From Lachnospiraceae bacterium 10-1 (GTDB lineage Bacteria > Bacillota > Clostridia > Lachnospirales > Lachnospiraceae), in contig KE159822.1 of NCBI GenBank assembly GCA_000403495.2, positions 62,001 to 126,000 of the forward strand: 64,000 nt of DNA, read 5' to 3'. This document shows, piece after piece, positions 1 through 64,000 of the stretch (position 1 is the first letter of the stretch; the number at the start of each line of letters is the position of its first letter). The notes under the pieces were generated by a model. That model saw only the letters and a program-made list of their open reading frames with translations. It did not search any database and had not been told where the DNA came from. A program made the translations under genes and the position numbers.

Positions 1-563
1 CATATATTTTGCATGATATAGGAATGGCATCGCTGATTGCACTTGGTCTTTTGAGCGTAGTTCCAATTTTGATACTGGCACCAGTGCTGACAAAGAAATT
101 CGGGCTTATGAGAGTGATGACTATTTGCTGTTTTATTGGTGCAGCAGGATTTTTGATCAAGTTAATTAATCCCCAAAGCATTCCCATTGTCATAATTTCC
201 AGTTTCATAGGCAGCCTGGGATATTATCCTGTCTGGTTTTTGTGCAATGCCGTCATTATTGACACGATGGATTATGGGGAATGGAAATTTGGAAGACGGG
301 CGCAGGGAACATTGAGTTGTGTGAACGGAATTTCCAGTAAACTTGGCACTGCATTGGGAGCCGGCCTTTTGGGACTTATGATGGGCATGACTGATTATAA
401 TGGGCTGCTTGAGATTCAGTCCTCCGCGGCAAATAATATGATCATAGCACTTCTTTCTGTTGTTCCGGCAATCCTTTGCGCCGCAATGGGAGCGTTTGGA
501 TTATTTTACGATTTAGATAAGCAAATGTCAGAAATCAGGAGTGATTTAAATGAAAAAAGATAA
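1..563 (+). CDS. GPH/MelB-type sugar:cation symporter, C-terminal part
   Basis: This is the last ~187 residues of a membrane transporter; the reading frame is open to the window edge, so the true start lies upstream. At least four hydrophobic segments are visible, with a conserved-looking stretch VIIDTMDYGEWKFGRRAQG, which is typical of the C-terminal half of the glycoside-pentoside-hexuronide family (MelB, XynB/XylP). It would import a glycoside or oligosaccharide using a cation gradient. The stop overlaps the start of the GH3 gene by 14 nt, so both belong to one operon for uptake and hydrolysis of a plant-type glycoside. The substrate cannot be read from the sequence. Confidence 0.8.
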   Translation, partial: YILHDIGMASLIALGLLSVVPILILAPVLTKKFGLMRVMTICCFIGAAGFLIKLINPQSIPIVIISSFIGSLGYYPVWFLCNAVIIDTMDYGEWKFGRRAQGTLSCVNGISSKLGTALGAGLLGLMMGMTDYNGLLEIQSSAANNMIIALLSVVPAILCAAMGAFGLFYDLDKQMSEIRSDLNEKR

Positions 564-2833
564 AATACAATTGCAAAAAACAAAAGAATATGAAATAAGG
601 GCTTCCTATACCGACGAAGTATCGGAATTAGAAAAAAAGAACAGGATTCTTGCGAAAGAGATTGCGGCAGAGGGGATTGTTCTACTTGAGAATGACGGAG
701 TTCTGCCATTACATACTGATGATATTAAAATCGCATTATATGGAAATGGGGCACGGAGGACAATTTATGGCGGAACCGGATCTGGGGAGGTCAATTCCAG
801 GGAGCAGGTAAATATTGAGGATGGGCTTATAGGGCAGGGGGCAGTAATTACAACTAAGCCGTGGTTAAACCGTTATGAGGAAGTGTGGGCAAAGGGAAAG
901 AAACGATATATCAGGGAGGGACGTGCAAAGCTAAAAAAGTTCAGTACGGAGCTGCTTGCAGAACTTATCGCATCAGAATACCAATATCCGTATGGGGATG
1001 AGATCACAGATGAGGATTTAAAAAACAGCAATACAGATGCCTGTATCTATGTGATCTCACGCCAGTCCGGGGAAGGCAGGGACCGGACGGTTGCTGAAGG
1101 TGACTATAAACTGGCTGATGTGGAACTGGCGAATATAAGGAAATGCGCTCGCGGATATCTTATATGGAAAGCAGACCCCATCAGGACATCTGGCGGCAAC
1201 ATGGGCATACAGATACGAGGATACCCCCGGAGCCATGGACTTTGGAGAGATGGCAAAGGATAGCAGCAAAATAAGTTATACCGAGGGGATGCTAGTAGGA
1301 TACCGGCATTTCGACACAAACAGGATTCAGGTAAGGTATCCCTTTGGTTATGGTCTTTCCTATACAGCATTTGAAAGCAGGGTGGCAGGTTATGAGGCAT
1401 TCGGCAGTGTAATTAAGGTTTGTGTAAAAGTTAAAAATGTGGGATCTGTATATGCTGGGAAACATGTTGTCGGAATTTATGCAGGGAGAAAGGAAAATCT
1501 GGATAATGAGGAAGCAGCGCCCCGCAGAAGCCTGATCGGATTTGAAAAAACAAAAACGCTGCGTCCACAGGAAGAAACAGAGGTGTTTTTGGAAATTCCG
1601 ATGGACAGGCTGGGGACATATGATGAAAATGCTAATGTGACGAAAATTTGTCCGGGAGCATATGCACTGTATCTTGGAATTGACATCAATACAAGTGAAT
1701 TTGCGGGGGAGTTTACCGTTAGCTGCGAACAGATTCTCTGTGACCATAATTCTTCTGATAATTCAGGAAAATCCGGAGTTGAAGAATCATGTTTAACAAA
1801 GAAGGACACAGCCTGTTTGGAGAAGGTAGAAAATATCATAAAGGGATTGTCTGAAAAAGAACTGATAGAACTTTGCGTTGGGAATGGTCTGTTTAGTGAT
1901 GGAAAAGGATATCAGGTTCCCGGTTCGGTTGGATGCACCAGCACAAGATTTTTGGGCAAAGGCATAAGAAATATATTGATGTGTGACGGACCTGCAGGCG
2001 TCAGGATTCAGAGGCGTTCAACGATAAATAAAAAGGGAAAAATAAAGCCGGTAGATTTTCCATTGTCTTTTTTTGAGTTGCTGCCTGATTTTATTACAAA
2101 TCTGCGCGTGGGGAATCCGGATAGGGATAAAGTGATTTATCAGTTTGTCACAGGTTTCCCGGTGGCGACTGCAGTTGCCCAGACTTGGAACAGGAGATTA
2201 TGCTTTGATATGGGATGCGCGGTGGGTAGGGAAATGGAGAAATACGGCGTTACTTTGTGGCTGGCACCGGCGGTCAATATCATACGGAACCCTTTATGCG
2301 GGCGCAATTATGAGTACTACAGTGAGGATCCGGTTCTTGCAGGCGAACTTGCCGCATGTGTTATAAAGGGTGTGCAGAAGATGCCGGGATGCGGCGTAAC
2401 AGTTAAGCACTTTGCATGCAATAATCAGGAAACAAACAGATATTATATGTCATCGGAATTGTCGGAACGTACTTTGAGGGACATGTATTTGAAGGCTTTT
2501 GAGATCATTGTAAAAGAAGCGGAACCAAAAGCGCTTATGACTGCCTATAACAAAGTGAACGGGGTGTATGCGGCTGAAAACGAACATCTGCTCAAGGACA
2601 TACTCAGAAATGAGTGGGGGTATAAAGGGCTTGTCATGACAGACTGGCTTTCCGTTGGCGAAGACCGGGCTGATGAAGCAAAGAGCATCCATGCAGGAAT
2701 TGACCTTATCATGCCAGGGAACAGGAAAAATAAGAGGAAATTATATAAAGAATACAAAGCCGGTCTGGTAAGCAGGGCTGATTTGCAGAGAGCCGCTAAA
2801 AATGTCTTAAATATCATAATGGAGGAAAATTGA
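550..2833 (+). pseudogene. GH3 beta-glucosidase/xylosidase, domain-permuted, frameshifted
   Basis: Glycoside hydrolase family 3 enzyme in the reversed domain order known from some clostridial glucosidases. The C-domain comes first (550-~1360, AEGIVLLENDG), then a fibronectin-III-like part (RYPFGYGLSYTAF onward), then the TIM barrel with KHFACNNQE and the nucleophile region GLVMTDWLSV. Two reading frames are needed. The first runs to RKCA at 1149; the second resumes at 1142-1151 with ALADILYGKQTPSG. In intact relatives some 40-50 residues lie between these motifs, so a deletion has removed part of the C-domain and shifted the frame. A start within the second frame (1235) could still give a barrel-only protein. 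The coding sequence is otherwise clean, so the damage looks recent. Confidence 0.85.
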
Positions 2834-3363
2834 TGTCGAGACTTGGGACGCTGTTTTTTCGTTATGTTTTTGAAAAAGGTGACGAAAAAAGATTAAAAAA
2901 GATGGGGCAGGATTTATCAGATTTAAATATACGGAGCGATATTCCATACATACAGGATGGGGAGCAGGGGCATCTTCTGGATATCTATTCCCCCCCTGAA
3001 TACGGATAAGAGCCTGCCGGTTATGATCAATATTCACGGCGGCGGTTTATTTGCCTCTTATAAAGATGTAAATGCGAATTTTAATTGCGAATGGGCATAT
3101 AACACAGTAAGTATCAGCTACCGGATGTCGCACTTAAGGAACAGATACGGGATGTCATGAGCGCAATCCGTTATTTATACAAAAATGCCGGAGAACTTGG
3201 GCTTGATATGGACAAGGCTTACTTGACAGGAGACTCTGCAGGGGCGCTTCTTGCATATTATGTACTTTCCATCAATGGCAGCAGTAAATTACAGGAAGCC
3301 TTTCAGGAAGAAGGGCTGGGGTTTCGCTTTAAAGATTTCATGGAGGTCAAGGATAATGGGTAA
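2833..3363 (+). pseudogene. alpha/beta-hydrolase (acetyl-esterase type), multiply frameshifted
   Basis: Remnant of an esterase/lipase of the alpha/beta-hydrolase_3 type. Three segments in alternating frames line up as one protein. They are an N-terminal part starting at the ATG that overlaps the GH3 stop, a middle part with the oxyanion motif NIHGGG (about 3024-3041), and a part with the nucleophile motif GDSAG (about 3229-3243). One frame change is near 2995 and another near 3120-3125, where LPDVALKEQIRDV is readable in the other frame. The protein stops at 3363, well short of the usual ~280-300 residues, so the acid and histidine of the triad are missing. It is non-functional. Confidence 0.8.
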
Positions 3364-4159
3364 ATGGATTAGAAGAATCATAGTTATTATAGTTGTACTG
3401 GCAGTTGTCCTAGAGGGCGTGCTGCAGATATATGTCGGTATAGAGAGGAAAAAGCGGGCGGAAGCTCCGGGAAACGCTGAAAAATATGATGCTGCAAATC
3501 TTGAGAAAAATAGTGGGTCAGCATTAGAAGGGAAAACTATTATTTTTCTGGGAAGCAGCGTGACAGAGGGTGCGGCGGCAGAAGGCCAGTCTTTTGTAGA
3601 ACTGTTTGAACATCAGGACGGGGTGCAGGCTGTTAAAGAAGCCAAAAGCGGGACAACGCTTGTAGACAGCATATCCATTCCGGCATTGTTGACATTTGGA
3701 AATGGGAAAAGTTATGTAAGCAGGATAAAGAAGCTTGATGAGGAAATGGACGTGGACTGTGTTGTGTGTCAGCTTTCGACCAATGACGCTACTATGGGAA
3801 AAGAACTTGGGGAAGTCAGCGAGGCAGAATCACAAGAGGGCTTCGATACGTCTACTGTTACCGGAGCGATGGAGTATATCATTGCTTATGTAAAAGAAAC
3901 ATGGGACTGTCCGGTTGTTTTTTATACCGGGTCATATTATGAAAGCGATGAATATGCATCGATGGTAGAGAGGCTTTATGACTTACAGGAAAAATGGGGA
4001 ATCGGGATCATTGACTTATATTCAGATAAAGAATTTAACGCAATAGATGAGGATGCTTATGGATTTTATATGTATGATGAAATCCACCCGACAAAAGCAG
4101 GGTATGAAGAATGGTGGATGCCAGAGATGGAAAAGCAGCTGGAAGAGATTTTAAAGTAA
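3356..4159 (+). CDS. SGNH/GDSL hydrolase, membrane-anchored
   Basis: Encodes about 267 residues. The start at 3356 follows GGAGG with good spacing and puts a single hydrophobic anchor (about residues 7-25) at the N-terminus; an upstream in-frame ATG at 3251 would add residues from the esterase frame and is unlikely. SGNH blocks are visible: block I FLGSSVTEG, block III QLSTND, and block V DEIHPTKAGY carrying the catalytic Asp-His. Such enzymes remove acetyl or other ester groups from polysaccharides or cell-wall glycans outside the membrane. It lies between a broken esterase and a deacetylase, which fits removal of side groups from a plant polysaccharide. The substrate is inferred. Confidence 0.8.
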   Translation: MGKWIRRIIVIIVVLAVVLEGVLQIYVGIERKKRAEAPGNAEKYDAANLEKNSGSALEGKTIIFLGSSVTEGAAAEGQSFVELFEHQDGVQAVKEAKSGTTLVDSISIPALLTFGNGKSYVSRIKKLDEEMDVDCVVCQLSTNDATMGKELGEVSEAESQEGFDTSTVTGAMEYIIAYVKETWDCPVVFYTGSYYESDEYASMVERLYDLQEKWGIGIIDLYSDKEFNAIDEDAYGFYMYDEIHPTKAGYEEWWMPEMEKQLEEILK

Positions 4160-4174
4160 AAGATGGGAGCAGAG

Positions 4175-4930
4175 ATGAAATATTTTACATGGAATTTTGA
4201 CGATGGGCTGGAAGAGGACAAGGAAACCATAAAGATTTTAAAAGAGAACGGGATGGGTGCAACCTTTAACCTGAATTCCGCGCTATTTGGGAAAAGGCAG
4301 ATGATAGGCAGGATCAGGAACCTTGGCATAAAAGAAGTGCCCCTATCCGAGTATGATGCAAATAAGGCATCTTTGCTGAAATATAGTATTCATTACCGTA
4401 TTCCCAAAGATGAGATTGCAGATGTATATTCCGGCTTTGAGATTGCCTCCCATACAGCGGAACATGTTAATATGGTAAAGTGTAGCGAGGAAGAATGCAT
4501 CAGGCAGGTTAAGTCTGATCAGGATGTACTTGGCAAGATGTTCCATACGGGGATACATGGGTTTGCTTATCCGTTTGGCCGCTGTAACAGTCGGTCAATG
4601 GCTGTTTTGAAGCAATGCGGGATTACCTATGCCAGAACAGCTTCCTTTGCAAAAAACTTTTCCCTGACGGATAATCTGCTTGAGTTGCCTGTGACAAGCT
4701 GGCATATCAGGAAAGACGCAGTGAAAAAAGTGCGTGAGTTTATAGACTCCGAATCCGACAGAGATCAATTCTTCCTGATGTTTGCCCATGGGTATGAATT
4801 TGATTTTCATACAAAAGAAAGTAACTTTGAGAAGTTTAAAAGGATATGTGACATGGTGGCAGGACGTGATGATATTGTCTGCTGTTCTACGGGGGAGGCA
4901 ATCCGGGCTATTTCCAATAACGCGCAATAG
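4175..4930 (+). CDS. polysaccharide deacetylase (NodB-like)
   Basis: About 251 residues of a carbohydrate esterase 4-type fold. Motif 1 appears as FTWNFDDGLEED (metal-binding Asp pair), motif 2 as SHTAEHVN (the H-x3-H zinc site), and later FAYPFGRCN and MFAHGYEFDF supply the remaining active-site positions. There is no signal peptide, so it may act inside the cell on imported oligosaccharides or be a cytosolic relative. The start at 4175 was preferred to 4163 because GGGAG lies 5 nt upstream of it. It is 15 nt after the SGNH gene in the same operon. The family is clear; the substrate is not. Confidence 0.8.
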   Translation: MKYFTWNFDDGLEEDKETIKILKENGMGATFNLNSALFGKRQMIGRIRNLGIKEVPLSEYDANKASLLKYSIHYRIPKDEIADVYSGFEIASHTAEHVNMVKCSEEECIRQVKSDQDVLGKMFHTGIHGFAYPFGRCNSRSMAVLKQCGITYARTASFAKNFSLTDNLLELPVTSWHIRKDAVKKVREFIDSESDRDQFFLMFAHGYEFDFHTKESNFEKFKRICDMVAGRDDIVCCSTGEAIRAISNNAQ

Positions 4931-4991
4931 TATATGAATAAAGGGATAATGCCGTGGGAAAGAGTTTGTCAGGCAAGGTAAAGGGAGGACA

Positions 4992-5659
4992 ATGGCGAAT
5001 ATGAAAATGGAAACCAAAAATGAAATGAAACTGCTTGATTTGTTTTTTAAAATATACAATGCGAAAAAGAGGAGGCAGTATAGGAATGAAAATGCAAGGA
5101 TGACAGATAGTCCGGTTGTCTTTTTCGGGGATTCTATTACAGATAAATGTGACCTTAACAAATTTTTCCCCGGAGTGAATGCCCTTAACCGGGGGATTTC
5201 AGGTAATACAGTAAGCGATCTGATCAATAGAATAGAGGTTTCGGTCTGTAATGCCAATCCATCCAAAATCATTCTTTTAATCGGGATAAATGATATGATG
5301 AATGTAAAACGCTCAGCCCGGGAGACAGCTAAGCGGTATGATAAATTATTGCGGATGATGAGAGAAAAATGCCCGGCGGTTCCTATCCTGTGTCAGTCTG
5401 TTTATCCGGGATATGATGCAGAGAAAAACAAAAAGAACAAAGGGCTGGTATTTCCCTTAAGGCATTTGGCATCCGAGATAGTTGAATTAAATTTATACAT
5501 ACAGGACTTTTGCAGGAAATATGGCTGTACCTATAAGATGTCCATTCACATTTAAAAGAGGAGGACAATACAATGGTTCCGTCTTATAGCGATGACGGAT
5601 GCCATCCGAACGAAGCGGGTTATCAGGTAATGTCAAAAGTGATAACTGAATATTTATAA
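4992..5659 (+). pseudogene. SGNH/GDSL hydrolase with C-terminal frameshift
   Basis: A second SGNH hydrolase, starting at the ATG after AAGGGAGGAC. Block I is FFGDSITDK, block II GNTVSDL, and block III LIGINDMM. The first frame ends prematurely at 5555. Shifting frame at about 5536-5545 (reading HSHLKEED onward) continues to 5659 and restores block V, DDGCHPNEAGY, with the catalytic Asp and His. A single indel therefore separates the catalytic dyad from the nucleophile. It resembles cytosolic GDSL acetylesterases of about 220 residues. It is either inactivated or a sequencing error. Confidence 0.75.
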
Positions 5660-5910
5660 TGCGGCTTATATATTTTTGCTTAAAAATAGTATGACTTTTT
5701 TGTTCTTGTGGAGTTTTGAAGCTGTTGGAAAATTAGCTGTTCTGAGTTAAATGAATTCATTACCCTAAAAAGTTATCTGATTTAATGTTACATATGTGGT
5801 GTTAGGAATGGCTTTCTATTTGGTACAGCATAATTAAATCAAAACTTTTCCAACTATAGAGTATGATTGATGAATACCATTTTTGTTCATATGTATCGTC
5901 TGGGATAATG
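5660..5910. other. AT-rich intergenic stretch, no gene seen
   Basis: AT-rich sequence between the carbohydrate operon and the relaxase remnant. No coding signal, clear terminator or repeat was found. It probably contains the junction between the chromosome and old mobile-element debris, but no boundary sequence could be recognised. Confidence 0.5.
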
Positions 5911-6285
5911 TCATGCTCTTTCCTGCATTTGTTTATGTACTGTCCTATTATTTATCTGTCCCAGTGCAGCATGGATATTGGTACATACAGTATCCAATTC
6001 TTTCTGGTAATCACGGTAATAATGATATTTCTCCTGTGATTTTTTTCTGTACCAGCAGTTTTTCTTTTTCTGCTTTCAGCGTCTGTAAGGCAGGGAGCTT
6101 TCCGCCGCCGGCTTTTTCCTTCAGGAATTTTATGGCGGCTTCATAGGTGGCAAGTTCTTTTATTTCAGCGAGCCTGTCCTCTGCATCTTCTGCTGTGTCA
6201 TACCCATGCTCCTGCACATAAGAGAGCGTCTTTGTCATGTTCTGTAAGTTGGAGAGCTTCACTTTATTGGCGCAGGCTGGTGTTA
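5911..6285 (-). pseudogene. relaxase/mobilisation protein, C-terminal remnant
   Basis: Read on the minus strand, this stretch encodes a charged, helical C-terminal tail (NMTKTLSYVQEHGYDTAEDA... ending near KEKLLVQKK) of the kind found at the end of clostridial MobA/relaxase proteins. A frame change near 6010-6020 leads into HYYRDYQKELDTVC and then a stop at 5911. The 5' side is cut off just before the IS3 left end, so the catalytic domain is missing. It points to a former integrative mobilisable element to the left of the tandem array. The family call rests on sequence style, not a database match. Confidence 0.55.
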
Positions 6286-6356
6286 GTATATAAATGTGGA
6301 CAGAAAAAGTTGAACAACCTATACTATCAAATGAAAGAGCAAAGGAGATGTTCAAC

Positions 6357-6635
6357 ATGGCGAAAAATCAAAAATCTTACACTCCGGAATTTAAACAGCA
6401 GATCGTGGATCTGTATAATGCCGGAGGAATTTCGTATCCACAACTGGAACGTGAATATGGCGTAAACCGGAGTACGATTAGCGGCTGGGTAACGCAGCTT
6501 TCCCCTATCAAGGCATCAGAGGAGGAAACGGTCACCCTTAAGGAGTATAAGGCTCTCCAGAAAGAAATCCAGCGCCTTAAGACCGAGAATGAAATATTAA
6601 AAAAAGCGACCGCCATATTCGCAAAAGAACAATAG
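6357..6635 (+). CDS. IS3 transposase OrfA (HTH subunit)
   Basis: About 92 residues: a helix-turn-helix of the IS3 OrfA type (YTPEFKQQIVDLYNAGG... YGVNRSTISGWV) followed by a leucine-zipper-like coiled coil (LKEYKALQKEIQRLKTENEILKK). It binds the terminal repeats and pairs with OrfB. The start at 6357 has AAAGGAG at a suitable distance; the ATG at 6348 is too close. A run of seven A at 6599-6605 is a plausible slippery site for the -1 frameshift that makes the OrfAB fusion. Confidence 0.85.
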   Translation: MAKNQKSYTPEFKQQIVDLYNAGGISYPQLEREYGVNRSTISGWVTQLSPIKASEEETVTLKEYKALQKEIQRLKTENEILKKATAIFAKEQ

Positions 6636-7210
6636 CCGAGATTGTTGCATTTATCCAGGACAGCTTAACCAACTACTCTGTATCCCAGCTCTGCAGCGCC
6701 TTGAAATTCCCAAGAAGCACCTATTACAAGGCCCTGGTTTGTGTACCTTCAAATAAGCGGATGGAGTATGAGAAATTCGGCAGGAAAGTGAAACAAGCCT
6801 TTGAGGATTCCAAACGCAGATACGGGGCTGTCAAACTATGCCATGTACTCAATGGCGCCGGGACACCCTGCAGCATCAAGCGGGTCCAGAGGCATATGGC
6901 AGAGCAGGGGCTGCGCTCTGTGGTAGTAAAGAAGTACAGCCACCATGCCAATCATGGCAGTATCCCAGATGATAAAGTGAATATCCTGGAACGTGATTTT
7001 GGAACAGAAACCATCAACCCAAAATGGTGCACAGATATTACCTACATCCATGTGCAGAAAGAAGGATGGACTTATCAGGATACAAAGGAAGCCCGCAGAG
7101 CAATTTTTGAATACATAGAGGGCTGGTATAACCGAAAAAGAATACACAGTGCGATTGGTTACATAACACCACAGCAGAAGGAGGATGAGGAACTTAAAAA
7201 AACAGCATAA
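6614..7210 (+). pseudogene. IS3 transposase OrfB, internal deletion
   Basis: The frame lies -1 to orfA and is readable from about 6614 (RTIAEIVAFIQD). It contains the HTH_21-like region (YGAVKLCHVLNG) and the first catalytic Asp in KWCTDITYIH. It then jumps from KEGWTY directly to QDTKEARRAIFEYIEGWYNRKRIHS, the C-terminal end. The part with the second Asp and the catalytic Glu, about 90-100 residues in intact relatives, is missing. The transposase is inactive and the element can only move in trans. Confidence 0.85.
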
Positions 7211-7232
7211 TCTTTCGACTTTTTTTGTCCAA

Positions 7233-7439
7233 AGTATTGACATAGATCCAAAATTCTTGAAATTTGATATGGAGATGCGTTGTACAGAAGTTGGTTTAAC
7301 TTTTGGAGAGTTATTTGAAGGAATTGTAATAGGAACTAAATCTGCACAGGACATTGGTAGTTTACAGTCATTTGTTGAAGAAATGGGATTTACTTCTTTA
7401 AGAGGAAAGATCAGTAAATCTGATTGTCCATTACGTTAA
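7233..7439 (+). pseudogene. C-terminal fragment of an unknown protein
   Basis: An open frame continues directly from the IS3 right end to a stop at 7439, giving a tail of about 68 residues (KFDMEMRCTEVGLTFGELFEG...). It has no start of its own and no family I can name. It lies just left of an integration-site arm, the same place where element B carries its 349-residue zinc-ribbon gene, so it was probably the last cargo gene of an older element. Confidence 0.4.
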
Positions 7440-7447
7440 CTTTCCGC

Positions 7448-7653
7448 AGTAGTAAAAACCTCCAATTTCTACTACGTTTTTACTACGTTTGACGGCTTCA
7501 ACTTGCCACATTTTGCCCCGTTTTGCTCATTCTGTGATTTTTTTAACAATTATCTTTGAAAAAGTAAATCTCGCAAAACGTGCCAAAACACGGCAAATCA
7601 ACGCATTTTAGGAGGAACTTTTATTATGATTAAGATACTTTTCGTCTGCCACG
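7448..7653. other. right arm and att core of a lost element (left edge of element A)
   Basis: Contains AGTAGTAAAAAC at 7448 and CTACTACGTTTTTACTACG at 7469-7487, followed by a shared stretch and the core TTCGTCTGCCACG at 7641-7653. The same layout is found at 43506-43711. Because this arm matches the right end of element B, it is best read as the right end of a further, mostly deleted element rather than the native phosphatase promoter. Confidence 0.7.
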
Positions 7654-7712
7654 ACAATATCTTGAAGTATTCCGAAAAAGTCTGTAAATTCAATGATTTC
7701 ACGGCAAAATAA
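7626..7712 (+). pseudogene. phosphatase 5' remnant at att site 1
   Basis: ATG after AGGAGG, then MIKILFVCH, the first nine residues of the tyrosine phosphatase at 60066. The frame then runs into element A sequence and stops after 28 residues. The signature Cys is present but the Arg of the C-x5-R loop is lost. It has a good ribosome binding site, so a short chimeric peptide could be made. It marks the left attachment site of element A. Confidence 0.75.
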
Positions 7713-7781
7713 GGCGCTTACTACACCATTTTTGGAAGAGCCTTGAAATGACCTTATTGATAAATAAATCTGTTCATAAAG

Positions 7782-7813
7782 TGGCAGTTTTCTTCATGGA
7801 AAGGGAACTGCCA
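7782..7813. terminator. hairpin, probable terminator
   Basis: Perfect 8-bp stem TGGCAGTT/AACTGCCA with a 16-nt loop between the att-site peptide and the antitoxin gene. The following T-run is weak, so it may end transcription coming from the left or act on both strands. Confidence 0.45.
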
Positions 7814-7910
7814 TTTGCCTTAAAAAAATCAACTACATTTTTGCATAATACATAGTGATTTAATGAAGAAAGATTTTTAACAGTGGTTGTTTTTTTTAGA
7901 ATAGTAGAGT

Positions 7911-7954
7911 ACAATATGGATAATGATAAAATTATGATAAAGTATGGATAAGGA
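7911..7954 (+). promoter_or_regulatory. probable promoter/operator of the Phd-RelE operon
   Basis: A -10-like TACAAT at about 7910 is followed by two copies of TATGGATAA (about 7915 and 7943) separated by repeated ATGATAAA words. Paired repeats just ahead of a Phd/YefM gene fit autorepression by the antitoxin-toxin complex. Inference from position and repetition only. Confidence 0.4.
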
Positions 7955-7964
7955 GTGAACGCTT

Positions 7965-8225
7965 ATGTTACAGATTAGACCTGTTTCAGATTTGAGAAAT
8001 AAGTTTCCTGATATTGAGAAAATCGTAAATGCGGGTGAACCGGTATATTTAACAAAAAATGGATATGGAGCAATGGTGGTGCTTAGTCTTGAAGAATATT
8101 CAAAGTTGACGGATGGCGTTGAAGCTGCATTAGATAAAGCAGATAGGTTTGCGGCGGAAAACGTTACACGAATGAGCCATGAGGAAGTTTTCGGAGGACT
8201 ACGGAGGAAGATAAATGTTCAGTAA
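7965..8225 (+). CDS. Phd/YefM-family antitoxin
   Basis: 86 residues. The N-terminal Phd/YefM DNA-binding fold is recognisable (IRPVSDLRNKFPDIEKIVNAGEPVYLTKNG, then MVVLSLEEYSKL). The acidic, flexible C-terminus would bind and block the toxin. A strong AAGGAG lies ahead of the ATG. The stop overlaps the toxin start by 11 nt, so the two are translationally coupled, and such antitoxins usually repress their own promoter. As the first intact genes of element A, the pair probably stabilises it. Confidence 0.88.
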   Translation: MLQIRPVSDLRNKFPDIEKIVNAGEPVYLTKNGYGAMVVLSLEEYSKLTDGVEAALDKADRFAAENVTRMSHEEVFGGLRRKINVQ

Positions 8226-8544
8226 AAAGTACAGATTGAGCTATCTGCCACTTTTTTATGATGACCTTAATGAAAAAGTTACCTATATTGCGGAGAAATT
8301 GAAGAATCCCAAAGCAGCAAATGACTTATTGGATAAGGTAGAGTCTGCTATTATAGAGAGGCTTCCGATGGCTGAATCTTTTGAACCATATCATTCTGCT
8401 CGGGAGCGTAGATATTCTTATTATCGTATTTATGTGGATAATTATATTATTTACTATGTAGTGATTGATGATGATCCGAAAGACTTGGTTATGGAAATTA
8501 GAAGGTTTCTTTATAATGGGCAGAATCGGGACAACATGGTGTAA
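8215..8544 (+). CDS. RelE/ParE-family toxin
   Basis: 109 residues of the ParE/RelE fold: LPLFYDDLNEKVTYIAEKLKNPKAANDLLDKV at the N-terminus, then RRYSYYRIYVDNYIIYYVVIDD and the terminal VMEIRRFLYNGQ. RelE members cleave mRNA on the ribosome and ParE members poison gyrase; the sequence does not settle which. Both the pairing with Phd/YefM and the overlap of the two genes are typical of type II toxin-antitoxin modules. Confidence 0.85.
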   Translation: MFSKKYRLSYLPLFYDDLNEKVTYIAEKLKNPKAANDLLDKVESAIIERLPMAESFEPYHSARERRYSYYRIYVDNYIIYYVVIDDDPKDLVMEIRRFLYNGQNRDNMV

Positions 8545-8576
8545 TAATAATTAGGCAGTGAAAAATAATCATTGAT

Positions 8577-8873
8577 TTGCAAAGAGTAAGCGAACAATTA
8601 ACACATTTCTTTACAGGAATAGATGTTGTTATAGGTAACATGGAGAAGAAAGCATTGCAAGCACGAAATTTTTCTGCGCATGGTTCATTTGGTGGAAGTA
8701 ATATTGATTACCGAGAACAATATGTGATAAGTCAGGTATATGAATGTATACTTGTTAGAGTGGTTTTAAAACTACTAAAATATGATGGCAATTACATAGA
8801 CTACGGAACACTTGGATATCCCGAAAAGAATATAAATTGTCCTAGTGGAGATGCAAATATTGAAAATCTATAG
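8577..8873 (+). pseudogene. fragment, possibly HEPN-like C-terminal part
   Basis: An open frame of about 98 residues beginning at a TTG without a convincing ribosome binding site. It contains ALQARNFSAHGSF and a helical region EQYVISQVYECILVRVVLKLLKYDG. The R-N-x-x-x-H pattern resembles the R-x4-6-H motif of HEPN domains, as in ApeA-like proteins, but this is weak. It is probably the tail of a longer gene that lost its 5' end next to the toxin-antitoxin pair. Confidence 0.35.
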
Positions 8874-9001
8874 TAGTAAGACGTTCTGTTTTTTTGTTAT
8901 TTTTATTACTAATAACAAAATTCACCGTTTGTGGATAATGCAAAAATATGCAGAGGGACCTGTAGTCAAAAGATGTGGGCATAGTTGAAAGGGATGATTT
9001 C

Positions 9002-9694
9002 ATGGCAAATATTTTAATTGTAGAAGATGAAAAGAATATGCAAAACATCATCTGTGAATATATGCACAGAGGCGGGCATACCTGTTTTACTGCTGATGAT
9101 GGTGTAGATGCCTTAATGCTATTGAAAAACAATCCTATGGATCTGATGATATTGGATATTATGATGCCGCATCTTGATGGCTTTTCTGTATGTAAAGCGG
9201 CAAGGGAAATGAGCCATCTGCCAATTATCATGCTGACCGCTAAAAGTGATGAAGAAGATAAATTGAAAGGTTACGAATATGGTGTTGATGATTATATGAC
9301 AAAACCGTTTAGCCCGAAAATACTGCTTGCAAAGGCAAACGCATTGCTGCGACGTACATCAGGAACTATCACAGATTTGGGAAACAACACGTTGGGGAAA
9401 ATGATTAGTGCAGGGAAAATATCAGTAAACCCTGTCGCACATAAAGTGTTTTTAGACGGTATGGAAATTACGCTGACTCATAAAGAATATGAGCTGCTGC
9501 ACTTTTTTATGTCTAATCCCGGACAGGTATTTTCAAGGGAACAGCTGTTAAACCGTATTTGGGGATATGACTTTGAGGGGAATACACGGACGGTTGACAC
9601 GCATATCAAAACATTGCGACAAAAATTGGGCAGTGAGGGAAAGTCCATCGTAACTCTGATCCGTTCCGGGTATAAATTTGAGGTGACAAAATGA
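9002..9694 (+). CDS. OmpR-family response regulator
   Basis: 230 residues. The receiver domain (residues 1-~115) has the acidic pair EDEKN, the phospho-acceptor Asp in LMILDIMMPHLDG and the conserved Lys in MTKPF. The C-terminal winged helix (residues ~135-228) ends in TRTVDTHIKTLRQKLG and TLIRSGYKFE. The start MANILIVED at 9002 replaces an upstream in-frame ATG at 8975. It overlaps the kinase gene by 4 nt (ATGA). Its likely target is the ABC exporter operon downstream, now separated from it by the ISL3 element. Confidence 0.9.
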   Translation: MANILIVEDEKNMQNIICEYMHRGGHTCFTADDGVDALMLLKNNPMDLMILDIMMPHLDGFSVCKAAREMSHLPIIMLTAKSDEEDKLKGYEYGVDDYMTKPFSPKILLAKANALLRRTSGTITDLGNNTLGKMISAGKISVNPVAHKVFLDGMEITLTHKEYELLHFFMSNPGQVFSREQLLNRIWGYDFEGNTRTVDTHIKTLRQKLGSEGKSIVTLIRSGYKFEVTK

Positions 9695-10761
9695 AAGAAC
9701 GATTTTCATTCCGCACGGTACGGAAAAAAATAATCATGATTTCAAAGCTTGCAGGTATTGCGTTAATGCTTTCATACTTTATTTCAACGCGGCTGCCTTT
9801 AGAAAAGGATATTTCTTTTTTGCTGTGGGTAATCTTTGTTAGTTTATTGATTATGTTGATAGATTATTTGTTAGGACGTTTTATTTCAGATCCAATCGAT
9901 AACATTTGCGAAATGGCACACAGGGCAGCGGGATTAGACTTTTCCCTGCCTTGTACAATAACATCAAAGGACGAATTTGGAGAGCTTGCAGACAATCTCA
10001 ATAAAATGTCCGATAATTTACAGGAAACGCTTGAAAAACTGGAAAAAGCAAATATCCGGCTTGAAAAAGATGTGCAGCAGGAAAGAAAACTGCTTCGGGA
10101 AAGAAAGGAATTAACAGACCGCCTTTCCCATGAAATGAAAACGCCGATAGGAGTGATCCGTGCCTATGCGGAAGGAATACAGGATGAAACAGATGAAAAG
10201 AAAAGACAGAGATATTCTGAAATCATCATTTCCGAAACAGAGAGAATGGGTATGCTGATTGAAACATTGTTAGATTTGTCTGCATTGGAAAATGGGGCTG
10301 TATCATTGGCACCGGAACGGTTTGATTTCATAGAATTTGTAGAGACGATAGCAGGACGGTTATTGATAGATATGCCGGAAACTGATTTTGAATTACAGTA
10401 TGAACTTCCGGAACATAAAGTATTTGTTTATACAGACAAACAGCGTATGGAGCAGGTCATAGACAACTTGATTATCAACGCAAAAAAGAATGTATCTCCA
10501 AAAGGGATTTTACGACTATCATTGATCGAACAAGACAATATGCTTCATTTTTCCATTTATAATCAAGGTGCTTCTATACCGGCGGAAAAGCTGCCTAAAA
10601 TATGGGATAAGTTCTACCGTGATAAAAATGCGAAATACAATGGTTCAGGATTAGGTCTTGCCATTGTCGCACAAATTTTATCCATGCAAGATTTAGAATA
10701 CGGAGCAGAAAATTTAACAGATGGCATCCGGTTTTTCTTTTCTATTCCTATCATAAAATGA
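9691..10761 (+). CDS. sensor histidine kinase (HAMP-HisKA-HATPase)
   Basis: 356 residues. Two adjacent membrane segments (about residues 13-30 and 38-57) with almost no extracellular loop are followed by a HAMP linker, a coiled coil, the H-box RLSHEMKTPIGV, an N-box DNLIINAKKN, a phenylalanine box KFYRD and the G2 box GSGLGLAIV. The tiny sensing loop is typical of kinases that sense within the membrane, often through an ABC transporter and cell-wall-active peptides (BceS/LanK types). It is co-translated with the preceding regulator. Confidence 0.9.
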   Translation: MKERFSFRTVRKKIIMISKLAGIALMLSYFISTRLPLEKDISFLLWVIFVSLLIMLIDYLLGRFISDPIDNICEMAHRAAGLDFSLPCTITSKDEFGELADNLNKMSDNLQETLEKLEKANIRLEKDVQQERKLLRERKELTDRLSHEMKTPIGVIRAYAEGIQDETDEKKRQRYSEIIISETERMGMLIETLLDLSALENGAVSLAPERFDFIEFVETIAGRLLIDMPETDFELQYELPEHKVFVYTDKQRMEQVIDNLIINAKKNVSPKGILRLSLIEQDNMLHFSIYNQGASIPAEKLPKIWDKFYRDKNAKYNGSGLGLAIVAQILSMQDLEYGAENLTDGIRFFFSIPIIK

Positions 10762-10771
10762 ATCCTTTGGT

Positions 10772-10820
10772 GAGAATGCAAAGCATTCTCATAATCGAGT
10801 GTGCAGGCACTCGATTTTTT
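10772..10820 (+). terminator. double hairpin terminator interrupted by ISL3 insertion
   Basis: A first hairpin GAGAATGC-AAA-GCATTCTC (10772-10790) is followed by CGAGTG...CACTCG (10796-10813) and a T-run. The T-run is the 8-bp target copied by the ISL3 element, so the insertion landed in the terminator tail. Confidence 0.75.
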
Positions 10821-12452
10821 GGCTCTTTGTCAAGTTAGTTGAATAACCTGTTTTATTATGTTATCATAAAATGGGTGAATGATATGGAATTAAATGAACT
10901 ATTAAAAGAACTGGATACAAATTTAGTTATACGAAAAATAGAAAAATCTGACAAAACACTATATTTATATTGTGATATTGATTGTATGATAGTCAAATGT
11001 AAATATTGCGGCACGGAAAGTCATTCGGTTCATAGTAAATATACCAGAACTATTTCCGATCTTCCAATACAGAATTACCAGGTAAAATTAATTATTACCG
11101 TACCCAAGTTTTTTTGTACAAATGAAAAATGCTCCCATAAGACGTTCGCTTATCCAATCCCCTTTGCGGACAAGAATTCATTAAGAACAAATCGGCTGGA
11201 TGATTATATCTATCAAATAGGTATGAAAAGCAGCTCTTTAGATGCGGAAAAACAGATTTCTGGCAGCCACGTATCTGTCTCTAATAATACGATTCTGAGA
11301 ATTATTAAAAAAAAGCAGTCCCTGTCATCAATTATGAGGTGAAAAATATATCCATAGATGATTTTTCGCATTGCAAACGAAAACTATATTTTTCTATCCT
11401 GGTTGACAATGATACCAGAAAAAGGCTGGAAGTGGTTTCTTCCAGACAACAGCCGGAAGTGGTGGAAATCCTTAGAAAGTTTAAGAATGTAGAAACAGTT
11501 ACAAGAGATTTTTCAAGGACTTATAAAGCTGCCATAAGTGAAGCCCTGCCAAACGCGAAACAGATTGTGGACAGATTCCATATATTAAAAAATTTAACGG
11601 AAGATATACTGGAATATCTGAAACGCAGGATGAAAGACAAGGTTAGGATCGCAGATCTGTCACCTGCTCCGATATCGGAAAAAGAAGTATTAAATATACG
11701 TGAACGCAGGAAAATAGAAACGGGTTTGAGAAAATGGGAGGTAATTAAAGAAGCCCAGAGGTTAAAAAGAGCTGGTAAAAATAATACGGAAATAGCAAAA
11801 ACACTTCAGATAGCCCGTCCTACAGTTATAAGATATCTGAGTATGACAAAACCTCCCATTGATTCCAGACCATGCAAACTGGATCCATACATACCAAGAA
11901 TCAAAGAACTACTTTTAAGCGGATATGGGTATACGGAAATATTCAACCAGATCAAAGAAGAAGGATATACAGGCCAGATTTCCTTGTATAACAGTAAAAT
12001 GAAAGGAATCCGCTGGGAAACGAAACATCGGGTTCATTATTTAAAAAGAAGTGACATAAAAAGGCTGTTATATGTACCACTTGAAGAAATCCCAGACGGA
12101 CAAAAGCGGAGAGAGATAGAATATTACCTGAAAGGACAAACAGAATTGGAACAGGTACTAAAACTTGTGTCTGATTTTAAAATTCTCCTGTCAGGGAAAG
12201 ATGAAACCGAACTGGACAGCTGGTAAAAAGAGCAGAAATCCTCCAAATCACAGAAATTAACAGCTTCCTGAAACTGATTCGGTCGGATCTGGAAGCTGTT
12301 AAAAACGCAATAAAATACGATTACAGTAATGGCCCTGCCGAAGGGCATAATAATAAGATAAAAGTAATAAAAAGACAGATGTATGGCAGATGTAAATTTG
12401 ATCTTCTTCGTTTAAAAGTATTGTGTTAATTCAACTAACTTGACAAAGAGCC
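10821..12452 (+). mobile_element. ISL3-family insertion sequence
   Basis: 1632 bp with terminal inverted repeats beginning GGCTCTTTGTCAAGTTAGTT at both ends, and flanked by an 8-bp direct repeat GATTTTTT (10813-10820 and 12453-12460). That target duplication length and the transposase match the ISL3 family. The clean duplication says it inserted here and has not been rearranged, although its transposase is now broken. Confidence 0.93.
10884..12429 (+). pseudogene. ISL3 transposase, two frameshifts
   Basis: Three segments in different frames make up one DDE transposase. Part 1 (10884-~11330) has the zinc-finger region CKYCGTESHSVHSKY...CTNEKCSHKTF and an HTH. Part 2 (~11318-~12225) has the first Asp in ISIDDFSHCKRK, the second in QIVDRFHILKN and an internal HTH. 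Part 3 (~12222-12429) has the Glu in GPAEGHNNKIKVIKRQMYGR. The frame is lost near 11330 (INYEVK reads across in the other frame) and again near 12222. All three catalytic residues survive but on separate frames, so the enzyme is inactive. Confidence 0.88.
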
Positions 12453-12637
12453 GATTTTTTTTACACTAATTTCACAGAGACCACACTTCAATTTCAACTC
12501 TTTTTTTTATCTTATCTACATACACGGCCGCAATGTGAAAAATCCTGTATGACAGTTTTTTGCACAGGAATTTAGCCGCATTGCGACATGCGGTCGGTGC
12601 AAGTAAACCTTTAACAACTGACAAGGAGGAATGATGT

Positions 12638-12790
12638 ATGTTTTTAGGAACCCCGTGGTACTTGTGGATAATAATTGCAGTAGTGTTGGTAATTTCTGTC
12701 CCTTTCAAGATAAAGTTTATGAAATGGTGGAATAAACACCAGCAGGAACAGAAAGACAGCAGTCTGGGAAAGTGGGGCAATGACGAATGA
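12638..12790 (+). CDS. small single-span membrane protein, coupled to ABC gene
   Basis: 50 residues: MFLGTPWYLWIIIAVVLVIS, one hydrophobic span, then a charged tail (KFMKWWNKHQQEQKD). AAGGAGG lies just ahead of the start, and the stop overlaps the start of the ABC ATPase gene by 4 nt, which means translational coupling. No family is recognised. The position suggests a small partner or a leader that sets the translation level of the transporter. It is too short for usual gene callers and easily overlooked. Confidence 0.65.
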   Translation: MFLGTPWYLWIIIAVVLVISVPFKIKFMKWWNKHQQEQKDSSLGKWGNDE

Positions 12791-13635
12791 TTGAAGTTAA
12801 AAATTTGACTTTTTCATACGGAAGGGATAAGCAGGCATTACACGGCTTAAATTTTACGGTAGGGAATGGAGAAATTTTTGGCTTTTTGGGACCGAACGGT
12901 TCCGGGAAATCAACGACACAAAAAATCCTCACTGGTATTTTGAAAGGGCATGGCGGTTATGCGTCATTGTTCGGACAGGATATTTCTACAGCGCATACAC
13001 AGGATCTTTATAGGAAAATAGGCGTCTTGTTTGAATTTCCCTATCTGTATGCGAATTTAAGTGCAGTTGACAATCTGAAATATTTTTCCTCTTTTTATCC
13101 GGTAAAGCAGCTCAGGGATATTGGGGAGATTTTAGAAAAGTTGGAGTTTAAGGCTGATTTTATGAAAAAACCTGTTTCGTCATATTCAAAAGGTATGAGG
13201 CAGCGTGTCAGTATGGCAAGGGCGCTGATCAGCAGTCCTGAACTATTATTTTTGGATGAACCAACCAGCGGTCTTGACCCTTCCGGCGCTGTTTTGTTCC
13301 GCAAGATTATAGAAGAAGAACGAAAGAAGGGGACAACTGTATTTTTAACCACACATAATATGCTGGATGCAGATTTATTATGCGACAGGGTAGCTTTTAT
13401 GACTAATGGAAATATTGTCGCATTAGACACGCCGAAAAGATTAAAAGAACAAAACAGCAATCACCGTGTACGGATAGATTACCTTTATCAGGGCAGGTGT
13501 GAGGAAAAAGTAATGGAGATGCCAGAATTAGAAAGAGGTATTCCTTTCCGGCATGATGAAATTATCAGTATCCATTCAGAAGAACCAACTTTAGAGGATA
13601 TATTTATCCAATATACAGGAAGGGGGCTGTCCTGA
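12787..13635 (+). CDS. ABC transporter ATP-binding protein
   Basis: 282 residues. Walker A GPNGSGKST (about 36-44), Q-loop region, signature motif YSKGMRQRVS, Walker B LLFLDEPTSGLDP, and H-loop TTHNM. The C-terminal ~80 residues form an accessory domain like those of peptide-resistance and efflux ATPases (BcrA/CcmA type). It powers the two following ABC-2 permeases. Overlaps the small membrane protein at its start and abuts the permease at its end, so the four genes form one operon, probably controlled by the two-component system upstream of the ISL3 element. Confidence 0.9.
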   Translation: MIEVKNLTFSYGRDKQALHGLNFTVGNGEIFGFLGPNGSGKSTTQKILTGILKGHGGYASLFGQDISTAHTQDLYRKIGVLFEFPYLYANLSAVDNLKYFSSFYPVKQLRDIGEILEKLEFKADFMKKPVSSYSKGMRQRVSMARALISSPELLFLDEPTSGLDPSGAVLFRKIIEEERKKGTTVFLTTHNMLDADLLCDRVAFMTNGNIVALDTPKRLKEQNSNHRVRIDYLYQGRCEEKVMEMPELERGIPFRHDEIISIHSEEPTLEDIFIQYTGRGLS

Positions 13636-14627
13636 TGTGGAATTTCTGCTCTCTATTCAAAAATGACTGCCAAATGATGTTAGCCGGAAAATTTTTTCTC
13701 GTTGCTTTTGGTTCACTGATGATTTATACGTTGTTTATCAACTTTGGTTATGTCAATTTTATGAATGCCGAACTCTACAATGTGTATCTGTTTGATCCGA
13801 AGGGAACACAGCAGGGAATCTCCGAACTGATTTATCCGGTAACATCGTTAGAAGAATTAAATATGGCTCTTTCTACGGATGCAAATGGTGTTGGAATAGA
13901 TGCCAGTTCCGGTACGCCGGATATTGTTTTTTATTTTGGAAGTGAAAAGGCTGACAATCATAGGACTGACTATGCATTGTCGCTTCTTCGACAAGGCAGT
14001 CAGTATACTGCTCAAATCGTAGGGGAAAATACACCGGAACTAAAACAACGAAAAGAAATGTCTTGCGAATTGTTGTTTATAGAAATCATTGCCGTTGGTT
14101 TCTTGGGGATTGCCGCGGTATTATTTAAAGAAAAGCAAATGGGAGTGATCCGTGTCCATGCGGTCCTGCCATTTCATAAGAACTTGTTTATCGTATCAAA
14201 AATAATGGTTTTCCTGTTATCTGATTTGATTTTTGCAGCATTGATGACTGTATTAAATGTAGGATTTCACGAGGCCGCTGGTATTTTACCTGACGTATTG
14301 GTGCAGACAACAATTTTATCATTGATTATGGCGCTTATGGGATTTGGATGCACCATGCTGCTAAAGGATTTCAGACAGTTTAGTCTTGCCTATCTGGTAA
14401 TTGCTATTTTTGCGGCAACGCCCGTATTTTTGTCGGCAAATACCTCTGTTAAAATGGCATGGATTGGCTGGCACCCATTTTATCATGTTTATATGGGGCT
14501 TAAAAACGCCTACTTTGGTATGCCTGTCACAAATCCTGTTTATTACCTGTTTTTCGCTTGTGGGATTGCCATTCTGTTTCAGATCGTCCAAAAAGCATTT
14601 CACAAAGAAATGGGAAAGGAAGGGTGA
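13635..14627 (+). CDS. ABC-2 type permease
   Basis: 330 residues. One membrane segment lies near residues 17-38, followed by a ~110-residue extracellular or variable region and then five or more spans from about residue 145. The start overlaps the ATPase stop by one base. The arrangement of one N-terminal span, a large loop and a C-terminal membrane block is that of ABC-2 exporters. With the next gene it would form the heterodimeric channel. The substrate is unknown; a peptide or drug is likely given the two-component partner. Confidence 0.8.
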   Translation: MWNFCSLFKNDCQMMLAGKFFLVAFGSLMIYTLFINFGYVNFMNAELYNVYLFDPKGTQQGISELIYPVTSLEELNMALSTDANGVGIDASSGTPDIVFYFGSEKADNHRTDYALSLLRQGSQYTAQIVGENTPELKQRKEMSCELLFIEIIAVGFLGIAAVLFKEKQMGVIRVHAVLPFHKNLFIVSKIMVFLLSDLIFAALMTVLNVGFHEAAGILPDVLVQTTILSLIMALMGFGCTMLLKDFRQFSLAYLVIAIFAATPVFLSANTSVKMAWIGWHPFYHVYMGLKNAYFGMPVTNPVYYLFFACGIAILFQIVQKAFHKEMGKEG

Positions 14628-14629
14628 TT

Positions 14630-15643
14630 ATGAGGGGACTTATTTATCAGCTTAAAAGCGTATGGAAAGACAGATTTTGCATGATGTCTTTTCTTCTGCC
14701 GATCATTGTTGCTTTGGCTTTAAATTTTATTGGTGGGATTGATCTTTCTTCCGTGTCAGAATTCCAATTTGGTGTATTGGAAAATGACCTGTCCGCGCAG
14801 ACGATTGTCTGGTTGGAGAGATATGGTTCTGTAACCATATACGAATCACAGGAGGAATTGATTACTGCAATTAATGAACCTTCCACATACATGATTGGAG
14901 TAAAATCTGATGGTGACAGCATTCAGACTATGATATCCGGTGATGAATTGGATTTATTCCGCCAAACGGCTGATACGCTTCCGGCATTGTACGAAGGGAG
15001 AGAAAGTGCAGGACAGATAAGTATTACGGTTTTAGAGCGCCCGGATATGATGGCAGGACTTCAAAATATATTTATTGCCATGACGTTGATTGTTGCCATG
15101 TTCATGGGATGTACTTTTAATGCGATGAATATAATATCTGAGAAAGAAAATGGTGTTGATTTGGTCAATCAGATACTGCCAATGACACAGAGCGGATATG
15201 TGATACAAAAAATCTTTGTAGGCTTTATAGGAGGATGCCTGTCTGCCATTTTGACTGCCTGCTGTTATTTTCGGTTGCCGGTTTGGAATGAGCTTCTTAT
15301 GCTGGTGATGATTATTCTCTCTGCATTTGTAGCTGCGCTGATTGGGTTATTTATTGGCAAATTTTCTGAAAGTTTTATGGTAGGTGTTGTTACTATTAAG
15401 ATGATTATGATTCTGTTTATGGCAGTGCCATTGGTATCCTATTTGCTGGGGACAGGCGGTTTGATTTCGGTATTTTGCTATCTTGTACCGTCCAGTGCAC
15501 CCTTTGAAGGAATTATGAATTTGGCTGACAGCGACAAGCCAATGATTGCAAAAGATATGTTTATTCTTATGACACATTGTATCATTTGGTTTCTGCTTTA
15601 TCTTTCAATTTCCAAATGGAAGATAAGGCATATATGGAGATAG
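14630..15643 (+). CDS. ABC-2 type permease
   Basis: 337 residues. The start MRGLIYQLKSVWKD at 14630 lies 2 nt after the previous stop and follows GGAAGGG; a longer in-frame start at 14558 would overlap the upstream gene. An N-terminal span (about 20-38) is followed by a ~130-residue loop and then six spans (DMMAGLQNIFIAMTLIVAMF onward). Partner of the preceding permease. The last gene of the exporter operon of element A. Confidence 0.8.
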   Translation: MRGLIYQLKSVWKDRFCMMSFLLPIIVALALNFIGGIDLSSVSEFQFGVLENDLSAQTIVWLERYGSVTIYESQEELITAINEPSTYMIGVKSDGDSIQTMISGDELDLFRQTADTLPALYEGRESAGQISITVLERPDMMAGLQNIFIAMTLIVAMFMGCTFNAMNIISEKENGVDLVNQILPMTQSGYVIQKIFVGFIGGCLSAILTACCYFRLPVWNELLMLVMIILSAFVAALIGLFIGKFSESFMVGVVTIKMIMILFMAVPLVSYLLGTGGLISVFCYLVPSSAPFEGIMNLADSDKPMIAKDMFILMTHCIIWFLLYLSISKWKIRHIWR

Positions 15644-15753
15644 GGATTTTCAAGCAAAAGCTTTGAGGTTTTTGCAAAGGGGGCTAGGGGGACAATTCCC
15701 CTTATGCAAGCCAATTTTTGCAGATATTCCACAGGAAAAATCTGTGAAAATTC

Positions 15754-15856
15754 TGCCTGTGGACGTCCATAGGCAGTGCTTGCTATTTCGTCATGCGTAT
15801 ATACGCAAGCAGTGCTTGCTATAACGCCCTGTGTCATGACACAGACAGTGCTTGTT
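15754..15856. repeat. three 36-bp-period repeats with variable palindromes
   Basis: The word CAGTGCTTG(C/T)T occurs at 15774, 15810 and 15846, exactly 36 bp apart. Each copy is preceded by a different palindrome: CTGTGGACGTCCATAG, GCGTATATACGC, and CTGTGTCATGACACAG. The palindromes keep the ability to pair while changing sequence, so structure seems selected. The spot lies in the 400-bp gap between the exporter operon and the regulator gene. Confidence 0.7.
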
Positions 15857-16040
15857 GTTTCAGTATGGACAATAAACAGATATTAGTCGGTAAGGCAGTT
15901 TTTTTAGGTTGCTAAAACTTCATACGGATAGTATCGTCCAATTTTATAAAAAAATATTGAGAAAGTTTTTGTAAATAGGAAGGTTTTTTACACCTTTACC
16001 AATTACTATGATAAAGGGCTGAAAGAAAGGAGGAAACTAT

Positions 16041-16370
16041 ATGAGCACCGCAGACCGCAGAATGGAAATTATCAGTATTCTTGTGGTCAGTGGTCATGTT
16101 ACATCAAGGGAACTGGCACAGGAATTTGGTGATTGTGTCCGAACGATACGCAATGACATTACAGCTCTTTCTTATGGTTATCCCATCTACACAAAGCAGG
16201 GAGCAGCTGGGGGAATTTTTATTATGGACAGCTACAAGCCATATAATAATACGCTTACATCATACGAGCAGAAAAAACTCAAAGAAATGTATGACGCTGC
16301 GGAGGGAGAAGATAAAAAAATCTTAGAACGTATTCTCCGAAAATATGGAGCTTGTAAATTAGAACTTTAG
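16041..16370 (+). CDS. DeoR-type HTH regulator
   Basis: 109 residues. The N-terminal HTH_11/DeoR-like winged helix reads RRMEIISILVVSGHVTSRELAQEFGDCVRTIRNDITALS, followed by PIYTKQGAAGGIFI, the wing. The C-terminal ~45 residues (SYEQKKLKEMYDAAEGEDKKILERILRKYG) are helical and have no ligand domain. Short regulators of this kind are common next to xis-int in Tn916-like elements. It probably controls element genes. A good AAAGGAGG lies upstream. Confidence 0.75.
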   Translation: MSTADRRMEIISILVVSGHVTSRELAQEFGDCVRTIRNDITALSYGYPIYTKQGAAGGIFIMDSYKPYNNTLTSYEQKKLKEMYDAAEGEDKKILERILRKYGACKLEL

Positions 16371-16571
16371 GATAAAAGTATTAAAAATTGAATACATAAA
16401 ATCCCGTATATGATTCTGCAATTCTTCCCAACAGTTTGCAGAAAAGGTTTTAAGGGATTCTGAATATTTATTATCAAACACAGCACAAGGACAGTCACAG
16501 ACTTATGGGAAAAGTCTGGGCTGTCCTTTTTGTGCGTTTAAGGAGGCATTTATCGAGGGAGGCAAAAATCA

Positions 16572-16766
16572 GTGAAAGAAGTTCCTATTTGGGAAAAGAG
16601 TAATCTAAGTCTGGAAGAAGCTGCTGCTTATTCCGGAATTGGTATCAATAAACTGCGTGAACTTACCAACGAGAGAAACTGCCGATTCGTTTTGTGGGTT
16701 GGCAATAAGCGGTTGATCAAACGCCGTCTGTTCGATCAGTACATCGAACAGGAATATTCTATCTGA
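16572..16766 (+). CDS. xis: Tn916-type excisionase
   Basis: 64 residues from a GTG start (GAGGGAGG upstream). The winged-helix excisionase signature is visible: SLEEAAAYSGIGINKLRELTNE and FVLWVGNKRLIKRRLFDQYIEQE. It bends DNA at the element ends and directs integrase toward excision. It lies 243 bp ahead of int with a hairpin between them. The copy in element C (58391) is about half identical, so the two elements have diverged. Confidence 0.85.
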   Translation: MKEVPIWEKSNLSLEEAAAYSGIGINKLRELTNERNCRFVLWVGNKRLIKRRLFDQYIEQEYSI

Positions 16767-16896
16767 CAATGGGGATTATCTCATTCTTTGCAGTTTTTAT
16801 GAATCTTATGGTGTAAATTTGGCTTTGAAATGGTACAATGAAAATGCAGCGAACAACAGCTCGGAACGATGTTTCTCGCTGTCGTTACACTTACAT

Positions 16897-16952
16897 AAAA
16901 ATACAATGTCAACAATATGACAGCAAGCTGCCATTGTTGCTCTTGTATTTTT
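16897..16952. promoter_or_regulatory. nested hairpin upstream of integrase
   Basis: Three stacked inverted repeats share one centre: AAAAATACAA/TTGTATTTTT (10 bp, perfect), CAACAAT/ATTGTTG, and CAGC/GCTG. The hairpin ends 58 bp before the integrase start at 17010. It could be an attenuator or a binding site limiting int expression. Confidence 0.6.
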
Positions 16953-17009
16953 GCGTTCGTTGCATATCGTCATATCAAGGCTCTTTCCACTACGGAAAGG
17001 AGTTTGAAA

Positions 17010-18197
17010 ATGTCTGAGAAACGGAAAGACAATAAAGGACGAATCTTAAAGACAGGGGAGAGCCAGAGAAAAGACCTGATTTATCAGTACCGCTATACGG
17101 ATATCCACGGAAAACGACAGACCATTTATTCCTCTGATTTGAAGGAACTGCGGGAAAAGGTAATTCAAAAGCAGCTTGACGATGGGATTGACTATGCTGC
17201 CGGAGAAGTTACCGTTATTGAGCTTTTGGAACGCTATATCAGTTTGAAACAAGGCGTACGCTACAATAAGGTCGGATACAATTTTGTTCTTAATCTGATT
17301 AAGAAAGAAGATTTCGGCTACCGGCAGATAAGGGATATTAAGGTATCGGATGCCCAACAGTGGATTATGAAGCTGCATAATGACGGAAAAGGATACAGTA
17401 CCATTACAAGTGTCAGGGGCGTTGTAAAGCCTGCTTTTCAGATGGCATATAATGAGGATATTATCCGCAGAAATCCATTTGATTTTAAGCTGGTTGATGT
17501 TGTACCAAACGATTCACAAAAACGTATCGCCATGACAGAGGAACAGCAGGAGCTTTGGATGGGGTTTATCCGAAATGATAAAACCTATGCAAAGTATTAT
17601 GATGAATTTGTCGTGTTGTTGGGAACGGGAATGCGTGTCAGCGAATTTCGTGGCTTGACAAAAAGTGATTTGGATTTTGAAAGTCGAAAAATCCGTGTAG
17701 ATCATCAGCTTGTCCGGGAACGGGGTGGAAAGTATTATGTTGAGAAAACCAAGACCGAGTGCGGATGCCGCTTTATCCCTATGACAGAGGAAGTCTATCA
17801 AAGCCTGAAAAATATCCTTACCCGCCGCAAGCAGTTAAAGACAGAAATGATGGTTGACGGATATAGTAGCTTTCTTCTGCTGGACAAAGATGATAAGCCA
17901 AAAGTAGCGTTGCATATCGAAAATGAAATGCGTTGGGCAATGAAGAAATATAAGAAGCTGCATTCGGACAATCCATTGCCACATATCACACCTCATGTAT
18001 TCCGTCATACGTTCTGTACCAACATGGCAAACGCAGGCATGGATATTAAAACCTTGCAGTATGTGATGGGACATTCCGACGTAGGCGTTACGTTGAATGT
18101 ATATACCCATGCAAGCTATGATCGGGCGGCGGAGCAGATGGCAAAAATCTTGGACTTCAAAGCTGATACGCAAGGGAAACAGAGAAAGTCAGGTTGA
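17010..18197 (+). CDS. int: tyrosine recombinase/integrase of element A (Tn916 type)
   Basis: 395 residues. The start at 17010 follows GGAAAGGAG; the in-frame ATG at 16917 lies inside the upstream hairpin. The N-terminal arm-binding domain (residues 1-~75, KGRILKTGESQRKDLIYQYRY) is followed by a SAM-like core-binding domain and a catalytic domain. The catalytic domain carries Arg in GTGMRVSEFRGL, HITPHVFRHTFC (H-x-x-R), GHSDVGVTLNVYTH and the nucleophile Tyr in it. All catalytic residues are present. It should recombine the core TTCGTCTGCCACG. Its gene points to the right att site 178 bp away. Confidence 0.93.
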   Translation: MSEKRKDNKGRILKTGESQRKDLIYQYRYTDIHGKRQTIYSSDLKELREKVIQKQLDDGIDYAAGEVTVIELLERYISLKQGVRYNKVGYNFVLNLIKKEDFGYRQIRDIKVSDAQQWIMKLHNDGKGYSTITSVRGVVKPAFQMAYNEDIIRRNPFDFKLVDVVPNDSQKRIAMTEEQQELWMGFIRNDKTYAKYYDEFVVLLGTGMRVSEFRGLTKSDLDFESRKIRVDHQLVRERGGKYYVEKTKTECGCRFIPMTEEVYQSLKNILTRRKQLKTEMMVDGYSSFLLLDKDDKPKVALHIENEMRWAMKKYKKLHSDNPLPHITPHVFRHTFCTNMANAGMDIKTLQYVMGHSDVGVTLNVYTHASYDRAAEQMAKILDFKADTQGKQRKSG

Positions 18198-18359
18198 AAA
18201 TGAATCAAATCACTATACCAATTACTACACCATTTGCCCGTAAATTTGCGTAGATTTATAACGAATTACGCAGATCAAGGGTAAAAAGCAAAAAATGAAA
18301 AAAGTGCCTAAAAGCTTGAAATATCAAGGTTTGAAGGCTTATGAAGGGACATAAAAGAT

Positions 18360-18488
18360 ATGATTAAAATACTATTCGTCTGCCACGGCAGCACGTCGGA
18401 TAGCAGGGAATTGACGGCACTTGTGGGGCAAAACGTGGCAAATCACGGCAGTTGGGAAAGTGGGTTACTACGGTTTTACTACGAGTGA
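18360..18488 (+). pseudogene. phosphatase 5' remnant at att site 2
   Basis: ATG then MIKILFVCHG as in the phosphatase at 60066, reading through the core (18375-18387) into element B for a total of 42 residues, ending LLRFYYE. The end of this chimera matches that at 43684, since both left ends come from related elements. The stretch includes TACTACGGTTTTACTACG (18467-18484), a probable arm site for integrase. This copy is both the right att site of A and the left one of B. Confidence 0.8.
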
Positions 18489-18547
18489 GGGAACGAAAAA
18501 AGAGCCTGCATTTTCAAGCCCTTTTTCCATAATTTGCGACTTAGGTT

Positions 18548-18856
18548 TTACTTTTCTTGGGATAGTTCTTTTGCTTCTGTCGGCAGGCATTTCCCAAAAA
18601 ACATGGCCTTGCAGTCGGAAAACCCAAGCAGGTAGGCGAGCATCCCAAACCGGGAGCCCAGCGCGTTCTGCTCACTGACGTAGCGGTCGATCAGCAGCCG
18701 GATTTCTTTTGATAAATCCATCCTGTCCAGTTCGCCGGAGTATATGTCCGACTTCCGGAGAATCGCCTGGTATTCCCCGTCACCGCTTACAATTCCATTC
18801 ATGATGCCGTTCATGCGGGTGTCCATGAGCTGGTACAATGCAGAATCTTTTTCCAA
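18548..18856 (-). CDS. hypothetical helical protein
   Basis: About 102 residues if started at the TTG that follows GGAGGG by 6 nt; the frame stays open upstream to 18991 but without a better start. It is mostly helical (YQLMDTRMNGIMNGIVSGDGEYQAIL, MDLSKEIRLLIDRYVSEQNALGSRFGMLAYLLGF). The layout resembles small Lachnospiraceae proteins of the DUF6809 type, which I state as a guess. It is on the opposite strand to most of element B. Confidence 0.45.
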   Translation of the reverse strand: MEKDSALYQLMDTRMNGIMNGIVSGDGEYQAILRKSDIYSGELDRMDLSKEIRLLIDRYVSEQNALGSRFGMLAYLLGFSDCKAMFFGKCLPTEAKELSQEK

Positions 18857-19079
18857 TTCAATCCCTCCTTCCGTGGTGTCGTAGCTTACCTCTGTTTTGG
18901 CGGGATAGCAAGAGGAAAAATAAAAAAGCCGGAAAACCATCTTGTAGCGTCCGACATTTTCTGATAACATATTCGCATGGGGTACTGCCATAACGGGATA
19001 GGCGGTCAGTTTTCCGATGCAAACGCAGAGGGGACTGCCCCTCTGACTACGGGTAAAACCGGGAAAGGGGGGATGCTTG

Positions 19080-19169
19080 ATGAGTGACTATGAACTGCTG
19101 ACAATTGTTCTGATGATTCTTGGGATCATCGTTTCTATCTTGATAGCGTACATAAACACAAAAAAGTAA
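19080..19169 (+). CDS. putative holin-like type I toxin
   Basis: 29 residues: MSDYELLTIVLMILGIIVSI, a single membrane span, then LIAYINTKK. A run of G (GGGGGG) provides the ribosome binding site. Length, span and the Lys-rich end match the small hydrophobic 'holin-like' toxins of Firmicutes type I systems (TxpA/BsrG-like). An antisense RNA would be expected on the minus strand; a GC-rich hairpin (CAGAGGGG...CCCCTCTG, about 19023-19043) lies just upstream but no antitoxin was identified. Confidence 0.55.
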   Translation: MSDYELLTIVLMILGIIVSILIAYINTKK

Positions 19170-19716
19170 CCGCCCTTTGGTCAAACCGAAGACCTATGAG
19201 AAATGGAAAAAGCGCAGCTTTAAAAAAGATATCAGCAAACGTGAAAACATGGGATATGATGAAAAAGCTGACACATACACCTGTCATGCCGGGAAATCAT
19301 TGTTTCCTCTTTTTATTAAAAAGCAGAAAAGTAAAAGCGGCTACGAATCGGAAGTAACTGTTTACGAATGTGAAGACTGCGGGAGATGTCCTTATAAAGA
19401 AAAATGTACCAAAGCAAAAGGCAATAAGCGGTTATATATTTCCAAAAGTTTTCTGGAGAAGCGGCAGGAATCTTACGAAAACATCCTGAGTGAAACAGGA
19501 ATCAAATATCGGATGAACCGTTCCATTCAGGCAGAAGGTGCATTTGGTGTTCTGAAAAATGACTATGGATTCCAAAGATTTCTGCTTCGTGGGAAAACAA
19601 AGGTAAAACTGGAAATTCTTTTGCTCTGCTTAGGATATAACATAAATAAGCTGCATGAAAAAATACAAAAAGAACGGACAGGAAGTCACCTGTTTGCAGT
19701 AAAAGGAACAGCTTAA
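19170..19716 (+). pseudogene. IS1182-type transposase, C-terminal remnant
   Basis: About 180 residues with a zinc-like cluster ECEDCGRCPYKEKCTK and the terminal region MNRSIQAEGAFGVLKNDYGFQRFLLRG, which carries the conserved Glu of IS1182/IS5-like DDE transposases. The N-terminal two thirds are missing; the fragment begins right after the small toxin gene. Hairpins downstream (19753-19797 and around 19816-19860) probably belong to the right end of this lost insertion sequence. Confidence 0.75.
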
Positions 19717-19752
19717 ATTCATGAAAACAGGAACCGTTATTAAAGTACGCCA

Positions 19753-19797
19753 AAATCCAGCAGATTTTCTTGGAACAGGAAAACGCTGGATTTTTTG
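19753..19797 (+). terminator. terminator after transposase remnant
   Basis: Stem AAATCCAGC/GCTGGATTT with a 23-nt loop and a T-run. A second inverted repeat (GGGGTATCGC...GCGACACCCC, about 19816-19858) follows and may be the insertion-sequence end. Confidence 0.65.
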
Positions 19798-19876
19798 TTA
19801 GTAGAACTAGAGCAGGGGTATCGCTCAATCATCTGATTTGATGATTTTGCGACACCCCCCTTTGTATATGAGTTCC

Positions 19877-20030
19877 CGTGATAGTATAGAGTTTTGCGTG
19901 ATAGTATACAGAAAAATTGAAAATGATAACCGGAGAAAAGGGCTGTGCAATGGCTCTTTTTTGCTTTCCATTCCCGAAAAATAGTCGTTTCGTGCCATCG
20001 GGTGAAAACAGAAAATTTTTATGGTATAAT
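19877..20030 (+). promoter_or_regulatory. probable promoter of the FAD oxidoreductase
   Basis: Two copies of CGTGATAGTATA start at 19877 and 19897, 20 bp apart. A single copy of GTTTCGTGCCAT at 19987 resembles the LytTR sites at 25814 and 50744. A -10 TATAAT lies at 20025. The gene starts at 20107. Two different regulators may act here; this is inferred from repetition. Confidence 0.5.
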
Positions 20031-20106
20031 TCAGTGGATGCTTTTGCCTTAGCGGGAACGGTATCCTGCCGAAGTAATAGGAAACAGTGGAAAGGGTGAT
20101 ATACGG

Positions 20107-21132
20107 ATGTATGATGTGATAGTGGTCGGGGCGGGGCCTGCGGGATGCACGGCTGCCAAGGCTTTAGCGGAAAAAGGCTATAAGGTTCTCCTGGTGGAAA
20201 AATTCAAAATGCCAAGGTACAAGTCCTGTTCGGGCGTGCTGATAAAGAAATCAATGGAGCTTGTAAAGAAGTATTTCGGGGAGGCCGTGCCGGAGTCCGC
20301 CATGTGTACCCCGACAGAGAACAGGGGCATGATTTTCACAAATGATGCGGGGAAGGAATACCGCTTCGAGCAGGAGGGGCTTAATGTATGGCGCAGCCAT
20401 TTTGACGGGTGGCTTGCGGGGAAAGCAAAGGAGAGCGGTGCAGAGGTCAGGGATGGCGTGGCGGCTCTTTCCTGTACGGAAAAGGACGGGCTTGTGGAAG
20501 TCAGTCTGCACGGGCAGAAGAATTTTACAGAGGGTGCAAGGTATGTCATTGACTGCGAGGGCATTGTCGGGGCGTTAAAACGGAAAATCACAGGGGAAGT
20601 TCCCAGATACATAACCACATACCAGACCTTTAACGAGGGCAGCATAGATTTAGACCCGCATTACTTCTATGCGTACCTGCAACCGGAACTTTCGGAATAT
20701 GATGCATGGTTCAACGTGAAGGATGACCTGCTGGTGCTTGGGGTGTCCGTAAAGGATATGGATAAAATCGGTCATTATAATGGGTGCTTTATTGCCTATA
20801 TGGAGGAAAGGCACCATCTGTGTATTGACAGGCAGACGAAAGAAGAAAAGTGGCTGATGCCGTATATCCGTCCGGGATGCCGTGTGGACTACGGCGTGGG
20901 GCGAATCCTTTTTGCGGGGGAAGTCGCCGGGTTCTTAAACCCGATGGGCGAGGGCATATCTGCCGGGATGGAGAGCGGGTACTGTGCCGCCAATGCAGTC
21001 ATGGAACATTTCGACAACCCGGAAACAGTCCGGGAGGCATACAGGCAAGGCACGGAAAATCTGAAATCCTATATGCAGCGCCAGTGGAGCTTTGTCGGGG
21101 GAATGGCCGGCACGTTCAGGGAGATGGGGTAA
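20107..21132 (+). CDS. FAD-dependent oxidoreductase (geranylgeranyl-reductase-like)
   Basis: 341 residues. The N-terminal dinucleotide fold is VIVVGAGPAGCTAAKALAEKG followed by VLLVEK; a second FAD motif GRILFAGEVAGFLNPMGEGI lies near residue 275. This is the pattern of the p-hydroxybenzoate hydroxylase/geranylgeranyl reductase superfamily. Cysteine pairs near the N-terminus (RYKSCSGVL) are typical of the reductase branch. The substrate is unknown. It stands alone, 60-120 bp ahead of the LanFEG genes, and has its own promoter region. Confidence 0.75.
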   Translation: MYDVIVVGAGPAGCTAAKALAEKGYKVLLVEKFKMPRYKSCSGVLIKKSMELVKKYFGEAVPESAMCTPTENRGMIFTNDAGKEYRFEQEGLNVWRSHFDGWLAGKAKESGAEVRDGVAALSCTEKDGLVEVSLHGQKNFTEGARYVIDCEGIVGALKRKITGEVPRYITTYQTFNEGSIDLDPHYFYAYLQPELSEYDAWFNVKDDLLVLGVSVKDMDKIGHYNGCFIAYMEERHHLCIDRQTKEEKWLMPYIRPGCRVDYGVGRILFAGEVAGFLNPMGEGISAGMESGYCAANAVMEHFDNPETVREAYRQGTENLKSYMQRQWSFVGGMAGTFREMG

Positions 21133-21189
21133 TGGGCAATAGATAATATAATTGGAAAAGGGCGATAGGGGAAAAATAAGTTTATCCGT

Positions 21190-21205
21190 ATCTTTATGAA
21201 ATCTT
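21190..21205 (+). promoter_or_regulatory. response-regulator box ahead of LanFEG
   Basis: ATCTT-N6-ATCTT, a direct repeat with 11-bp phase, 50 bp upstream of the lanF start. The same 21-bp neighbourhood recurs at 25517. This phase is typical of OmpR/LanR-type regulators, so it is the probable site for the regulator at 23468. Confidence 0.55.
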
Positions 21206-21255
21206 CAAAATTATCTGTTATTCTTTCTGCAACAAACAGAAAGGATATGCAGAGT

Positions 21256-21957
21256 ATGGACATCATTTTGAAAACAACAGAACTAAGTAAAAGTTTTAAA
21301 GGGCAGATTGCGGTAAACCGTATATCTTTAAGTGTACAAAAGAATTCGGTTTATGGCCTGTTAGGGCCAAACGGAGCTGGAAAATCAACGATTTTAAAAA
21401 TGATTGCAGGAATCTTTAAGCCGACTTCCGGCAGGATAGAGGTTGACGACCATGATTGGAGCCGCAATGATTTGAAGGAAATTGGTGCTTTGATTGAAAA
21501 TCCGCCGCTGTATGATAATCTGACAGCATATGAAAATCTGAAAGTACGCGCCCTGGCGCTGGGTTTATCAGATGAGCGGATTTCAGAAGTCCTTACCACG
21601 GTACAATTAACCAACACAGGAAAAAAGAAAACAGGGCGGTTTTCTTTAGGCATGAAACAAAGGCTTGGAATAGCACTTGCACTATTGGCCCAGCCTAAAC
21701 TCTTAATTTTGGATGAGCCGACAAACGGGTTAGACCCTATCGGTATTCAGGATCTGCGTAAGTTGATCCGCTCTTTCTCAGCGAAAGGGATTACTGTTAT
21801 TTTATCCAGCCATATTTTATCTGAGGTTGAGCTGATTGCAGACCATATCGGTATTATCTCAAATGGAAAGCTGGGTTATGAAGGTGAAGTCCATAAAGAT
21901 GTGGATTTGGAACACATTTTTATGGAAGTTGTTGGCAACACCAGGGGGGAGGGCTGA
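21256..21957 (+). CDS. lantibiotic-immunity ABC ATPase (LanF type)
   Basis: 233 residues from the start at 21256 (MDIILKTTELSKSFKG); an in-frame ATG at 21196 falls next to the regulatory box and is less likely. Walker A GPNGAGKST, signature FSLGMKQRLG, Walker B LLILDEPTNGLDP, H-loop SSHILSE with the Q-loop glutamate variant ALIENPPLY typical of LanF/BcrA proteins. With the two permeases it removes lantibiotics or bacitracin-like peptides from the membrane. The gene order ATPase, E, G, regulator, kinase is that of CprABC-type peptide resistance. Confidence 0.88.
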   Translation: MDIILKTTELSKSFKGQIAVNRISLSVQKNSVYGLLGPNGAGKSTILKMIAGIFKPTSGRIEVDDHDWSRNDLKEIGALIENPPLYDNLTAYENLKVRALALGLSDERISEVLTTVQLTNTGKKKTGRFSLGMKQRLGIALALLAQPKLLILDEPTNGLDPIGIQDLRKLIRSFSAKGITVILSSHILSEVELIADHIGIISNGKLGYEGEVHKDVDLEHIFMEVVGNTRGEG

Positions 21958-21960
21958 TTT

Positions 21961-22692
21961 ATGCTTGGTATCATTCAATCCGAATTGCTGAAAATGCGCC
22001 ATACTTTTTCGATGAAGCTGATAATTTTGGCTCCGTTAGTTACATTGTTGCTGGGGTATCTGTTAAGCGGCAGACATGTCCAGCTTTCAACATATAACTG
22101 GTGGTATGTCATGGTTCTGCCACTTGTAGTTTCGCTATGTTCTGCGAGCATGATTGCCGGGGAGAAAAAAAGCGGGATGCAGAACATAGTTTTCCTGCCC
22201 ATACGACTTGATAAAATCTGGTTTGGAAAAACGGCAGCATTGGCTATTCTACTCTTTGTGACAAACCTTTTCCTGTGGATTGCAACGACTGTTGCCGGCA
22301 TGGCGGCAAGTGTTACGGTTTCTCCTTTGGATGGGCTGATTGGCTGTATGCTCCTTTTCCTGACTTATTTGTGGCAGATTCCCGTTATTATGCAGTTAAC
22401 ATGTTTCATGGGGCATATGAAAGTTGTTTTTGTATCTTTAGCTGCGAACGTGATTTTATCTGCTGTCTGTGCTGAGAAGGAATGGTTCTTATTTGTCCCT
22501 TATGCGATCCCTGCCCGTGTTGTATGCCCATTCTTCAAAATGCACGTTAATGGGATTCCCCTTGAAGATGAATCTTCTCTTTTATCAGCCGGGTATGTTT
22601 TTCCGGCAGTGATTGTCAGTCTGGTGTTTGCATTAGCTGTTTTTTGGGGTGGTTCAAAATTGTTTTCGCGAGGAGGCTGGGTACATGAGTGA
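21961..22692 (+). CDS. lantibiotic-immunity ABC permease (LanE/MutE type)
   Basis: 243 residues with six predicted membrane spans. The N-terminus MLGIIQSELLKMRHTFSMKLIILAP and the Trp-rich NWWYVMVLP loop are characteristic of MutE/EpiE immunity permeases. A motif AGEKKSGMQNIVFLPI follows span 3. It starts 4 nt after the ATPase stop and overlaps the next permease by 8 nt. Confidence 0.87.
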   Translation: MLGIIQSELLKMRHTFSMKLIILAPLVTLLLGYLLSGRHVQLSTYNWWYVMVLPLVVSLCSASMIAGEKKSGMQNIVFLPIRLDKIWFGKTAALAILLFVTNLFLWIATTVAGMAASVTVSPLDGLIGCMLLFLTYLWQIPVIMQLTCFMGHMKVVFVSLAANVILSAVCAEKEWFLFVPYAIPARVVCPFFKMHVNGIPLEDESSLLSAGYVFPAVIVSLVFALAVFWGGSKLFSRGGWVHE

Positions 22693-23431
22693 ATATTACC
22701 AATATCTGAAAAGTGACATTTATAAGCTGAGGCACTCATGGTTTTTGGGGGTTCATCTGCTCTTTCCGGTTTTTGGGGCAGTTCTAATGCTGTTTTATTC
22801 CCGTTTATCGTCCGGCAGCGAACTGAATAAGCTGGCCGCCTTTGCACAGATTATCGCAATTGCATATCCGTTTGTAATCTCGGTTGTCTGCCAGATTATT
22901 GCAGAGCAGGAATTACAGGCAGGGCATTCCCAAAATATACTCACACTCCCCAGCCGCAATAAAGCTATCTTTTCAAAACTCACCATCCTGCTTTTGGCGG
23001 GACTGTTTTCCACTGCGCTCAGTGCTGTGCTATTTGGGATTCCGTTTTCCTATATGACAGGAATCAAACTTCCGGTAAGGTTTTTTGCCGCAATTTCGAT
23101 TGTACTTTGGGGAAGCAATGTTATGCTGTACGGACTGCACCTGATTTTAGCGTTCCGTTTTGGGAGAAACTTATGTTTAAGCATCGGTGTGATGGGAAGT
23201 TTGCTGTCAGCGCTCCTGCAGACAGATCTTGGTACGGGATTGTGGTATATTATCCCGTATGGTTTGGGAGTGCGGTTTGCAGAAAGTGCTTTGGCATACC
23301 TGTTCCATCTGCAGCCTGTGGGGACATTCGAAAACCAGATAGGGATTCTTTTCTGTACCATTGTCACTTTTGGTACAATAGTCCTGACAGCATTTTGGTT
23401 TTCACGATATAGCGGAACATCTTCTGATTGA
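22685..23431 (+). CDS. lantibiotic-immunity ABC permease (LanG/MutG type)
   Basis: 248 residues, six spans; start MSEYYQYLKSDIYKLRHSW at 22685 overlaps the LanE stop. The motif AEQELQAGHSQNILTLPSR is the LanG counterpart of the loop in LanE. Forms the transport channel with LanE. The operon continues into the regulator gene after 36 bp. Confidence 0.87.
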   Translation: MSEYYQYLKSDIYKLRHSWFLGVHLLFPVFGAVLMLFYSRLSSGSELNKLAAFAQIIAIAYPFVISVVCQIIAEQELQAGHSQNILTLPSRNKAIFSKLTILLLAGLFSTALSAVLFGIPFSYMTGIKLPVRFFAAISIVLWGSNVMLYGLHLILAFRFGRNLCLSIGVMGSLLSALLQTDLGTGLWYIIPYGLGVRFAESALAYLFHLQPVGTFENQIGILFCTIVTFGTIVLTAFWFSRYSGTSSD

Positions 23432-23467
23432 AATGAGGATTTTGTATATTCTTAAAGGAGCGGAACG

Positions 23468-24127
23468 ATGGGACATATTTTAGTAGTAGACGATGAGCCT
23501 GCAATGCTTCAGCTTATCCGGCGTGTGCTGGAAAAAGACCGGCATCTGGTCAGCCTGATATCGGATGCACAAACAGCCCTTAATATGAACTTTTCTAAAT
23601 ATGATCTGATTTTGCTGGACATTATGATGCCAGGACTGGATGGATTTGAATTTTGCAGTCAGATACGTTCCTATGTAGACTGCCCCATTATATTTCTGAC
23701 GGCCAAAATACAAGAGGCTGATATTGTGCGCGGATTAGGGCTTGGCGCTGATGATTACATTACAAAGCCATTTGGAACGGATGAACTTCGGGCGAGGGTA
23801 AATGCCCACTTACGGCGCGACAGCAGGGAAAAGAAAAACGCCTTTTCCGTTTCAGGCATCGTGTTTCAGATCAGCGCAAAAGAAGCGGAATTTCAGGGGG
23901 AAAAACTTCCGCTGACCAAAAGTGAATATGAAATCTGCGAATATCTGGCGCTTCATCACGGGCAAACATTTACGAGGGAACAAATCTATGAAGCTGTTTT
24001 TGGCTTTGATGGGGAAAGTGACAGTTCTGTTATTTCCACCCACGTCAAAAATATCCGCAGCAAACTGACAGCTTTCCAATTAGCGCCGATAGAGACCGTA
24101 TGGGGGGTGGGCTATAAATGGGTGTAA
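23468..24127 (+). CDS. OmpR-family response regulator (LanR type)
   Basis: 219 residues. Receiver: DDEP acidic pair, phospho-acceptor in LILLDIMMPGLDG, Lys in ITKPFG. The winged helix ends SSVISTHVKNIRSKL and ETVWGVGYKWV. AAAGGAG precedes the ATG. It overlaps the kinase gene by 10 nt. Expected to activate the LanFEG operon through the ATCTT repeats at 21190 and possibly a second promoter at 25517. Confidence 0.9.
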   Translation: MGHILVVDDEPAMLQLIRRVLEKDRHLVSLISDAQTALNMNFSKYDLILLDIMMPGLDGFEFCSQIRSYVDCPIIFLTAKIQEADIVRGLGLGADDYITKPFGTDELRARVNAHLRRDSREKKNAFSVSGIVFQISAKEAEFQGEKLPLTKSEYEICEYLALHHGQTFTREQIYEAVFGFDGESDSSVISTHVKNIRSKLTAFQLAPIETVWGVGYKWV

Positions 24128-25473
24128 AAAAACTGCGTTCCATATTCATGCGGTATGCACTGTGCCTTGCGCTTGCGGTTTTTATGGTGATTGCGGTTAA
24201 TGTGGGGGCTTACCTTTTTTGCGTGAGCATAGGGGCCATATATCCGCTGACCAGCATAAGTACCGCAATAGAAATGGAAAAAGATAATCTGCGGTCTGTC
24301 CGGCAGGTTGAAGAATCTGAGATACCGTATCCATGCGAATATGTCATATTCACAAAAGACGGGCAGTACGCAGGCGGCTCCATTGGTTGGGAGTATAGCA
24401 CCGCCATATGGAATACCTGCATGGAAGGGGGCAGAACCAGAGACGGTTCGTATCTTTATTCTGTCATTGAGAGAGAAGATGAAATCCTGATTTTGAGATA
24501 CCGCATGACGGCCCAATTTGGAAATGCGGCATTAAGAAGTATATTTCCGTCTGCCGACTGGCTTTTGATCGTCACTATCCTGTTGGAAATTCTGCTCTCT
24601 CTGATTGTAATATCTTTTATATTTGGGAAATATCTTGGGAAAAAGATTGACAAACTGCTGGCTGTCGTCCACAAAATAGAGGATCAGGATTTGGAATTTG
24701 AAATACAAAAAAGCAGACTTTTTGAGGTGGATCAGGCATTGGATGCGCTTGACCATATGAGGCTTGCGCTGCGGCAGTCCCTTGAGAGGCAGTGGTATGA
24801 CGATAAAATGAGACAGGAGCAGCTTTCTGCTTTGGCACACGATCTGAAAACACCGCTTACCATTATCAGGGGAAATGCAGAGCTGCTTTTTGACACTTCC
24901 CTTTCAGCAGAACAGAGGGAGTGTGCGGAATACATTGAGAACAGTTCCTTACAGATGCAGGACTATGTGCAGACCTTGATTGAGGCAGCAAAATCATGGG
25001 ACAGCTATAAACCTTGTATGAAAAAGGTCAATATGGATTCTTTACTGCAGGAGCTTAAGAAGCGAATTGATGGTTTATGTGCTGTGAAAAATATTCTACT
25101 GCATTGGGATTGTGGACATCATCCTTCTTATATTACTGCAGATCACAATTTGCTTATAAGGATGTTCACCAACGTGCTTTCCAATGCAGTAGAACACACT
25201 CCGCAGGGTGGAGAGATTACCTTTGAAGTAGAGGAACATGGCAACGAGCTTTCTTTTCTAATTACAGATACCGGAAAAGGATTTTCTGACGAATCTTTAA
25301 AACATGCAACAGAAGAATTCTATATGGGGGATGACAGCCGGAATTCAAAATCCCATTATGGTATTGGTCTGTATGTGGCTGCTTCCATAGCCAAAAAGTA
25401 CAATGGGAAAATCATTTTAGAAAATTCTGCTGTTGTAGGCGGTGCAAAAGTTACAATACAAATCCCGTACTGA
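24118..25473 (+). CDS. sensor histidine kinase (LanK type)
   Basis: 451 residues. Membrane spans at about residues 11-37 and 141-165 enclose a ~100-residue extracellular domain, unlike the loopless kinase in element A. HAMP, then the H-box ALAHDLKTPLTI, N-box NVLSNAVEHT, G1 DTGKGF and G2 HYGIGLYVA follow. The extracellular domain fits direct sensing of a peptide, as in NisK/CprK kinases. Regulator and kinase are co-translated. Confidence 0.9.
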   Translation: MGVKKLRSIFMRYALCLALAVFMVIAVNVGAYLFCVSIGAIYPLTSISTAIEMEKDNLRSVRQVEESEIPYPCEYVIFTKDGQYAGGSIGWEYSTAIWNTCMEGGRTRDGSYLYSVIEREDEILILRYRMTAQFGNAALRSIFPSADWLLIVTILLEILLSLIVISFIFGKYLGKKIDKLLAVVHKIEDQDLEFEIQKSRLFEVDQALDALDHMRLALRQSLERQWYDDKMRQEQLSALAHDLKTPLTIIRGNAELLFDTSLSAEQRECAEYIENSSLQMQDYVQTLIEAAKSWDSYKPCMKKVNMDSLLQELKKRIDGLCAVKNILLHWDCGHHPSYITADHNLLIRMFTNVLSNAVEHTPQGGEITFEVEEHGNELSFLITDTGKGFSDESLKHATEEFYMGDDSRNSKSHYGIGLYVAASIAKKYNGKIILENSAVVGGAKVTIQIPY

Positions 25474-25482
25474 CGGGCAGTT

Positions 25483-25512
25483 AAAAAAGGTGGCCTTGTG
25501 CCGCCTTTTTTT
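25483..25512 (+). terminator. terminator of the LanFEG-RK operon
   Basis: Stem AAAAAAGGTGGC/GCCGCCTTTTTT right after the kinase stop, T-rich on the 3' side. Confidence 0.8.
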
Positions 25513-25516
25513 CTAA

Positions 25517-25640
25517 ATCTTTATGGAATCTTCAAAAAAACCGGTTAGCATATAGACAGAGGAAATATACTATCCCGTCACACAGTTGTTCAATAACCGT
25601 CCGGAGATTGTTTTGGTGGAACTGAATGCCAAATAATACA
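25517..25640 (+). promoter_or_regulatory. orphan LanR-type promoter and gene-tail scrap
   Basis: ATCTT-N6-ATCTT at 25517 repeats the box found ahead of LanFEG, inside a nearly identical 21-bp context. No intact gene follows. Downstream, about 25570-25637, a short frame (YYPVTQLFNNRPEIVLVELN, then AK and a stop) looks like the tail of a lost gene. The promoter has probably lost its target. Confidence 0.5.
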
Positions 25641-25663
25641 AAAGCTAACCGCCGCTATGGCAG

Positions 25664-25690
25664 ACCGCCATATGCGGCGGTCTGCCTGTT
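25664..25690. repeat. GC-rich palindrome at the edge of the first LytTR block
   Basis: GCAGACCGCC...GGCGGTCTGC, 10-bp arms, no T-run. A longer version lies at 50537-50581 in the second block. It marks the left edge of the duplicated segment. Confidence 0.6.
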
Positions 25691-25813
25691 GGAAAGCGGG
25701 GGAATCAGAGGTAATATGCTTACACGGCGGTTTGCGTTTGTGCCGCCCTTATATCGGACGAATGGCGAAAAACTTTAGCCATTCCTGTGATATTCTGAGA
25801 TTGATTTATAGTC

Positions 25814-25880
25814 GTTTCGTGCAATTTATGGAAGTTTTGTGCAATGGCGTTTGATAGGATGCCCCATGATCCGATATAAT
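25814..25880 (+). promoter_or_regulatory. LytTR-type promoter, first block
   Basis: Paired direct repeats GTTTCGTGCAAT (25814) and GTTTTGTGCAAT (25834) start 20 bp apart, followed 29 bp later by TATAAT (25875). LytTR regulators of the AgrA/ComE type bind paired direct repeats about two helical turns apart ahead of the -35 region. The regulator gene starts at 25908, so this is probably autoregulation. Confidence 0.7.
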
Positions 25881-25907
25881 TTATGACGGAAAGTGAGGAA
25901 AATATGG

Positions 25908-26591
25908 ATGAAGATAGCGGTCTGCGATGACAGCAGGGAGGACAGGGGCGCGCTGCGGGCGCTGCTGGAAGCCTACGGGCATGATTTTGAGATAAGGGAA
26001 TACGGCTCCGGAACGGAGCTTTATGCGGATATGGGGTATGTGCGGGAATGCGGCATCGTGTTCCTGGACATCAACATGGAGGGCATGGACGGGCTGGAGG
26101 CGGCGGGGAAGATCAAGGCGGAATGCCCGAAGGTACATATCGTGCTGGTGACGGCCTATGTGAACTATGCGCTGGACGGGTACAAGGTAAAAGCCAGCCG
26201 TTTCCTCTTAAAGGACGATTTGGAACAGACGCTGCCGGAGTGCGTGGAAGATATCCTGTGGGAGGAGCGGGCGGTGGAGTTCGGCTTCGTGGAGGGCAAC
26301 GTGCGCCTGCGGGTGGACGACATCATCTATATCGAGACAAGTAAGCACAAGAACGTGTTCTACACGGTGGGGGAGGCGTACAGCATCTATAAGAAGATGG
26401 ATGAGCTGGAGGCGGAGCTGGCGGGGATGGGCTTCGTGCGGATACACCAGAGTTTCCTTATCAACATGAGATACATCGGGAAACTCAGCAGCTATGTCAT
26501 GGTATTGACCACGGGGAAGGAAATATCCGTCCCGAAGTCCAGGTACCCGGAAGTGAAGAGGCAGTACACATTGTTTAAGGGGGCGGAGTGA
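25908..26591 (+). CDS. LytTR (AgrA-type) response regulator, copy 1
   Basis: 227 residues. The receiver has CDDSRED and the phospho-acceptor Asp in IVFLDINMEGMDG; the C-terminal LytTR DNA-binding domain starts near residue 130 (RLRVDDIIYIETSKHKNVFY) and ends RYIGKLSSYVMVLTTGKEISVPKSRYPEVKRQY. The start at 25908 was chosen for spacing to GTGAGGA. About 95% identical to copy 2 at 50838. The block is much richer in G+C than its neighbours, a sign of separate origin. It overlaps the kinase region by the stop codon. Confidence 0.9.
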   Translation: MKIAVCDDSREDRGALRALLEAYGHDFEIREYGSGTELYADMGYVRECGIVFLDINMEGMDGLEAAGKIKAECPKVHIVLVTAYVNYALDGYKVKASRFLLKDDLEQTLPECVEDILWEERAVEFGFVEGNVRLRVDDIIYIETSKHKNVFYTVGEAYSIYKKMDELEAELAGMGFVRIHQSFLINMRYIGKLSSYVMVLTTGKEISVPKSRYPEVKRQYTLFKGAE

Positions 26592-26593
26592 TC

Positions 26594-27523
26594 ATGGCAT
26601 TGTGGATATTTTCATTCTGTATCATGGCGATAGAGGCGTGGGGATATGTGTATTTTTTTGATACTTTTTTGAAGAAAAAGGATGCAGGACGGTTACAAAG
26701 GTGCAGATATATTGTTTTGTATCCTGCTGTAGTGGCATTTGCATTGTCTGTGAAGTATGTTGGCTCAATGGGAATCAAAGTCATGTTGGCAGTGTTGCTC
26801 CTGGCAGTGTTCTGTGGACTGTTTTATAGGACGGACTGGAAACAGAGCATTTTCTTTGCCATGCTCAATTATTCACTGTTATTCCTGACAGATATTTTAT
26901 TGCTGCTGACCGAGAATGTACTGGCTTCCAAGGATAAGTTGTGTGCCTTAGAGTATGACTTTTTGTATATTCCGATGAAAATGGTCTGGATTCTGCTGCT
27001 TTTCATGATTCGCAAAATATGGAAGGGCAGGAGCAATTTCAGGGAGCTTTCCCGTAAGGAATGGGGGGTGTTCTTTATGGTACCGCTGCTCACTGTGGCC
27101 TCCATGCTACTTATGTATTTTTGCTACAGTGGGGAGAGAAAGGTTCAGACGGCATACCTCTTTCTGTCGGTGGGGCTGATATTCATCAACATCTTTGTCA
27201 TAGAGCTGATGCAGGGAATCCTTGAAAAAGAGGAACTGCTCCGGGAAAGCGCGCTGGCGGGCCAGAAGAAGGAGAGCCAGCTTGCCCATTACCGGGATAT
27301 GCAGGCAGTCTATGAGCGGCAGGGGAGGAATGCCGTCGTCCACGTCAAGCTGGTGCAGGAGGGCGGGAAGCTGATCTTTTCCGTAAGGAATCCCGTGGTA
27401 GAGAAAGTGGAGGTCACGGAAGGCACCGGCCTGTCGAACGTGAAGGCTGTGGCGGACAAATACGGGGGCGATTTCGCCGTTTCCTGCGACGCGGAAAAGT
27501 TCCAGGCGGTGGTGATGTTATAA
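26594..27523 (+). CDS. AgrC-type sensor kinase, copy 1, catalytic core deleted
   Basis: 309 residues versus 416 in copy 2. Six membrane spans occupy residues ~1-200, as in AgrC-like peptide sensors, followed by the dimerisation helix ESQLAHYRDMQAVYERQGR. The sequence then jumps to NAVVHVKLVQEGGKLIFSVRN. Compared with copy 2, 107 residues are gone in frame, including the phosphorylated His of RKMHDYKNQ and the N-box NLLDNAIHE. The G-box GTGLSNVKAV remains. It cannot autophosphorylate, but it can still sit in the membrane and might bind signal or dimerise with copy 2. Confidence 0.85.
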   Translation: MALWIFSFCIMAIEAWGYVYFFDTFLKKKDAGRLQRCRYIVLYPAVVAFALSVKYVGSMGIKVMLAVLLLAVFCGLFYRTDWKQSIFFAMLNYSLLFLTDILLLLTENVLASKDKLCALEYDFLYIPMKMVWILLLFMIRKIWKGRSNFRELSRKEWGVFFMVPLLTVASMLLMYFCYSGERKVQTAYLFLSVGLIFINIFVIELMQGILEKEELLRESALAGQKKESQLAHYRDMQAVYERQGRNAVVHVKLVQEGGKLIFSVRNPVVEKVEVTEGTGLSNVKAVADKYGGDFAVSCDAEKFQAVVML

Positions 27524-27534
27524 ACTTTATGGTC

Positions 27535-27566
27535 ATTTCGTGCAATTTATAGTCACTTGGTGTAAT
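27535..27566 (+). promoter_or_regulatory. LytTR-type paired site ahead of the MSMNVN gene
   Basis: ATTTCGTGCAAT (27535) and ACTTGGTGTAAT (27555), start-to-start 20 bp, immediately after the kinase stop and 105 bp ahead of the gene at 27671. No strong -10 was found; TATGAA near 27605 is a possibility. Confidence 0.6.
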
Positions 27567-27670
27567 CGCGGTTGGAAATGCGGGTGTATCTGCCGATGGA
27601 TTTTATGAAACGGCAAACTGTATGCGGACCAGGGTTGGCACAAAAATATTAAGTCAAGGAGGATGATAGT

Positions 27671-28264
27671 ATGTCTATGAATGTGAATGGAAGCACACAG
27701 CAGACGGGAACTGAATGGTACCAGAACATGAAGATGCAAAAGCCTGACAGGAATGCTCCGGAGGCGCAGCCGCCGCAGGCTGACAGGGCGGTGAACATCA
27801 CAATCTCAAGGGAGGGGCTTGAAAGCCTGCAAAACGGTGGCAGGGCGAGAACCCATGAGGGCGTGGTGAAGCAAAAAGAGTCCATAATGCAGGTGTCAAA
27901 GTCCATAGAGGCAAGTTATGGACACCGCCTGTCTGAGGAAACCGGGAAGCTGAAAGGGCAGAGGGACAGCGGCGCATACAGCTTTTCGGACAGGGCTGCG
28001 GACTATGTAAGGGCATATGGGAACCTTTACGATGAGATCGTGCAGGGGTATAAGGACGGCATGGCGGAGCGTTATGTGGAGGATGAAAATTCTGAAACGG
28101 GGTTCCGTAAGATGACGCTTGATGAGGAACTGGCCGGGCTGGATAAGGCGTTCCAGAAGATAGCTGACGGTGCAGGTGTTAAGGAAATGATTTCAGGCGA
28201 GTTCAAGAGGCTGGCATCCAAGGCCGGGAGCAGGCAGACAGCATTCACGGAAGTGAATTGTTAG
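27671..28264 (+). CDS. unknown protein beginning MSMNVN
   Basis: 197 residues, no signal peptide or membrane span. A polar, Pro/Gln-rich N-terminus (MSMNVNGSTQQTGTEW) leads to a helical body (SDRAADYVRAYGNLYDEIVQGYKDGMAERYV). AAGGAGG precedes the start. Its N-terminus matches that of the protein at 53625 and resembles that at 54944, both in the second LytTR block. It sits behind a LytTR paired site, so it is probably switched on by the AgrA-like regulator. I do not recognise a function. Confidence 0.65.
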   Translation: MSMNVNGSTQQTGTEWYQNMKMQKPDRNAPEAQPPQADRAVNITISREGLESLQNGGRARTHEGVVKQKESIMQVSKSIEASYGHRLSEETGKLKGQRDSGAYSFSDRAADYVRAYGNLYDEIVQGYKDGMAERYVEDENSETGFRKMTLDEELAGLDKAFQKIADGAGVKEMISGEFKRLASKAGSRQTAFTEVNC

Positions 28265-28315
28265 TAAAGTGGGTTTTGCCAAAAACAAGTGGAAGAAAAG
28301 CTGGTGTGCAGGTGG

Positions 28316-28351
28316 TTCTTATAAAATGAATATGGTAAAATTTTATAAGAA
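28316..28351. promoter_or_regulatory. 12-bp perfect inverted repeat ahead of 28367
   Basis: TTCTTATAAAAT and its exact complement ATTTTATAAGAA, 12 nt apart, ending 15 nt before the next start codon. Probably an operator overlapping the promoter, or a hairpin affecting translation of the next gene. Confidence 0.55.
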
Positions 28352-28366
28352 ACGAGGTAAGGCTAT

Positions 28367-28735
28367 ATGGAAAAGAAAATTTATATCACAGAGGAAGAAC
28401 GGACAAAGTGTCAAAAGGTGGCAGATGCATTTGCAGAGCTGTATGAGATGGAGAATATCGTAGTGCTTGATGTAGGTAGGTATGGCTTTGTAATGCTAAA
28501 ATATTATAATCTGCCACATGGTTTTGAAGATGCCATAACTTTTACAGACAGTGTGGAACTATTTGAAGATTTGTGGGAAGAATGGCTGAATGCAAAACTG
28601 TATTTACTGGCAAAAGGCACACCGTTGCTGGAGAAGGGCTATAAAGGTGTGTTTGAGGGTTTGCCGGAAGAAAAACAGTCGGAACTTATCATGAGGAAAG
28701 CTACTTTTGCAAAAGCGGCAGAGATATATCTATAA
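28367..28735 (+). CDS. hypothetical acidic protein
   Basis: 122 residues, soluble and acidic. Features are a helix TEEERTKCQKVADAFAELYEME, a beta-like NIVVLDVGRYGFVMLKYY, and an acidic centre DSVELFEDLWEEWLNAK. No known family. It has its own inverted-repeat operator, a CGAGG ribosome site and a terminator at 28793, so it is a single-gene unit inside element B. Confidence 0.6.
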   Translation: MEKKIYITEEERTKCQKVADAFAELYEMENIVVLDVGRYGFVMLKYYNLPHGFEDAITFTDSVELFEDLWEEWLNAKLYLLAKGTPLLEKGYKGVFEGLPEEKQSELIMRKATFAKAAEIYL

Positions 28736-28792
28736 TGTTGTTTTTGTGAGGAAAATGGAACGGTAGTTGGCGAATAATCAAAGGTTAGAAAG

Positions 28793-28816
28793 GCTCTGTG
28801 AGATGCAGAGCTTTTC
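28793..28816 (+). terminator. terminator
   Basis: GCTCTG-TGAGATG-CAGAGC followed by TTTTC; it ends the single-gene unit at 28367. Confidence 0.65.
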
Positions 28817-28876
28817 TTATTTGTGTTTTATGAAAAAATGGAATGAATGAGTGGGATTTCGCCGTAATCGGCATTG

Positions 28877-29014
28877 TGGAAATGTCGTATAACTGGCTAT
28901 CTTATGGAGTTGTGGGTAACTCTGTTTGCAGGATGTGGGAAAGCTGCACTTTGCTTTTCCATGTCCTGCAAACAGAGTTATCCATGACGGAATAGTCAGT
29001 TATGCACATTTCCA
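28877..29014. repeat. long imperfect palindrome upstream of pst
   Basis: A 138-bp inverted repeat. Inner arms TAACTCTGTTTGCAGGA (28917) and its exact complement (28964) form a 17-bp stem around a 30-nt loop. Outer arms start TGGAAATG and end CATTTCCA with mismatches between. It holds no gene. It may be a relic of mobile DNA or a large RNA hairpin; no T-run follows. Confidence 0.6.
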
Positions 29015-29045
29015 TGATGCAGTTTTTATGGCAAGTCTGTTCATT

Positions 29046-29100
29046 TTACAAAAATTTGACATAAGTTATGTTTTTGATTTTACAAGCAGTATTTATGATA
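29046..29100 (+). promoter_or_regulatory. Pho-box promoter of the pst operon
   Basis: TTTACA (29046), TTGACA (29057) and TTTACA (29080) lie in 11-bp steps (0, 11, 34), followed by a -10-like TATGAT at 29095. Gram-positive PhoP binds TT(A/C/T)ACA repeats in 11-bp phase, so this should be the phosphate-starvation promoter. The operon starts at 29147. Confidence 0.65.
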
Positions 29101-29146
29101 AAAAGCGTAGAAGAAAATATCACAAAGAAAAAAGGAGAAAATTATT

Positions 29147-29956
29147 ATGAAAAAAATTGTTACTTTTGTTGCCACTTTATCACTTGCACTCGTAGCTATG
29201 ACCGGATGCGGGAAGGCGGACAGCAAAACAGTATCTACGGATGGCTCAACCTCTATGGAAAAAGTAATCGGTGCTTTGGGCGAAGCTTTTGAGGAAAACA
29301 ATTCCGGTGTAACCTTTACATATAACCCTACCGGTTCCGGCTCCGGAATTACGGCTGTGGCAGAAGGACGCTGCGATATTGGTCTTTCCAGCCGTAACTT
29401 AAAGGAAGAAGAAAAAGCGCAGGGATTGACTGAAACGGTGCTTGCGCTTGACGGGATTGCTGTCATTGTAAATCCGGATAATCCGGTAAATGACCTTGAC
29501 CTTGAAACGATTAGCAGGATTTATAGAGGGGAAATAACAAACTGGCAGGATATAGGCGGCAATGATCTGGAAATTGTCCTGATTGGACGTGAAGCCGGGA
29601 GCGGTACAAGAGATGGCTTTGAATCCATTACGGACACGGAGGATGCCTGCAAATACCGTCAGGAGCTTACATCTACCGGGGATGTGATTACAACGGTGGC
29701 AGGCAATCCGGCGGCAATCGGATATGCTTCCCTTGCATCTGTAAAGGATACGGTAAAAACCCTTTCTGTCGGCGGTATTGTACCTGCGGAGGAAACGGTA
29801 AAAGATGGTAGCTATGTGGTGCAGCGTCCGTTTGTGTTAGTGACAAAGAGCGGCGCAGAGCTTTCGGCAACTGCACAGAAATTCTTTGATTATATTACTT
29901 CATCTGAAGCAGGTGAGATTATCTCATCTGCGGGTGCAGTACCAGTAAATAAATAA
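29147..29956 (+). CDS. pstS: phosphate-binding lipoprotein PstS
   Basis: 269 residues. A lipoprotein signal ends at AMTGC (Cys at about residue 21). The phosphate-binding fold is evident: DGSTSMEKVIGALGEAF, GSGSGITAVAEGRCDIGLSSR, and REAGSGTRDGFES, which supply the Ser, Asp, Arg and Thr contacts known for PstS. It captures phosphate outside the cell and delivers it to PstCA. First gene of a seven-gene operon. Finding this housekeeping operon inside an integrative element is unusual. Confidence 0.95.
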   Translation: MKKIVTFVATLSLALVAMTGCGKADSKTVSTDGSTSMEKVIGALGEAFEENNSGVTFTYNPTGSGSGITAVAEGRCDIGLSSRNLKEEEKAQGLTETVLALDGIAVIVNPDNPVNDLDLETISRIYRGEITNWQDIGGNDLEIVLIGREAGSGTRDGFESITDTEDACKYRQELTSTGDVITTVAGNPAAIGYASLASVKDTVKTLSVGGIVPAEETVKDGSYVVQRPFVLVTKSGAELSATAQKFFDYITSSEAGEIISSAGAVPVNK

Positions 29957-29994
29957 TCCGGCGGATTATGAAAGGTTTTGGAAGGTGAAGTCAA

Positions 29995-30864
29995 ATGAAC
30001 AAAAAACAGTTCATGGAGAATGCCATACATGGCATATTCCTGATACTTGGTCTGATTACAGTTGGCTGTGTACTCCTGATTACTGTTTACCTTGTCATAT
30101 CAGGGATTCCGGCTATCCGAAAAATAGGAGTTTTGAATTTCCTTTTCGGGAAGAAATGGGCTTCTACAGCAGCACAGCCACAATATGGGATTTTTCCGTT
30201 TATCCTTACCAGTATTTATGGTACGGCTGGCGCAATCGTACTTGGAGTGCCAATTGGCTTTATGACAGCAGTTTATCTTGCTAAGATTGCGCCGTTAAAA
30301 ATAAAAACCGTTATTGAAACAGCGGTAAGTTTATTGGCTGGCATTCCGTCGGTAGTTTATGGGCTTGTGGGAATGATGGTGCTTGTGCCAGGGATACGGA
30401 TTGTTTTCCATATCCCCGATGGAGCCAGCCTGTTTGCTGCTATCATTGTACTTGCAATTATGATATTACCCTCAATCATTAAAGTGTCGCTTACGGCATT
30501 AGAAGCTGTTCCAAAGGAATATGAGGATGCTTCCCTTGCGCTTGGTTCGACACCGATTGAAACATACTTCCGTGTATCCGTTCCGGCGGCAAAAAGCGGC
30601 ATTGCGGCGGCTGTTGTGTTAGGCGTTGGCAGGGCTATCGGCGAGGCTATGGCTATTATGATGGTGGCGGGGAACGCCCCAAATATGCCGAAAATTTTTC
30701 AGAGCGTCCGTTTCCTTACAACCGCTGTGGCAAGTGAAATGTCTTATGCGGCTGACGGAAGTTTACAGAAACAGGCATTATTTTCGATTGCGTTGGTTTT
30801 ATTCCTCTTTATCATGCTGATAAATGCCGTATTAAATTTCTTTTTGAAACAAAGCAAGGAGTAA
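29995..30864 (+). CDS. pstC: phosphate ABC permease PstC
   Basis: 289 residues with six membrane spans. The permease coupling motif is seen as EAVPKEYEDASLALGSTPIET and the region GRAIGEAMAIMMVAGN is typical of PstC. Pairs with PstA in the inner membrane. It starts 38 nt after pstS and is followed by pstA after 6 nt. Confidence 0.95.
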   Translation: MNKKQFMENAIHGIFLILGLITVGCVLLITVYLVISGIPAIRKIGVLNFLFGKKWASTAAQPQYGIFPFILTSIYGTAGAIVLGVPIGFMTAVYLAKIAPLKIKTVIETAVSLLAGIPSVVYGLVGMMVLVPGIRIVFHIPDGASLFAAIIVLAIMILPSIIKVSLTALEAVPKEYEDASLALGSTPIETYFRVSVPAAKSGIAAAVVLGVGRAIGEAMAIMMVAGNAPNMPKIFQSVRFLTTAVASEMSYAADGSLQKQALFSIALVLFLFIMLINAVLNFFLKQSKE

Positions 30865-30870
30865 ATATAG

Positions 30871-31734
30871 ATGGAAAAACAATCAATTTCCCTTAGAAGG
30901 AAAACATATATTACAGCCATGCGTGTGTTGATGGGGATTTCCGTATGCATTACTTGTGCATTGGTATTATTTTTGATTGGTTATGTATTGTGGAAAGGGC
31001 TGCCGAATGTATCTTGGGAGCTGCTTACTACGAAACCGAGTTATCTGTCTGACCGGATCGGGATACTGCCGGATATTCTTAACACAGTCTATATTGTAGC
31101 GGCAACTTTGGTATTTGTTCTCCCGCTTGGAGTTGGTGCGGCGATTTATCTTACAGAATATGCCAAAAATAAGAAACTGGTAGAAATGATTGAGTATGCA
31201 GCCGAAACCTTATCAGGGATTCCGTCTATTATTTATGGACTTGTAGGTATGCTGTTTTTCTGTCAGTTTTTTGGTATGAAAACTTCCCTCTTAGCGGGGG
31301 CATTTACTTTGGTAATCATGAATCTGCCTACGATTATGCGCACAACGCAGGAAAGCCTGAAAACAGTACCGCAAAGTTACCGTGAAGGTGCTTTTGGGCT
31401 GGGAGCTGGAAAGTGGCGTGTGATTTATACCGTTGTGCTTCCAGGTTGTATTGATGGAGTCATAACAGGCTGTATATTGTCAGTGGGGCGAATTTTGGGA
31501 GAATCAGCGGCACTTCTTTTTACGGCTGGTTTTGCCCATGCCCTGAACGGGATTCTTGAAGGGCTTGGCAGTGCAGGGGCAACATTGACGGTCGCATTAT
31601 ATGTCTATGCAAAAGAAAACGGGGAATTTGGTATAGCCTTTGCAATTGCCGCTATCCTGATGATTTTGACCATGTTCATCAATCTGTCGGCTACACTGGC
31701 GAGCAGATATTTCCAAAAAAGGAGAAATGTATGA
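30871..31734 (+). CDS. pstA: phosphate ABC permease PstA
   Basis: 287 residues with six spans. Motifs: [19 protein letters not shown], coupling helix [19 protein letters not shown], and [15 protein letters not shown]. The stop overlaps the pstB start by 4 nt. Forms the phosphate channel with PstC. Confidence 0.95.
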
Positions 31735-32510
31735 ATAATATAATGAATCATGACAAAAATCCTGCCATGGTGGTAAAAGACCTGTGCCTGTGGTATAGCA
31801 GTACACAGGCTTTGAAAGATGTAAATATTGAGATTGAAGGACAGAGCATTACGGCACTGATTGGCCCCTCCGGGTGTGGGAAGTCTACTTTCCTTAAATC
31901 GTTAAACCGAATGAATGACCTTATCGCTGGTGTACGGATTACAGGAGAAGTGTATTATAGGGGCGATAATATTTTTGATGCAGATGTCGATGTCAATGAG
32001 CTTCGCCGCAGTATTGGCATGGTTTTTCAAAAGCCGAATCCTTTTCCTATGAGCATCTATGACAATATTGCTTACGGGCCGAGGACACACGGAGTGAAAA
32101 ATAAGGCAAAATTGGACGATATAATAGAACGCTCTCTGCGTGGGGCGGCAATCTGGGATGAAGTAAAGGACAGGCTGAAAAAATCGGCATTAGGACTGTC
32201 AGGCGGTCAGCAGCAGCGGCTCTGCATTGCCCGTGCATTAGCGGTAGAGCCGGATGTGCTTCTGATGGATGAGCCTACAAGCGCACTTGACCCTATTTCC
32301 ACATCTAAAATAGAGGAACTTGCAATGGAACTTAAAGAAAAGTATACTATTATCATCGTAACGCACAATATGCAACAGGCTGTGCGGATTTCCGATAATA
32401 CGGCTTTCTTTCTCCTTGGCAATTTAATTGAGTATGGAAATACGGAAAAGATGTTTGAGCAACCAAAGGACAAGCGGACGGAGGATTATATTACGGGGAG
32501 GTTTGGATAA
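31731..32510 (+). CDS. pstB: phosphate ABC ATPase PstB
   Basis: 259 residues. Walker [10 protein letters not shown], PstB-specific SLNRMNDL and [16 protein letters not shown], signature LSGGQQQRL, Walker [14 protein letters not shown], and H-loop THNMQQA. Drives phosphate import. Overlaps pstA by 4 nt and phoU by one base. Confidence 0.96.
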
Positions 32511-33154
32511 TGAGAAGTCGTTTTGATGAACAGCTTGCTATGCTGAATAAAGAGCTTACCCAAATGGGGGCAATGTGTGAGGAAGCGATTGCCGCTGCTT
32601 CAAAAGCATTAACTATGGGCGACATAAAGCTGGCAGACAAGGTTTTATCCCTTGATGGAGAGATTAACCGGATGGAGCGCACAATCGAAACACTGTGTTT
32701 GAAACTGCTGTTACAGCAACAGCCGGTAGCAAGGGATTTACGGCAAATATCTGCAGCCCTTAAAATGATTACTGATATGGAACGTATTGGAACACAGGCG
32801 GCGGATATTGCGGAAATTATCACGTTTCTTGACGGAAGGACTGGAGGGGAATGTGAACAGATCCGGTTTATGGCAGATGCGGCGAGCCAGATGGTTACAG
32901 AAAGCATTGACGCTTTTGTAAAACAGGATGTAGTATTGGCTGGTGCGGCGATTGACCGTGATGATGTGGTTGACGATTTGTTTTTACAGGTCAAGTCATC
33001 TCTGATTAAGCTGATAGCAGAAAAACCGACAGACGGAGGATATGCGCTGGATTTACTGATGATTGCCAAATATTTTGAGCGTATCGGGGATCATGCGGTA
33101 AATATTGCAGAGTGGGTGGCTTTTTCCGTGACAGGAGAACATAAAGGAGCATGA
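32510..33154 (+). CDS. phoU: phosphate transport regulator PhoU
   Basis: 214 residues of two three-helix bundles, each with the metal-binding E/D-x-x-x-D pattern (ERIGTQAADIAEI and ERIGDHAVNIAEW). Links the Pst transporter to the PhoR kinase and keeps the kinase off when phosphate is plentiful. Overlaps the regulator gene by 4 nt. Confidence 0.94.
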   Translation: MRSRFDEQLAMLNKELTQMGAMCEEAIAAASKALTMGDIKLADKVLSLDGEINRMERTIETLCLKLLLQQQPVARDLRQISAALKMITDMERIGTQAADIAEIITFLDGRTGGECEQIRFMADAASQMVTESIDAFVKQDVVLAGAAIDRDDVVDDLFLQVKSSLIKLIAEKPTDGGYALDLLMIAKYFERIGDHAVNIAEWVAFSVTGEHKGA

Positions 33155-33834
33155 TTATGAAAGTATGGTGTGTGGAAGATGATGACAGTATCCGGGATAT
33201 TGAGGTATATACGCTTAATTCCACTGATTTTGAAGCAAAAGGATTTTTGGATGCAATAGCCTTTCGTGACGCTTTATCTATGGAAAAGCCGGATTTGATA
33301 ATTCTTGATATTATGCTGCCCGGAGAGGATGGCGTGGAACTGCTGAAATTTTTAAAAGACAGCCCTGACACTTGCAGGATTCCCGTCATCATGGCAACTG
33401 CAAAAGGCATGGAGTATGATAAAATCCAGAGCCTTGATTTAGGTGCGGATGATTATCTTGTAAAGCCTTTTGGGATGATGGAGATGGTTTCCCGTGTGAA
33501 AGCGGTACTCCGCCGGTGCAATCCTACAGAGGTAGAACATCTTTTGAAAGCCGGGGGGCTTGTTGTCAATCTGGACGAACATACAGTTTCCATTGATAAT
33601 GAAAGAATACAGCTTACCTTAAAAGAATTTGAACTTCTCCGGCTGTTCCTTTCCCGTCCGGGCATCGCATTTTCCCGTGACCAGCTTTTTAATGACATAT
33701 GGGGAGCTGATTATGTCAGTGAAACGAGAACGGTTGATATGCATATCCGTACTCTGCGTGTAAAACTGGGGGATTATGGGAAAATGATTGAAACAGTGCG
33801 TGGTGTTGGTTATAGGTTAGAGGTGCAGGCATGA
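33151..33834 (+). CDS. phoB: phosphate response regulator (PhoB/PhoP type)
   Basis: 227 residues, OmpR family. Acidic pair EDDDS, phospho-acceptor in LIILDIMLPGEDG, Lys in LVKPFG, winged helix ending SETRTVDMHIRTLRVKLG and ETVRGVGYRLE. Located between phoU and the kinase and overlapping both by 4 nt, so it is the operon's own phosphate regulator. It would bind the TTTACA repeats at 29046 and 35522. Confidence 0.9.
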   Translation: MIMKVWCVEDDDSIRDIEVYTLNSTDFEAKGFLDAIAFRDALSMEKPDLIILDIMLPGEDGVELLKFLKDSPDTCRIPVIMATAKGMEYDKIQSLDLGADDYLVKPFGMMEMVSRVKAVLRRCNPTEVEHLLKAGGLVVNLDEHTVSIDNERIQLTLKEFELLRLFLSRPGIAFSRDQLFNDIWGADYVSETRTVDMHIRTLRVKLGDYGKMIETVRGVGYRLEVQA

Positions 33835-35477
33835 CAAAGAAAATTTTTAAATCAATTATGGTTGTAGCGGGGGCTGTCCTGATTGCAAGCCTTGTTATCA
33901 TCATGGGATGTCTTTACAGTTATTTCAGTAATGTTCAGGGAAAACAGTTGGAGGATGAACTGTCTTTAGCTGCCATAGCCGTTGAAAAGGATGGACGGAA
34001 CTATCTGGAGGAATTACAGTCAAGGGAGTACCGTCTGACATGGGTTGCTGAAAATGGAGATGTTATATATGATACACAGTCTGACGGGGAAAGTATGGAA
34101 AACCATGCGGACAGGGAAGAAATTCAAGAAGCCCTGCGGAATAAAGAGGGAAAAAGCTCACGTTATTCCACGACTCTTTTAGAAAAAACACTTTACTGTG
34201 CAAGGCGGCTTAATGATGGTTCAGTATTAAGGATTTCTGTCAGCAGCGTTACGATATGGGTGCTTGTTTTGGGGATGATACAGCCGATTTTAATTGTAGT
34301 TGTTGTAACACTCATTTTATCAGGAGTATTAGCAAGCCGTATTTCTAAACATATCATGGAGCCGTTAAACAGACTTGATTTAGAAAAACCGCTGGAAAAC
34401 GATACTTATGAGGAGCTGGCTCCCCTATTAAACCGTATCAATAAACAGCATAAGCAGATTGATATGCAGTTGTCGGAACTCCAAAGGAAAAATGATGAAT
34501 TTGCACAGATTACATATGGCATGACGGAAGGGCTTGTCCTTTTGAATGAGAAAAATATAATTCTGAACATTAATCCTGCCGCGCTGAAGCTGTTTCATAC
34601 GAAACGTTCCAGCATAGGTAAAGATTTTCTGACAGTAGAGAGAAGCCATAATGTGAGCCACGCCATACAGGACGCATTTTCAAGTGGACACAGCGAAATC
34701 CGCATAGAACGTGAGGGAAAAGAGTATCAGATCCATGTCAACCGCATTGAATCTAACGGTATTGTAATTGGGGCGGTTGTTCTTGCCTTTGATATAACAG
34801 AAGCAGCTTTCGCAGAAAGGAACAGACGGGAGTTTACTGCCAACGTATCACATGAATTGAAAACTCCGCTGCAATCCATAATGGGGAGTGCGGAGTTAAT
34901 GGAGAACGGTCTTGTAAAATCGGAGGATATGACACGTTTTGTAGGGCATATCCGCACAGAGGCAGGGCGGCTTGTAACATTAATTGATGATATTATCCGT
35001 TTATCCCAATTAGACGAGGGATGCGATATGCCGTTTGAAAATGTTGATTTATGTGAGATCGCATCTGAGGTGATGGCAGGACTGGCAGATATAGCAGCGG
35101 CAAAAGATATTGAAGTGGCTTTAACAGGAAAAAAGGTTTATATTAAAAGTGTCCGGCGGCTCTTAACAGAAATTATTTTTAACCTCTGTGATAATGCTAT
35201 CAAGTATAATAAGAACGGCGGTACGGTAGAAGTAGCTATAAGCAGTCAGGAAAATAGTGCCTCGATTACGGTGAAGGATTCGGGAATCGGCATACCGCCG
35301 GAACATCAGGCAAGAATCTTTGAACGATTTTACCGTGTAGACAAGAGCCGCTCTAAGGAATCAGGTGGAACGGGATTAGGACTATCTATTGTAAAACATG
35401 CTGTACAATACTTGAATGGCAAGATTGAACTGCAAAGCAGCCTGGGGCAAGGAACGGTTATACAGATTATTTTTTAG
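33831..35477 (+). CDS. phoR: phosphate sensor kinase PhoR
   Basis: 548 residues. N-terminal span (about 9-30), an extracellular domain of ~105 residues, a second span (about 142-165), then HAMP-like linker and a PAS domain (ITYGMTEGLVLLNEKNIILNINPAAL). The H-box is ANVSHELKTPLQS, N-box FNLCDNAIKYN, G1 DSGIGIP, F-box FERFYRVDKSRS, G2 GGTGLGLSIV. Domain order matches Gram-positive PhoR. Last gene of the operon. Confidence 0.93.
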   Translation: MTKKIFKSIMVVAGAVLIASLVIIMGCLYSYFSNVQGKQLEDELSLAAIAVEKDGRNYLEELQSREYRLTWVAENGDVIYDTQSDGESMENHADREEIQEALRNKEGKSSRYSTTLLEKTLYCARRLNDGSVLRISVSSVTIWVLVLGMIQPILIVVVVTLILSGVLASRISKHIMEPLNRLDLEKPLENDTYEELAPLLNRINKQHKQIDMQLSELQRKNDEFAQITYGMTEGLVLLNEKNIILNINPAALKLFHTKRSSIGKDFLTVERSHNVSHAIQDAFSSGHSEIRIEREGKEYQIHVNRIESNGIVIGAVVLAFDITEAAFAERNRREFTANVSHELKTPLQSIMGSAELMENGLVKSEDMTRFVGHIRTEAGRLVTLIDDIIRLSQLDEGCDMPFENVDLCEIASEVMAGLADIAAAKDIEVALTGKKVYIKSVRRLLTEIIFNLCDNAIKYNKNGGTVEVAISSQENSASITVKDSGIGIPPEHQARIFERFYRVDKSRSKESGGTGLGLSIVKHAVQYLNGKIELQSSLGQGTVIQIIF

Positions 35478-35521
35478 CAAGATAAAAGTGATGTGGTGCA
35501 GTTTTCCTAAAAAACCTGTAT

Positions 35522-35576
35522 TTTACATAAATTATACAAAACATAACTTTTATATTTTACAAAGCATTCATAAAAT
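35522..35576 (+). promoter_or_regulatory. second, orphan Pho-box promoter
   Basis: TTTACA (35522), TATACA (35533) and TTTACA (35556) repeat the 0, 11, 34 spacing seen ahead of pstS, and TAAAAT follows at the same distance (35571). Only a five-codon frame (ATG at about 35620) follows before a terminator. The phosphate-controlled gene that stood here has been lost. Confidence 0.5.
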
Positions 35577-35643
35577 TATCTTTATAAATATTCAAAGCAA
35601 ACGCTGACGGTAATTTTATGAAAAATATATAGCGCATGAGCTT

Positions 35644-35687
35644 AAGAATGGCGGTTTTATTTGAATGTAAAACTGCCATTCTTTTTT
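35644..35687 (+). terminator. terminator of the pho operon
   Basis: AAGAATGGC...GCCATTCTT with a TTTTTT tail; the inner arms GTTTTA/TAAAAC extend the stem. Confidence 0.8.
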
Positions 35688-35778
35688 ATAGACTATCAGT
35701 AAGGGAAAAGATATGATTAGAAAAAAGCAAAAACTGTATACACACCAAAGACAAAAAATAAAGAATAATTGCACACAT

Positions 35779-35829
35779 AAAGGTGTACCGCAAGGAAGAA
35801 ATAAACTTCACTGCGGTACACCTTTTTTA
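35779..35829. terminator. strong 14-bp hairpin terminator
   Basis: AAAGGTGTACCGCA and its exact complement with a 19-nt loop, ending in a run of six T. With A-runs on the left it could end transcription on both strands, separating the pho operon from the minus-strand mobC scrap. Confidence 0.8.
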
Positions 35830-35940
35830 ATGGTGCGAAATTTGTCTGATTTTGGCTTTTATTACAGTTTATCTGTTGCGTATTTGTGTGCAAAATCTGG
35901 CTGGAACAATTTTGATTCTGGAGGGGGATTCCGTTTGGGC

Positions 35941-36126
35941 TTACTGCTTCATGGTGGGCTGTTTTGAGAGCATGGATTTTTGTGTATCCCACACCTGTTT
36001 CATCAGCTTTTTCACTTCCTCCACATCGGCTTTATAGACGTTGCCTGTGGCGTTCATTCGCTTGGCGATCTGGTTTAAGTTGCCGCTGATTTTTCCAAGC
36101 GTGTAGTTGTATTCCCGCAGGTCTGA
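35941..36126 (-). pseudogene. mobC-type relaxosome protein, C-terminal remnant
   Basis: The minus-strand frame reads REYNYTLGKISGNLNQIAKR, then MNATG and VEEVKKLMKQVWDTQKSML to a stop at 35941. The GNLNQIAKRxN motif is the signature of the MobC/relaxosome accessory family. The N-terminal part is replaced at about 36127 by integrase sequence on the other strand. A second sign, with the relaxase tail at 5911, that these elements once carried mobilisation genes. Confidence 0.7.
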
Positions 36127-36783
36127 ATAGACTGTCAGCGCAGGGGAGAATCCATCCGCGCAGACGGGAAATACCAGTTCAAGTACCATGTGAACGGCAG
36201 GCCGCATTTTGTGTATAGCTGGCGGCTGGAGCCAACAGACACCCTCCCGGTGGGGAAGAAGCCATGCTTATCGCTGCGGGAACTGGAAAAGCAGATCGGG
36301 TGTGATTTGGATTCCCTGTCAGACCCTTTGGGGAAGAATATCACGGTAGGGGAGCTGGTGGAACGCTACCTTGCAACGAAAACGGCTGTCAAGCCGAACA
36401 CGCTCACGAATTACAAATTTGTGCAGAACCTTCTCAGAGGCGAGACCTTTAATGACAAAAAGATATCGCAGGTAAAGACATCGGACGCAAAGCTGTTCCT
36501 GATCAAGCTGCAGCAGGACGGGAGGCATTACAGCACCGTAAAGACCGTGCGGGGCGTCCTGCGTCCGGCTTTCCAGATGGCGGTTGACGATGACGTGCTG
36601 GTGAAGAACCCCTTCGGCTTTGAGCTTGCCGGGGTGGTGGTCAATGACAGCGTGACGAGGGAAGCCATTTCAAGAGACCAGATGCGGAAGTTCCTGAAAT
36701 TCATCCATGACGACAATGTCTATTGCAAGTATTACGAAGTGGTCTATATCCTTTTCCACACGGGAATGCGCATTTCAGATATT
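36127..36783 (+). pseudogene. integrase of element B, N-terminal half
   Basis: Tn916-type integrase frame. The first codons are missing at the mobC junction, then GESIRADGKYQFKYHVNGRP (arm-binding domain), the core-binding domain (VKPNTLTNYKFVQNLL), and the start of the catalytic domain to FHTGMRIS with the first catalytic Arg. At 36778-36783 the sequence leaves the integrase and runs into unrelated AT-rich DNA. The second half resumes at about 41618. Together with a stop in the second half, it is dead. Confidence 0.85.
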
Positions 36784-36887
36784 TTACAGCTTGCATGCCA
36801 AAAAACTTAATGATAAAATTTAAATATGAAATGGAATTAAACAGACAATAAATTAATTGGTATCAAAATGTTAGATCAAAATATAAT

Positions 36888-38012
36888 ATGATTACTTGCG
36901 AGGCATATATGGAGAAAAATTTTCAGGCAGGTTGGTATTATAATGAACGTACAGACATGAAAGAGAATGTTTATCTTAATTGCTATACGCCGGTAAATAT
37001 TGATAAATGGTTTGACAGGATTCAACTGAATTCAGAAATGAAAAATCTTTTGCTGAAAATTTACCAGAAAATTGGAAAGCTGGAAGGAATTTCTGAATTA
37101 TTAGATAAAGAGGAATTAAAGAATACAGACGAACTGATTGACAGACGGAATTTGATGTGCTGCTATACGGATGAAAACCAACTGCCAGATTTTGCATATT
37201 TTTTTGGCTTTGCAAGTGATAACGAATTGATATTGGAAGAAAGACAAAAATTCAAAGCGTTTTCTGATTTAAGGATGTTAAGGAGACAGCATAGGGAAAA
37301 ATTTATTATTCACAGGCAGACTATATGGGTTTTAAGAAAAGAGTGGAATCCTACTGCTCCGCATCGAATTAACGACTGTCTGGACGATTTGATCCGTATC
37401 ATGTCAGAGTTTAGAAGTGATTTAAAAAAGGAAAATGCTCCGTTAAATCCAATTTTATTCAGTGGTCTGCTTTATTATCAGCTTTTAACAGTTGTTCCAT
37501 ATGATAGGAATAATATATTGTATGCATCCTACACGGTGGCAAAATATCTACAGGAATTGAAAGTCTTACCGGAAATATCATATCCACTTACCAAACTGAT
37601 TTATGATAATAAGAACGAATGCAATGATCGTATGGCGGAAGTCAGGCAGGCATGCAACATTAACCAGTGGCTGCTTTTTTATTTGGATATACTGGATAAA
37701 ACTTTTGGTACAGAGTATAGTTTTATAAAAGAGAAGCACCGCTGCCTGGATAGAAGCAGAGATGTGCTGAATAAAGCTAAGAATATACCTAATCATATGA
37801 AAGAACGAATGAAGCGTGAAATGATTATGATGTACCAAAAGCCGGTTTTCCGGATAGAGGAATTGATGAATGATTGCGATATTACCCATAGCACGGCAAC
37901 AAAAATGGTTAATTTATTTATTGAGTTAAAACTGGTAAAGCAGGCGAATGATAAGCAGCGGTACCGTGTATATGAATATATTCCGTTAACGGAATGCATT
38001 CAAAGGATATAG
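36888..38012 (+). CDS. Fic-like protein with degenerate active site and winged helix
   Basis: 374 residues (or 367 from the ATG at 36909, which has GCGAGG upstream). Order: an N-terminal Fic-associated region, a helical Fic-like core, and a C-terminal winged helix (FRIEELMNDCDITHSTATKMVNLFIELKLVKQ). At residues 194-209 the sequence LLYYQLLTVVPYDRNN occupies the place of HxFx(D/E)GNGR; the catalytic His is missing and only traces of the loop remain. True Fic enzymes add AMP to targets. This one probably does not and may act as a regulator or binding subunit. First gene of the cassette inside integrase B. Confidence 0.6.
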   Translation: MITCEAYMEKNFQAGWYYNERTDMKENVYLNCYTPVNIDKWFDRIQLNSEMKNLLLKIYQKIGKLEGISELLDKEELKNTDELIDRRNLMCCYTDENQLPDFAYFFGFASDNELILEERQKFKAFSDLRMLRRQHREKFIIHRQTIWVLRKEWNPTAPHRINDCLDDLIRIMSEFRSDLKKENAPLNPILFSGLLYYQLLTVVPYDRNNILYASYTVAKYLQELKVLPEISYPLTKLIYDNKNECNDRMAEVRQACNINQWLLFYLDILDKTFGTEYSFIKEKHRCLDRSRDVLNKAKNIPNHMKERMKREMIMMYQKPVFRIEELMNDCDITHSTATKMVNLFIELKLVKQANDKQRYRVYEYIPLTECIQRI

Positions 38013-38057
38013 AGATTGTAATTATTCAAAATATGATGGCAGAGGATATGAACTAAA

Positions 38058-40367
38058 ATGTACAACTACAGTAATTTAAGCGATTTTGAGTTTGAGATAT
38101 TGTGCAGAGATATTATGCAGAAAAAGCTGGGTATCAAATTATATACATTCCAAAAAGGAAGAGACGGTGGGATTGATATAACAGATGATCCTAAAAACAA
38201 AAAAGTAATTATTCAGGTCAAGCATTACATAAACAGTAAATATAGCGATTTGCTTGGAACTTTAAAGAAGGAAGTTCAAAAGGTAAAAGAATTGCAACCT
38301 GAGAAATATTATATATGTTGTGCTTTGAATTTAACGGCAAAGAATAAACGGGAATTATATGATATGTTTTCAGATTACATGGAAAGCGCCAATGATATCA
38401 TGTCTCTCATAGACATTGATGATTTTTTGGAATGTCCTGAAAATATGGATATTGTACGAAAACATTATAAATTGTGGCTTGAATCGACAGAAATTCTAGG
38501 GGAAGTATTTAACCAGAATGTTTTTATTGACTGTGAATCTCTTTTATATAATATTGAAGAGGAAAGCCGAAGGTTTGTGGAAACCAGTTGCTATTACGAA
38601 TGTTTGGACATCCTCGAAAAAGAAAAGATGCTGCTTCTGTTAGGAATGCCCGGAACGGGAAAGACTGTGACCACTAAGATGCTTGCCATATATTATGCTT
38701 CAAAAGGGTATAGAATACGTTACACAACAAATGGAGATATAAGTGATATTAAAAATGCGATTTCGACACAAAAGGATTTACCTGAAATCATATTGTTGGA
38801 CGACTGCTTGGGTCAGCATTATTTTAGGATGAAAGAAACTCAGGGGAATGAACTTTTAAGTTTGGTTAAATATGTTGCCTGTCATAAGAACAAAAAATTG
38901 ATTATGAATTCCCGTGTGACAATCTTTCAGCAGGCCAAGGAACGGGTGATTGAATTCAGGCAATTTGCTGAAGATGAAAAATTTAAAATTAAAATATTGG
39001 ATATGGGGAAGTTATCACTTTCAGATAAAGGGAGGATTTTTCACAACCATATTTATTTCAAAGGTTTGCCAGCAGATTATTATCAGGATATATTAAAGGA
39101 TTTTCATTACAGGGAAATTGTCAAACACAATAATTATACGCCGCGTATAATGGAATTCGTTACTCGGGAATATAATTTTAAAAAGGTCTCCAGTGGTCAT
39201 TATTATGAATATGTACTCCGGTGTCTGGATAATCCGACAGAAATATGGCAGGATGAGTTTTCAGAAAAATTGCAGCAGGAAGACAGGGTTTTTTTAACGA
39301 CCTTATATTCATTGACGGATACCAGTATAGATGAAAATGTGGTTAAGCGGGCATTTAATTATAGATTAAGCAATAATACTATAGCGGATACAAGCAGGAA
39401 TATATGGGAGGATGTTCTTAAACGGTTAGAAGGTGCATTCATACAGATCATAGAAAAAAATGGGAAAAAAGAAATTGGGGCCATTAATCCATCTGTGAAT
39501 GATTTTTTGAGAGAGTACCTACAGAAAAATGATATAGAAAGAGAATATATCCGGAAAAATGCCACGGAATATGAGCAGATAAAGCGTGGATTTTCCGAAA
39601 ACATGGAAGATATCATTCGAGCAGGGCAGGCCAATTTATATCATTATGCTAACCAGAACGAAGAAATGTATGTTATATTGACTTATGTGTGCAGGCTTGA
39701 CGTGTTTCATGATAATTACAAATATGTAGTTGAAAGATTTTTCCAAACATTACCATATGGTTTCTTCGAAGGAATGATGGGAAGGTGTGAGATACTTATC
39801 AGATTGCTTTTGGATAAATTTGATACATTTTATCATACATATGATTGTTTGGACGATAGTTCATTAATGGAGTTTTTTTGGAGTTTAAATTTAGATGAGT
39901 TTCAAACCTTTATTGAATTGGCGGAAAAATATGATATTGATTTCTTCTATGCGAAATATAGAGATTTGCTTGTTGAAACGTTAGAGGATGCAATTCTTGC
40001 ATATATGGAAGATGTGGATGCGGATGATTATTATGGAGATTATGATGTAGGTGACCTTTTAAAACATAATATGAGATATAATGGTTATTATGAGGAATTA
40101 GATAAACAATCTGTTGTGAATAATGTATGTGAATGGATAAAAGAAGATGTGGAAAAGGAAGTTTCTGAAATGATTGAAAATCTTCCGCAGGATATTTTAG
40201 ATAAAATTAAAATTTCAAAAAGTAACGTAAAGGTAGATAAGTCGGATGTTGAGGAGTATATAGAAAGTTATTTGGAGCCATCAGAGCCTGAATATGACCA
40301 TCATGAAATGGATTATGATTATGGGATTATTGGGGAGATGGACATACTGGATTGTATTTTTAAATAG
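38058..40367 (+). CDS. Mrr-like nuclease fused to STAND-type NTPase
   Basis: 769 residues. Residues 1-~120 form an Mrr/PD-(D/E)xK-like domain: GRDGGIDI (34-41) and IIQVKHY (51-57) give the Asp and Q-x-K of restriction-type nucleases. Residues ~180-350 are a P-loop NTPase with Walker A GMPGTGKT (196-203) and Walker B EIILLDDCLG, the nSTAND3 layout. The remaining ~400 residues are helical and may sense a trigger. Nuclease-STAND fusions are a known form of phage defence. It lies 46 bp after the Fic-like gene, on the same strand, in AT-rich DNA. Confidence 0.8.
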   Translation: MYNYSNLSDFEFEILCRDIMQKKLGIKLYTFQKGRDGGIDITDDPKNKKVIIQVKHYINSKYSDLLGTLKKEVQKVKELQPEKYYICCALNLTAKNKRELYDMFSDYMESANDIMSLIDIDDFLECPENMDIVRKHYKLWLESTEILGEVFNQNVFIDCESLLYNIEEESRRFVETSCYYECLDILEKEKMLLLLGMPGTGKTVTTKMLAIYYASKGYRIRYTTNGDISDIKNAISTQKDLPEIILLDDCLGQHYFRMKETQGNELLSLVKYVACHKNKKLIMNSRVTIFQQAKERVIEFRQFAEDEKFKIKILDMGKLSLSDKGRIFHNHIYFKGLPADYYQDILKDFHYREIVKHNNYTPRIMEFVTREYNFKKVSSGHYYEYVLRCLDNPTEIWQDEFSEKLQQEDRVFLTTLYSLTDTSIDENVVKRAFNYRLSNNTIADTSRNIWEDVLKRLEGAFIQIIEKNGKKEIGAINPSVNDFLREYLQKNDIEREYIRKNATEYEQIKRGFSENMEDIIRAGQANLYHYANQNEEMYVILTYVCRLDVFHDNYKYVVERFFQTLPYGFFEGMMGRCEILIRLLLDKFDTFYHTYDCLDDSSLMEFFWSLNLDEFQTFIELAEKYDIDFFYAKYRDLLVETLEDAILAYMEDVDADDYYGDYDVGDLLKHNMRYNGYYEELDKQSVVNNVCEWIKEDVEKEVSEMIENLPQDILDKIKISKSNVKVDKSDVEEYIESYLEPSEPEYDHHEMDYDYGIIGEMDILDCIFK

Positions 40368-40419
40368 GCATTACAAGTTTATTTCGATAGGGGTTTAATG
40401 GCTGTATAGAAAATTTTAT

Positions 40420-40448
40420 CAATTCGGTAATTATCAATTACCGAATTG
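40420..40448. promoter_or_regulatory. 13-bp perfect inverted repeat ahead of the DUF1016 gene
   Basis: CAATTCGGTAATT and its exact complement separated by ATC, ending just before the AAAGGAG of the next gene. It could be an operator, or a hairpin between the two cassette genes. Confidence 0.6.
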
Positions 40449-40466
40449 GGAAAGGAGATATCTGAT

Positions 40467-41510
40467 ATGCAGGATATGAAAAGCAGTGAAAAATTTTATG
40501 GTCAGGTCGTGCAGCTGTTTCGGGATGCAAAACGTAAAATGAGCTTGTCGGTAAACATGGCTATGGTTTATTCCTATTATGAGGCCGGGCGGATGATTAT
40601 AGACGAAGAACAAAATGGCAGTGAGCGTGCTGCTTATGGAAAGTATATTCTTCAGGAATTATCCAGGCGACTTACTGAAGAGTTTGGCAGGGGATTTTCC
40701 TATGAAAATTTAAAACTTATGCGACGCTTCTATATGATATATTCAAAGGATGCGATTTCGGATGCGGCTTTTTTGCATTCAGAGCAGCTTCCAATGACTG
40801 TTGAGGGCAGGCGGTTTTATTTGAGTTGGTCGCATTACCTTATCCTGATGCGGATAAGCAATGTGGAAGAGCGTCATTTTTATGAAATAGAAGCATATAG
40901 GAACGGGTGGAGCAAGGATGAGCTTGGCCGGCAATACGGAAGTTCTCTGTATGAAAGGCTTGCACTAAGCAGGGAGAAGGATAAGGTAATGCGTCTTGCC
41001 TTGGAGGGACAGCAGATTGAGAAACCAGATGATATTTTTAAAGATCCTTATGTCCTGGAATTTACCGGATTGCCAGAAGAATCTGTTTATTCAGAAACCG
41101 ATCTGGAAAAGCGCCTGATAGACAATCTACAGATGTTTTTACTGGAATTAGGAAGAGGTTTTACCTTTGTGGGACGTCAGGTTCGGTTTACGTTTGAAGA
41201 GGAGCATTACAGGGTGGATTTGGTATTTTTTAACCGTTTGTTGAGATGTTTTGTTCTATTTGATTTAAAGGTTGGTCAGTTAAAACATCAGGATATTGGG
41301 CAAATGCAGATGTATGTCAACTATTACGACAGAAAAGTAAAACTTGAGGATGAAAACCCAACAATAGGAATCATTATTTGTAAGGATAAAAAAGACGCGG
41401 TGGTAGAAATGACTTTGCCGGAAGACAATAATCAGATATTTGCGAGCAAATATCAAACGGTGCTTCCAAGCAAGGAAGAACTGCGGCAGTTGATGAGTGA
41501 GAAAGAATAA
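40467..41510 (+). CDS. DUF1016/YhcG-type PD-(D/E)xK nuclease
   Basis: 347 residues from the ATG at 40467, 11 nt after AAAGGAG; an in-frame ATG at 40446 precedes the ribosome site. The N-terminal DUF1016 helical domain (YSYYEAGRMIIDEEQNGSERA, FGRGFSYENLKLMRRFY) is followed by a YhcG nuclease domain with DPYVLEFTGLPE, RVDLVFFNRLLRCFVLFDLK (the D...D-x-K metal site) and GIIICKDK. Such proteins occur next to restriction and defence genes, but their targets are unclear. Last gene of the cassette. Confidence 0.82.
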   Translation: MQDMKSSEKFYGQVVQLFRDAKRKMSLSVNMAMVYSYYEAGRMIIDEEQNGSERAAYGKYILQELSRRLTEEFGRGFSYENLKLMRRFYMIYSKDAISDAAFLHSEQLPMTVEGRRFYLSWSHYLILMRISNVEERHFYEIEAYRNGWSKDELGRQYGSSLYERLALSREKDKVMRLALEGQQIEKPDDIFKDPYVLEFTGLPEESVYSETDLEKRLIDNLQMFLLELGRGFTFVGRQVRFTFEEEHYRVDLVFFNRLLRCFVLFDLKVGQLKHQDIGQMQMYVNYYDRKVKLEDENPTIGIIICKDKKDAVVEMTLPEDNNQIFASKYQTVLPSKEELRQLMSEKE

Positions 41511-41617
41511 GTTGATGATATAGAAAAAAGAGTATTATTGAAAGGCACCATAGAAGCAAATCTTACGGTGTCTTTTTCAGTGATCATGAAAATATTTTTT
41601 AGTTTTTACTTGACAAA

Positions 41618-42209
41618 AGCAGAATTCTGTGGGTTGACCCTTCGGGATATTGACTTGGAGAATAAGGTCATCAACATCGACCACCAGCTCCAGCGTACCT
41701 CCGATATGCGTCTGGTCATCGAATCCACCAAGACGAATGCGGGGACAAGGAAGTTGCCCATGACGGAGGACGTGGCGCAGTGTTTCCGGGCGATCATTGA
41801 GGACAGGGAAGAACCGGAGTACGAGAGGGTGGTAGAAGGGTATGCAGGATTCCTTTTCACGGACAAGAACGGATACCCGGAAGTGGCCATGCATTGGGAA
41901 CACCGCTTCAACCACATGGTCAAGCGGTACAACGATATCTAGCGGGTGCAGATGCCGAACATCACGCCCCACGTCTGCCGCCATACCTACTGCAGCAACA
42001 TGGCGAAGTCGGGCATGAATCCCAAGACGCTCCAATACCTGATGGGACACAGCGACATTGGGGTGACGTTAAATACCTACACCCACCTTGGGCTGGAGGA
42101 TGCCACGGACGAGCTGCGCCGGATGGAGGACTTGGAGAACGCCAGAAAGGAACTGGAAAAGAACAAGGAAGAGAAACCCGTCTCACAGAAGATGTTCCGG
42201 GCGATCTGA
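41618..42209 (+). pseudogene. integrase of element B, C-terminal half with nonsense codon
   Basis: Resumes at EFCGLTLRDIDLENKVINID, exactly where the N-terminal half at 36783 leaves off, so about 4.8 kb was inserted between FHTGMRIS and EFCGL. At 41940-41942 a TAG replaces what should be Tyr (NDI-stop-RVQMPN). The same frame then continues through HVCRHTYC, GHSDIGVTLNTYTH to 42209. The catalytic His-x-x-Arg and Tyr are thus cut off twice. The rest is well conserved compared with the integrase at 58693. Confidence 0.88.
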
Positions 42210-42226
42210 ATAAAGAGAGTTTTTGC

Positions 42227-42252
42227 GCCCTGCTTCGGCAGGGCATTTTTTT
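42227..42252 (+). terminator. terminator after integrase B
   Basis: GCCCTGC-TTCG-GCAGGGC followed by ATTTTTTT; a classic UUCG-loop terminator. Confidence 0.9.
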
Positions 42253-42381
42253 ATTCCTACTATATCCAAATGGGCAGATTTATGCTAAAATACCAAGGGA
42301 GTAAATTCTTTGAAGTGCTTATTTTGAATAAAGTATGTTATAAATTAGAGATACTTGCTATTCTGTATTTCGCAATATTGA

Positions 42382-43431
42382 ATGAAAAACAGAGCTGATT
42401 GTTTGGAAGGGTGTTATGGTAAGTATATGACAGAAGATCAATTCAAAATCGAACCACAATATGGTCCAAGCCATAATTTTTTGGTATATTGTAATGATGT
42501 ATTAGTGAGCTTTCTAAAGTATGTAGATTGCGAGAAGTTGTCCTCTGTAAAGATAAATTTTAAGAATAAGGAAGATGAACATAGCTTTGCTGATTTAAAA
42601 GAAGGTAGTGATATTTTTGATTGGATGGAAGAACATGGCTATAGTGATGAAATGTATGAATTAGAATATCGGCATACATTTTTTTCTTTAGTGGCCGATT
42701 TCTGTCATTATATGTTGGAATCATTTGAATGCGCTGCAAAAAAGAAGGTTGCTGTTGCGTATGCATTATTAAGGAAACCGTTACGCGATAATTTGTACTA
42801 TATTGAATGGCTGGCAGCAGAAAGAGAAGACTTGTTGGATAAACTAGCAAAGGGTAAGGCAAAAGATTTAGTAATAAACAAATCCAACGCAAAAAAATAT
42901 ATTGAGAAAGTTGAAAAGATTTACGGTATTGCTCATCAGGATGGATTTTTTAATTTTCGGTATGATAAGAATGATAGAATGAGCCTAGAGAAAATATGGA
43001 ATAAGGCTAATCATGTAATAACAACTCATTCCTATACAAAATCAGCACAAGGAGAATTAAATTTTGTCTTTTTAGATGAGGAGCGGATTGATGAGTTTAC
43101 CAGATATTATTATTGCGTTGTTCCATTGGTAATGTCATATGCTGTAGATTTGATTGTGGCAATGTTTGAACGGATTATAAATGTAAATCCAATGACTAAT
43201 GTTATAAACAGGGTATTAAAACTGGCAAGGCAAGCATGTACAGCGGATGGGAAATTCTTTCAAGATGCACTTAATATATTGGAAGTGGATGAAATCCCCT
43301 TTTTCTGTCCTCATTGCGGAAATGAAATACATATGAATTTAGATATTCTGTTTGAATTGATGAATAATATGTTTAAATGTGAGGAATGTGGATTCAAAAT
43401 AGAATCATCTAACTATGTATTTGATTATTAG
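42382..43431 (+). CDS. unknown protein with C-terminal zinc ribbon
   Basis: 349 residues; ATG 42427 is an alternative start (334 residues) since GGTAAG lies close to it. A mostly helical body (LRKPLRDNLYYIEWLAAERED, VAVAYALL) ends in a four-Cys zinc ribbon, FFCPHCGNEIH... MFKCEECGFKIES. I do not recognise the family; the helical part with a conserved R-x-x-L-x-x-N stretch recalls abortive-infection or DUF5677-like proteins, which is only a guess. It lies between integrase and the right att site, where element 0 also has a gene tail. AT-rich. Confidence 0.6.
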   Translation: MKNRADCLEGCYGKYMTEDQFKIEPQYGPSHNFLVYCNDVLVSFLKYVDCEKLSSVKINFKNKEDEHSFADLKEGSDIFDWMEEHGYSDEMYELEYRHTFFSLVADFCHYMLESFECAAKKKVAVAYALLRKPLRDNLYYIEWLAAEREDLLDKLAKGKAKDLVINKSNAKKYIEKVEKIYGIAHQDGFFNFRYDKNDRMSLEKIWNKANHVITTHSYTKSAQGELNFVFLDEERIDEFTRYYYCVVPLVMSYAVDLIVAMFERIINVNPMTNVINRVLKLARQACTADGKFFQDALNILEVDEIPFFCPHCGNEIHMNLDILFELMNNMFKCEECGFKIESSNYVFDY

Positions 43432-43505
43432 GGGGAAGCTGATGCGATAGAAGATTAGCGTTAGGAATTTAGGTTATTTTGATATGAGCTTATCAAAAAT
43501 ACCAC

Positions 43506-43711
43506 AGTAGTAAAAACCCCCAATTCCTACTACGTTTTTACTACGATTGACGGAATCAATATGCCCCGTTTTGCCCCGATTTGCCATTTTCGTTACATTT
43601 TTAACAATCTCCACGGACAAAGCAAACTCCGCAAATCGCGCCAAAACACGGCAAATCAGAGCATTTCAGGAGGAAATTTTATTATGATAAAAATTTTATT
43701 CGTCTGCCACG
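43506..43711. other. right arm and att core of element B / left edge of element C
   Basis: AGTAGTAAAAAC (43506), CTACTACGTTTTTACTACG (43527-43545), a stretch shared with 7448-7640, then AGGAGG, ATG (43684) and the core TTCGTCTGCCACG (43699-43711). The inverted and direct TACTAC words are probable arm sites for the N-terminal domain of integrase. Confidence 0.75.
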
Positions 43712-43812
43712 GAAGCAGGTTGGATAGCCGGGAATCAGTGGTAGTTGTGGGGCAGAACGGGGCAAAGTGCGACATTGGAGAAAGTAGTAGACTACGGTTT
43801 TACTACGAGTGA
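43684..43812 (+). pseudogene. phosphatase 5' remnant at att site 3
   Basis: MIKILFVCHG continues into element C for a total of 42 residues ending RLRFYYE, much like the remnant at 18360. The right half carries ACTACGGTTTTACTACG (43791-43807). AGGAGG lies at the right spacing, so the chimeric peptide may be translated. It has no active-site Arg. Confidence 0.8.
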
Positions 43813-43948
43813 GGGAATGAAAGGAGAGCCTTGCATATTTTTCTAAACAAGATTGACAATAGGATATATTTTCATTAATATTAAAATATAAATAAGCTGG
43901 TAGCGCAACACTGGTTGGGCTGGTCGAAAGACCCTGGTTCATCGAACG

Positions 43949-43971
43949 GCGGGGAATTTCCCCGTTATTTT
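43949..43971 (+). terminator. hairpin, probable terminator
   Basis: CGGGGAATTTCCCCG followed by TTATTTTTA. Upstream (43885-43947) two short tRNA-like words (AGCTGGTAGCGCA and GGTTCATCGAAC) occur, but no cloverleaf can be built, so no tRNA is called. Confidence 0.5.
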
Positions 43972-44009
43972 TATATTACTTCAACACTAAGTCATGGAGG
44001 TGATTTGGC

Positions 44010-44300
44010 ATGCCAGATATTAGTGAAATTCAGAAAATTGTTGTTCCTATCGCACATGCCTATGGGGTAAAGAGATTATATCTGTTTGGCTCATATGCAA
44101 AAGGTACGGCAAATGAGAAAAGCGATGTAGATTTACTTGTGGAAAAAGGAAAGTCTATGTCGTTGCTTAAACTTTCCGGGATGCGCCAGATGGTTCAGGA
44201 GGCATTGAACCTTTCAGTTGATTTGGTTACCACTGCAGGCATTGAGGATGATTTCAGGAAAGAAATAGACGGAACGGAGATATTATTGTATGAAGAATAA
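44010..44300 (+). CDS. mntA: MNT-type nucleotidyltransferase antitoxin
   Basis: 96 residues: the minimal nucleotidyltransferase motif LYLFGSYAKGTANEKSDVDLLVEKG with the G-S and D-x-D metal site, and a third Asp in LSVDLVTT. In MNT/HEPN modules this protein transfers AMP to the HEPN toxin and so silences it. GGAGGTG precedes the ATG. Overlaps the HEPN gene by 11 nt. Near the left end of element C, as Phd/RelE is in element A. Confidence 0.88.
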   Translation: MPDISEIQKIVVPIAHAYGVKRLYLFGSYAKGTANEKSDVDLLVEKGKSMSLLKLSGMRQMVQEALNLSVDLVTTAGIEDDFRKEIDGTEILLYEE

Positions 44301-44640
44301 AGATATAATTATCCTCAAAAAAATTTTGGACTATTGTAGTCAGTTAGATGAAGCATGTGATATGTTTGATAACGATTACAATAATTTTTTGAGCAATTCG
44401 GTTTTTCAAAATGCCTGCTGTATGTGTATTTTGCAGATAGGGGAGTTATGCAAAGTAATATCAGAGGAATTGAGAATGCAGGAAAAAGTTGTTCCGTGGA
44501 AAGAATGGTGTGGAATCAGGGATATTTTTGCACATCAGTATTCAAATCTGGACTGTCAGTCAGCATGGGAAACTATACAGCATGATCTTCCGGAATTGAA
44601 AACAGAAATAGCAAGAATCTTAAAGAAGAATGATGAATAG
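44290..44640 (+). CDS. hepT: HEPN (DUF86/HepT) RNase toxin
   Basis: 116 residues, all helical. The catalytic R-x4-H-x-Y motif is clear as RDIFAHQY (residues ~78-85), and the context IGELCKVISEEL with VPWKEWCGIRD is typical of HepT. It cleaves RNA unless AMPylated by MntA. Probably an element-stabilising or phage-responsive toxin. Confidence 0.9.
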   Translation: MKNKDIIILKKILDYCSQLDEACDMFDNDYNNFLSNSVFQNACCMCILQIGELCKVISEELRMQEKVVPWKEWCGIRDIFAHQYSNLDCQSAWETIQHDLPELKTEIARILKKNDE

Positions 44641-44935
44641 CAAAAAAATGAATTTTGAGATAATAAATCAGGAGGCAATGGAAAGAGATATTGCGGACTA
44701 TGCGAAAGACAGTAGGTTGACAGAGCCATCAGATGGCAAATGCAAAGTATGGTATGCCTTATAAAAGCGCAATTTGCCGATTGGCTGAATTGAGACTTGG
44801 GCTGAATAAATTTCTCATAGGTTGGGGTAAAAGAAGTAAATCGCCTACCTCGGGGTAAAAGTCCACTAAGTCTAATTGCGGCACAGGCGGCAATCTTGAA
44901 TTGATGCCATAGGAATTTGGGTACTCGCAGGCAAA
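44641..44935. other. gap with a short possible ORF (44649-44765)
   Basis: A frame of 38 residues (MNFEIINQEAMERDIADYAK...) begins 9 nt after the HEPN stop; it has no clear ribosome site and no known family. It may be the truncated start of a third gene. From 44766 on I see no coding signal. The phrase GGGGTAAAAG occurs twice (44824 and 44863). Confidence 0.35.
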
Positions 44936-44971
44936 AGCGATAGAAAGTAACTTTATCGCTCTTTCTTTTTT
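44936..44971. terminator. convergent terminator
   Basis: AGCGATA...TATCGCT with a T-rich tail on the plus strand; lies between the plus-strand MNT/HEPN genes and the minus-strand regulator. Confidence 0.65.
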
Positions 44972-45584
44972 AACAAATGGGAGGGATATACCCCATTTGA
45001 ATGGCTTTCGTTACAGCTTCAACAGATGAGGTAACGTCAAGTTTTTCAAATATATGCTGCAAATGATTTGATAGGGTACGCTCGCTGATATAGAGTGTAG
45101 CTGCAATCTTTTTCCGCTTCATACCGGCAGCTATAAGCCGCAGGATTTGTTTTTCGCAATCAGTCAATTCCTCTAAAAACGGAATCTCCCTATTAAAAAT
45201 AACTGCACCCTGTGATATTTGGGAAAGGAAGGATACCAGTTTTTCAGGCTCTATGTTTTTATTGATAAATCCCTTTGCCCCGATTTTTTCTGCTTCGCTG
45301 CGGTATACTGGCAGGTCATATCCAGACAGGATCACTATCTTTTGCTCCGGATATCGGTATAGCAGTTGTTTTGCCAATTCCAAACCATCTTCGGATGCTA
45401 TGTTTTTCAAATTTATATCCATAAGCAGGATATCCGGCCTGTTGGTATCAATGAAGCTGTCCAACCGGGAAATATCATTGATGCTTTCAAATGATGTGAT
45501 CTCAGGATAATCCGATAAGGCAATCTCCAGACTTTTTGAAAATAGGGCGTGGTCATCTACTAATAAAATATTGATAAGAAACAT
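44970..45584 (-). CDS. NarL/LuxR-family response regulator
   Basis: 204 residues. Receiver with VDDHALF and phospho-acceptor Asp in ILLMDINLKNI; Lys in GFINKNIEPEK; a LuxR-type HTH (LTDCEKQILRLIAAGMKRKKIAATLYISERTLSNHLQHIFEKL). Its start lies inside the end of the kinase gene (32-nt overlap), so they are co-translated. Likely regulates the ABC transporter at its 5' side. Confidence 0.9.
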   Translation of the reverse strand: MFLINILLVDDHALFSKSLEIALSDYPEITSFESINDISRLDSFIDTNRPDILLMDINLKNIASEDGLELAKQLLYRYPEQKIVILSGYDLPVYRSEAEKIGAKGFINKNIEPEKLVSFLSQISQGAVIFNREIPFLEELTDCEKQILRLIAAGMKRKKIAATLYISERTLSNHLQHIFEKLDVTSSVEAVTKAIQMGYIPPIC

Positions 45585-47118
45585 CTCCTTTCATTGGCAG
45601 GGTAATCTGTATGCAGACCCCATGCGGGAAGTTACTGGTTATCTTTACAGAACCCTCCATATTACCTACACGCTCAGTGACCAGTGCAAGCCCGCTGTGC
45701 TTTGATGGATCGGCGGATGAGAGGGAGTCTGCGTCAGCGGTTCCATTGTCCCTTATGCACAGCGCTATGATCCCGTTGTCCTCTGTAAGGGTTATCCATG
45801 CTTTTTCACCCTCTGAGTGCTTGTAAATATTTGTGACAAGCTCTTTCAGGAGACGGTATACGAATATGTCATAAGGGGCAGTTAAAAACAGGGAGTCCGG
45901 GCACTCAAAAGTAATACGGATATTACGGTGCGGAAAGGACTGTGATATATATTCAAGCAGGCTTTGGTAATTCTCTTTCACAGTGAGCTTGGGGAGCATT
46001 GCAGGGCGGTAATCCTGCATCCGCTCACGGATATAAGTGTTCATGTTATCAAGGGTTTCCGTGATGGTTTTCTGGATATCGGGGTGGCCTGCCTTTTTCA
46101 TCATGTTCTTTATGGAAAGCAGGTCCTGGAGAATGTCATCATGGAGGAAATCTGCAAATTCGAGGTTTAACTGTTCTTCCTGCTGTAGCTGCTTTAATGC
46201 GGCGTGGTATCTGCTTTCCCTGACCATTGCACTTTTTCCGTGCTTTAAATTAAAATCTAATGCAATGTTGCAGGCATATACAAGGACAAACATGGCATCC
46301 AGCATAAGGAAAAACAGTGGGAGGCCGATGCCTGAAGCCAGGGCGGACAGACCGCAGGTGGCTGCCCCGGCAAGCAGGATCAATGCTGACTGGCGACTGC
46401 TGAATATGGTTGACAGAGGGACGCTGCTATGCTCTTTTCGTATAATGCCGTGTATGCTCATAGAGAACAGCAGGACAGGAAGATATATCCCAAAATTAGA
46501 AAGATGTCCATTGACTCCCATTGTAGAAAAATAATAGGCAAGGAATAAAATGATCACCGTTACAAGGGAGAAAAGGATACATTTCCATTCCGCCTTAAAA
46601 ACAAAGGCAGTCCTTTTTCTATGGATTATAACAATGAAAATGAAACAAAGCCAGCCTGCCAGAAACTGTATGCCATAAAACAGGGCGAATATTTCATTTG
46701 AAACAAACAGGCCAATAAGGGAGCAGATGCAGGTTCCGGTCAGGCAGATGTTTACTGCTTTCTTGAATTTATATCCGCTTCCCTGAAACAGAAACATGAG
46801 TATGAAATTTATGGAGACATACCAAATGACCGGGCTTAAGGCAGAGAAGACCATACCCGTCCGGGCCTCATCCTGCGCCGACAGGAGTATATACCAGCTA
46901 TGGAGTGCCAGCAGGCCGCAAAACAGGGAGATGACTTTGTTTCCCCTGACATTGCAGGAGCTTATATAAGTAATGTCTATGAGCATCAAAGAGGACAGGA
47001 ACAGGGATACGGTTCCTGTGGCATTAAATGCCATATTCCGGTTTATGGCCAGTGCCATATACATAATGAGCAAAATGGAATTTGCAAAAAGCAGAAGGTT
47101 TAATGTTATACGCTTCAT
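45553..47118 (-). CDS. NarL-type sensor histidine kinase, multi-span
   Basis: 521 residues from the ATG at 47118, preceded by AGGAGG; a longer frame to 47229 lacks such a site. About ten membrane spans (residues 1-~310) are followed by a HisKA_3-type H-box EFADFLHDDILQDLLSIKNM and an HATPase domain (LVTNIYKHSEGE, RDNGTAD, SGLALVTERVGNM). It pairs with the LuxR-type regulator. The large membrane domain suggests sensing of a hydrophobic or membrane-borne signal. Confidence 0.87.
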   Translation of the reverse strand: MKRITLNLLLFANSILLIMYMALAINRNMAFNATGTVSLFLSSLMLIDITYISSCNVRGNKVISLFCGLLALHSWYILLSAQDEARTGMVFSALSPVIWYVSINFILMFLFQGSGYKFKKAVNICLTGTCICSLIGLFVSNEIFALFYGIQFLAGWLCFIFIVIIHRKRTAFVFKAEWKCILFSLVTVIILFLAYYFSTMGVNGHLSNFGIYLPVLLFSMSIHGIIRKEHSSVPLSTIFSSRQSALILLAGAATCGLSALASGIGLPLFFLMLDAMFVLVYACNIALDFNLKHGKSAMVRESRYHAALKQLQQEEQLNLEFADFLHDDILQDLLSIKNMMKKAGHPDIQKTITETLDNMNTYIRERMQDYRPAMLPKLTVKENYQSLLEYISQSFPHRNIRITFECPDSLFLTAPYDIFVYRLLKELVTNIYKHSEGEKAWITLTEDNGIIALCIRDNGTADADSLSSADPSKHSGLALVTERVGNMEGSVKITSNFPHGVCIQITLPMKGDVSYQYFISR

Positions 47119-47255
47119 ATCCGGCCTCCTTTTTTCACGCTTCATTATACCATTTATTTTCGGGTATACAAACAGGAATTTCTGCATGATTTCTGATTTG
47201 TCATAAAGGCGTGTGAAACCGCCGGGCATGAAAGCGCGGCGGTTTCATGCAGCCC

Positions 47256-49262
47256 CTATTTTGTCAGCACAGCTTTACAGCAGGTGTGGACAGTCATACG
47301 GTAATAGGCCAGATAAATAATGAATGTCAGCATAATGGCGGCCATTGTGGGTGTATACAGCACGAGGCTGTTTTTCAGGATATTCTGCATGAGGGCGGAC
47401 TTGTATACCAGCGTGGCGAAGATGCAGTCTGCCAGCCCGAATAAAAATGGGATGATGAAAAAAGCCGCCGTCTGTTTTTGGATGATCTTTTGGATTTTCC
47501 TGTCCGTATACCCCATTTTCCGGAGAATATCATAATCAGATTTCGAGTCGGTTATGGCTGAAACATTATTAAAGTAAAGGATGCTTCCGGTTGCTATAAA
47601 GAACAACACCACGAGAAAACCGATTAACAGGAATGTGGAACTGCTCAGGGAAAATATTTCGTGTACCCTGTGCGAGTTTCCCTGCAGGTAGGGACTTCCG
47701 GACAGATATTCTGACAGGGCCTGGAATAGTGCCTCGTTATCCTCAATAGATTTTCCGTTTATGCTGAGGACTTTCGCTGCAGGAACTGCCTGTTCTGTTA
47801 TCATATGGTATAAATCGTCACTTACGATCAAAGTCCCGACACTGTTTGCAAATGAAATGGGATTATCCAAAGTAACAGCGGTCACTGTGACCGGTATTTC
47901 ATGATTGCCTATGAGCAGTGGATAAACATTGCCCGTTTCATCATTGTCAGAATCCGGCTGGTACTTGATTAAAATACACTCATTGTTATTTAAAGTGGCA
48001 AACTGTTCCAACGCTTTTGTCCGTCCCTGTGCTTCCAGAAGGGCTGTATAGTTTGAAAATGGAATACATTCAAACCCTGCATCCCGCAGGATTTTTTCAT
48101 TATCCGAATCCCCCTTGGAGGTTCCGATGCTGTACTCCACAGGGAGCTGCCCGGCAGTGGAAGTGACCTTATAAATATCAGTCTGCAGGAATGTGACATC
48201 ATCCCCCGGTGAATACTCATTTATGATCTGTTTGAACGCAGTTATTTCACGTTCATTTTCAATCCTGCATTCTATTTCCGATGGCGCCATACGGGATACC
48301 GCAGCTATTGGGTAGTATAGCGACAAAGCCATGACGCTTGAAACAGTCAATGTTGCGGCTGACAATAATGTAAGCATGATCAGTGTCCTGGAGTTTGAAT
48401 GGATACGGTATATGAACCCAGGCGCAGTGATGATCTTCGTTTCCGTGTAGAATTTTCGTTTGTTTTTCTTACCTGCCTGTACCGCAAAGGGAAGAAAGGA
48501 TGCGATAAAAAGCACTGTTCCTGAGAGTATGAGTGCAGATGTCAGCATGCCGACTGGATAAAAACCAATTGTAAGCCATAAGGATTCCGCACCCCATAAT
48601 ATATCGAGTGCAAGGCAGTATCCTGAAATAACAGCCAAAAATCCAATGACAGACGGGACAGCATGGAAACTCATCCTTTTTTCTGCACTTTTTTCATATC
48701 TCACTAAATCCATGAGTGATGTCCTGAAAAGGAACCTGCTGTTGGACAGGGCTAATACTGTGACAACAGCGGAAATAAAGCAGGCTGTTTTCATAACGGC
48801 ATTTGGGTTAAAAAAGGGTATTTCTGAATGATTGACCGCCAGATCCAGCAATTTTGTAATGCCAAAGACAATCCCCTTGTGGAAAAAACCGCCCAGAAGT
48901 ATCCCGGCGATAAAAGCTCCTGAACAGGTGAGCAGGTTCTCTGTTATGAGCAGGGAGAGTATTGTGGATTTTCTGTATCCTAATAATGCGTAAATACCGA
49001 GTTCCTTTGTGCGGCGGCGTAAAAAGAAGCTGTTTGAATATGACATATAGAAAACAACAAAAGCCATGAGGAATACGGAAATCGTGTTGCACATCGTTTC
49101 AACCCGTCCGTCATTTGATATTTTTTCAAGCATGACCGCATTCATGGAGAACGAAGTGAATGCAAAAAAGATAGTAATCACAAATGAAACGGATAATAGA
49201 TAGAGGGCGTAAAACGAAAAATTATTTTTCAGATTCTTAAGCGCCATAGATAAATTATGCAT
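47256..49262 (-). CDS. FtsX-type ABC permease (BceB-like)
   Basis: 668 residues, about ten spans: one N-terminal, then three in the FtsX domain (residues ~55-190), several in the middle, a ~220-residue extracellular domain after span 8 (about 315-530), and three at the end. The order matches BceB-type permeases that sense and remove bacitracin-like peptides. Works with the ATPase gene 11 bp upstream. Confidence 0.88.
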   Translation of the reverse strand: MHNLSMALKNLKNNFSFYALYLLSVSFVITIFFAFTSFSMNAVMLEKISNDGRVETMCNTISVFLMAFVVFYMSYSNSFFLRRRTKELGIYALLGYRKSTILSLLITENLLTCSGAFIAGILLGGFFHKGIVFGITKLLDLAVNHSEIPFFNPNAVMKTACFISAVVTVLALSNSRFLFRTSLMDLVRYEKSAEKRMSFHAVPSVIGFLAVISGYCLALDILWGAESLWLTIGFYPVGMLTSALILSGTVLFIASFLPFAVQAGKKNKRKFYTETKIITAPGFIYRIHSNSRTLIMLTLLSAATLTVSSVMALSLYYPIAAVSRMAPSEIECRIENEREITAFKQIINEYSPGDDVTFLQTDIYKVTSTAGQLPVEYSIGTSKGDSDNEKILRDAGFECIPFSNYTALLEAQGRTKALEQFATLNNNECILIKYQPDSDNDETGNVYPLLIGNHEIPVTVTAVTLDNPISFANSVGTLIVSDDLYHMITEQAVPAAKVLSINGKSIEDNEALFQALSEYLSGSPYLQGNSHRVHEIFSLSSSTFLLIGFLVVLFFIATGSILYFNNVSAITDSKSDYDILRKMGYTDRKIQKIIQKQTAAFFIIPFLFGLADCIFATLVYKSALMQNILKNSLVLYTPTMAAIMLTFIIYLAYYRMTVHTCCKAVLTK

Positions 49263-49273
49263 CTCTCCCCCTC

Positions 49274-50023
49274 CTATCTTTCTGTGTCTAATTTTGCCAC
49301 TTCCCGTGCGATGGATTCATAGAATGTGCGCCTGTCATCATTTTGTCTGAACAGCTCCCGGATAATGCACCCGTCTTTAAAGATTAAAATACGGTCAGCG
49401 AAACTTGCGGCATATGCATCATGTGTAACCATCAATATAGTGGTATTAAGGGATTCGTTTGATTCCTTCAAGGTGTTTAGTAAATCTGTCGCAGAACTGG
49501 AATCCAACGCCCCCGTTGGCTCGTCGGCAAATAGAATACTTGGCCGCTTTACAATGGCCCTCAAAGCCGAAGCCCGCTGTCTCTGCCCGCCCGAAAGCTC
49601 ATTTGGGTATTTGTTAAGCTGTGGGTCAATGCCAAATGCTTCTGCTAGGCTCCGTACCATGTTTTCTATTTTTTTCGGCGGGAGTTTCTGCAGGGTAAGC
49701 GGGACAGCAATATTTTCAAAAATGGTAAGGCTGTCAAGCAGGAGATATTCCTGAAAAATAAATCCCAGCTTATCCCTGCGGAAATCCGCTGCGCCTGAAT
49801 CGGAAAGGTTCTTAATGTTGACACCGTCTATTGTGATGCTGCCGCTTGTAGGTGTGTCAATCGTGGAAAGGACATTAAGCAGCGTAGTCTTCCCGGAACC
49901 CGAAGCGCCCATGATGGCGATAAACTCACTTTTCGCCACGCTGAACGATACTTTATTCAGGCTTGAGTGCTGTGCCCTGGCATAAATTTTTGTTACTTCT
50001 GTTGCTTCTAATAATGCAGACAT
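49274..50023 (-). CDS. ABC ATPase (BceA-like)
   Basis: 249 residues. Walker A GASGSGKTT, LolD/BceA-type motifs SGSITIDGVNI and RRDKLGFIFQEYLLLD, signature ELSGGQRQRAS, Walker B ILFADEPTGALDS, and H-loop VTHDAYAASFADR. First gene of a minus-strand operon: ATPase, permease, kinase, regulator. Confidence 0.92.
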   Translation of the reverse strand: MSALLEATEVTKIYARAQHSSLNKVSFSVAKSEFIAIMGASGSGKTTLLNVLSTIDTPTSGSITIDGVNIKNLSDSGAADFRRDKLGFIFQEYLLLDSLTIFENIAVPLTLQKLPPKKIENMVRSLAEAFGIDPQLNKYPNELSGGQRQRASALRAIVKRPSILFADEPTGALDSSSATDLLNTLKESNESLNTTILMVTHDAYAASFADRILIFKDGCIIRELFRQNDDRRTFYESIAREVAKLDTER

Positions 50024-50080
50024 ATGAAATTCTCCTTTGCGTTTGATGTAAACATTGTACTTTTTGGTACTTGAAATGAA

Positions 50081-50120
50081 ATGAGTAAAACAGGCAATTA
50101 TTTTTGCGTGATTTACTCAT
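50081..50120. promoter_or_regulatory. operator-like inverted repeat in divergent promoter region
   Basis: ATGAGTAAA (50081) and its exact complement TTTACTCAT (50112) lie 22 nt apart in the 157-bp gap between the BceA-like gene (minus) and the gene at 50181 (plus). It is a probable binding site controlling one or both. Confidence 0.55.
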
Positions 50121-50180
50121 TCAAATTGGGAAGCAGTATGATAATCTAGTTAAAAATTATTTTATAGAGGAGAGAATGAA

Positions 50181-50495
50181 ATGAATAAGCTACAGCTAAA
50201 TCCAAAGAAGATCATTATCTGGCTATGCGTAAACTATGGAATATTTATTCTTGCTTTCTTTGTGCTGGGTACGTTAGGCAGCGAGTACAAAGTGATACTC
50301 TGGATCAATTTTTTCCTTGATATAGCCATTTGCGTTATGTCACTTGTACTTAATATTATCCTGTTTTTCCCAAAACATGAAACTTCTTTGTTTGTAAAAC
50401 TTGTACTCTTGCTTATAACTTTAGCTTTGGCAGCATTTACATACTACGCATTCATTATGCCGGAGTGTGGTTTGCCGTCAGTGCTGTTTTCTTAA
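50181..50495 (+). CDS. small membrane protein, three spans
   Basis: 104 residues: spans at about 11-32, 40-62 and 71-93, with a Lys-rich start (MNKLQLNPKKII). AGAGGAGAG precedes the ATG. No family recognised. It is divergent from the BceAB operon and shares its control region, so it may belong to the same response. Confidence 0.65.
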   Translation: MNKLQLNPKKIIIWLCVNYGIFILAFFVLGTLGSEYKVILWINFFLDIAICVMSLVLNIILFFPKHETSLFVKLVLLLITLALAAFTYYAFIMPECGLPSVLFS

Positions 50496-50536
50496 TTGAA
50501 GCAGCAATAGCGTATAAACTGAAAATACACAAAAGA

Positions 50537-50581
50537 CAGACCGCCGCACTATGGCTATCATTCGCCATATGCGGCGGTCTG
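50537..50581. repeat. GC-rich hairpin at the edge of the second LytTR block
   Basis: CAGACCGCCGCA/TGCGGCGGTCTG with an inner TATGGC/GCCATA extension. Shares its sequence with the palindrome at 25664 and marks the start of the duplicated LytTR segment. Confidence 0.65.
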
Positions 50582-50743
50582 CCGTTTCCGTAGGCAGGCC
50601 GGGCGGCCTGATAATGGAAATCACTTGGAAAGCGGGGGAATAAGAGGTAATATGCTTACACGGCGGTTTGCGTTTCCACTATATCGGACGAATGGCGAAA
50701 AACTTTAGACCCTCCGGTGATATTCTGAGATTGATTTATAGTC

Positions 50744-50810
50744 GTTTCGTGCAATTTATGGGTGTTTTGTGCAATGGCGTTTGATAGGATGCCTTATAAT
50801 CCGATATAAT
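50744..50810 (+). promoter_or_regulatory. LytTR-type promoter, second block
   Basis: GTTTCGTGCAAT (50744) and GTTTTGTGCAAT (50764), 20 bp apart, then TATAAT at 50805. Identical layout to 25814-25880, directly ahead of the regulator gene. Confidence 0.7.
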
Positions 50811-50837
50811 TTATGACGGAAAGTGAGGAAAATATGG

Positions 50838-51521
50838 ATGAAGATAGCGGTCTGCGATGACAGCAGGGAGGACAGGGAAGCGCTGCGGGCGCTGCTGGAA
50901 GCCTGCGGGCATGATTTTGAAATAAGGGAATACGGCTCCGGCGCGGAGCTTTATGCGGATATGGGGTATGTGCGGGAATGCGGCATCGTGTTCCTCGACA
51001 TCAACATGGAGGGCATGGACGGTCTGGAGGCGGCGGGGAAGATCAAGGCGGAATGCCCGAAGGTACATATCGTGCTGGTGACGACCTATGTGAACTATGC
51101 GCTGGACGGGTACAAGGTGAAGGCCAGCCGGTTCCTCTTAAAGGATGACCTGGAACAGACGCTGCCGGAGTGCGTGGCGGACATCCTGCGGGAGGAGCGG
51201 GTGGTGGAGTTCGGCTTCATGGAGGGGAACGTGCGCCTGCGGGTGGACGACATCATCTATATCGAGACGAGCAGGCACAAGAACGTGTTCTACACGGCGG
51301 GGGAGACATACAGCATCTATAAGAAGATGGATGAGCTGGAGGCGGAACTGGCGGGGATGGGCTTCGTGCGGATACACCAGAGCTTCCTCATCAACATGAG
51401 GTACATCGGGAAACTCGGCAGCTATGTCATGGTGCTGACCACGGGGAAGGAGATTTCCGTCCCGAAGTCAAGGTACCCGGAGGTGAAGCGGCAGTACACA
51501 TTGTTTAAGGGGGCGGAGTGA
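50838..51521 (+). CDS. LytTR (AgrA-type) response regulator, copy 2
   Basis: 227 residues, differing from copy 1 at only about a dozen positions. Receiver with CDDSRED and FLDINMEGMDG; LytTR domain RLRVDDIIYIETSRHKNVFY to SRYPEVKRQY. The intact partner kinase follows directly. G+C-rich like copy 1. Expected to bind the four paired sites found in the window. Confidence 0.92.
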   Translation: MKIAVCDDSREDREALRALLEACGHDFEIREYGSGAELYADMGYVRECGIVFLDINMEGMDGLEAAGKIKAECPKVHIVLVTTYVNYALDGYKVKASRFLLKDDLEQTLPECVADILREERVVEFGFMEGNVRLRVDDIIYIETSRHKNVFYTAGETYSIYKKMDELEAELAGMGFVRIHQSFLINMRYIGKLGSYVMVLTTGKEISVPKSRYPEVKRQYTLFKGAE

Positions 51522-51523
51522 TT

Positions 51524-52774
51524 ATGGGATTATGGATACTTTCATTCTGTATCATCGCGATAGAGGCGTGGGGGATTATATATTTTTTTGATACCTTTTT
51601 GAAGAAAAAGGATATGGGGCGGCTGGGAAAGTGCAGGTATATTGTTTTGTATTTTGTCAGCGGGGCAGCAGCGGTTCTTGGGGGACAGCTTGGTTTGATG
51701 GGGATTAAGGTTCTGCTGATAGTATTGGTTTCCATAGCTTTTTGTGCGGTGTTTTATAAGACGGATTGGAAACAGGGCATTTTCTTTTCCATGCTGAATT
51801 ATTCGCTGCTATTCTTGACGGAATTATTTTCACTGTTGGTTGAGAATGTATTGGCCTCCAGGGATAAGCTGTATGCTTTAGAGCATGATTTTTTATACAT
51901 TCCAATGAAAATGGTATGGATTTTCCTGCTTTTCATGATTCGCAGGATATGGAAAGGAAAGAAAAATTATAAGGAACTTTCCTGTAAGGAATGGGTAAAA
52001 TTTTCCATGATCCCGCTGCTCACTGTGGCCTCCATGCTGCTCATGTATTTTTGCTACAGCGGGGAGAGAACGGTGCAGACGGCATACCTATTTCTGTCGG
52101 CGGGGCTGATCTTCATAAACATCTTTGTCATAGAGCTGATGCAGGGCATCCTCGAAAAAGAGGAATTGCTCCGGGAAAGCGCGCTGGCAGGCCAGAAGAA
52201 GGAGAGCCAGCTTGCCCATTACCGGGATATGCAGGCGGTCTATGAGCGGCAGGGGAGGAAGATGCACGACTATAAGAACCAGATAAGGACGATGCAGGTG
52301 CTGTTAAAGAAAGGTGATACGCAGGCTGCCGCCGCGCTTGCGGAGCGGCTGACGGAGAGCATATCGGTGGAGATGGCGGCGGTCAGCACGAACCACCCGG
52401 TGGTGGACGCCGTCCTGAACCAGAAGTTCCATGCCGCAAGGGAGCAGGGCGTGTCCATGACTTTCCGGGTGGGCGACATGGGCGGGCTGCGGCTGAATGA
52501 GGAGGAAACGGTGATCCTGCTCTCCAACCTGCTGGACAATGCCATCCACGAATGCGTGAAGGTGGCGCGGCAGGGGAGGAATGCCGTCATCCACGTCAAG
52601 CTGGTGCAGGAGGGCGGGAAGCTGATTTTCTCCGTAAGGAACCCCGTGGCAGAGAAAGTGGAGGTCACAGAAGGCACCGGCCTGTCGAACGTGAAGGCCG
52701 TGGCGGATAAATACGGGGGCGATTTTGCCGTTTCCTGTGACGCAGAAAAGCTCCAGGCGGTGGTGATGTTATAA
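51524..52774 (+). CDS. AgrC-type sensor histidine kinase, intact copy
   Basis: 416 residues. Six membrane spans in residues ~1-205, then the dimerisation helix, the H-box RKMHDYKNQIRTMQ, the N-box NLLDNAIHEC and the G-box GTGLSNVKAVADKYGG of the HPK10/GHKL group. AgrC-type kinases sense small peptides at the membrane. No agrB- or agrD-like gene was found nearby, so the signal comes from elsewhere or is not an AgrD peptide. The repeat GCGGCAGGGGAGGAA occurs twice inside the gene (52246 and 52567) and explains the deletion in copy 1. Confidence 0.9.
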   Translation: MGLWILSFCIIAIEAWGIIYFFDTFLKKKDMGRLGKCRYIVLYFVSGAAAVLGGQLGLMGIKVLLIVLVSIAFCAVFYKTDWKQGIFFSMLNYSLLFLTELFSLLVENVLASRDKLYALEHDFLYIPMKMVWIFLLFMIRRIWKGKKNYKELSCKEWVKFSMIPLLTVASMLLMYFCYSGERTVQTAYLFLSAGLIFINIFVIELMQGILEKEELLRESALAGQKKESQLAHYRDMQAVYERQGRKMHDYKNQIRTMQVLLKKGDTQAAAALAERLTESISVEMAAVSTNHPVVDAVLNQKFHAAREQGVSMTFRVGDMGGLRLNEEETVILLSNLLDNAIHECVKVARQGRNAVIHVKLVQEGGKLIFSVRNPVAEKVEVTEGTGLSNVKAVADKYGGDFAVSCDAEKLQAVVML

Positions 52775-52785
52775 ACTTTATGGTC

Positions 52786-52817
52786 ATTTCGTGCAATTTA
52801 TAGTCACTTGGTGCAAT
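52786..52817 (+). promoter_or_regulatory. LytTR-type paired site ahead of cargo cluster
   Basis: ATTTCGTGCAAT (52786) and ACTTGGTGCAAT (52806), start-to-start 20 bp, just after the kinase stop and 93 bp ahead of the gene at 52910. Same position as the pair at 27535. Confidence 0.65.
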
Positions 52818-52909
52818 CGCGGTTTGAAATGCGGGCGCATCTGCCGATGGATTTTATGAAACGGGATATTTTCAGAAAAAGAAAAATTATAAAAACGGAG
52901 GTATGCGAT

Positions 52910-53545
52910 ATGCAGATAACAAGGGATAACTATTCACAGTATGCCAACATGGTACAGCAGATGCTTGGCAATAAGAAAAATTCCAGTGATCCGCTGGCAC
53001 AGTGCGATTATGGGAATTTTGCATTGCGGTTCAAGCCAGTTGACATCAAGTTCACAAAGCCGAATTGGGACAACATTATGACAAAACGGGATAAGCCTGC
53101 AATGTCGGAGGAAGAATTTGAGGCGGCAATCAAGGAGCTGGCGCAGAAGGAATTTGCCACCGGGAAGCGGGATGATGCCGCATACAGGAAGCTCTGTATG
53201 CAGCATGGGGAAACGGTTTCCCCGGACAGGAAAGCTATCTATGAATCAAGCATGAGGAAAACGGGCGGGAAGATGAATGTGGCCTGTATGTTCTGGGACA
53301 ATAACGGGAACAAGACATTATCCTATAATCCCGAATCAAGGAACTGGAAGGCTATCAGCACGGAGGAGGAATTTGCGAGGGCGAGGGTGTTCACTTCCAT
53401 CTACAATGATGAACTGGCACGCCTGAAAAAGGAATACGGGGAGAATGCGAAAGGAACAGTTTCTTATCAGCAGATACAGTCTGACTTGGCGGCAGGCACA
53501 AGAGCATCATCCGCTTCGGGCAGTTCATTGGATATACAGGTATAA
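52910..53545 (+). CDS. unknown protein of the LytTR-linked cluster
   Basis: 211 residues from the ATG at 52910, which has GGAGG 8 nt ahead; the frame is open upstream but without a ribosome site. No signal peptide or span. N-terminus MQITRDNYSQYANMVQQMLG, a charged helical middle (MSEEEFEAAIKELAQKEFAT), a Trp-containing stretch (MFWDNNGNKTLSYNPESRNW), and a Ser-rich end (ASSASGSSLDIQV). I do not know the family. The last codons and following bases are copied at 54774, which suggests a lost paralogue. Confidence 0.65.
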   Translation: MQITRDNYSQYANMVQQMLGNKKNSSDPLAQCDYGNFALRFKPVDIKFTKPNWDNIMTKRDKPAMSEEEFEAAIKELAQKEFATGKRDDAAYRKLCMQHGETVSPDRKAIYESSMRKTGGKMNVACMFWDNNGNKTLSYNPESRNWKAISTEEEFARARVFTSIYNDELARLKKEYGENAKGTVSYQQIQSDLAAGTRASSASGSSLDIQV

Positions 53546-53563
53546 TCTTTACACCGTATTCCG
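53530..53563. repeat. 34-bp repeat, copy 1 (partner 54774-54807)
   Basis: Begins inside the last codons (LDIQV) of the gene at 52910 and extends past its stop. The copy at 54774 differs at three positions. Confidence 0.7.
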
Positions 53564-53624
53564 GCCGATGCAGGCGTCCCGGAATTATTGCGGTTCATAT
53601 CATAAAATTTAGGAGGATAAGAAA

Positions 53625-54701
53625 ATGTCAATGAATGTTAATCAGGATTACAGTCAATTTTTTGTGGGAACGGAGCAGTTAAAAAGCTACGGCTCCAATC
53701 CGGCTGCAAAGAAGGATACCTTGGTAAAATACAGGTTCAACACCACGGACGAACATGGCAATAAGGTTATGGACAAAATGAGCCGGGAAGAAACCTTGCA
53801 GGCCATGAAGGACATCCGTTCGCAATACGGCGATGATGCGATCGTGGAGTTTTCCGGGGACGGAATGGCGGCGCTGGTGGAGAGCAGGAAAAGCGGCAAT
53901 GGCGCTGACCTTGATAAAATCATGGCCAGGACGCCGGAACAGAGGGCTGTCCCGGAGGATATGATAACACGCCCTGAAGGCACATACCGGATAGTTTCCG
54001 CAGGTGATGAGGCCAGCACCCATGTAAGCTGGCATGATACCCTGATGGAGAAGGCTCCCGATGTGTGCAGTGAGCTGGATGACCTGATGCAGAATATCCT
54101 TGACCATGCGCTTAACCACAGCGGTGATGGCGAAAAATTCGGTGCAAGGTTCGTGGAGCTGGTCAAAAAAGCGGAAAGTGCTGTCTCGGCATATGATGCA
54201 AAAAAGGGGAGCGCCGGGGATATCGCAGTTGATGAAGCGGGAAAGAAAGCCACAGCCGGGGAAGCAGGGCTGTCGGAAAAAGCGCAGGCGCTTTTGAAAA
54301 GACTGAGGGAAACCTACGGGGACATGGATTTCTTTGTGGCAGATTTCGGCAAGGGGGACAATGCGAAAGATATCCTCTCAAAAGCGGGCAGGGAGGTTTC
54401 CGTCATACTTACTGTGGAAGAAATTGAAAAAATGGCTTCCGATGGAAAGTATGAGAAAGAGTACATGGAGAGGGTGCAGGGCGCACGCCGTATGTCGGAG
54501 CGGATCAACAGGGAATACGGCACCACATCCGCGTCCGGCGGAGTGGGCAAAATCGGTATTACCTTCAATGAGAACGGGACAGCCGCCTTTTTTGCCGAGC
54601 GTAATAAGCAGGCAGGGCAGACGATGGTGGTACAGGCAGACAGCATAGAAGAACTGATAGGGCGGCTCAAAGAGGCAGACAGGGATAAGGCGGCGGAGTA
54701 A
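53625..54701 (+). CDS. unknown protein beginning MSMNVN (DUF6033-like)
   Basis: 358 residues, soluble. AGGAGG precedes the start. N-terminus MSMNVNQDYSQFFVG matches the start of the protein at 27671. The C-terminal part (DMDFFVADFGKGDNAKDILS, VSVILTVEEIEKMASDGKYEKEYMERV, GKIGITFNENGTAAFFAER) forms a compact alpha/beta module that I associate, without certainty, with DUF6033-type proteins of gut Clostridia. The middle is low in complexity (KKGSAGDIAVDEAGKKATAG), like a linker. It shares the LytTR-linked operon. Confidence 0.65.
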   Translation: MSMNVNQDYSQFFVGTEQLKSYGSNPAAKKDTLVKYRFNTTDEHGNKVMDKMSREETLQAMKDIRSQYGDDAIVEFSGDGMAALVESRKSGNGADLDKIMARTPEQRAVPEDMITRPEGTYRIVSAGDEASTHVSWHDTLMEKAPDVCSELDDLMQNILDHALNHSGDGEKFGARFVELVKKAESAVSAYDAKKGSAGDIAVDEAGKKATAGEAGLSEKAQALLKRLRETYGDMDFFVADFGKGDNAKDILSKAGREVSVILTVEEIEKMASDGKYEKEYMERVQGARRMSERINREYGTTSASGGVGKIGITFNENGTAAFFAERNKQAGQTMVVQADSIEELIGRLKEADRDKAAE

Positions 54702-54773
54702 TTTGGAGGGCGTACTGTATTTCATTACATATGGTGCGAATGAAGTATGCCTTTGATATTTATGCAGCACACT

Positions 54774-54836
54774 GGATATACAGATATAACCTTTACACCC
54801 TATTCCGCAGAGGCGCATAATGCTTTGCCTCTGCGG
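54774..54836. repeat. paralogue tail scrap and hairpin
   Basis: 34-bp copy of the 53530 repeat, still reading LDIQI-stop, followed by a hairpin CCGCAGAGGC/GCCTCTGCGG (54805-54836). The 240-bp gap 54702-54943 holds no gene. It looks like the end of a deleted relative of the gene at 52910. Confidence 0.6.
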
Positions 54837-54943
54837 TCTGCCCGGAGGCGAGGCAATGAACCGCTCGGACTTATTGCGAGGGAGCGGATGCGGCTCTGAA
54901 CGACAGAGGGGCTGCAATAAAAAATGATGGAGGATATTTAAAG

Positions 54944-55441
54944 ATGAGTGTAAATGGAATAGGTACAGCGGGATATCCGCTGACAGGATATACGGCAAGG
55001 AAAACGGGAAGAAGTGCAGAGTCCGGAACGGTGGGATTTATGGAAGCGGTGGAAGATAAGGCGGCGCAGGGCAGAGCAGCCGATCAGGATGAAAACGCCT
55101 TTGAGATGGTCGGACCCAATGCCCCGCAGGAAGTGAAGGATGCGTGGATGGATGCGGCGAAAGAAGTAAATGCGAATGGCATGGGAATCCGGGGCAACGG
55201 GATGATGAGCCACATATCGCAGATGATGGTGCAGCGGCTTAATAAACAGCTTAAGGGCGAGACGGAGAATTTTGACATCCTTGGAAGCACGGTGGAATCT
55301 GCGATTCGGGCAACGAAAGAAGCGCTGTACGATCTGGAGCATCCAAGGGTATATACGCCCAGGAGCATAGAGGTCCAGCAGGCCCGTATCAAAGAAGGGG
55401 AATTTTACAGGGCGTTTTTGGAGAAACTGGAACGGTTATAG
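54944..55441 (+). CDS. unknown protein beginning MSVNGIGT
   Basis: 165 residues, no signal peptide. TGGAGGATA precedes the start. N-terminus MSVNGIGTAGYPLTGYTARK, then an acidic helical region and a Met-rich helix (NGMGIRGNGMMSHISQMMVQRLNKQL), ending in VQQARIKEGEFYRAFLEKLERL. The N-terminal pattern recalls the MSMNVN proteins. Function unknown. A short intergenic repeat starts directly at its stop. Confidence 0.6.
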   Translation: MSVNGIGTAGYPLTGYTARKTGRSAESGTVGFMEAVEDKAAQGRAADQDENAFEMVGPNAPQEVKDAWMDAAKEVNANGMGIRGNGMMSHISQMMVQRLNKQLKGETENFDILGSTVESAIRATKEALYDLEHPRVYTPRSIEVQQARIKEGEFYRAFLEKLERL

Positions 55442-55510
55442 GACGTAAATCGCCCATAAGCCATAGCCGGACAAGGCAGGGCGGACATCCCCGGTGTTCC
55501 TGCAGATTAG
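55441..55510. repeat. intergenic repeat, copy 1 (partner 55785-55849)
   Basis: Starts at the stop of the previous gene. Shares GGACG, ATAAGCCA(T/C)AGCC, ACAAGGCAGG and ATCCCCGGTGTTCC with the copy at 55785. The two copies flank the small gene at 55543. Confidence 0.7.
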
Positions 55511-55542
55511 TGAATATAATTGTGATAAGAGAGGTATTTGGG

Positions 55543-55803
55543 ATGTTAAAAAAGCTGAACCAAATTACAAATATAATAATCGGTTCTTTTGTAGGAGTTT
55601 TCATTGGATGTGGAATATATGTATTTTGGGATTATAAAAAACACCCTGATTTATATGCTATACAATCAGCACCGTGGTACACAAGTATTTTTGTTTATGG
55701 CATAGTTATGCTAATTTTTGTGACAGTGGCAGTTATTGCGAAGCTGATCATCCGAAAAAAGATGAAAGAGGGAATAAACTCAACGGACGCATATAGCCAA
55801 TAA
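55543..55803 (+). CDS. small two-span membrane protein
   Basis: 86 residues from the ATG at 55543. Spans at about residues 11-32 and 50-73, with a basic C-terminus (KLIIRKKMKEG). No family recognised. Its last codons lie inside the second copy of the intergenic repeat, so the gene plus repeat behaves like a unit. Confidence 0.6.
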   Translation: MLKKLNQITNIIIGSFVGVFIGCGIYVFWDYKKHPDLYAIQSAPWYTSIFVYGIVMLIFVTVAVIAKLIIRKKMKEGINSTDAYSQ

Positions 55804-55849
55804 GCCACAGCCCAACAAGGCAGGTATCCCCGGTGTTCCGGCGGATTGG
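55785..55849. repeat. intergenic repeat, copy 2
   Basis: Partner of 55441-55510; overlaps the 3' end of the gene at 55543 and ends about 100 bp before the next start. Confidence 0.7.
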
Positions 55850-55952
55850 GGAACTGGAGGGCAGGGAGGGAAGTAGGAATAAGCTGCTCAAACTTATAAT
55901 GAAGGGTATGAGTGTAGCTCTGAAAAGTGGATTAAAGATAATTGGAGGAATT

Positions 55953-56420
55953 ATGAATAATACTGTTTTGGAATTTGAATGTGTCGGTATGGATAATGGA
56001 GGGAAATTCCCAATCGAATATACAGGGCGGGGGCAGGACATATCGCCGGAATTTATAATTAAGAACCTATCACCAAATGCGGAAACTCTCGCTGTTATAT
56101 TGGAAGATTTATCACACCCGATTAAGGACTTTACGCATTGGATTATCTGGAACATTCCTGCCACTGACAGAATAAAGAAAAATATTCCTGCTGGCAAGGC
56201 TGTGCCAATTTTTGGGAATGCCCGCCAGGGAATAGGATATGGCTTTCACCGTTATGCGGGGCCGAAGCCACCGAAAGGGAAAAAGCATACATACCGTTTT
56301 ACCATATATTCCTTAGATTGTGAAATAAATATGAGTGCCAACTCTATGAAAAGAATTTTTTTGAAAAAGGCTGAAAAGCATATCATTCAAAAAGGTAGTA
56401 TTGTTGGTGAGTTTGAATAA
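55953..56420 (+). CDS. YbhB/YbcL-type PEBP-like protein
   Basis: 155 residues from the ATG at 55953 after TGGAGG. The phosphatidylethanolamine-binding fold is clear: GKFPIEYTGRGQDISPEF, AVILEDLSHPIKDFTHWIIWNIP and GYHRYAGPKPPKGKKHTYRF (here GFHRYAGPKPP), which form the ligand pocket. Bacterial members are soluble proteins of unknown task, sometimes kinase inhibitors by analogy. The only recognisable family in this part of the cluster. Confidence 0.87.
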   Translation: MNNTVLEFECVGMDNGGKFPIEYTGRGQDISPEFIIKNLSPNAETLAVILEDLSHPIKDFTHWIIWNIPATDRIKKNIPAGKAVPIFGNARQGIGYGFHRYAGPKPPKGKKHTYRFTIYSLDCEINMSANSMKRIFLKKAEKHIIQKGSIVGEFE

Positions 56421-56507
56421 AGAACCTGACATTTCAAATGAGGTGTGAATGGACAAAAGCCGTAGAGGGCAGGCATCCACAATTTTTGACCGAGCAGGAG
56501 GATTGAA

Positions 56508-57038
56508 ATGGATATAACAGGAATAGCAAAAAGTCATCAAGCGGGCATCCCAAAGCCATCATCCAAGAAGGACTGGAAGCTGTCCGATTCCCTCCGGGAG
56601 CAGATTGCCGGATACGCCAGGGAGGATGCGGCGCAGGGCGTCTATATGGGGAATAAGTTCCTCGCCCTGCGGAAAAGCGAGGTCGCCAAAGTGGCGCCGG
56701 ACAGGGCGGCGCTGATGGGGAAGGTCGGTCAGGAAATGGCGGACATGAAAACGATACGGGAGGCTGACAGGCGGTGGCTGTGCCTTCTGTTCGGGGAGCC
56801 GTATGAGGCAGAGTTCCAGTCCGAGGGGACGGGCTCCGCTGTCCATGTGTATGACGGGAACGGTGATGAGGTACTGACCTACACGGCGGGCGTGGGCTGG
56901 CATGAGAAGGAGTCGAAGGCGGAGACGCAGGTACACGGGGCTTTGAAGGCTGCCTACTATGATGCGTACCATGCGGCAAGGCAGGAGATAAATGCCGGGG
57001 CGGTGGAAATGCAGGGTGGCTTTGACGCGAGGGCGTGA
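56508..57038 (+). CDS. unknown protein of the LytTR-linked cluster
   Basis: 176 residues, soluble. GCAGGAGG precedes the start. N-terminus MDITGIAKSHQAGIPKPSSK is polar like those of its neighbours. A helical body (SLREQIAGYAREDAAQG, RAALMGKVGQEMADM) and a Trp-rich end (HVYDGNGDEVLTYTAGVGWH) follow. No known family. G+C-rich compared with the surrounding element. Confidence 0.6.
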   Translation: MDITGIAKSHQAGIPKPSSKKDWKLSDSLREQIAGYAREDAAQGVYMGNKFLALRKSEVAKVAPDRAALMGKVGQEMADMKTIREADRRWLCLLFGEPYEAEFQSEGTGSAVHVYDGNGDEVLTYTAGVGWHEKESKAETQVHGALKAAYYDAYHAARQEINAGAVEMQGGFDARA

Positions 57039-57048
57039 GGAGGCAAAT

Positions 57049-57255
57049 GTGAAAAAGAAACTTATTATTGTTTTTGCAGTGATAGCGGCGGTTCTGTTAC
57101 TGATTCCGGTCAGAAAGGTTTATGAGGATGGCGGGACGCAGACTTATACATCCCTGACCTATAAGGTCATTGTGTGGAAGCAGATAGATGGGAAATCGGG
57201 GACGGAGTTATATCTTTTTCCGAATAACTTCCACCAGTTAGATTATTACGAATGA
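57049..57255 (+). CDS. small protein with N-terminal anchor
   Basis: 68 residues from a GTG preceded by GAGGAGG. MKKKLIIVFAVIAAVLLLIP is a membrane anchor or signal; the rest (YEDGGTQTYTSLTYKVIVWKQ) would lie outside the cell. Only 10 nt after the previous gene, so co-transcribed. This TYTSLTYKVIxW pattern is common in short Clostridia membrane proteins of unknown function. Confidence 0.65.
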   Translation: MKKKLIIVFAVIAAVLLLIPVRKVYEDGGTQTYTSLTYKVIVWKQIDGKSGTELYLFPNNFHQLDYYE

Positions 57256-57354
57256 GAAATAGCGGCAGTGCGGCATGAAGGGAGAGGCGTTTATTGGGAG
57301 ATACCAATATGCGCCTCTGCATTTTTAGGAGAGGAGGTGGTAGGTATCCGGAGG

Positions 57355-57504
57355 ATGAGATGCTCGAACAGTTTATGTAAGAAACGTGTCTGCGACATTT
57401 GGGAGAACCGTTTCGGGGTGATTGTGATAGAGCTGAAATGCCCGCACTGCGGCGAGGTGGTACGGGTGTATTGGAAACCGAGGCTGAAAGGTAAATATAC
57501 ATAG
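57355..57504 (+). CDS. Com-like zinc-ribbon protein
   Basis: 49 residues: MRCSNSLCKKRVCDIWENRFGVIVIELKCPHCGEVVRVYW. The four Cys in CxxxxC...CxxC form a zinc ribbon of the phage Com type (CxxCxKxL...IKCPxCG), which in phage Mu activates translation of mom. The start is uncertain because GAGGAGGTGG lies 14 nt upstream of this ATG. Probably a phage-derived piece. Confidence 0.55.
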   Translation: MRCSNSLCKKRVCDIWENRFGVIVIELKCPHCGEVVRVYWKPRLKGKYT

Positions 57505-57774
57505 ATGAAAAGAACGGCGGGGGGATATCCTGCTGTTTTTGCTTTTACGGATTAAAGCGTTCCTTTTATGGGCATACTTATGCTATCAATGGAAAAATTT
57601 GGTAATTCCATTGTACGCAAAACTGAATAAAAAGTACCGAGCGAGTGGGACCGCATTGCGTCGAGTCACGAATGGCCGGAGTAAAGCTAGTGGGTTTTAA
57701 TGTGTGTAGTTTTTAGATAGCTTTCCCTGGCCATTCTCTGCCATTTTTTCAAAGCCAGTCCCACATTTAAATTT
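57505..57774. other. intergenic region, no gene seen
   Basis: 270 bp with no coding signal. The phrase TTAAAGCGTTCCT occurs at about 57552 and again at 57773, where it forms the left arm of the hairpin ahead of the sigma-like gene. TGGCC-type inverted words (about 57672 and 57732) may pair. Confidence 0.45.
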
Positions 57775-57818
57775 AAAGCGTTCCTAACTTTACGAAGCCG
57801 TAAAGGAAGGAACGCTTT
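57775..57818 (+). promoter_or_regulatory. hairpin covering the ribosome site of the sigma-like gene
   Basis: AAAGCGTTCC/GGAACGCTTT outer stem and CTTTAC/GTAAAG inner stem; the right arm contains the AAGGAAGG ribosome site and ends directly at the ATG at 57819. Folding would block translation, so a ribosome, protein or RNA must open it. Confidence 0.65.
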
Positions 57819-58286
57819 ATGTCTGTTAGGAAAATCACAGTCAAGTCAGGAAACGAAGAATCCACAATGAATGTTACGGAAGAAGAATACAGGAATTACT
57901 ACCGCCCGTGGTGGCAGCAGAAAAAGCATGAGCAACGGAACCGTGAGGCAATGGAGCAGAACGGTTATACAGAAGAATCCTACGAGGAATGGAAAGAGAA
58001 CGATATGCGGACGGAGCTTTTTGCGGAGAGCATGGAGGAACTGGCGGAAAAGCGGATGCTGCTTGGTGTCCTGCAGGACGCTATGGATTCCCTCCTGCCG
58101 GAAGAACGGGAGCTTGCCATGAAGGTGTTCGGGGAGGAAATGAGTGTTTATAAATATGCGCGGGTGACGGGAGGCAACAGGCGGACGCTTGATTTCCGCA
58201 AAAACAAGGTCATGGAGAAACTGCGCCATTTTTTTGAATATTCTAACGTTTCGGAGCCACCGTTTTATCGCTTGAGAGCCATTTGA
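57819..58286 (+). CDS. sigma-70-like region-4 protein of the Tn916-type module
   Basis: 155 residues. An N-terminal acidic region (VTEEEYRNYYRPWWQQKKHEQRNREA) is followed by a sigma region-4-like HTH (AMDSLLPEERELAMKVFGEEMSVYKYARVTGGNRRTLDFRKNKVMEKL). It matches the short sigma-like regulators that precede xis-int in Tn916-like elements. Expected to activate element genes; its own translation seems hairpin-controlled. Confidence 0.8.
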   Translation: MSVRKITVKSGNEESTMNVTEEEYRNYYRPWWQQKKHEQRNREAMEQNGYTEESYEEWKENDMRTELFAESMEELAEKRMLLGVLQDAMDSLLPEERELAMKVFGEEMSVYKYARVTGGNRRTLDFRKNKVMEKLRHFFEYSNVSEPPFYRLRAI

Positions 58287-58315
58287 TTTTGGTATTCTAA
58301 TGCTTGAGAGCCACC
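58239..58315. repeat. 23-bp direct repeats ahead of xis
   Basis: TATTCTAA-rich 23-bp words at 58239 and 58293 agree at 19 positions and end in GAGCCACC; GCTTGAGAGCCA also occurs at 58270 and 58302. The first overlaps the end of the sigma-like gene. They may be Xis or integrase accessory sites. Confidence 0.5.
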
Positions 58316-58390
58316 ACAACAGTACCTTTTTATATAAATTTTATGTGAATTGGAGCGTGATTCATTATAGAAACAACAGAAGCATTAAAA

Positions 58391-58582
58391 ATGCCTTGGT
58401 GGAACAAGTATACATTATCGGTTCAGGAAGCCGCAGAATATTTTGGTTTTAGTGATAAAAAGGTTAGAAAGATTATAGATGAACATGAAACGGACAATTT
58501 TGTCTTATGGAATGGTACAAGACCGCGAATTAAAAGACAGCTATTTGAGAAATTTGTTGACGAAAAATTAAATTCTATATAG
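58391..58582 (+). CDS. xis: Tn916-type excisionase of element C
   Basis: 63 residues: LSVQEAAEYFGFSDKKVRKIIDE and FVLWNGTRPRIKRQLFEKFVDEKL, the winged-helix excisionase pattern. No strong ribosome site precedes the ATG at 58391; translation might begin slightly upstream. 110 bp ahead of int. Confidence 0.85.
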   Translation: MPWWNKYTLSVQEAAEYFGFSDKKVRKIIDEHETDNFVLWNGTRPRIKRQLFEKFVDEKLNSI

Positions 58583-58692
58583 TAGCTTCCCAATTTGATT
58601 ATAAATGATTGCTAATAGATTTTGGGGGTTAAGTATGGTATATTATTAATTATCATACCGAGACTCTCTGGACATGAAAGGAGAGGAAATAT

Positions 58693-59889
58693 TTGTCAGA
58701 AGTAAGGAAAGATAGTAAAGGTCGTAAACTAATGACAGGGGAGAGTCAGGATAAAGACGGGAGATACAGATATAAATATTGTGATTCTTTTGGGAATAGA
58801 AAGTCTGTATATAGTTGGAGATTAACAGAATCCGATTCATATCCGAAAGGAAAGCGCAAGGATATTTCCCTGAGAGAAAAAGAAAAGAACATTCAAAAAG
58901 AGTTAAACGATGACATTATCCCCGATGGTGGGAATATGACAGTATTGGAACTGGTGGAGAAATATATCAATCAAAAAAGAGGCGTTAAGCATAATACGCA
59001 AGCCAATTACAATTTTGTTATCAATGTCATCAAGAAAGAACCGTTCGGAGCAAAGCGGATTGATAAGGTGAAATTATCAGATGCCAGGGAGTGGCTGATT
59101 AAATTACAGGATGATGGCAGAGGATATAGCAGCATACATAGCATCCGGGGAGTAGTCAGACCAGCTTTTCAGATGGCAATGGATGATGATCTTATCCGTA
59201 AGAATCCGTTTGAATTCCAGTTAGCAACGGTAGTAGTAAACGATAGTGTGACTAGGGAAGCTATTACACGGAAACAGGAGCGGGAGTTTCTAAGATTCAT
59301 CAAAGAAGATAAGCATTTCTGCAAATATTATGATGGAATTTATATCTTATTCAAAACTGGACTTAGGGTTTCTGAATTTTGTGGACTGACAAAAGAAGAT
59401 ATTGAGTTTGATAAGGAAAGAATCAAAGTAGACCATCAATTACAGAGAAAACGTGATATGGAATATGTGATTGAAACACCTAAGACAGAAAAAGGTGTGA
59501 GATATGTTCCCATGAATGAAGATGTTGCAGAGTGCTTCAAGCGTATCATTGAAAACAGAAAGAAACCGAAAATTGAACCAATGATTGATGGCAGGGCAGG
59601 ATTTCTATTTCTGGATAAGAATGATATGCCTATGGTGGCTTTGCATTGGGAGAAATATTTTCAGCATATCAGAGAGAAATATAATAGTATATATAAGGTG
59701 CAAATGCCTGTTATAACACCACATGTATGCAGACATACATTCTGTAGCAACATGGCGAAGTCGGGCATGAATCCAAAGACACTACAATACATTATGGGAC
59801 ATTCTGATATTGGCGTTACATTGAACACATATACACATTTACAGTTTGATGATGCCAAAGAAGAGATGAAGAAAGTCTGTAATAAGTAG
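58693..59889 (+). CDS. int: tyrosine recombinase/integrase of element C
   Basis: 398 residues from a TTG start preceded by GGAGAGGAAATA. Arm-binding domain KGRKLMTGESQDKDGRYRYKY, core-binding domain (KRGVKHNTQANYNFVINVI), catalytic Arg in FKTGLRVSEFCGLT, HVCRHTFCSN (H-x-x-R), GHSDIGVTLNTYTH with the nucleophile Tyr. Intact. Closer to the broken integrase of B than to that of A. The right att site lies 192 bp downstream. Because A, B and C share one core, it could act on several junctions. Confidence 0.94.
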   Translation: MSEVRKDSKGRKLMTGESQDKDGRYRYKYCDSFGNRKSVYSWRLTESDSYPKGKRKDISLREKEKNIQKELNDDIIPDGGNMTVLELVEKYINQKRGVKHNTQANYNFVINVIKKEPFGAKRIDKVKLSDAREWLIKLQDDGRGYSSIHSIRGVVRPAFQMAMDDDLIRKNPFEFQLATVVVNDSVTREAITRKQEREFLRFIKEDKHFCKYYDGIYILFKTGLRVSEFCGLTKEDIEFDKERIKVDHQLQRKRDMEYVIETPKTEKGVRYVPMNEDVAECFKRIIENRKKPKIEPMIDGRAGFLFLDKNDMPMVALHWEKYFQHIREKYNSIYKVQMPVITPHVCRHTFCSNMAKSGMNPKTLQYIMGHSDIGVTLNTYTHLQFDDAKEEMKKVCNK

Positions 59890-60065
59890 TGGGCTAAAAA
59901 TTTCAATTTAGCCCAGAATTTAGCCCAAACGAAGGAAAAGTTATGCAAAGTTATTCCAAGTTATACATAAAAAGGTGAACAAACACACTATCATAAAAAT
60001 ATAGCAAAACTGTTGAAAGTGCCTAAAATACAGCAAAATCAAGCATTTACGGAGGTTTTAGCAAC

Positions 60066-60521
60066 ATGATAAAAATACTTTTCGTCTGCCACGGCAACAT
60101 CTGCCGCAGCACAATGGCCGAGAGCATCATGACGCATATAGTAAAGCAGGCAGGCTTGGAAGCTGATTTCCAAATCGCTTCCGCTGCAACCAGCAGAGAA
60201 GAGATTGGAAACAGCCCCCATTACGGAACCGTTGGTAAGCTGCGGGAAATGGGAATTCCGTTGGTGCCTCATAAGGCAGTTCAAATGACGAAAGAGGATT
60301 ATGCATTTTACGATTATCTGATCGGCATGGATGACTGGAATCTGAAAAATATGTGGAGAATTGCAGATGGTGATCCTTTGCATAAAATATACAAGCTGTT
60401 AGAATTTGCCGGAAGTACCAGAGACATTGCTGATCCCTGGTATACCGGAAATTTTGATGTGACCTACAAGGATATTATAGAAGGTTGTCAGGCTTTGCTA
60501 AATAGTCTAAAGTCCAATTAA
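60066..60521 (+). CDS. low-molecular-weight protein tyrosine phosphatase, intact target gene
   Basis: 151 residues. The P-loop C-x5-R is CHGNICRS (residues 8-15), and the catalytic acid loop DIADPWYTG lies near residue 118. Such enzymes dephosphorylate protein tyrosine (some also reduce arsenate). This is the only complete copy of the gene whose first codons are repeated at 7626, 18360 and 43684. The ribosome site ACGGAGG and the first five codons now come from element C, so the natural promoter has been replaced. The att core is codons 6-10. Confidence 0.93.
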   Translation: MIKILFVCHGNICRSTMAESIMTHIVKQAGLEADFQIASAATSREEIGNSPHYGTVGKLREMGIPLVPHKAVQMTKEDYAFYDYLIGMDDWNLKNMWRIADGDPLHKIYKLLEFAGSTRDIADPWYTGNFDVTYKDIIEGCQALLNSLKSN

Positions 60522-60533
60522 AGTCTGAGCTTC

Positions 60534-61550
60534 TCAGTACCTGAGTTTTTCAGCCGCGTCAGAGAGTACTGCACATACTTTGTCACACCAGTTGTCAAAT
60601 TCAGGATCTTCCTTTTGACATTCGGGGTGGGAAAGTACATAAGTTATTGTATCTTTAATTCCCTGATCTGCACGAATAGAAGCAGTAAATCCGGGGACAA
60701 GTCTTTTTAACTTACTGTTATCAAACACTACGGTGTTTGCTTTATCGCCCAGCAGGCTTCCGGTAAAATCATAGGGAGAGCAAGAAGCTAAAAATTCAGA
60801 AGAAACATGGACAGCATTCAGCCTGACGCCTAAAACATCTGCAATAATCTGATAAATCTGATTCCAGGTAAGGGCTTCATCTGAGGTAATCTGAACAGCT
60901 TCTCCAATGGCATGGATATTTCCCATTAGCCCTGCAAAGCCCTTGGCAAAGTCCAGACTGTGTGTCAGTGTCCAGAGAGAAGTCCCATCCCCATGAATGA
61001 TAACCGGTTTTCCCTCCAGCATTCGCTTTATTACCCCATAACTGCCATTTATGCCATGAACACCAAGGGGCACAGACCGTTCGGAATAGGTATGGCTGGG
61101 ACGGACGATAGTTATAGGAAATCCACTGTCCCGATACAGTTTCATCAAATAGTCTTCTCCGGCAATTTTATTACGGGAATACTCCCAATAAGGATTTGCA
61201 AGGGGAGTCCCTTCATTGATCCGGTAATCAGAAAGCGGTTTCTGATAGGCAGACGCGGAACTGATATAGACAAATTGCTTGGTTTTATCTTTAAAAAGTC
61301 TGTAATCACGTGCAAGCTGATCTTTAGTAAAAGCAATAAAATCTGCTACCACATCAAAGGAAAGATCTTTAATCAGTCGACTGACAGATGCTTCTTCATT
61401 GATATCTGCTTTTAGTTCAATAATATCTCCGGTAAGTGTGTGGCTGCGGCTGCCTCTGTTCACAAGATAAAGGGTGTGGCCTTGTGATAAAAGAAGCTTT
61501 GAAACAGCCATACTGATAGTGCCGGTGCCGCCGATAAGAAGAATTTTCAT
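60534..61550 (-). CDS. NAD-dependent epimerase/dehydratase
   Basis: 338 residues of the extended short-chain dehydrogenase family. Glycine motif LIGGTGTISMAVSKLL at the N-terminus, Ser/Tyr/Lys catalytic set in YISSASAY and YWEYSRNK (Y-x3-K), and a sugar-nucleotide-type C-terminal domain. Converges on the phosphatase gene with only 12 bp between stops. Substrate unknown, probably a nucleotide sugar or similar. Confidence 0.85.
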   Translation of the reverse strand: MKILLIGGTGTISMAVSKLLLSQGHTLYLVNRGSRSHTLTGDIIELKADINEEASVSRLIKDLSFDVVADFIAFTKDQLARDYRLFKDKTKQFVYISSASAYQKPLSDYRINEGTPLANPYWEYSRNKIAGEDYLMKLYRDSGFPITIVRPSHTYSERSVPLGVHGINGSYGVIKRMLEGKPVIIHGDGTSLWTLTHSLDFAKGFAGLMGNIHAIGEAVQITSDEALTWNQIYQIIADVLGVRLNAVHVSSEFLASCSPYDFTGSLLGDKANTVVFDNSKLKRLVPGFTASIRADQGIKDTITYVLSHPECQKEDPEFDNWCDKVCAVLSDAAEKLRY

Positions 61551-61754
61551 ATAAATTTCCTGCCTTTCTGTAAATAATCTTATAAATTTATTTCTATTAT
61601 AAAAATTTTGTGACTGAAAGAAAAGAAATTTTTTATAAAACTACCGAAAAGTATTAGCGGCATCTAAATATAGGATTGTAATATTTTAGCAAAGTAGTTA
61701 TAATAAATGCATTGAATAATAGAGGAAAATGATTAATTCAAGGAGGCTTTTTTT

Positions 61755-63005
61755 ATGAAGGAACAACAAAGCTTTAAAAAGAAAGTGAGACTAGTTTTCA
61801 CTATGATCTGCATTATTGTTGCAGTCTCAGAACTAACGGCAATTTTGGGAATGCTGGGGCTGGGAAGCAAGGTGATGCAGCTGGTATTCCATTCCATAAT
61901 ATTTCTTGCAGTAATCATAGCGTCTACACGTGGGTATAAGGTGCTGGTTGAAGCGTTGGTGGATCCGCTGATTGAAATGGATGCTGCTGTGAAAGGATTG
62001 GCACAGGGAGATTTAAGCGTTGAGGTTACTTACGAGGGAAACAATGAGCTGGGAACTTTGGCAGACAGTCTCAGACAAACCAGTAAAATGCTGAAGGAAC
62101 TGCTTGATGACCTGACCTTTATTTTAGGTGAATTTGGCAAAGGCAATTTTAATGTAAAAAGTAAAAATCGAAATGCCTATATTGGTGATTTTAAGGTGCT
62201 GTTGGAAGGTTTGCTTGCAATGGTGAAGGACTTCAGCGGCACAATGAGAAATATAGATAATGCGGCAGATCAGGTATCAGAAGGTTCCAATGATCTGTCA
62301 ATGAGTTCACAGGAGCTGGCAGACGGGGCTACCAATCAGGCGGCATCCATCGAAGAACTGCTTGCTACTGTAACAGATGTAACAAATCAGGTTTTGGAAA
62401 ATACCAAAACCACAGACAAAGCACATGATAATGCAAAACTGATCGGAGAACAGGCGAAAGTAAGCCAGTATAAGATGAAGGAACTGACAGAGGCCATGAA
62501 CACTATCAATGAAACATCCAGTGAGATCAGTAATATTATCGTTGACATTGAAGAAATTGCATCACAGACAAACCTTCTTTCCCTGAATGCCGCAATTGAA
62601 GCAGCAAGAGCAGGTGAGGCAGGCAGAGGATTTGCAGTAGTTGCCGACCAGATCAGAAAGCTGGCGGAAGACAGTGCAGCTTCAGCAGTTACCACAAAGG
62701 AACTGATTGACAAGTCTCTTCGTGAGGTACATAAGGGAAATGAAATAACGGAACAAACTGCCGATTCCCTGAATAATGTAATTAAGGAACTGGATAACAT
62801 TGTTCAGGCAGTTGCAGATATTAGGGTTGCATCTGATAAACAGGCATTATCTGTGAAGGAAATTGAAAAAGGTTTTGAGGCAATTAGTGCAGTAGTTGAG
62901 AGCAATTCGGCAGCTGCAGAAGAGACTTCTGCTACCAGCCAGGAGCTGTCTGCACAGGCAGCAGCCCTTAAGGGTATGGTAGAACGGTTCCAGCTTTGTG
63001 ACTAA
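61755..63005 (+). CDS. methyl-accepting chemotaxis protein
   Basis: 416 residues. Two N-terminal spans (about 12-33 and 40-58) with almost no extracellular part, a HAMP domain ([25 protein letters not shown]), and a cytoplasmic signalling domain with the hairpin tip [20 protein letters not shown] followed by [16 protein letters not shown]. Senses an intracellular or membrane cue. AAGGAGG precedes the ATG. Preceded by an AT-rich promoter region. Confidence 0.93.
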
Positions 63006-63011
63006 TTAGAA

Positions 63012-64000
63012 TTAGCGGTATTTGCGGACTGCAAACATACATAGGATTGTCTGGACTGCCTGGCTGACCAGCAGCCCCCACAGATATCCATGAATGCCCC
63101 AAAGAGGGATTCCCCAAAACACAAATCCCAACCGTACCAGCAGGCTGGCCATGCTGAAAACAAAAGTAAGGCTTGTTTTGCCAAGGCCGTTTAGGATGCT
63201 GCCCAAAGTACTTGCAATATACATTAAAGGGCAGAGAAAACTAAGAACAATAATAAAACTGCCTGCAAGGGTGCTTTGGTAAAGAAGATTTCCCAGAAAT
63301 CTTCCGGTTAATAAGAAAAATGCAGTAAATATAATACCCAAAAAAAAGCCGTAGCATATAGACTTATGTACGGCTTTTTTGATTGTGCCGGTATTTTCCG
63401 CCGCATCTGCTTCTGAAACAATAGGAAGCAATAGTACACAAATAGAATTGGTGATTGCACTGGGAAACAGAATAAGGGGCAGTGACATTCCGGTCAGGAT
63501 GCCGTATACACTTAAGGCAGTTGTATTATTATAGCCATAGTCAAGCAATCTGTTGGGGATGAAAATTGCCTCCAGGCTCTGGAGAAAATTAATAATAATC
63601 CTGTTTAAAGATAAGGGCACTGCCAGTGTAAGAAGATTTTTGATAATTGGAGGGTAAGCCGCCATTTTTGCAGGAAGCAGTATACCATAATTTTTAGGCA
63701 CAACATGGACAAAGTGTGCTTTTATGGCAATCAGGGAAACAATCATGGAGGCTGCTTCGCCAATAACCAGTCCAACCACTGCAAAACTGATGGTAGGTGC
63801 CATATGATATTTTAGACAAAAAAAGTAGATGATATATACACTTCCCACGCGTATGATCTGTTCAGAGAGTTGGCAGATGGCAGGGACGGAAGTTTTTCGT
63901 ATTCCATAAAAATATCCGTTGATGCAGGAGTGGACAGTTGCCAGTGGGATGGAAAATGAAATAATTCTAAGAAGCGGGGCGGTACGTGTTTCCATAAGGA
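63012..64000 (-). CDS. SpoVB/MurJ-like MOP flippase, C-terminal part
   Basis: At least 327 residues; the frame runs on to the window edge, so the start lies outside. About ten spans. Segments NGYFYGIRKTSVPAICQLSEQ and LGSILNGLGKTSLTF are typical of the polysaccharide-flippase (MOP) superfamily, near the stage V sporulation protein B branch. It moves lipid-linked glycans across the membrane. Ends 6 bp from the chemotaxis gene, on the opposite strand. Confidence 0.85.
   Translation of the reverse strand, partial: LMETRTAPLLRIISFSIPLATVHSCINGYFYGIRKTSVPAICQLSEQIIRVGSVYIIYFFCLKYHMAPTISFAVVGLVIGEAASMIVSLIAIKAHFVHVVPKNYGILLPAKMAAYPPIIKNLLTLAVPLSLNRIIINFLQSLEAIFIPNRLLDYGYNNTTALSVYGILTGMSLPLILFPSAITNSICVLLLPIVSEADAAENTGTIKKAVHKSICYGFFLGIIFTAFFLLTGRFLGNLLYQSTLAGSFIIVLSFLCPLMYIASTLGSILNGLGKTSLTFVFSMASLLVRLGFVFWGIPLWGIHGYLWGLLVSQAVQTILCMFAVRKYR

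Follow-up and report, generated by a model that had tools for sequence, protein, structure and literature searches.

The phosphatase gene and its repeated start

The window, a stretch of 64,000 nt (positions 62,001-126,000, forward strand, of contig KE159822.1, assembly GCA_000403495.2), comes from the gut bacterium Lachnospiraceae bacterium 10-1, whose genome comprises 24 contigs and 4,565,484 bp. It contains the only LMW protein tyrosine phosphatase (LMW-PTP) match of the genome (E up to 1e-20) and exact copies of the core TTCGTCTGCCACG at 7641, 18375, 43699 and 60081, each starting 15 nt 3' of an ATG (7626, 18360, 43684 and 60066). Every ATG-core copy gives the peptide MIKILFVCH, of which the core encodes F-V-C-H, including the P-loop cysteine of LMW-PTP; an intact phosphatase reads on only from the ATG at 60066 (core 60081).

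60066..60521, + strand: LMW protein tyrosine phosphatase, regenerated target gene (PF01451, E 2.4e-32)
7626..7653, + strand: att copy 1, ATG and core in the MIKIL frame, followed by the left end of segment A (core scan)

A preliminary description had placed the cores at these four positions, 15 bases after an ATG encoding MIKIL and 10.7, 25.3 and 16.4 kb apart. Our scan bore this out at every copy, with core-to-core spacings of 10,734, 25,324 and 16,382 bp, and a search of all 4,565,484 bp (24 contigs) found four exact copies, all within the window. With up to two mismatches allowed, the window holds five matches (0.78 expected), a number reached by none of 100 shuffles.

We searched for the sequence upstream of each core with a right-arm profile derived from 41 further loci and run at E up to 1. 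Exactly four arms were found in the window, ending at 7653, 18387, 43711 and 60093, with E-values in that order of 2e-16, 5e-15, 2e-18 and 3e-29 with the coding bases and 2e-6, 9e-4, 1e-8 and 3e-19 without them, the arm of A (ending at 18387) being the weakest. The profile found no fifth arm in the window or in the 60 kb to its left (contig C23, 2001-62000).

7444..7653, + strand: right arm with ribosome-binding site, then ATG and core, of an older fourth element (matches 43502-43711 at 80% identity over 210 nt; profile match at 7452-7653, E 2.2e-16)
18212..18387, + strand: att copy 2, the right arm of A with its ATG and core (profile E 5e-15, or 9e-4 when the coding bases are left out)
43518..43711, + strand: att copy 3, the right arm of B with its ATG and core (profile E 1.7e-18)
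59899..60093, + strand: att copy 4 (attR at the phosphatase), the right arm of C with ribosome-binding site, ATG and core (profile E 3.2e-29)
7220..7438, + strand: C-terminal ORF remnant left of the oldest arm (open frame ending at 7438)

The leftmost arm supports the earlier suggestion of a fourth, older element to the left. The ORF remnant is possibly cargo of that element; its left side is truncated close to an IS3-type transposase (6294-7210; Pfam transposase matches, IS3 label by eye) and it had no relative among the compared loci besides its own place. The genes of the window's left flank had no match in the 40 relative loci compared (E 1e-10), and no shared native left neighbour of the phosphatase was found: in the 14 loci inspected out of 26, upstream ORFs besides int almost never had a relative upstream of another locus. 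Among left ends, the motif TTGATTTTAC (up to two mismatches) was present in 10/38 against 127/1900 shuffles, and so marks some element types only; its reverse complement occurred in 33/41 right arms against 367/2050 shuffles.

Three segments between the cores

7641..18374, + strand: segment A, 10.7 kb (Phd/YefM-ParE pair, two-component system, ISL3 transposase, ABC transporter, HTH regulator, xis, int)
16575..16766, + strand: xis of A (PF09035 Tn916-Xis, E 7.9e-22)
17007..18197, + strand: int A, Tn916-type tyrosine integrase (PF00589 and PF02920)
18375..43698, + strand: segment B, 25.3 kb, mosaic (left end, transposase remnant, ABC/two-component genes, LytTR module, pst-phoU-phoPR operon, broken int, defence insert, 349-aa ORF)
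28250..36130, + strand: pst-pho block within B (matched at 99.7-99.8% identity by a block in species G021)
36139..36779, + strand: int B, first part (gene start missing at the pst-block junction)
36780..41621, + strand: insert in int B, 4,842 bp (Fic-like (SoFic), nSTAND3/Mrr (PDC-S73) and YhcG/DUF1016 (PDC-S02) genes)
41622..42251, + strand: int B, second part (Pfam and alignment to intact relatives)
43699..60080, + strand: segment C, 16.4 kb (MNT/HepT pair, two-component and FtsX/ABC genes, LytTR/GHKL module, DUF6033 and other ORFs, sigma-like ORF, xis, int)
58388..58567, + strand: xis of C (38% identical to xis of A, E 4.6e-12)
58693..59889, + strand: int C, Tn916-type tyrosine integrase (PF00589 E 6.8e-34, PF02920 E 2.4e-29)

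The preliminary description saw related elements, each with an xis/int module at its right that was broken in the second. The modules of A and C stood (by Pfam, with xis of C identified by likeness to xis of A), and int A and int C are 53% identical. Segment B departs from this picture: its integrase is broken in two ways rather than one, and no xis was found there at E up to 1. Relatedness holds for the ends and the integrases and fails for most of the interiors, which differ among A, B and C apart from LytTR modules in B and C that are 77-98% identical.

In int B, the first part lacks its start (the PF02920 match begins at position 33/70, and similarity to intact relatives begins at 36138-36139), and the limits of the insert are set by the intact relatives L104 and L116, which align on both sides of the 4,842 bp with a 2-bp overlap. 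No core or arm was found near the G021 pst-pho block in the 30 kb examined. To the right of int B, 42229-43718 is 94% identical to one genome (G029) and 42280-43720 is 88% identical to another (G013), both matches stopping at the core. B is a composite or mosaic with a doubly broken integrase, and it may represent two fused elements. In structure it is a candidate CIME, a class defined by kept att sites, loss of its own recombination and transfer genes, and mobilization in cis; A and C retain int and xis.

Occupation of the site in other genomes

We compared the window with the best 79 named loci carrying related integrases. LMW-PTP lay 166-268 nt after the integrase in 67 of these, and nine others had the start peptide without a phosphatase gene; the remaining three had neither, one being cut by a contig end and the other two being L197 and L205. 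Similarity blocks from other genomes broke off at the core or close to it (L115, 95% from 18360; L113, 98% from 43661; L114, 94% to 43718), and ten further intervals of 4.7-10.9 kb were bounded by two cores. The comparisons show the arms, cores and junctions, and transfer between species as well. At the left end of C, 43661-44937 matches another species, G021, at 98% identity.

The integrases of A, B and C occupy three separate places, or sublineages, in the integrase tree. Among 12 integrase pairs at least 99% identical, the phosphatase bodies were 42-61% identical in 11 and 93% in one. Across 64 loci, integrase similarity correlated with arm similarity (Mantel r 0.51, P 0.005, the smallest value possible with 199 permutations) and hardly at all with that of the phosphatase body (r 0.05, P 0.08), which was itself weakly correlated with the arm (r 0.17, P 0.01). 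Crossover mapping by column-wise association over 64 att sites gave a soft picture, in which upstream columns lean towards the integrase, those after about +33 weakly towards the phosphatase, and the core is uninformative.

Phage contigs use the same site. L316 and L317 share 3,894 nt at 99.95% identity, a stretch that runs through the core; past it, L316 goes on to a left end of phage type, with a 15-residue peptide, and L317 to an intact 153-aa phosphatase. Terminase and portal genes are present in L317, and L317 and L318 both qualify as prophages. The two contigs show attP-like and attR-like junctions of one phage; alternatively, the L316 junction could be two phage copies in tandem.

These comparisons bear on whether the phosphatase start was instead duplicated together with chromosomal DNA, by segmental duplication or rearrangement and not by integrase insertion. 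The likeness of the LytTR modules does indicate that copying between segments has happened, and the pst block of B also exists elsewhere in another species. However, outside the LytTR module the interiors differ, the integrases of A and C end beside an arm and core (that of B being in pieces), the layout is repeated in 67 of the best 79 named loci, and similarity breaks at the core. Duplication is largely refuted by L316/L317 and by the near-identical integrases next to diverged phosphatases, and we consider it very improbable.

Translation start and proposed read-through

A ribosome-binding-site-like motif was found in 43/45 arms, against 317/2250 shuffles. In a consensus scan only, none of the 45 arms had a promoter with 10/12 consensus matches, a frequency below that of mononucleotide shuffles (6.6%). 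The arms supply a ribosome-binding site without a strong promoter-like site. Terminator-like hairpins were found by consensus scan in 1 of 38 int-to-gene gaps; the + strand had none in the interval from int C to the ATG. We infer that the phosphatase would be expressed by read-through from int. A promoter-like site (10/12) on the + strand at 59658-59685, inside int C, counts against simple read-through; the consensus scan found 11 such sites in the region, with 8.0 expected.

Element class

Both int A and int C combine PF00589 and PF02920, as expected of Tn916-type tyrosine integrases; int B does so in pieces only. With two att repeats, int beside attR and the gene restored at one end, A and C are site-specific elements at the LMW-PTP 5' end, and B retains the att ends with a broken int. 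The arms, bearing a ribosome-binding site and ATG, and the attP-like and attR-like junctions of L316/L317 further identify a 5'-end gene-replacing integrase of the dusA-like kind.

Pfam found no transfer or phage structural genes in 54 of the 55 listed ORFs of A-C, and PHROGs found no structural genes among 10 unknown ORFs of the window; the segments therefore look like islands or cis-mobilizable elements. In the same 54 of 55 ORFs, the lack of a relaxase speaks against IMEs; ICE identity was rejected for want of any T4SS or mating-pair-formation family there, and prophage identity for want of a terminase, portal or other structural gene (Pfam, PHROGs). The segments might instead be decayed integrative mobilizable elements that keep an origin of transfer and are moved by helpers, rather than inert islands. 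Intact elements at this kind of site carry a MobA/MobL relaxase (L171, an IME) or FtsK-like and Rep_OBD proteins (L200), and the left end of C recurs at 98% identity in another species; relaxase, coupling and T4SS families are nevertheless absent from those 54 of 55 listed ORFs, and we rate this possibility somewhat below even. A, B and C could still be excised, as islands or cis-mobilizable segments, by int A or int C, and the locus may be active at present.

Tandem accretion at the phosphatase start

The best explanation, to which we assign a probability of about 0.93, is that the LMW-PTP start is an attachment site for Tn916-type tyrosine integrases that has been repeatedly occupied in tandem. 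The preliminary description had proposed such accretion, at codons 6-10 of a gene for a tyrosine phosphatase, and the recurrence of the layout in dozens of genomes, the stop of similarity at the core and the attP-like and attR-like junctions of one phage all favor it. At its right end, just 3' of int, each element has an arm bearing a ribosome-binding site and an ATG, together with some ten codons that match those of the phosphatase start. Int would recombine this attP with the same codons of the host gene, such that the host's former start stays at attL, the gene reads on from the element's copy at attR, and the protein is restored complete with its active-site loop. Because attR would retain the whole site, further elements could insert beside the first. 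At least four insertions are recorded here: that of the remnant, whose end is at 7653, followed by those of A, B and C, an order that we infer. Counting against this reading are the mosaic make-up of B, the weakness of arm A without its coding bases, the lack of matches to the left-flank genes, the loci L197 and L205, and a test for extra synonymous constraint on the core (TGCCACGGC) that was not significant (29/35 occupied vs 17/26 unoccupied genes, P 0.14).

The tandem could also have been acquired ready-made in one step, leaving one or two events only, as CIME-ICE tandems transferring as one unit have been described (PMC5704250, in the part of the article available). Against one-step acquisition, A, B and C have their best end matches in different genomes (87-98% identity), and the A-B-C order was not seen in the relative loci compared, which contig ends often cut; we think it unlikely.

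A broader proposal, which we regard as rather unlikely in full, is that the start of LMW-PTP serves the genus as a near-universal docking site, that catalytic P-loop codons are exchanged and the phosphatase rewired into the element's xis-int operon with almost no promoter- or terminator-like site between, and that hosts escape by changing codon 9 from His to Thr, Leu or Trp. The codon 9 count, with the CHGS gene L300 placed among the His genes and two unreadable genes left out, gave 35/62 for His and 2/11 for non-His genes (P 0.024).

These data identify, for a large group of gut Clostridia, a locus at which islands, mobilizable elements and temperate phages all insert, and they make the start of one phosphatase gene a simple handle for finding and delimiting unannotated mobile DNA and defence cargo in metagenomes. 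They also raise the testable question of what becomes of a signalling enzyme when mobile DNA supplies its first codons and translation start again and again.

Relation to known systems

The window's integrases share the arm-binding domain (PF02920), and the excisionase of A the Xis family (PF09035), of Tn916. Target choice by Tn916 is loose, whereas here one precise site is used, by segments without transfer genes.

Streptococcal IMEs with tyrosine integrases resemble L200 in their Rep-type relaxase and FtsK-like coupling protein, and also integrate in tandem; integration at the 5' or 3' ends of protein genes is rare among them (guaA, tatD, ebfC), and LMW-PTP is not among the sites named in the available portion of the article, while the word 'phosphatase' does not occur in that paper (PMC5357655). 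More widely, LMW-PTP P-loop codons were not found as an attachment site among the PMC papers listed by literature searches, including the available parts of PMC6907783, PMC5357655, PMC5704250 and PMC4482086.

The islands and prophages that use dusA are alike in that the island provides a new 5' end and the att repeats are semiconserved (PMC4482086, as far as its text was available). In contrast, the target here is LMW-PTP, in which the exchange extends as far as the active-site loop, whereas the affected dusA region is described as containing no residue known in binding; dusA islands have putative promoters, and our arm scan found none. The word 'tandem' does not occur in the text of that paper. 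Tandem accretion of ICEs, IMEs and CIMEs, in which newcomers enter attR beside decayed residents that retain att sites, is likewise described (PMC5704250, same part), for another target gene and other hosts; here, two of three segments have an intact-looking integrase. The mechanism is already known, combining 5'-end integration as at dusA with tandem accretion.

Tandem insertions at the start of a phosphatase gene

The core TTCGTCTGCCACG occurs at 7641, 18375, 43699 and 60081, each copy 15 nt past an ATG and in a frame reading MIKILFVCH; a sequence search thus bears out the preliminary description, and these four are the only exact copies in the 4.57-Mb genome. The copy starting at 60066 opens an intact 151-aa low-molecular-weight tyrosine phosphatase (LMW-PTP), and behind the other three cores the sequence leaves this gene within the next few codons. 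As read from the sequence, the core encodes the P-loop cysteine of C-H-G-N-I-C-R, which is the nucleophile of LMW-PTPs. The array is laid out as follows:

7452-7653: leftmost right arm
7641-18374: segment A
18375-43698: segment B
43699-60080: segment C
60066-60521: intact LMW-PTP gene

The window gives four matches to a profile of the right arm (the element end between integrase gene and core) trained on 41 other loci; the part of the same contig to its left (contig positions 2001-62000) gives none. Over 210 nt the leftmost arm and that of B share 80% identity. An ORF tail and a transposase stand left of this leftmost arm, so it appears to mark where an older, shortened element ended on the right, in support of the fourth element proposed in the preliminary description. 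Further left, at 550-2833, a GH3-type glycosidase gene appears by eye to be split by a frameshift.

Named-species genomes were scanned with eight integrases and the best 79 loci kept, though more exist; by record titles these belong to Lachnospiraceae, Oscillospiraceae and others, many being metagenome bins. Among these 79, an LMW-PTP gene lies 166-268 nt past int at 67 (the copy at L168 contains a stop), the start peptide leads into other DNA at nine, resembling the inner junctions of a tandem, and three (one a contig end) have neither gene nor start peptide. Across 64 loci in which int adjoins the gene, similarity between integrases correlates with that between arms and hardly with that between phosphatase bodies. 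This set comprises the window, L034 and 63 of the 67 named loci, minus one; L136, L168, L201 and L202 were excluded beforehand. Where integrases are at least 99% identical (12 pairs), phosphatase bodies are 42-61% identical in 11 pairs and 93% in L206/L209.

IMG/VR contributed 63 loci; a start-peptide match lay within 4 kb after int in 22 of the 54 inspected, and many others stop shortly past int. Two phage contigs, L316 and L317, are 99.95% identical over 3,894 nt through arm, ATG and core. Past the core, L317 continues into an intact 153-aa phosphatase and L316 into a left end in part 75% identical to that of a third phage contig, L318; terminase, portal and minor head genes are found on L318 and also on L317. 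Of all the data here, this pair comes nearest to a view of attP and attR of one element. Given the recurring layout, the arms and these junctions, the preliminary reading of tandem accretion at the phosphatase gene was right.

In a quick integrase tree of 48 hand-picked rows, a branch of 98% SH-aLRT separates 39 of 40 site-linked integrases from the rest. Int A falls outside this group, in an unsupported position together with five integrases of other sites. In this tree the integrases of A, B (entered by its first part only) and C thus occupy three separate places.

Occupied and empty sites in relatives

LMW-PTP is present in 32 of 37 genomes of the genus (34 matches). We examined 33 matches (G027:C2 was left out), three of which (G011, G023, G012) had too little upstream sequence. 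Codons 8-10 read CHG in 26 of the remaining 30 genes. Upstream of every one of these lies an arm match, which adjoins the ATG in 24 and ends at least 130 nt off in G033 and G005. The four non-CHG genes (CTG in G004 and G060, CLG in G020 and G010) lacked a full arm in the upstream profile search, though G060 gave a partial match of 26.8 bits, close to the weakest CHG case (G007, 26.4 bits). With 28 coding bases in the profile, any LMW-PTP gene start would earn some of this score, and the counts are not independent because the species are related.

A family survey of 120 genomes, one per genus, found LMW-PTP in 84 (86 matches), of which 83 were read, leaving out two partial matches and the window's own gene. 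Seventy-five genes had at least 160 nt upstream: 62 CHG, 11 readable non-His and two unreadable. Sites were called occupied when there was, upstream, either a related integrase or an arm recognised at E below 1e-4 by the profile stripped of its coding bases. This applied to 35 of 62 CHG genes and to 2 of 11 readable non-His ones (P 0.024), although the genomes counted may include some of the named loci used for training. The other 27 CHG genes are unoccupied; plain, empty sites therefore exist.

At G033 (L073) the start peptide about 230 nt after int is MIKVLFVCWG, with Trp for His, and in G176 (L293) a 44% identical integrase stands beside a CWG phosphatase; these integrases are possibly variants adapted to another codon 9.

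Cargo and the mosaic structure of B

We compared 54 of 55 listed ORFs in A, B and C (longer ones, chosen from 124; the out-of-frame 41894-42304 was excluded), plus xis A, with Pfam, and found no relaxase, coupling protein, mating-pore or phage structural families among them. A carries a Phd/YefM-ParE pair, a two-component system, an ISL3 transposase and an ABC transporter; C carries an MNT/HepT pair, an FtsX/ABC transporter with a two-component system, a LytTR/GHKL module and a sigma-like ORF. At the left end of C, directly before MNT/HepT, Rfam places a DUF3800-XI RNA (RF02975, 43916-43963); the scanned ORFs of C include no DUF3800 gene. LytTR/sensor modules in B (25689-27613, without part of the kinase) and C (50625-52864) are 77-98% identical in blocks, and similar DNA lies on another contig, C1, at 442-447 kb. 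Outside the array, left of the window (L378 11366-16387; about 53.4-58.4 kb of the contig), a group of genes looks by eye like a van-type two-component system with D-Ala-D-X ligase and racemase.

B reads as a mosaic:

18360-19175: left end, 95% identical to G029
28250-36130: pst-pho block (7.9 kb), 99.7-99.8% identical to a place in G021
36780-41621: 4,842-bp insert in int B
42229-43718: right end, 94% identical to a different G029 contig

No core or arm was found in 30 kb around the G021 place. The pst-phoU-phoPR operon (29147-35477) holds the sole PstA match in the genome (E up to 1e-40), 100% identical to PstA of G021, and the best match is 46-50% in 14 of 37 genus genomes; the operon seems to have been horizontally acquired. 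The insert carries Fic-like, nSTAND3/Mrr and YhcG/DUF1016 genes, all candidate defence genes, and its three listed ORFs include no recombinase. Alignments to relatives flank it and overlap by 2 bp, which suggests that a defence cassette was inserted here separately.

The preliminary description placed an xis/int module at the right of every segment, broken in the second. The break is there, as int B has lost its start at the pst-block junction and is split by the insert, but B gave no match to xis; for these reasons B is very likely unable to excise itself. In the B-lineage integrases (L075, L076, L088 and window 42382-43431), extra ORFs lie between int and arm and would form a second cargo slot directly beside the phosphatase.

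Ten further two-core intervals (4.7-10.9 kb) hold 81 ORFs, nine matching the integrase and five the Tn916-Xis family. Matches listed include a MobA/MobL relaxase (L171), Rep_OBD (L200) and two FtsK-like proteins, and those listed by PADLOC include type I RM, AbiE, Mads and TIR models, which are family matches to candidate systems.

Expression of the phosphatase

A Shine-Dalgarno-like motif precedes the ATG in 43 of 45 arms. In consensus scans, promoter-like sites in the arms were weak and terminator-like sites between int and the phosphatase gene rare, so the phosphatase may be transcribed by read-through from int. Against this, a promoter-like site matching 10 of 12 consensus positions at 59658-59685, inside the end of int C, could drive the phosphatase independently.

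Relation to known systems

The literature searched, of limited coverage, gave no description of LMW-PTP as an integration target. The process itself is of a known kind, represented by islands at the 5' end of dusA (PMC4482086) and by CIME/IME accretion (PMC5704250).
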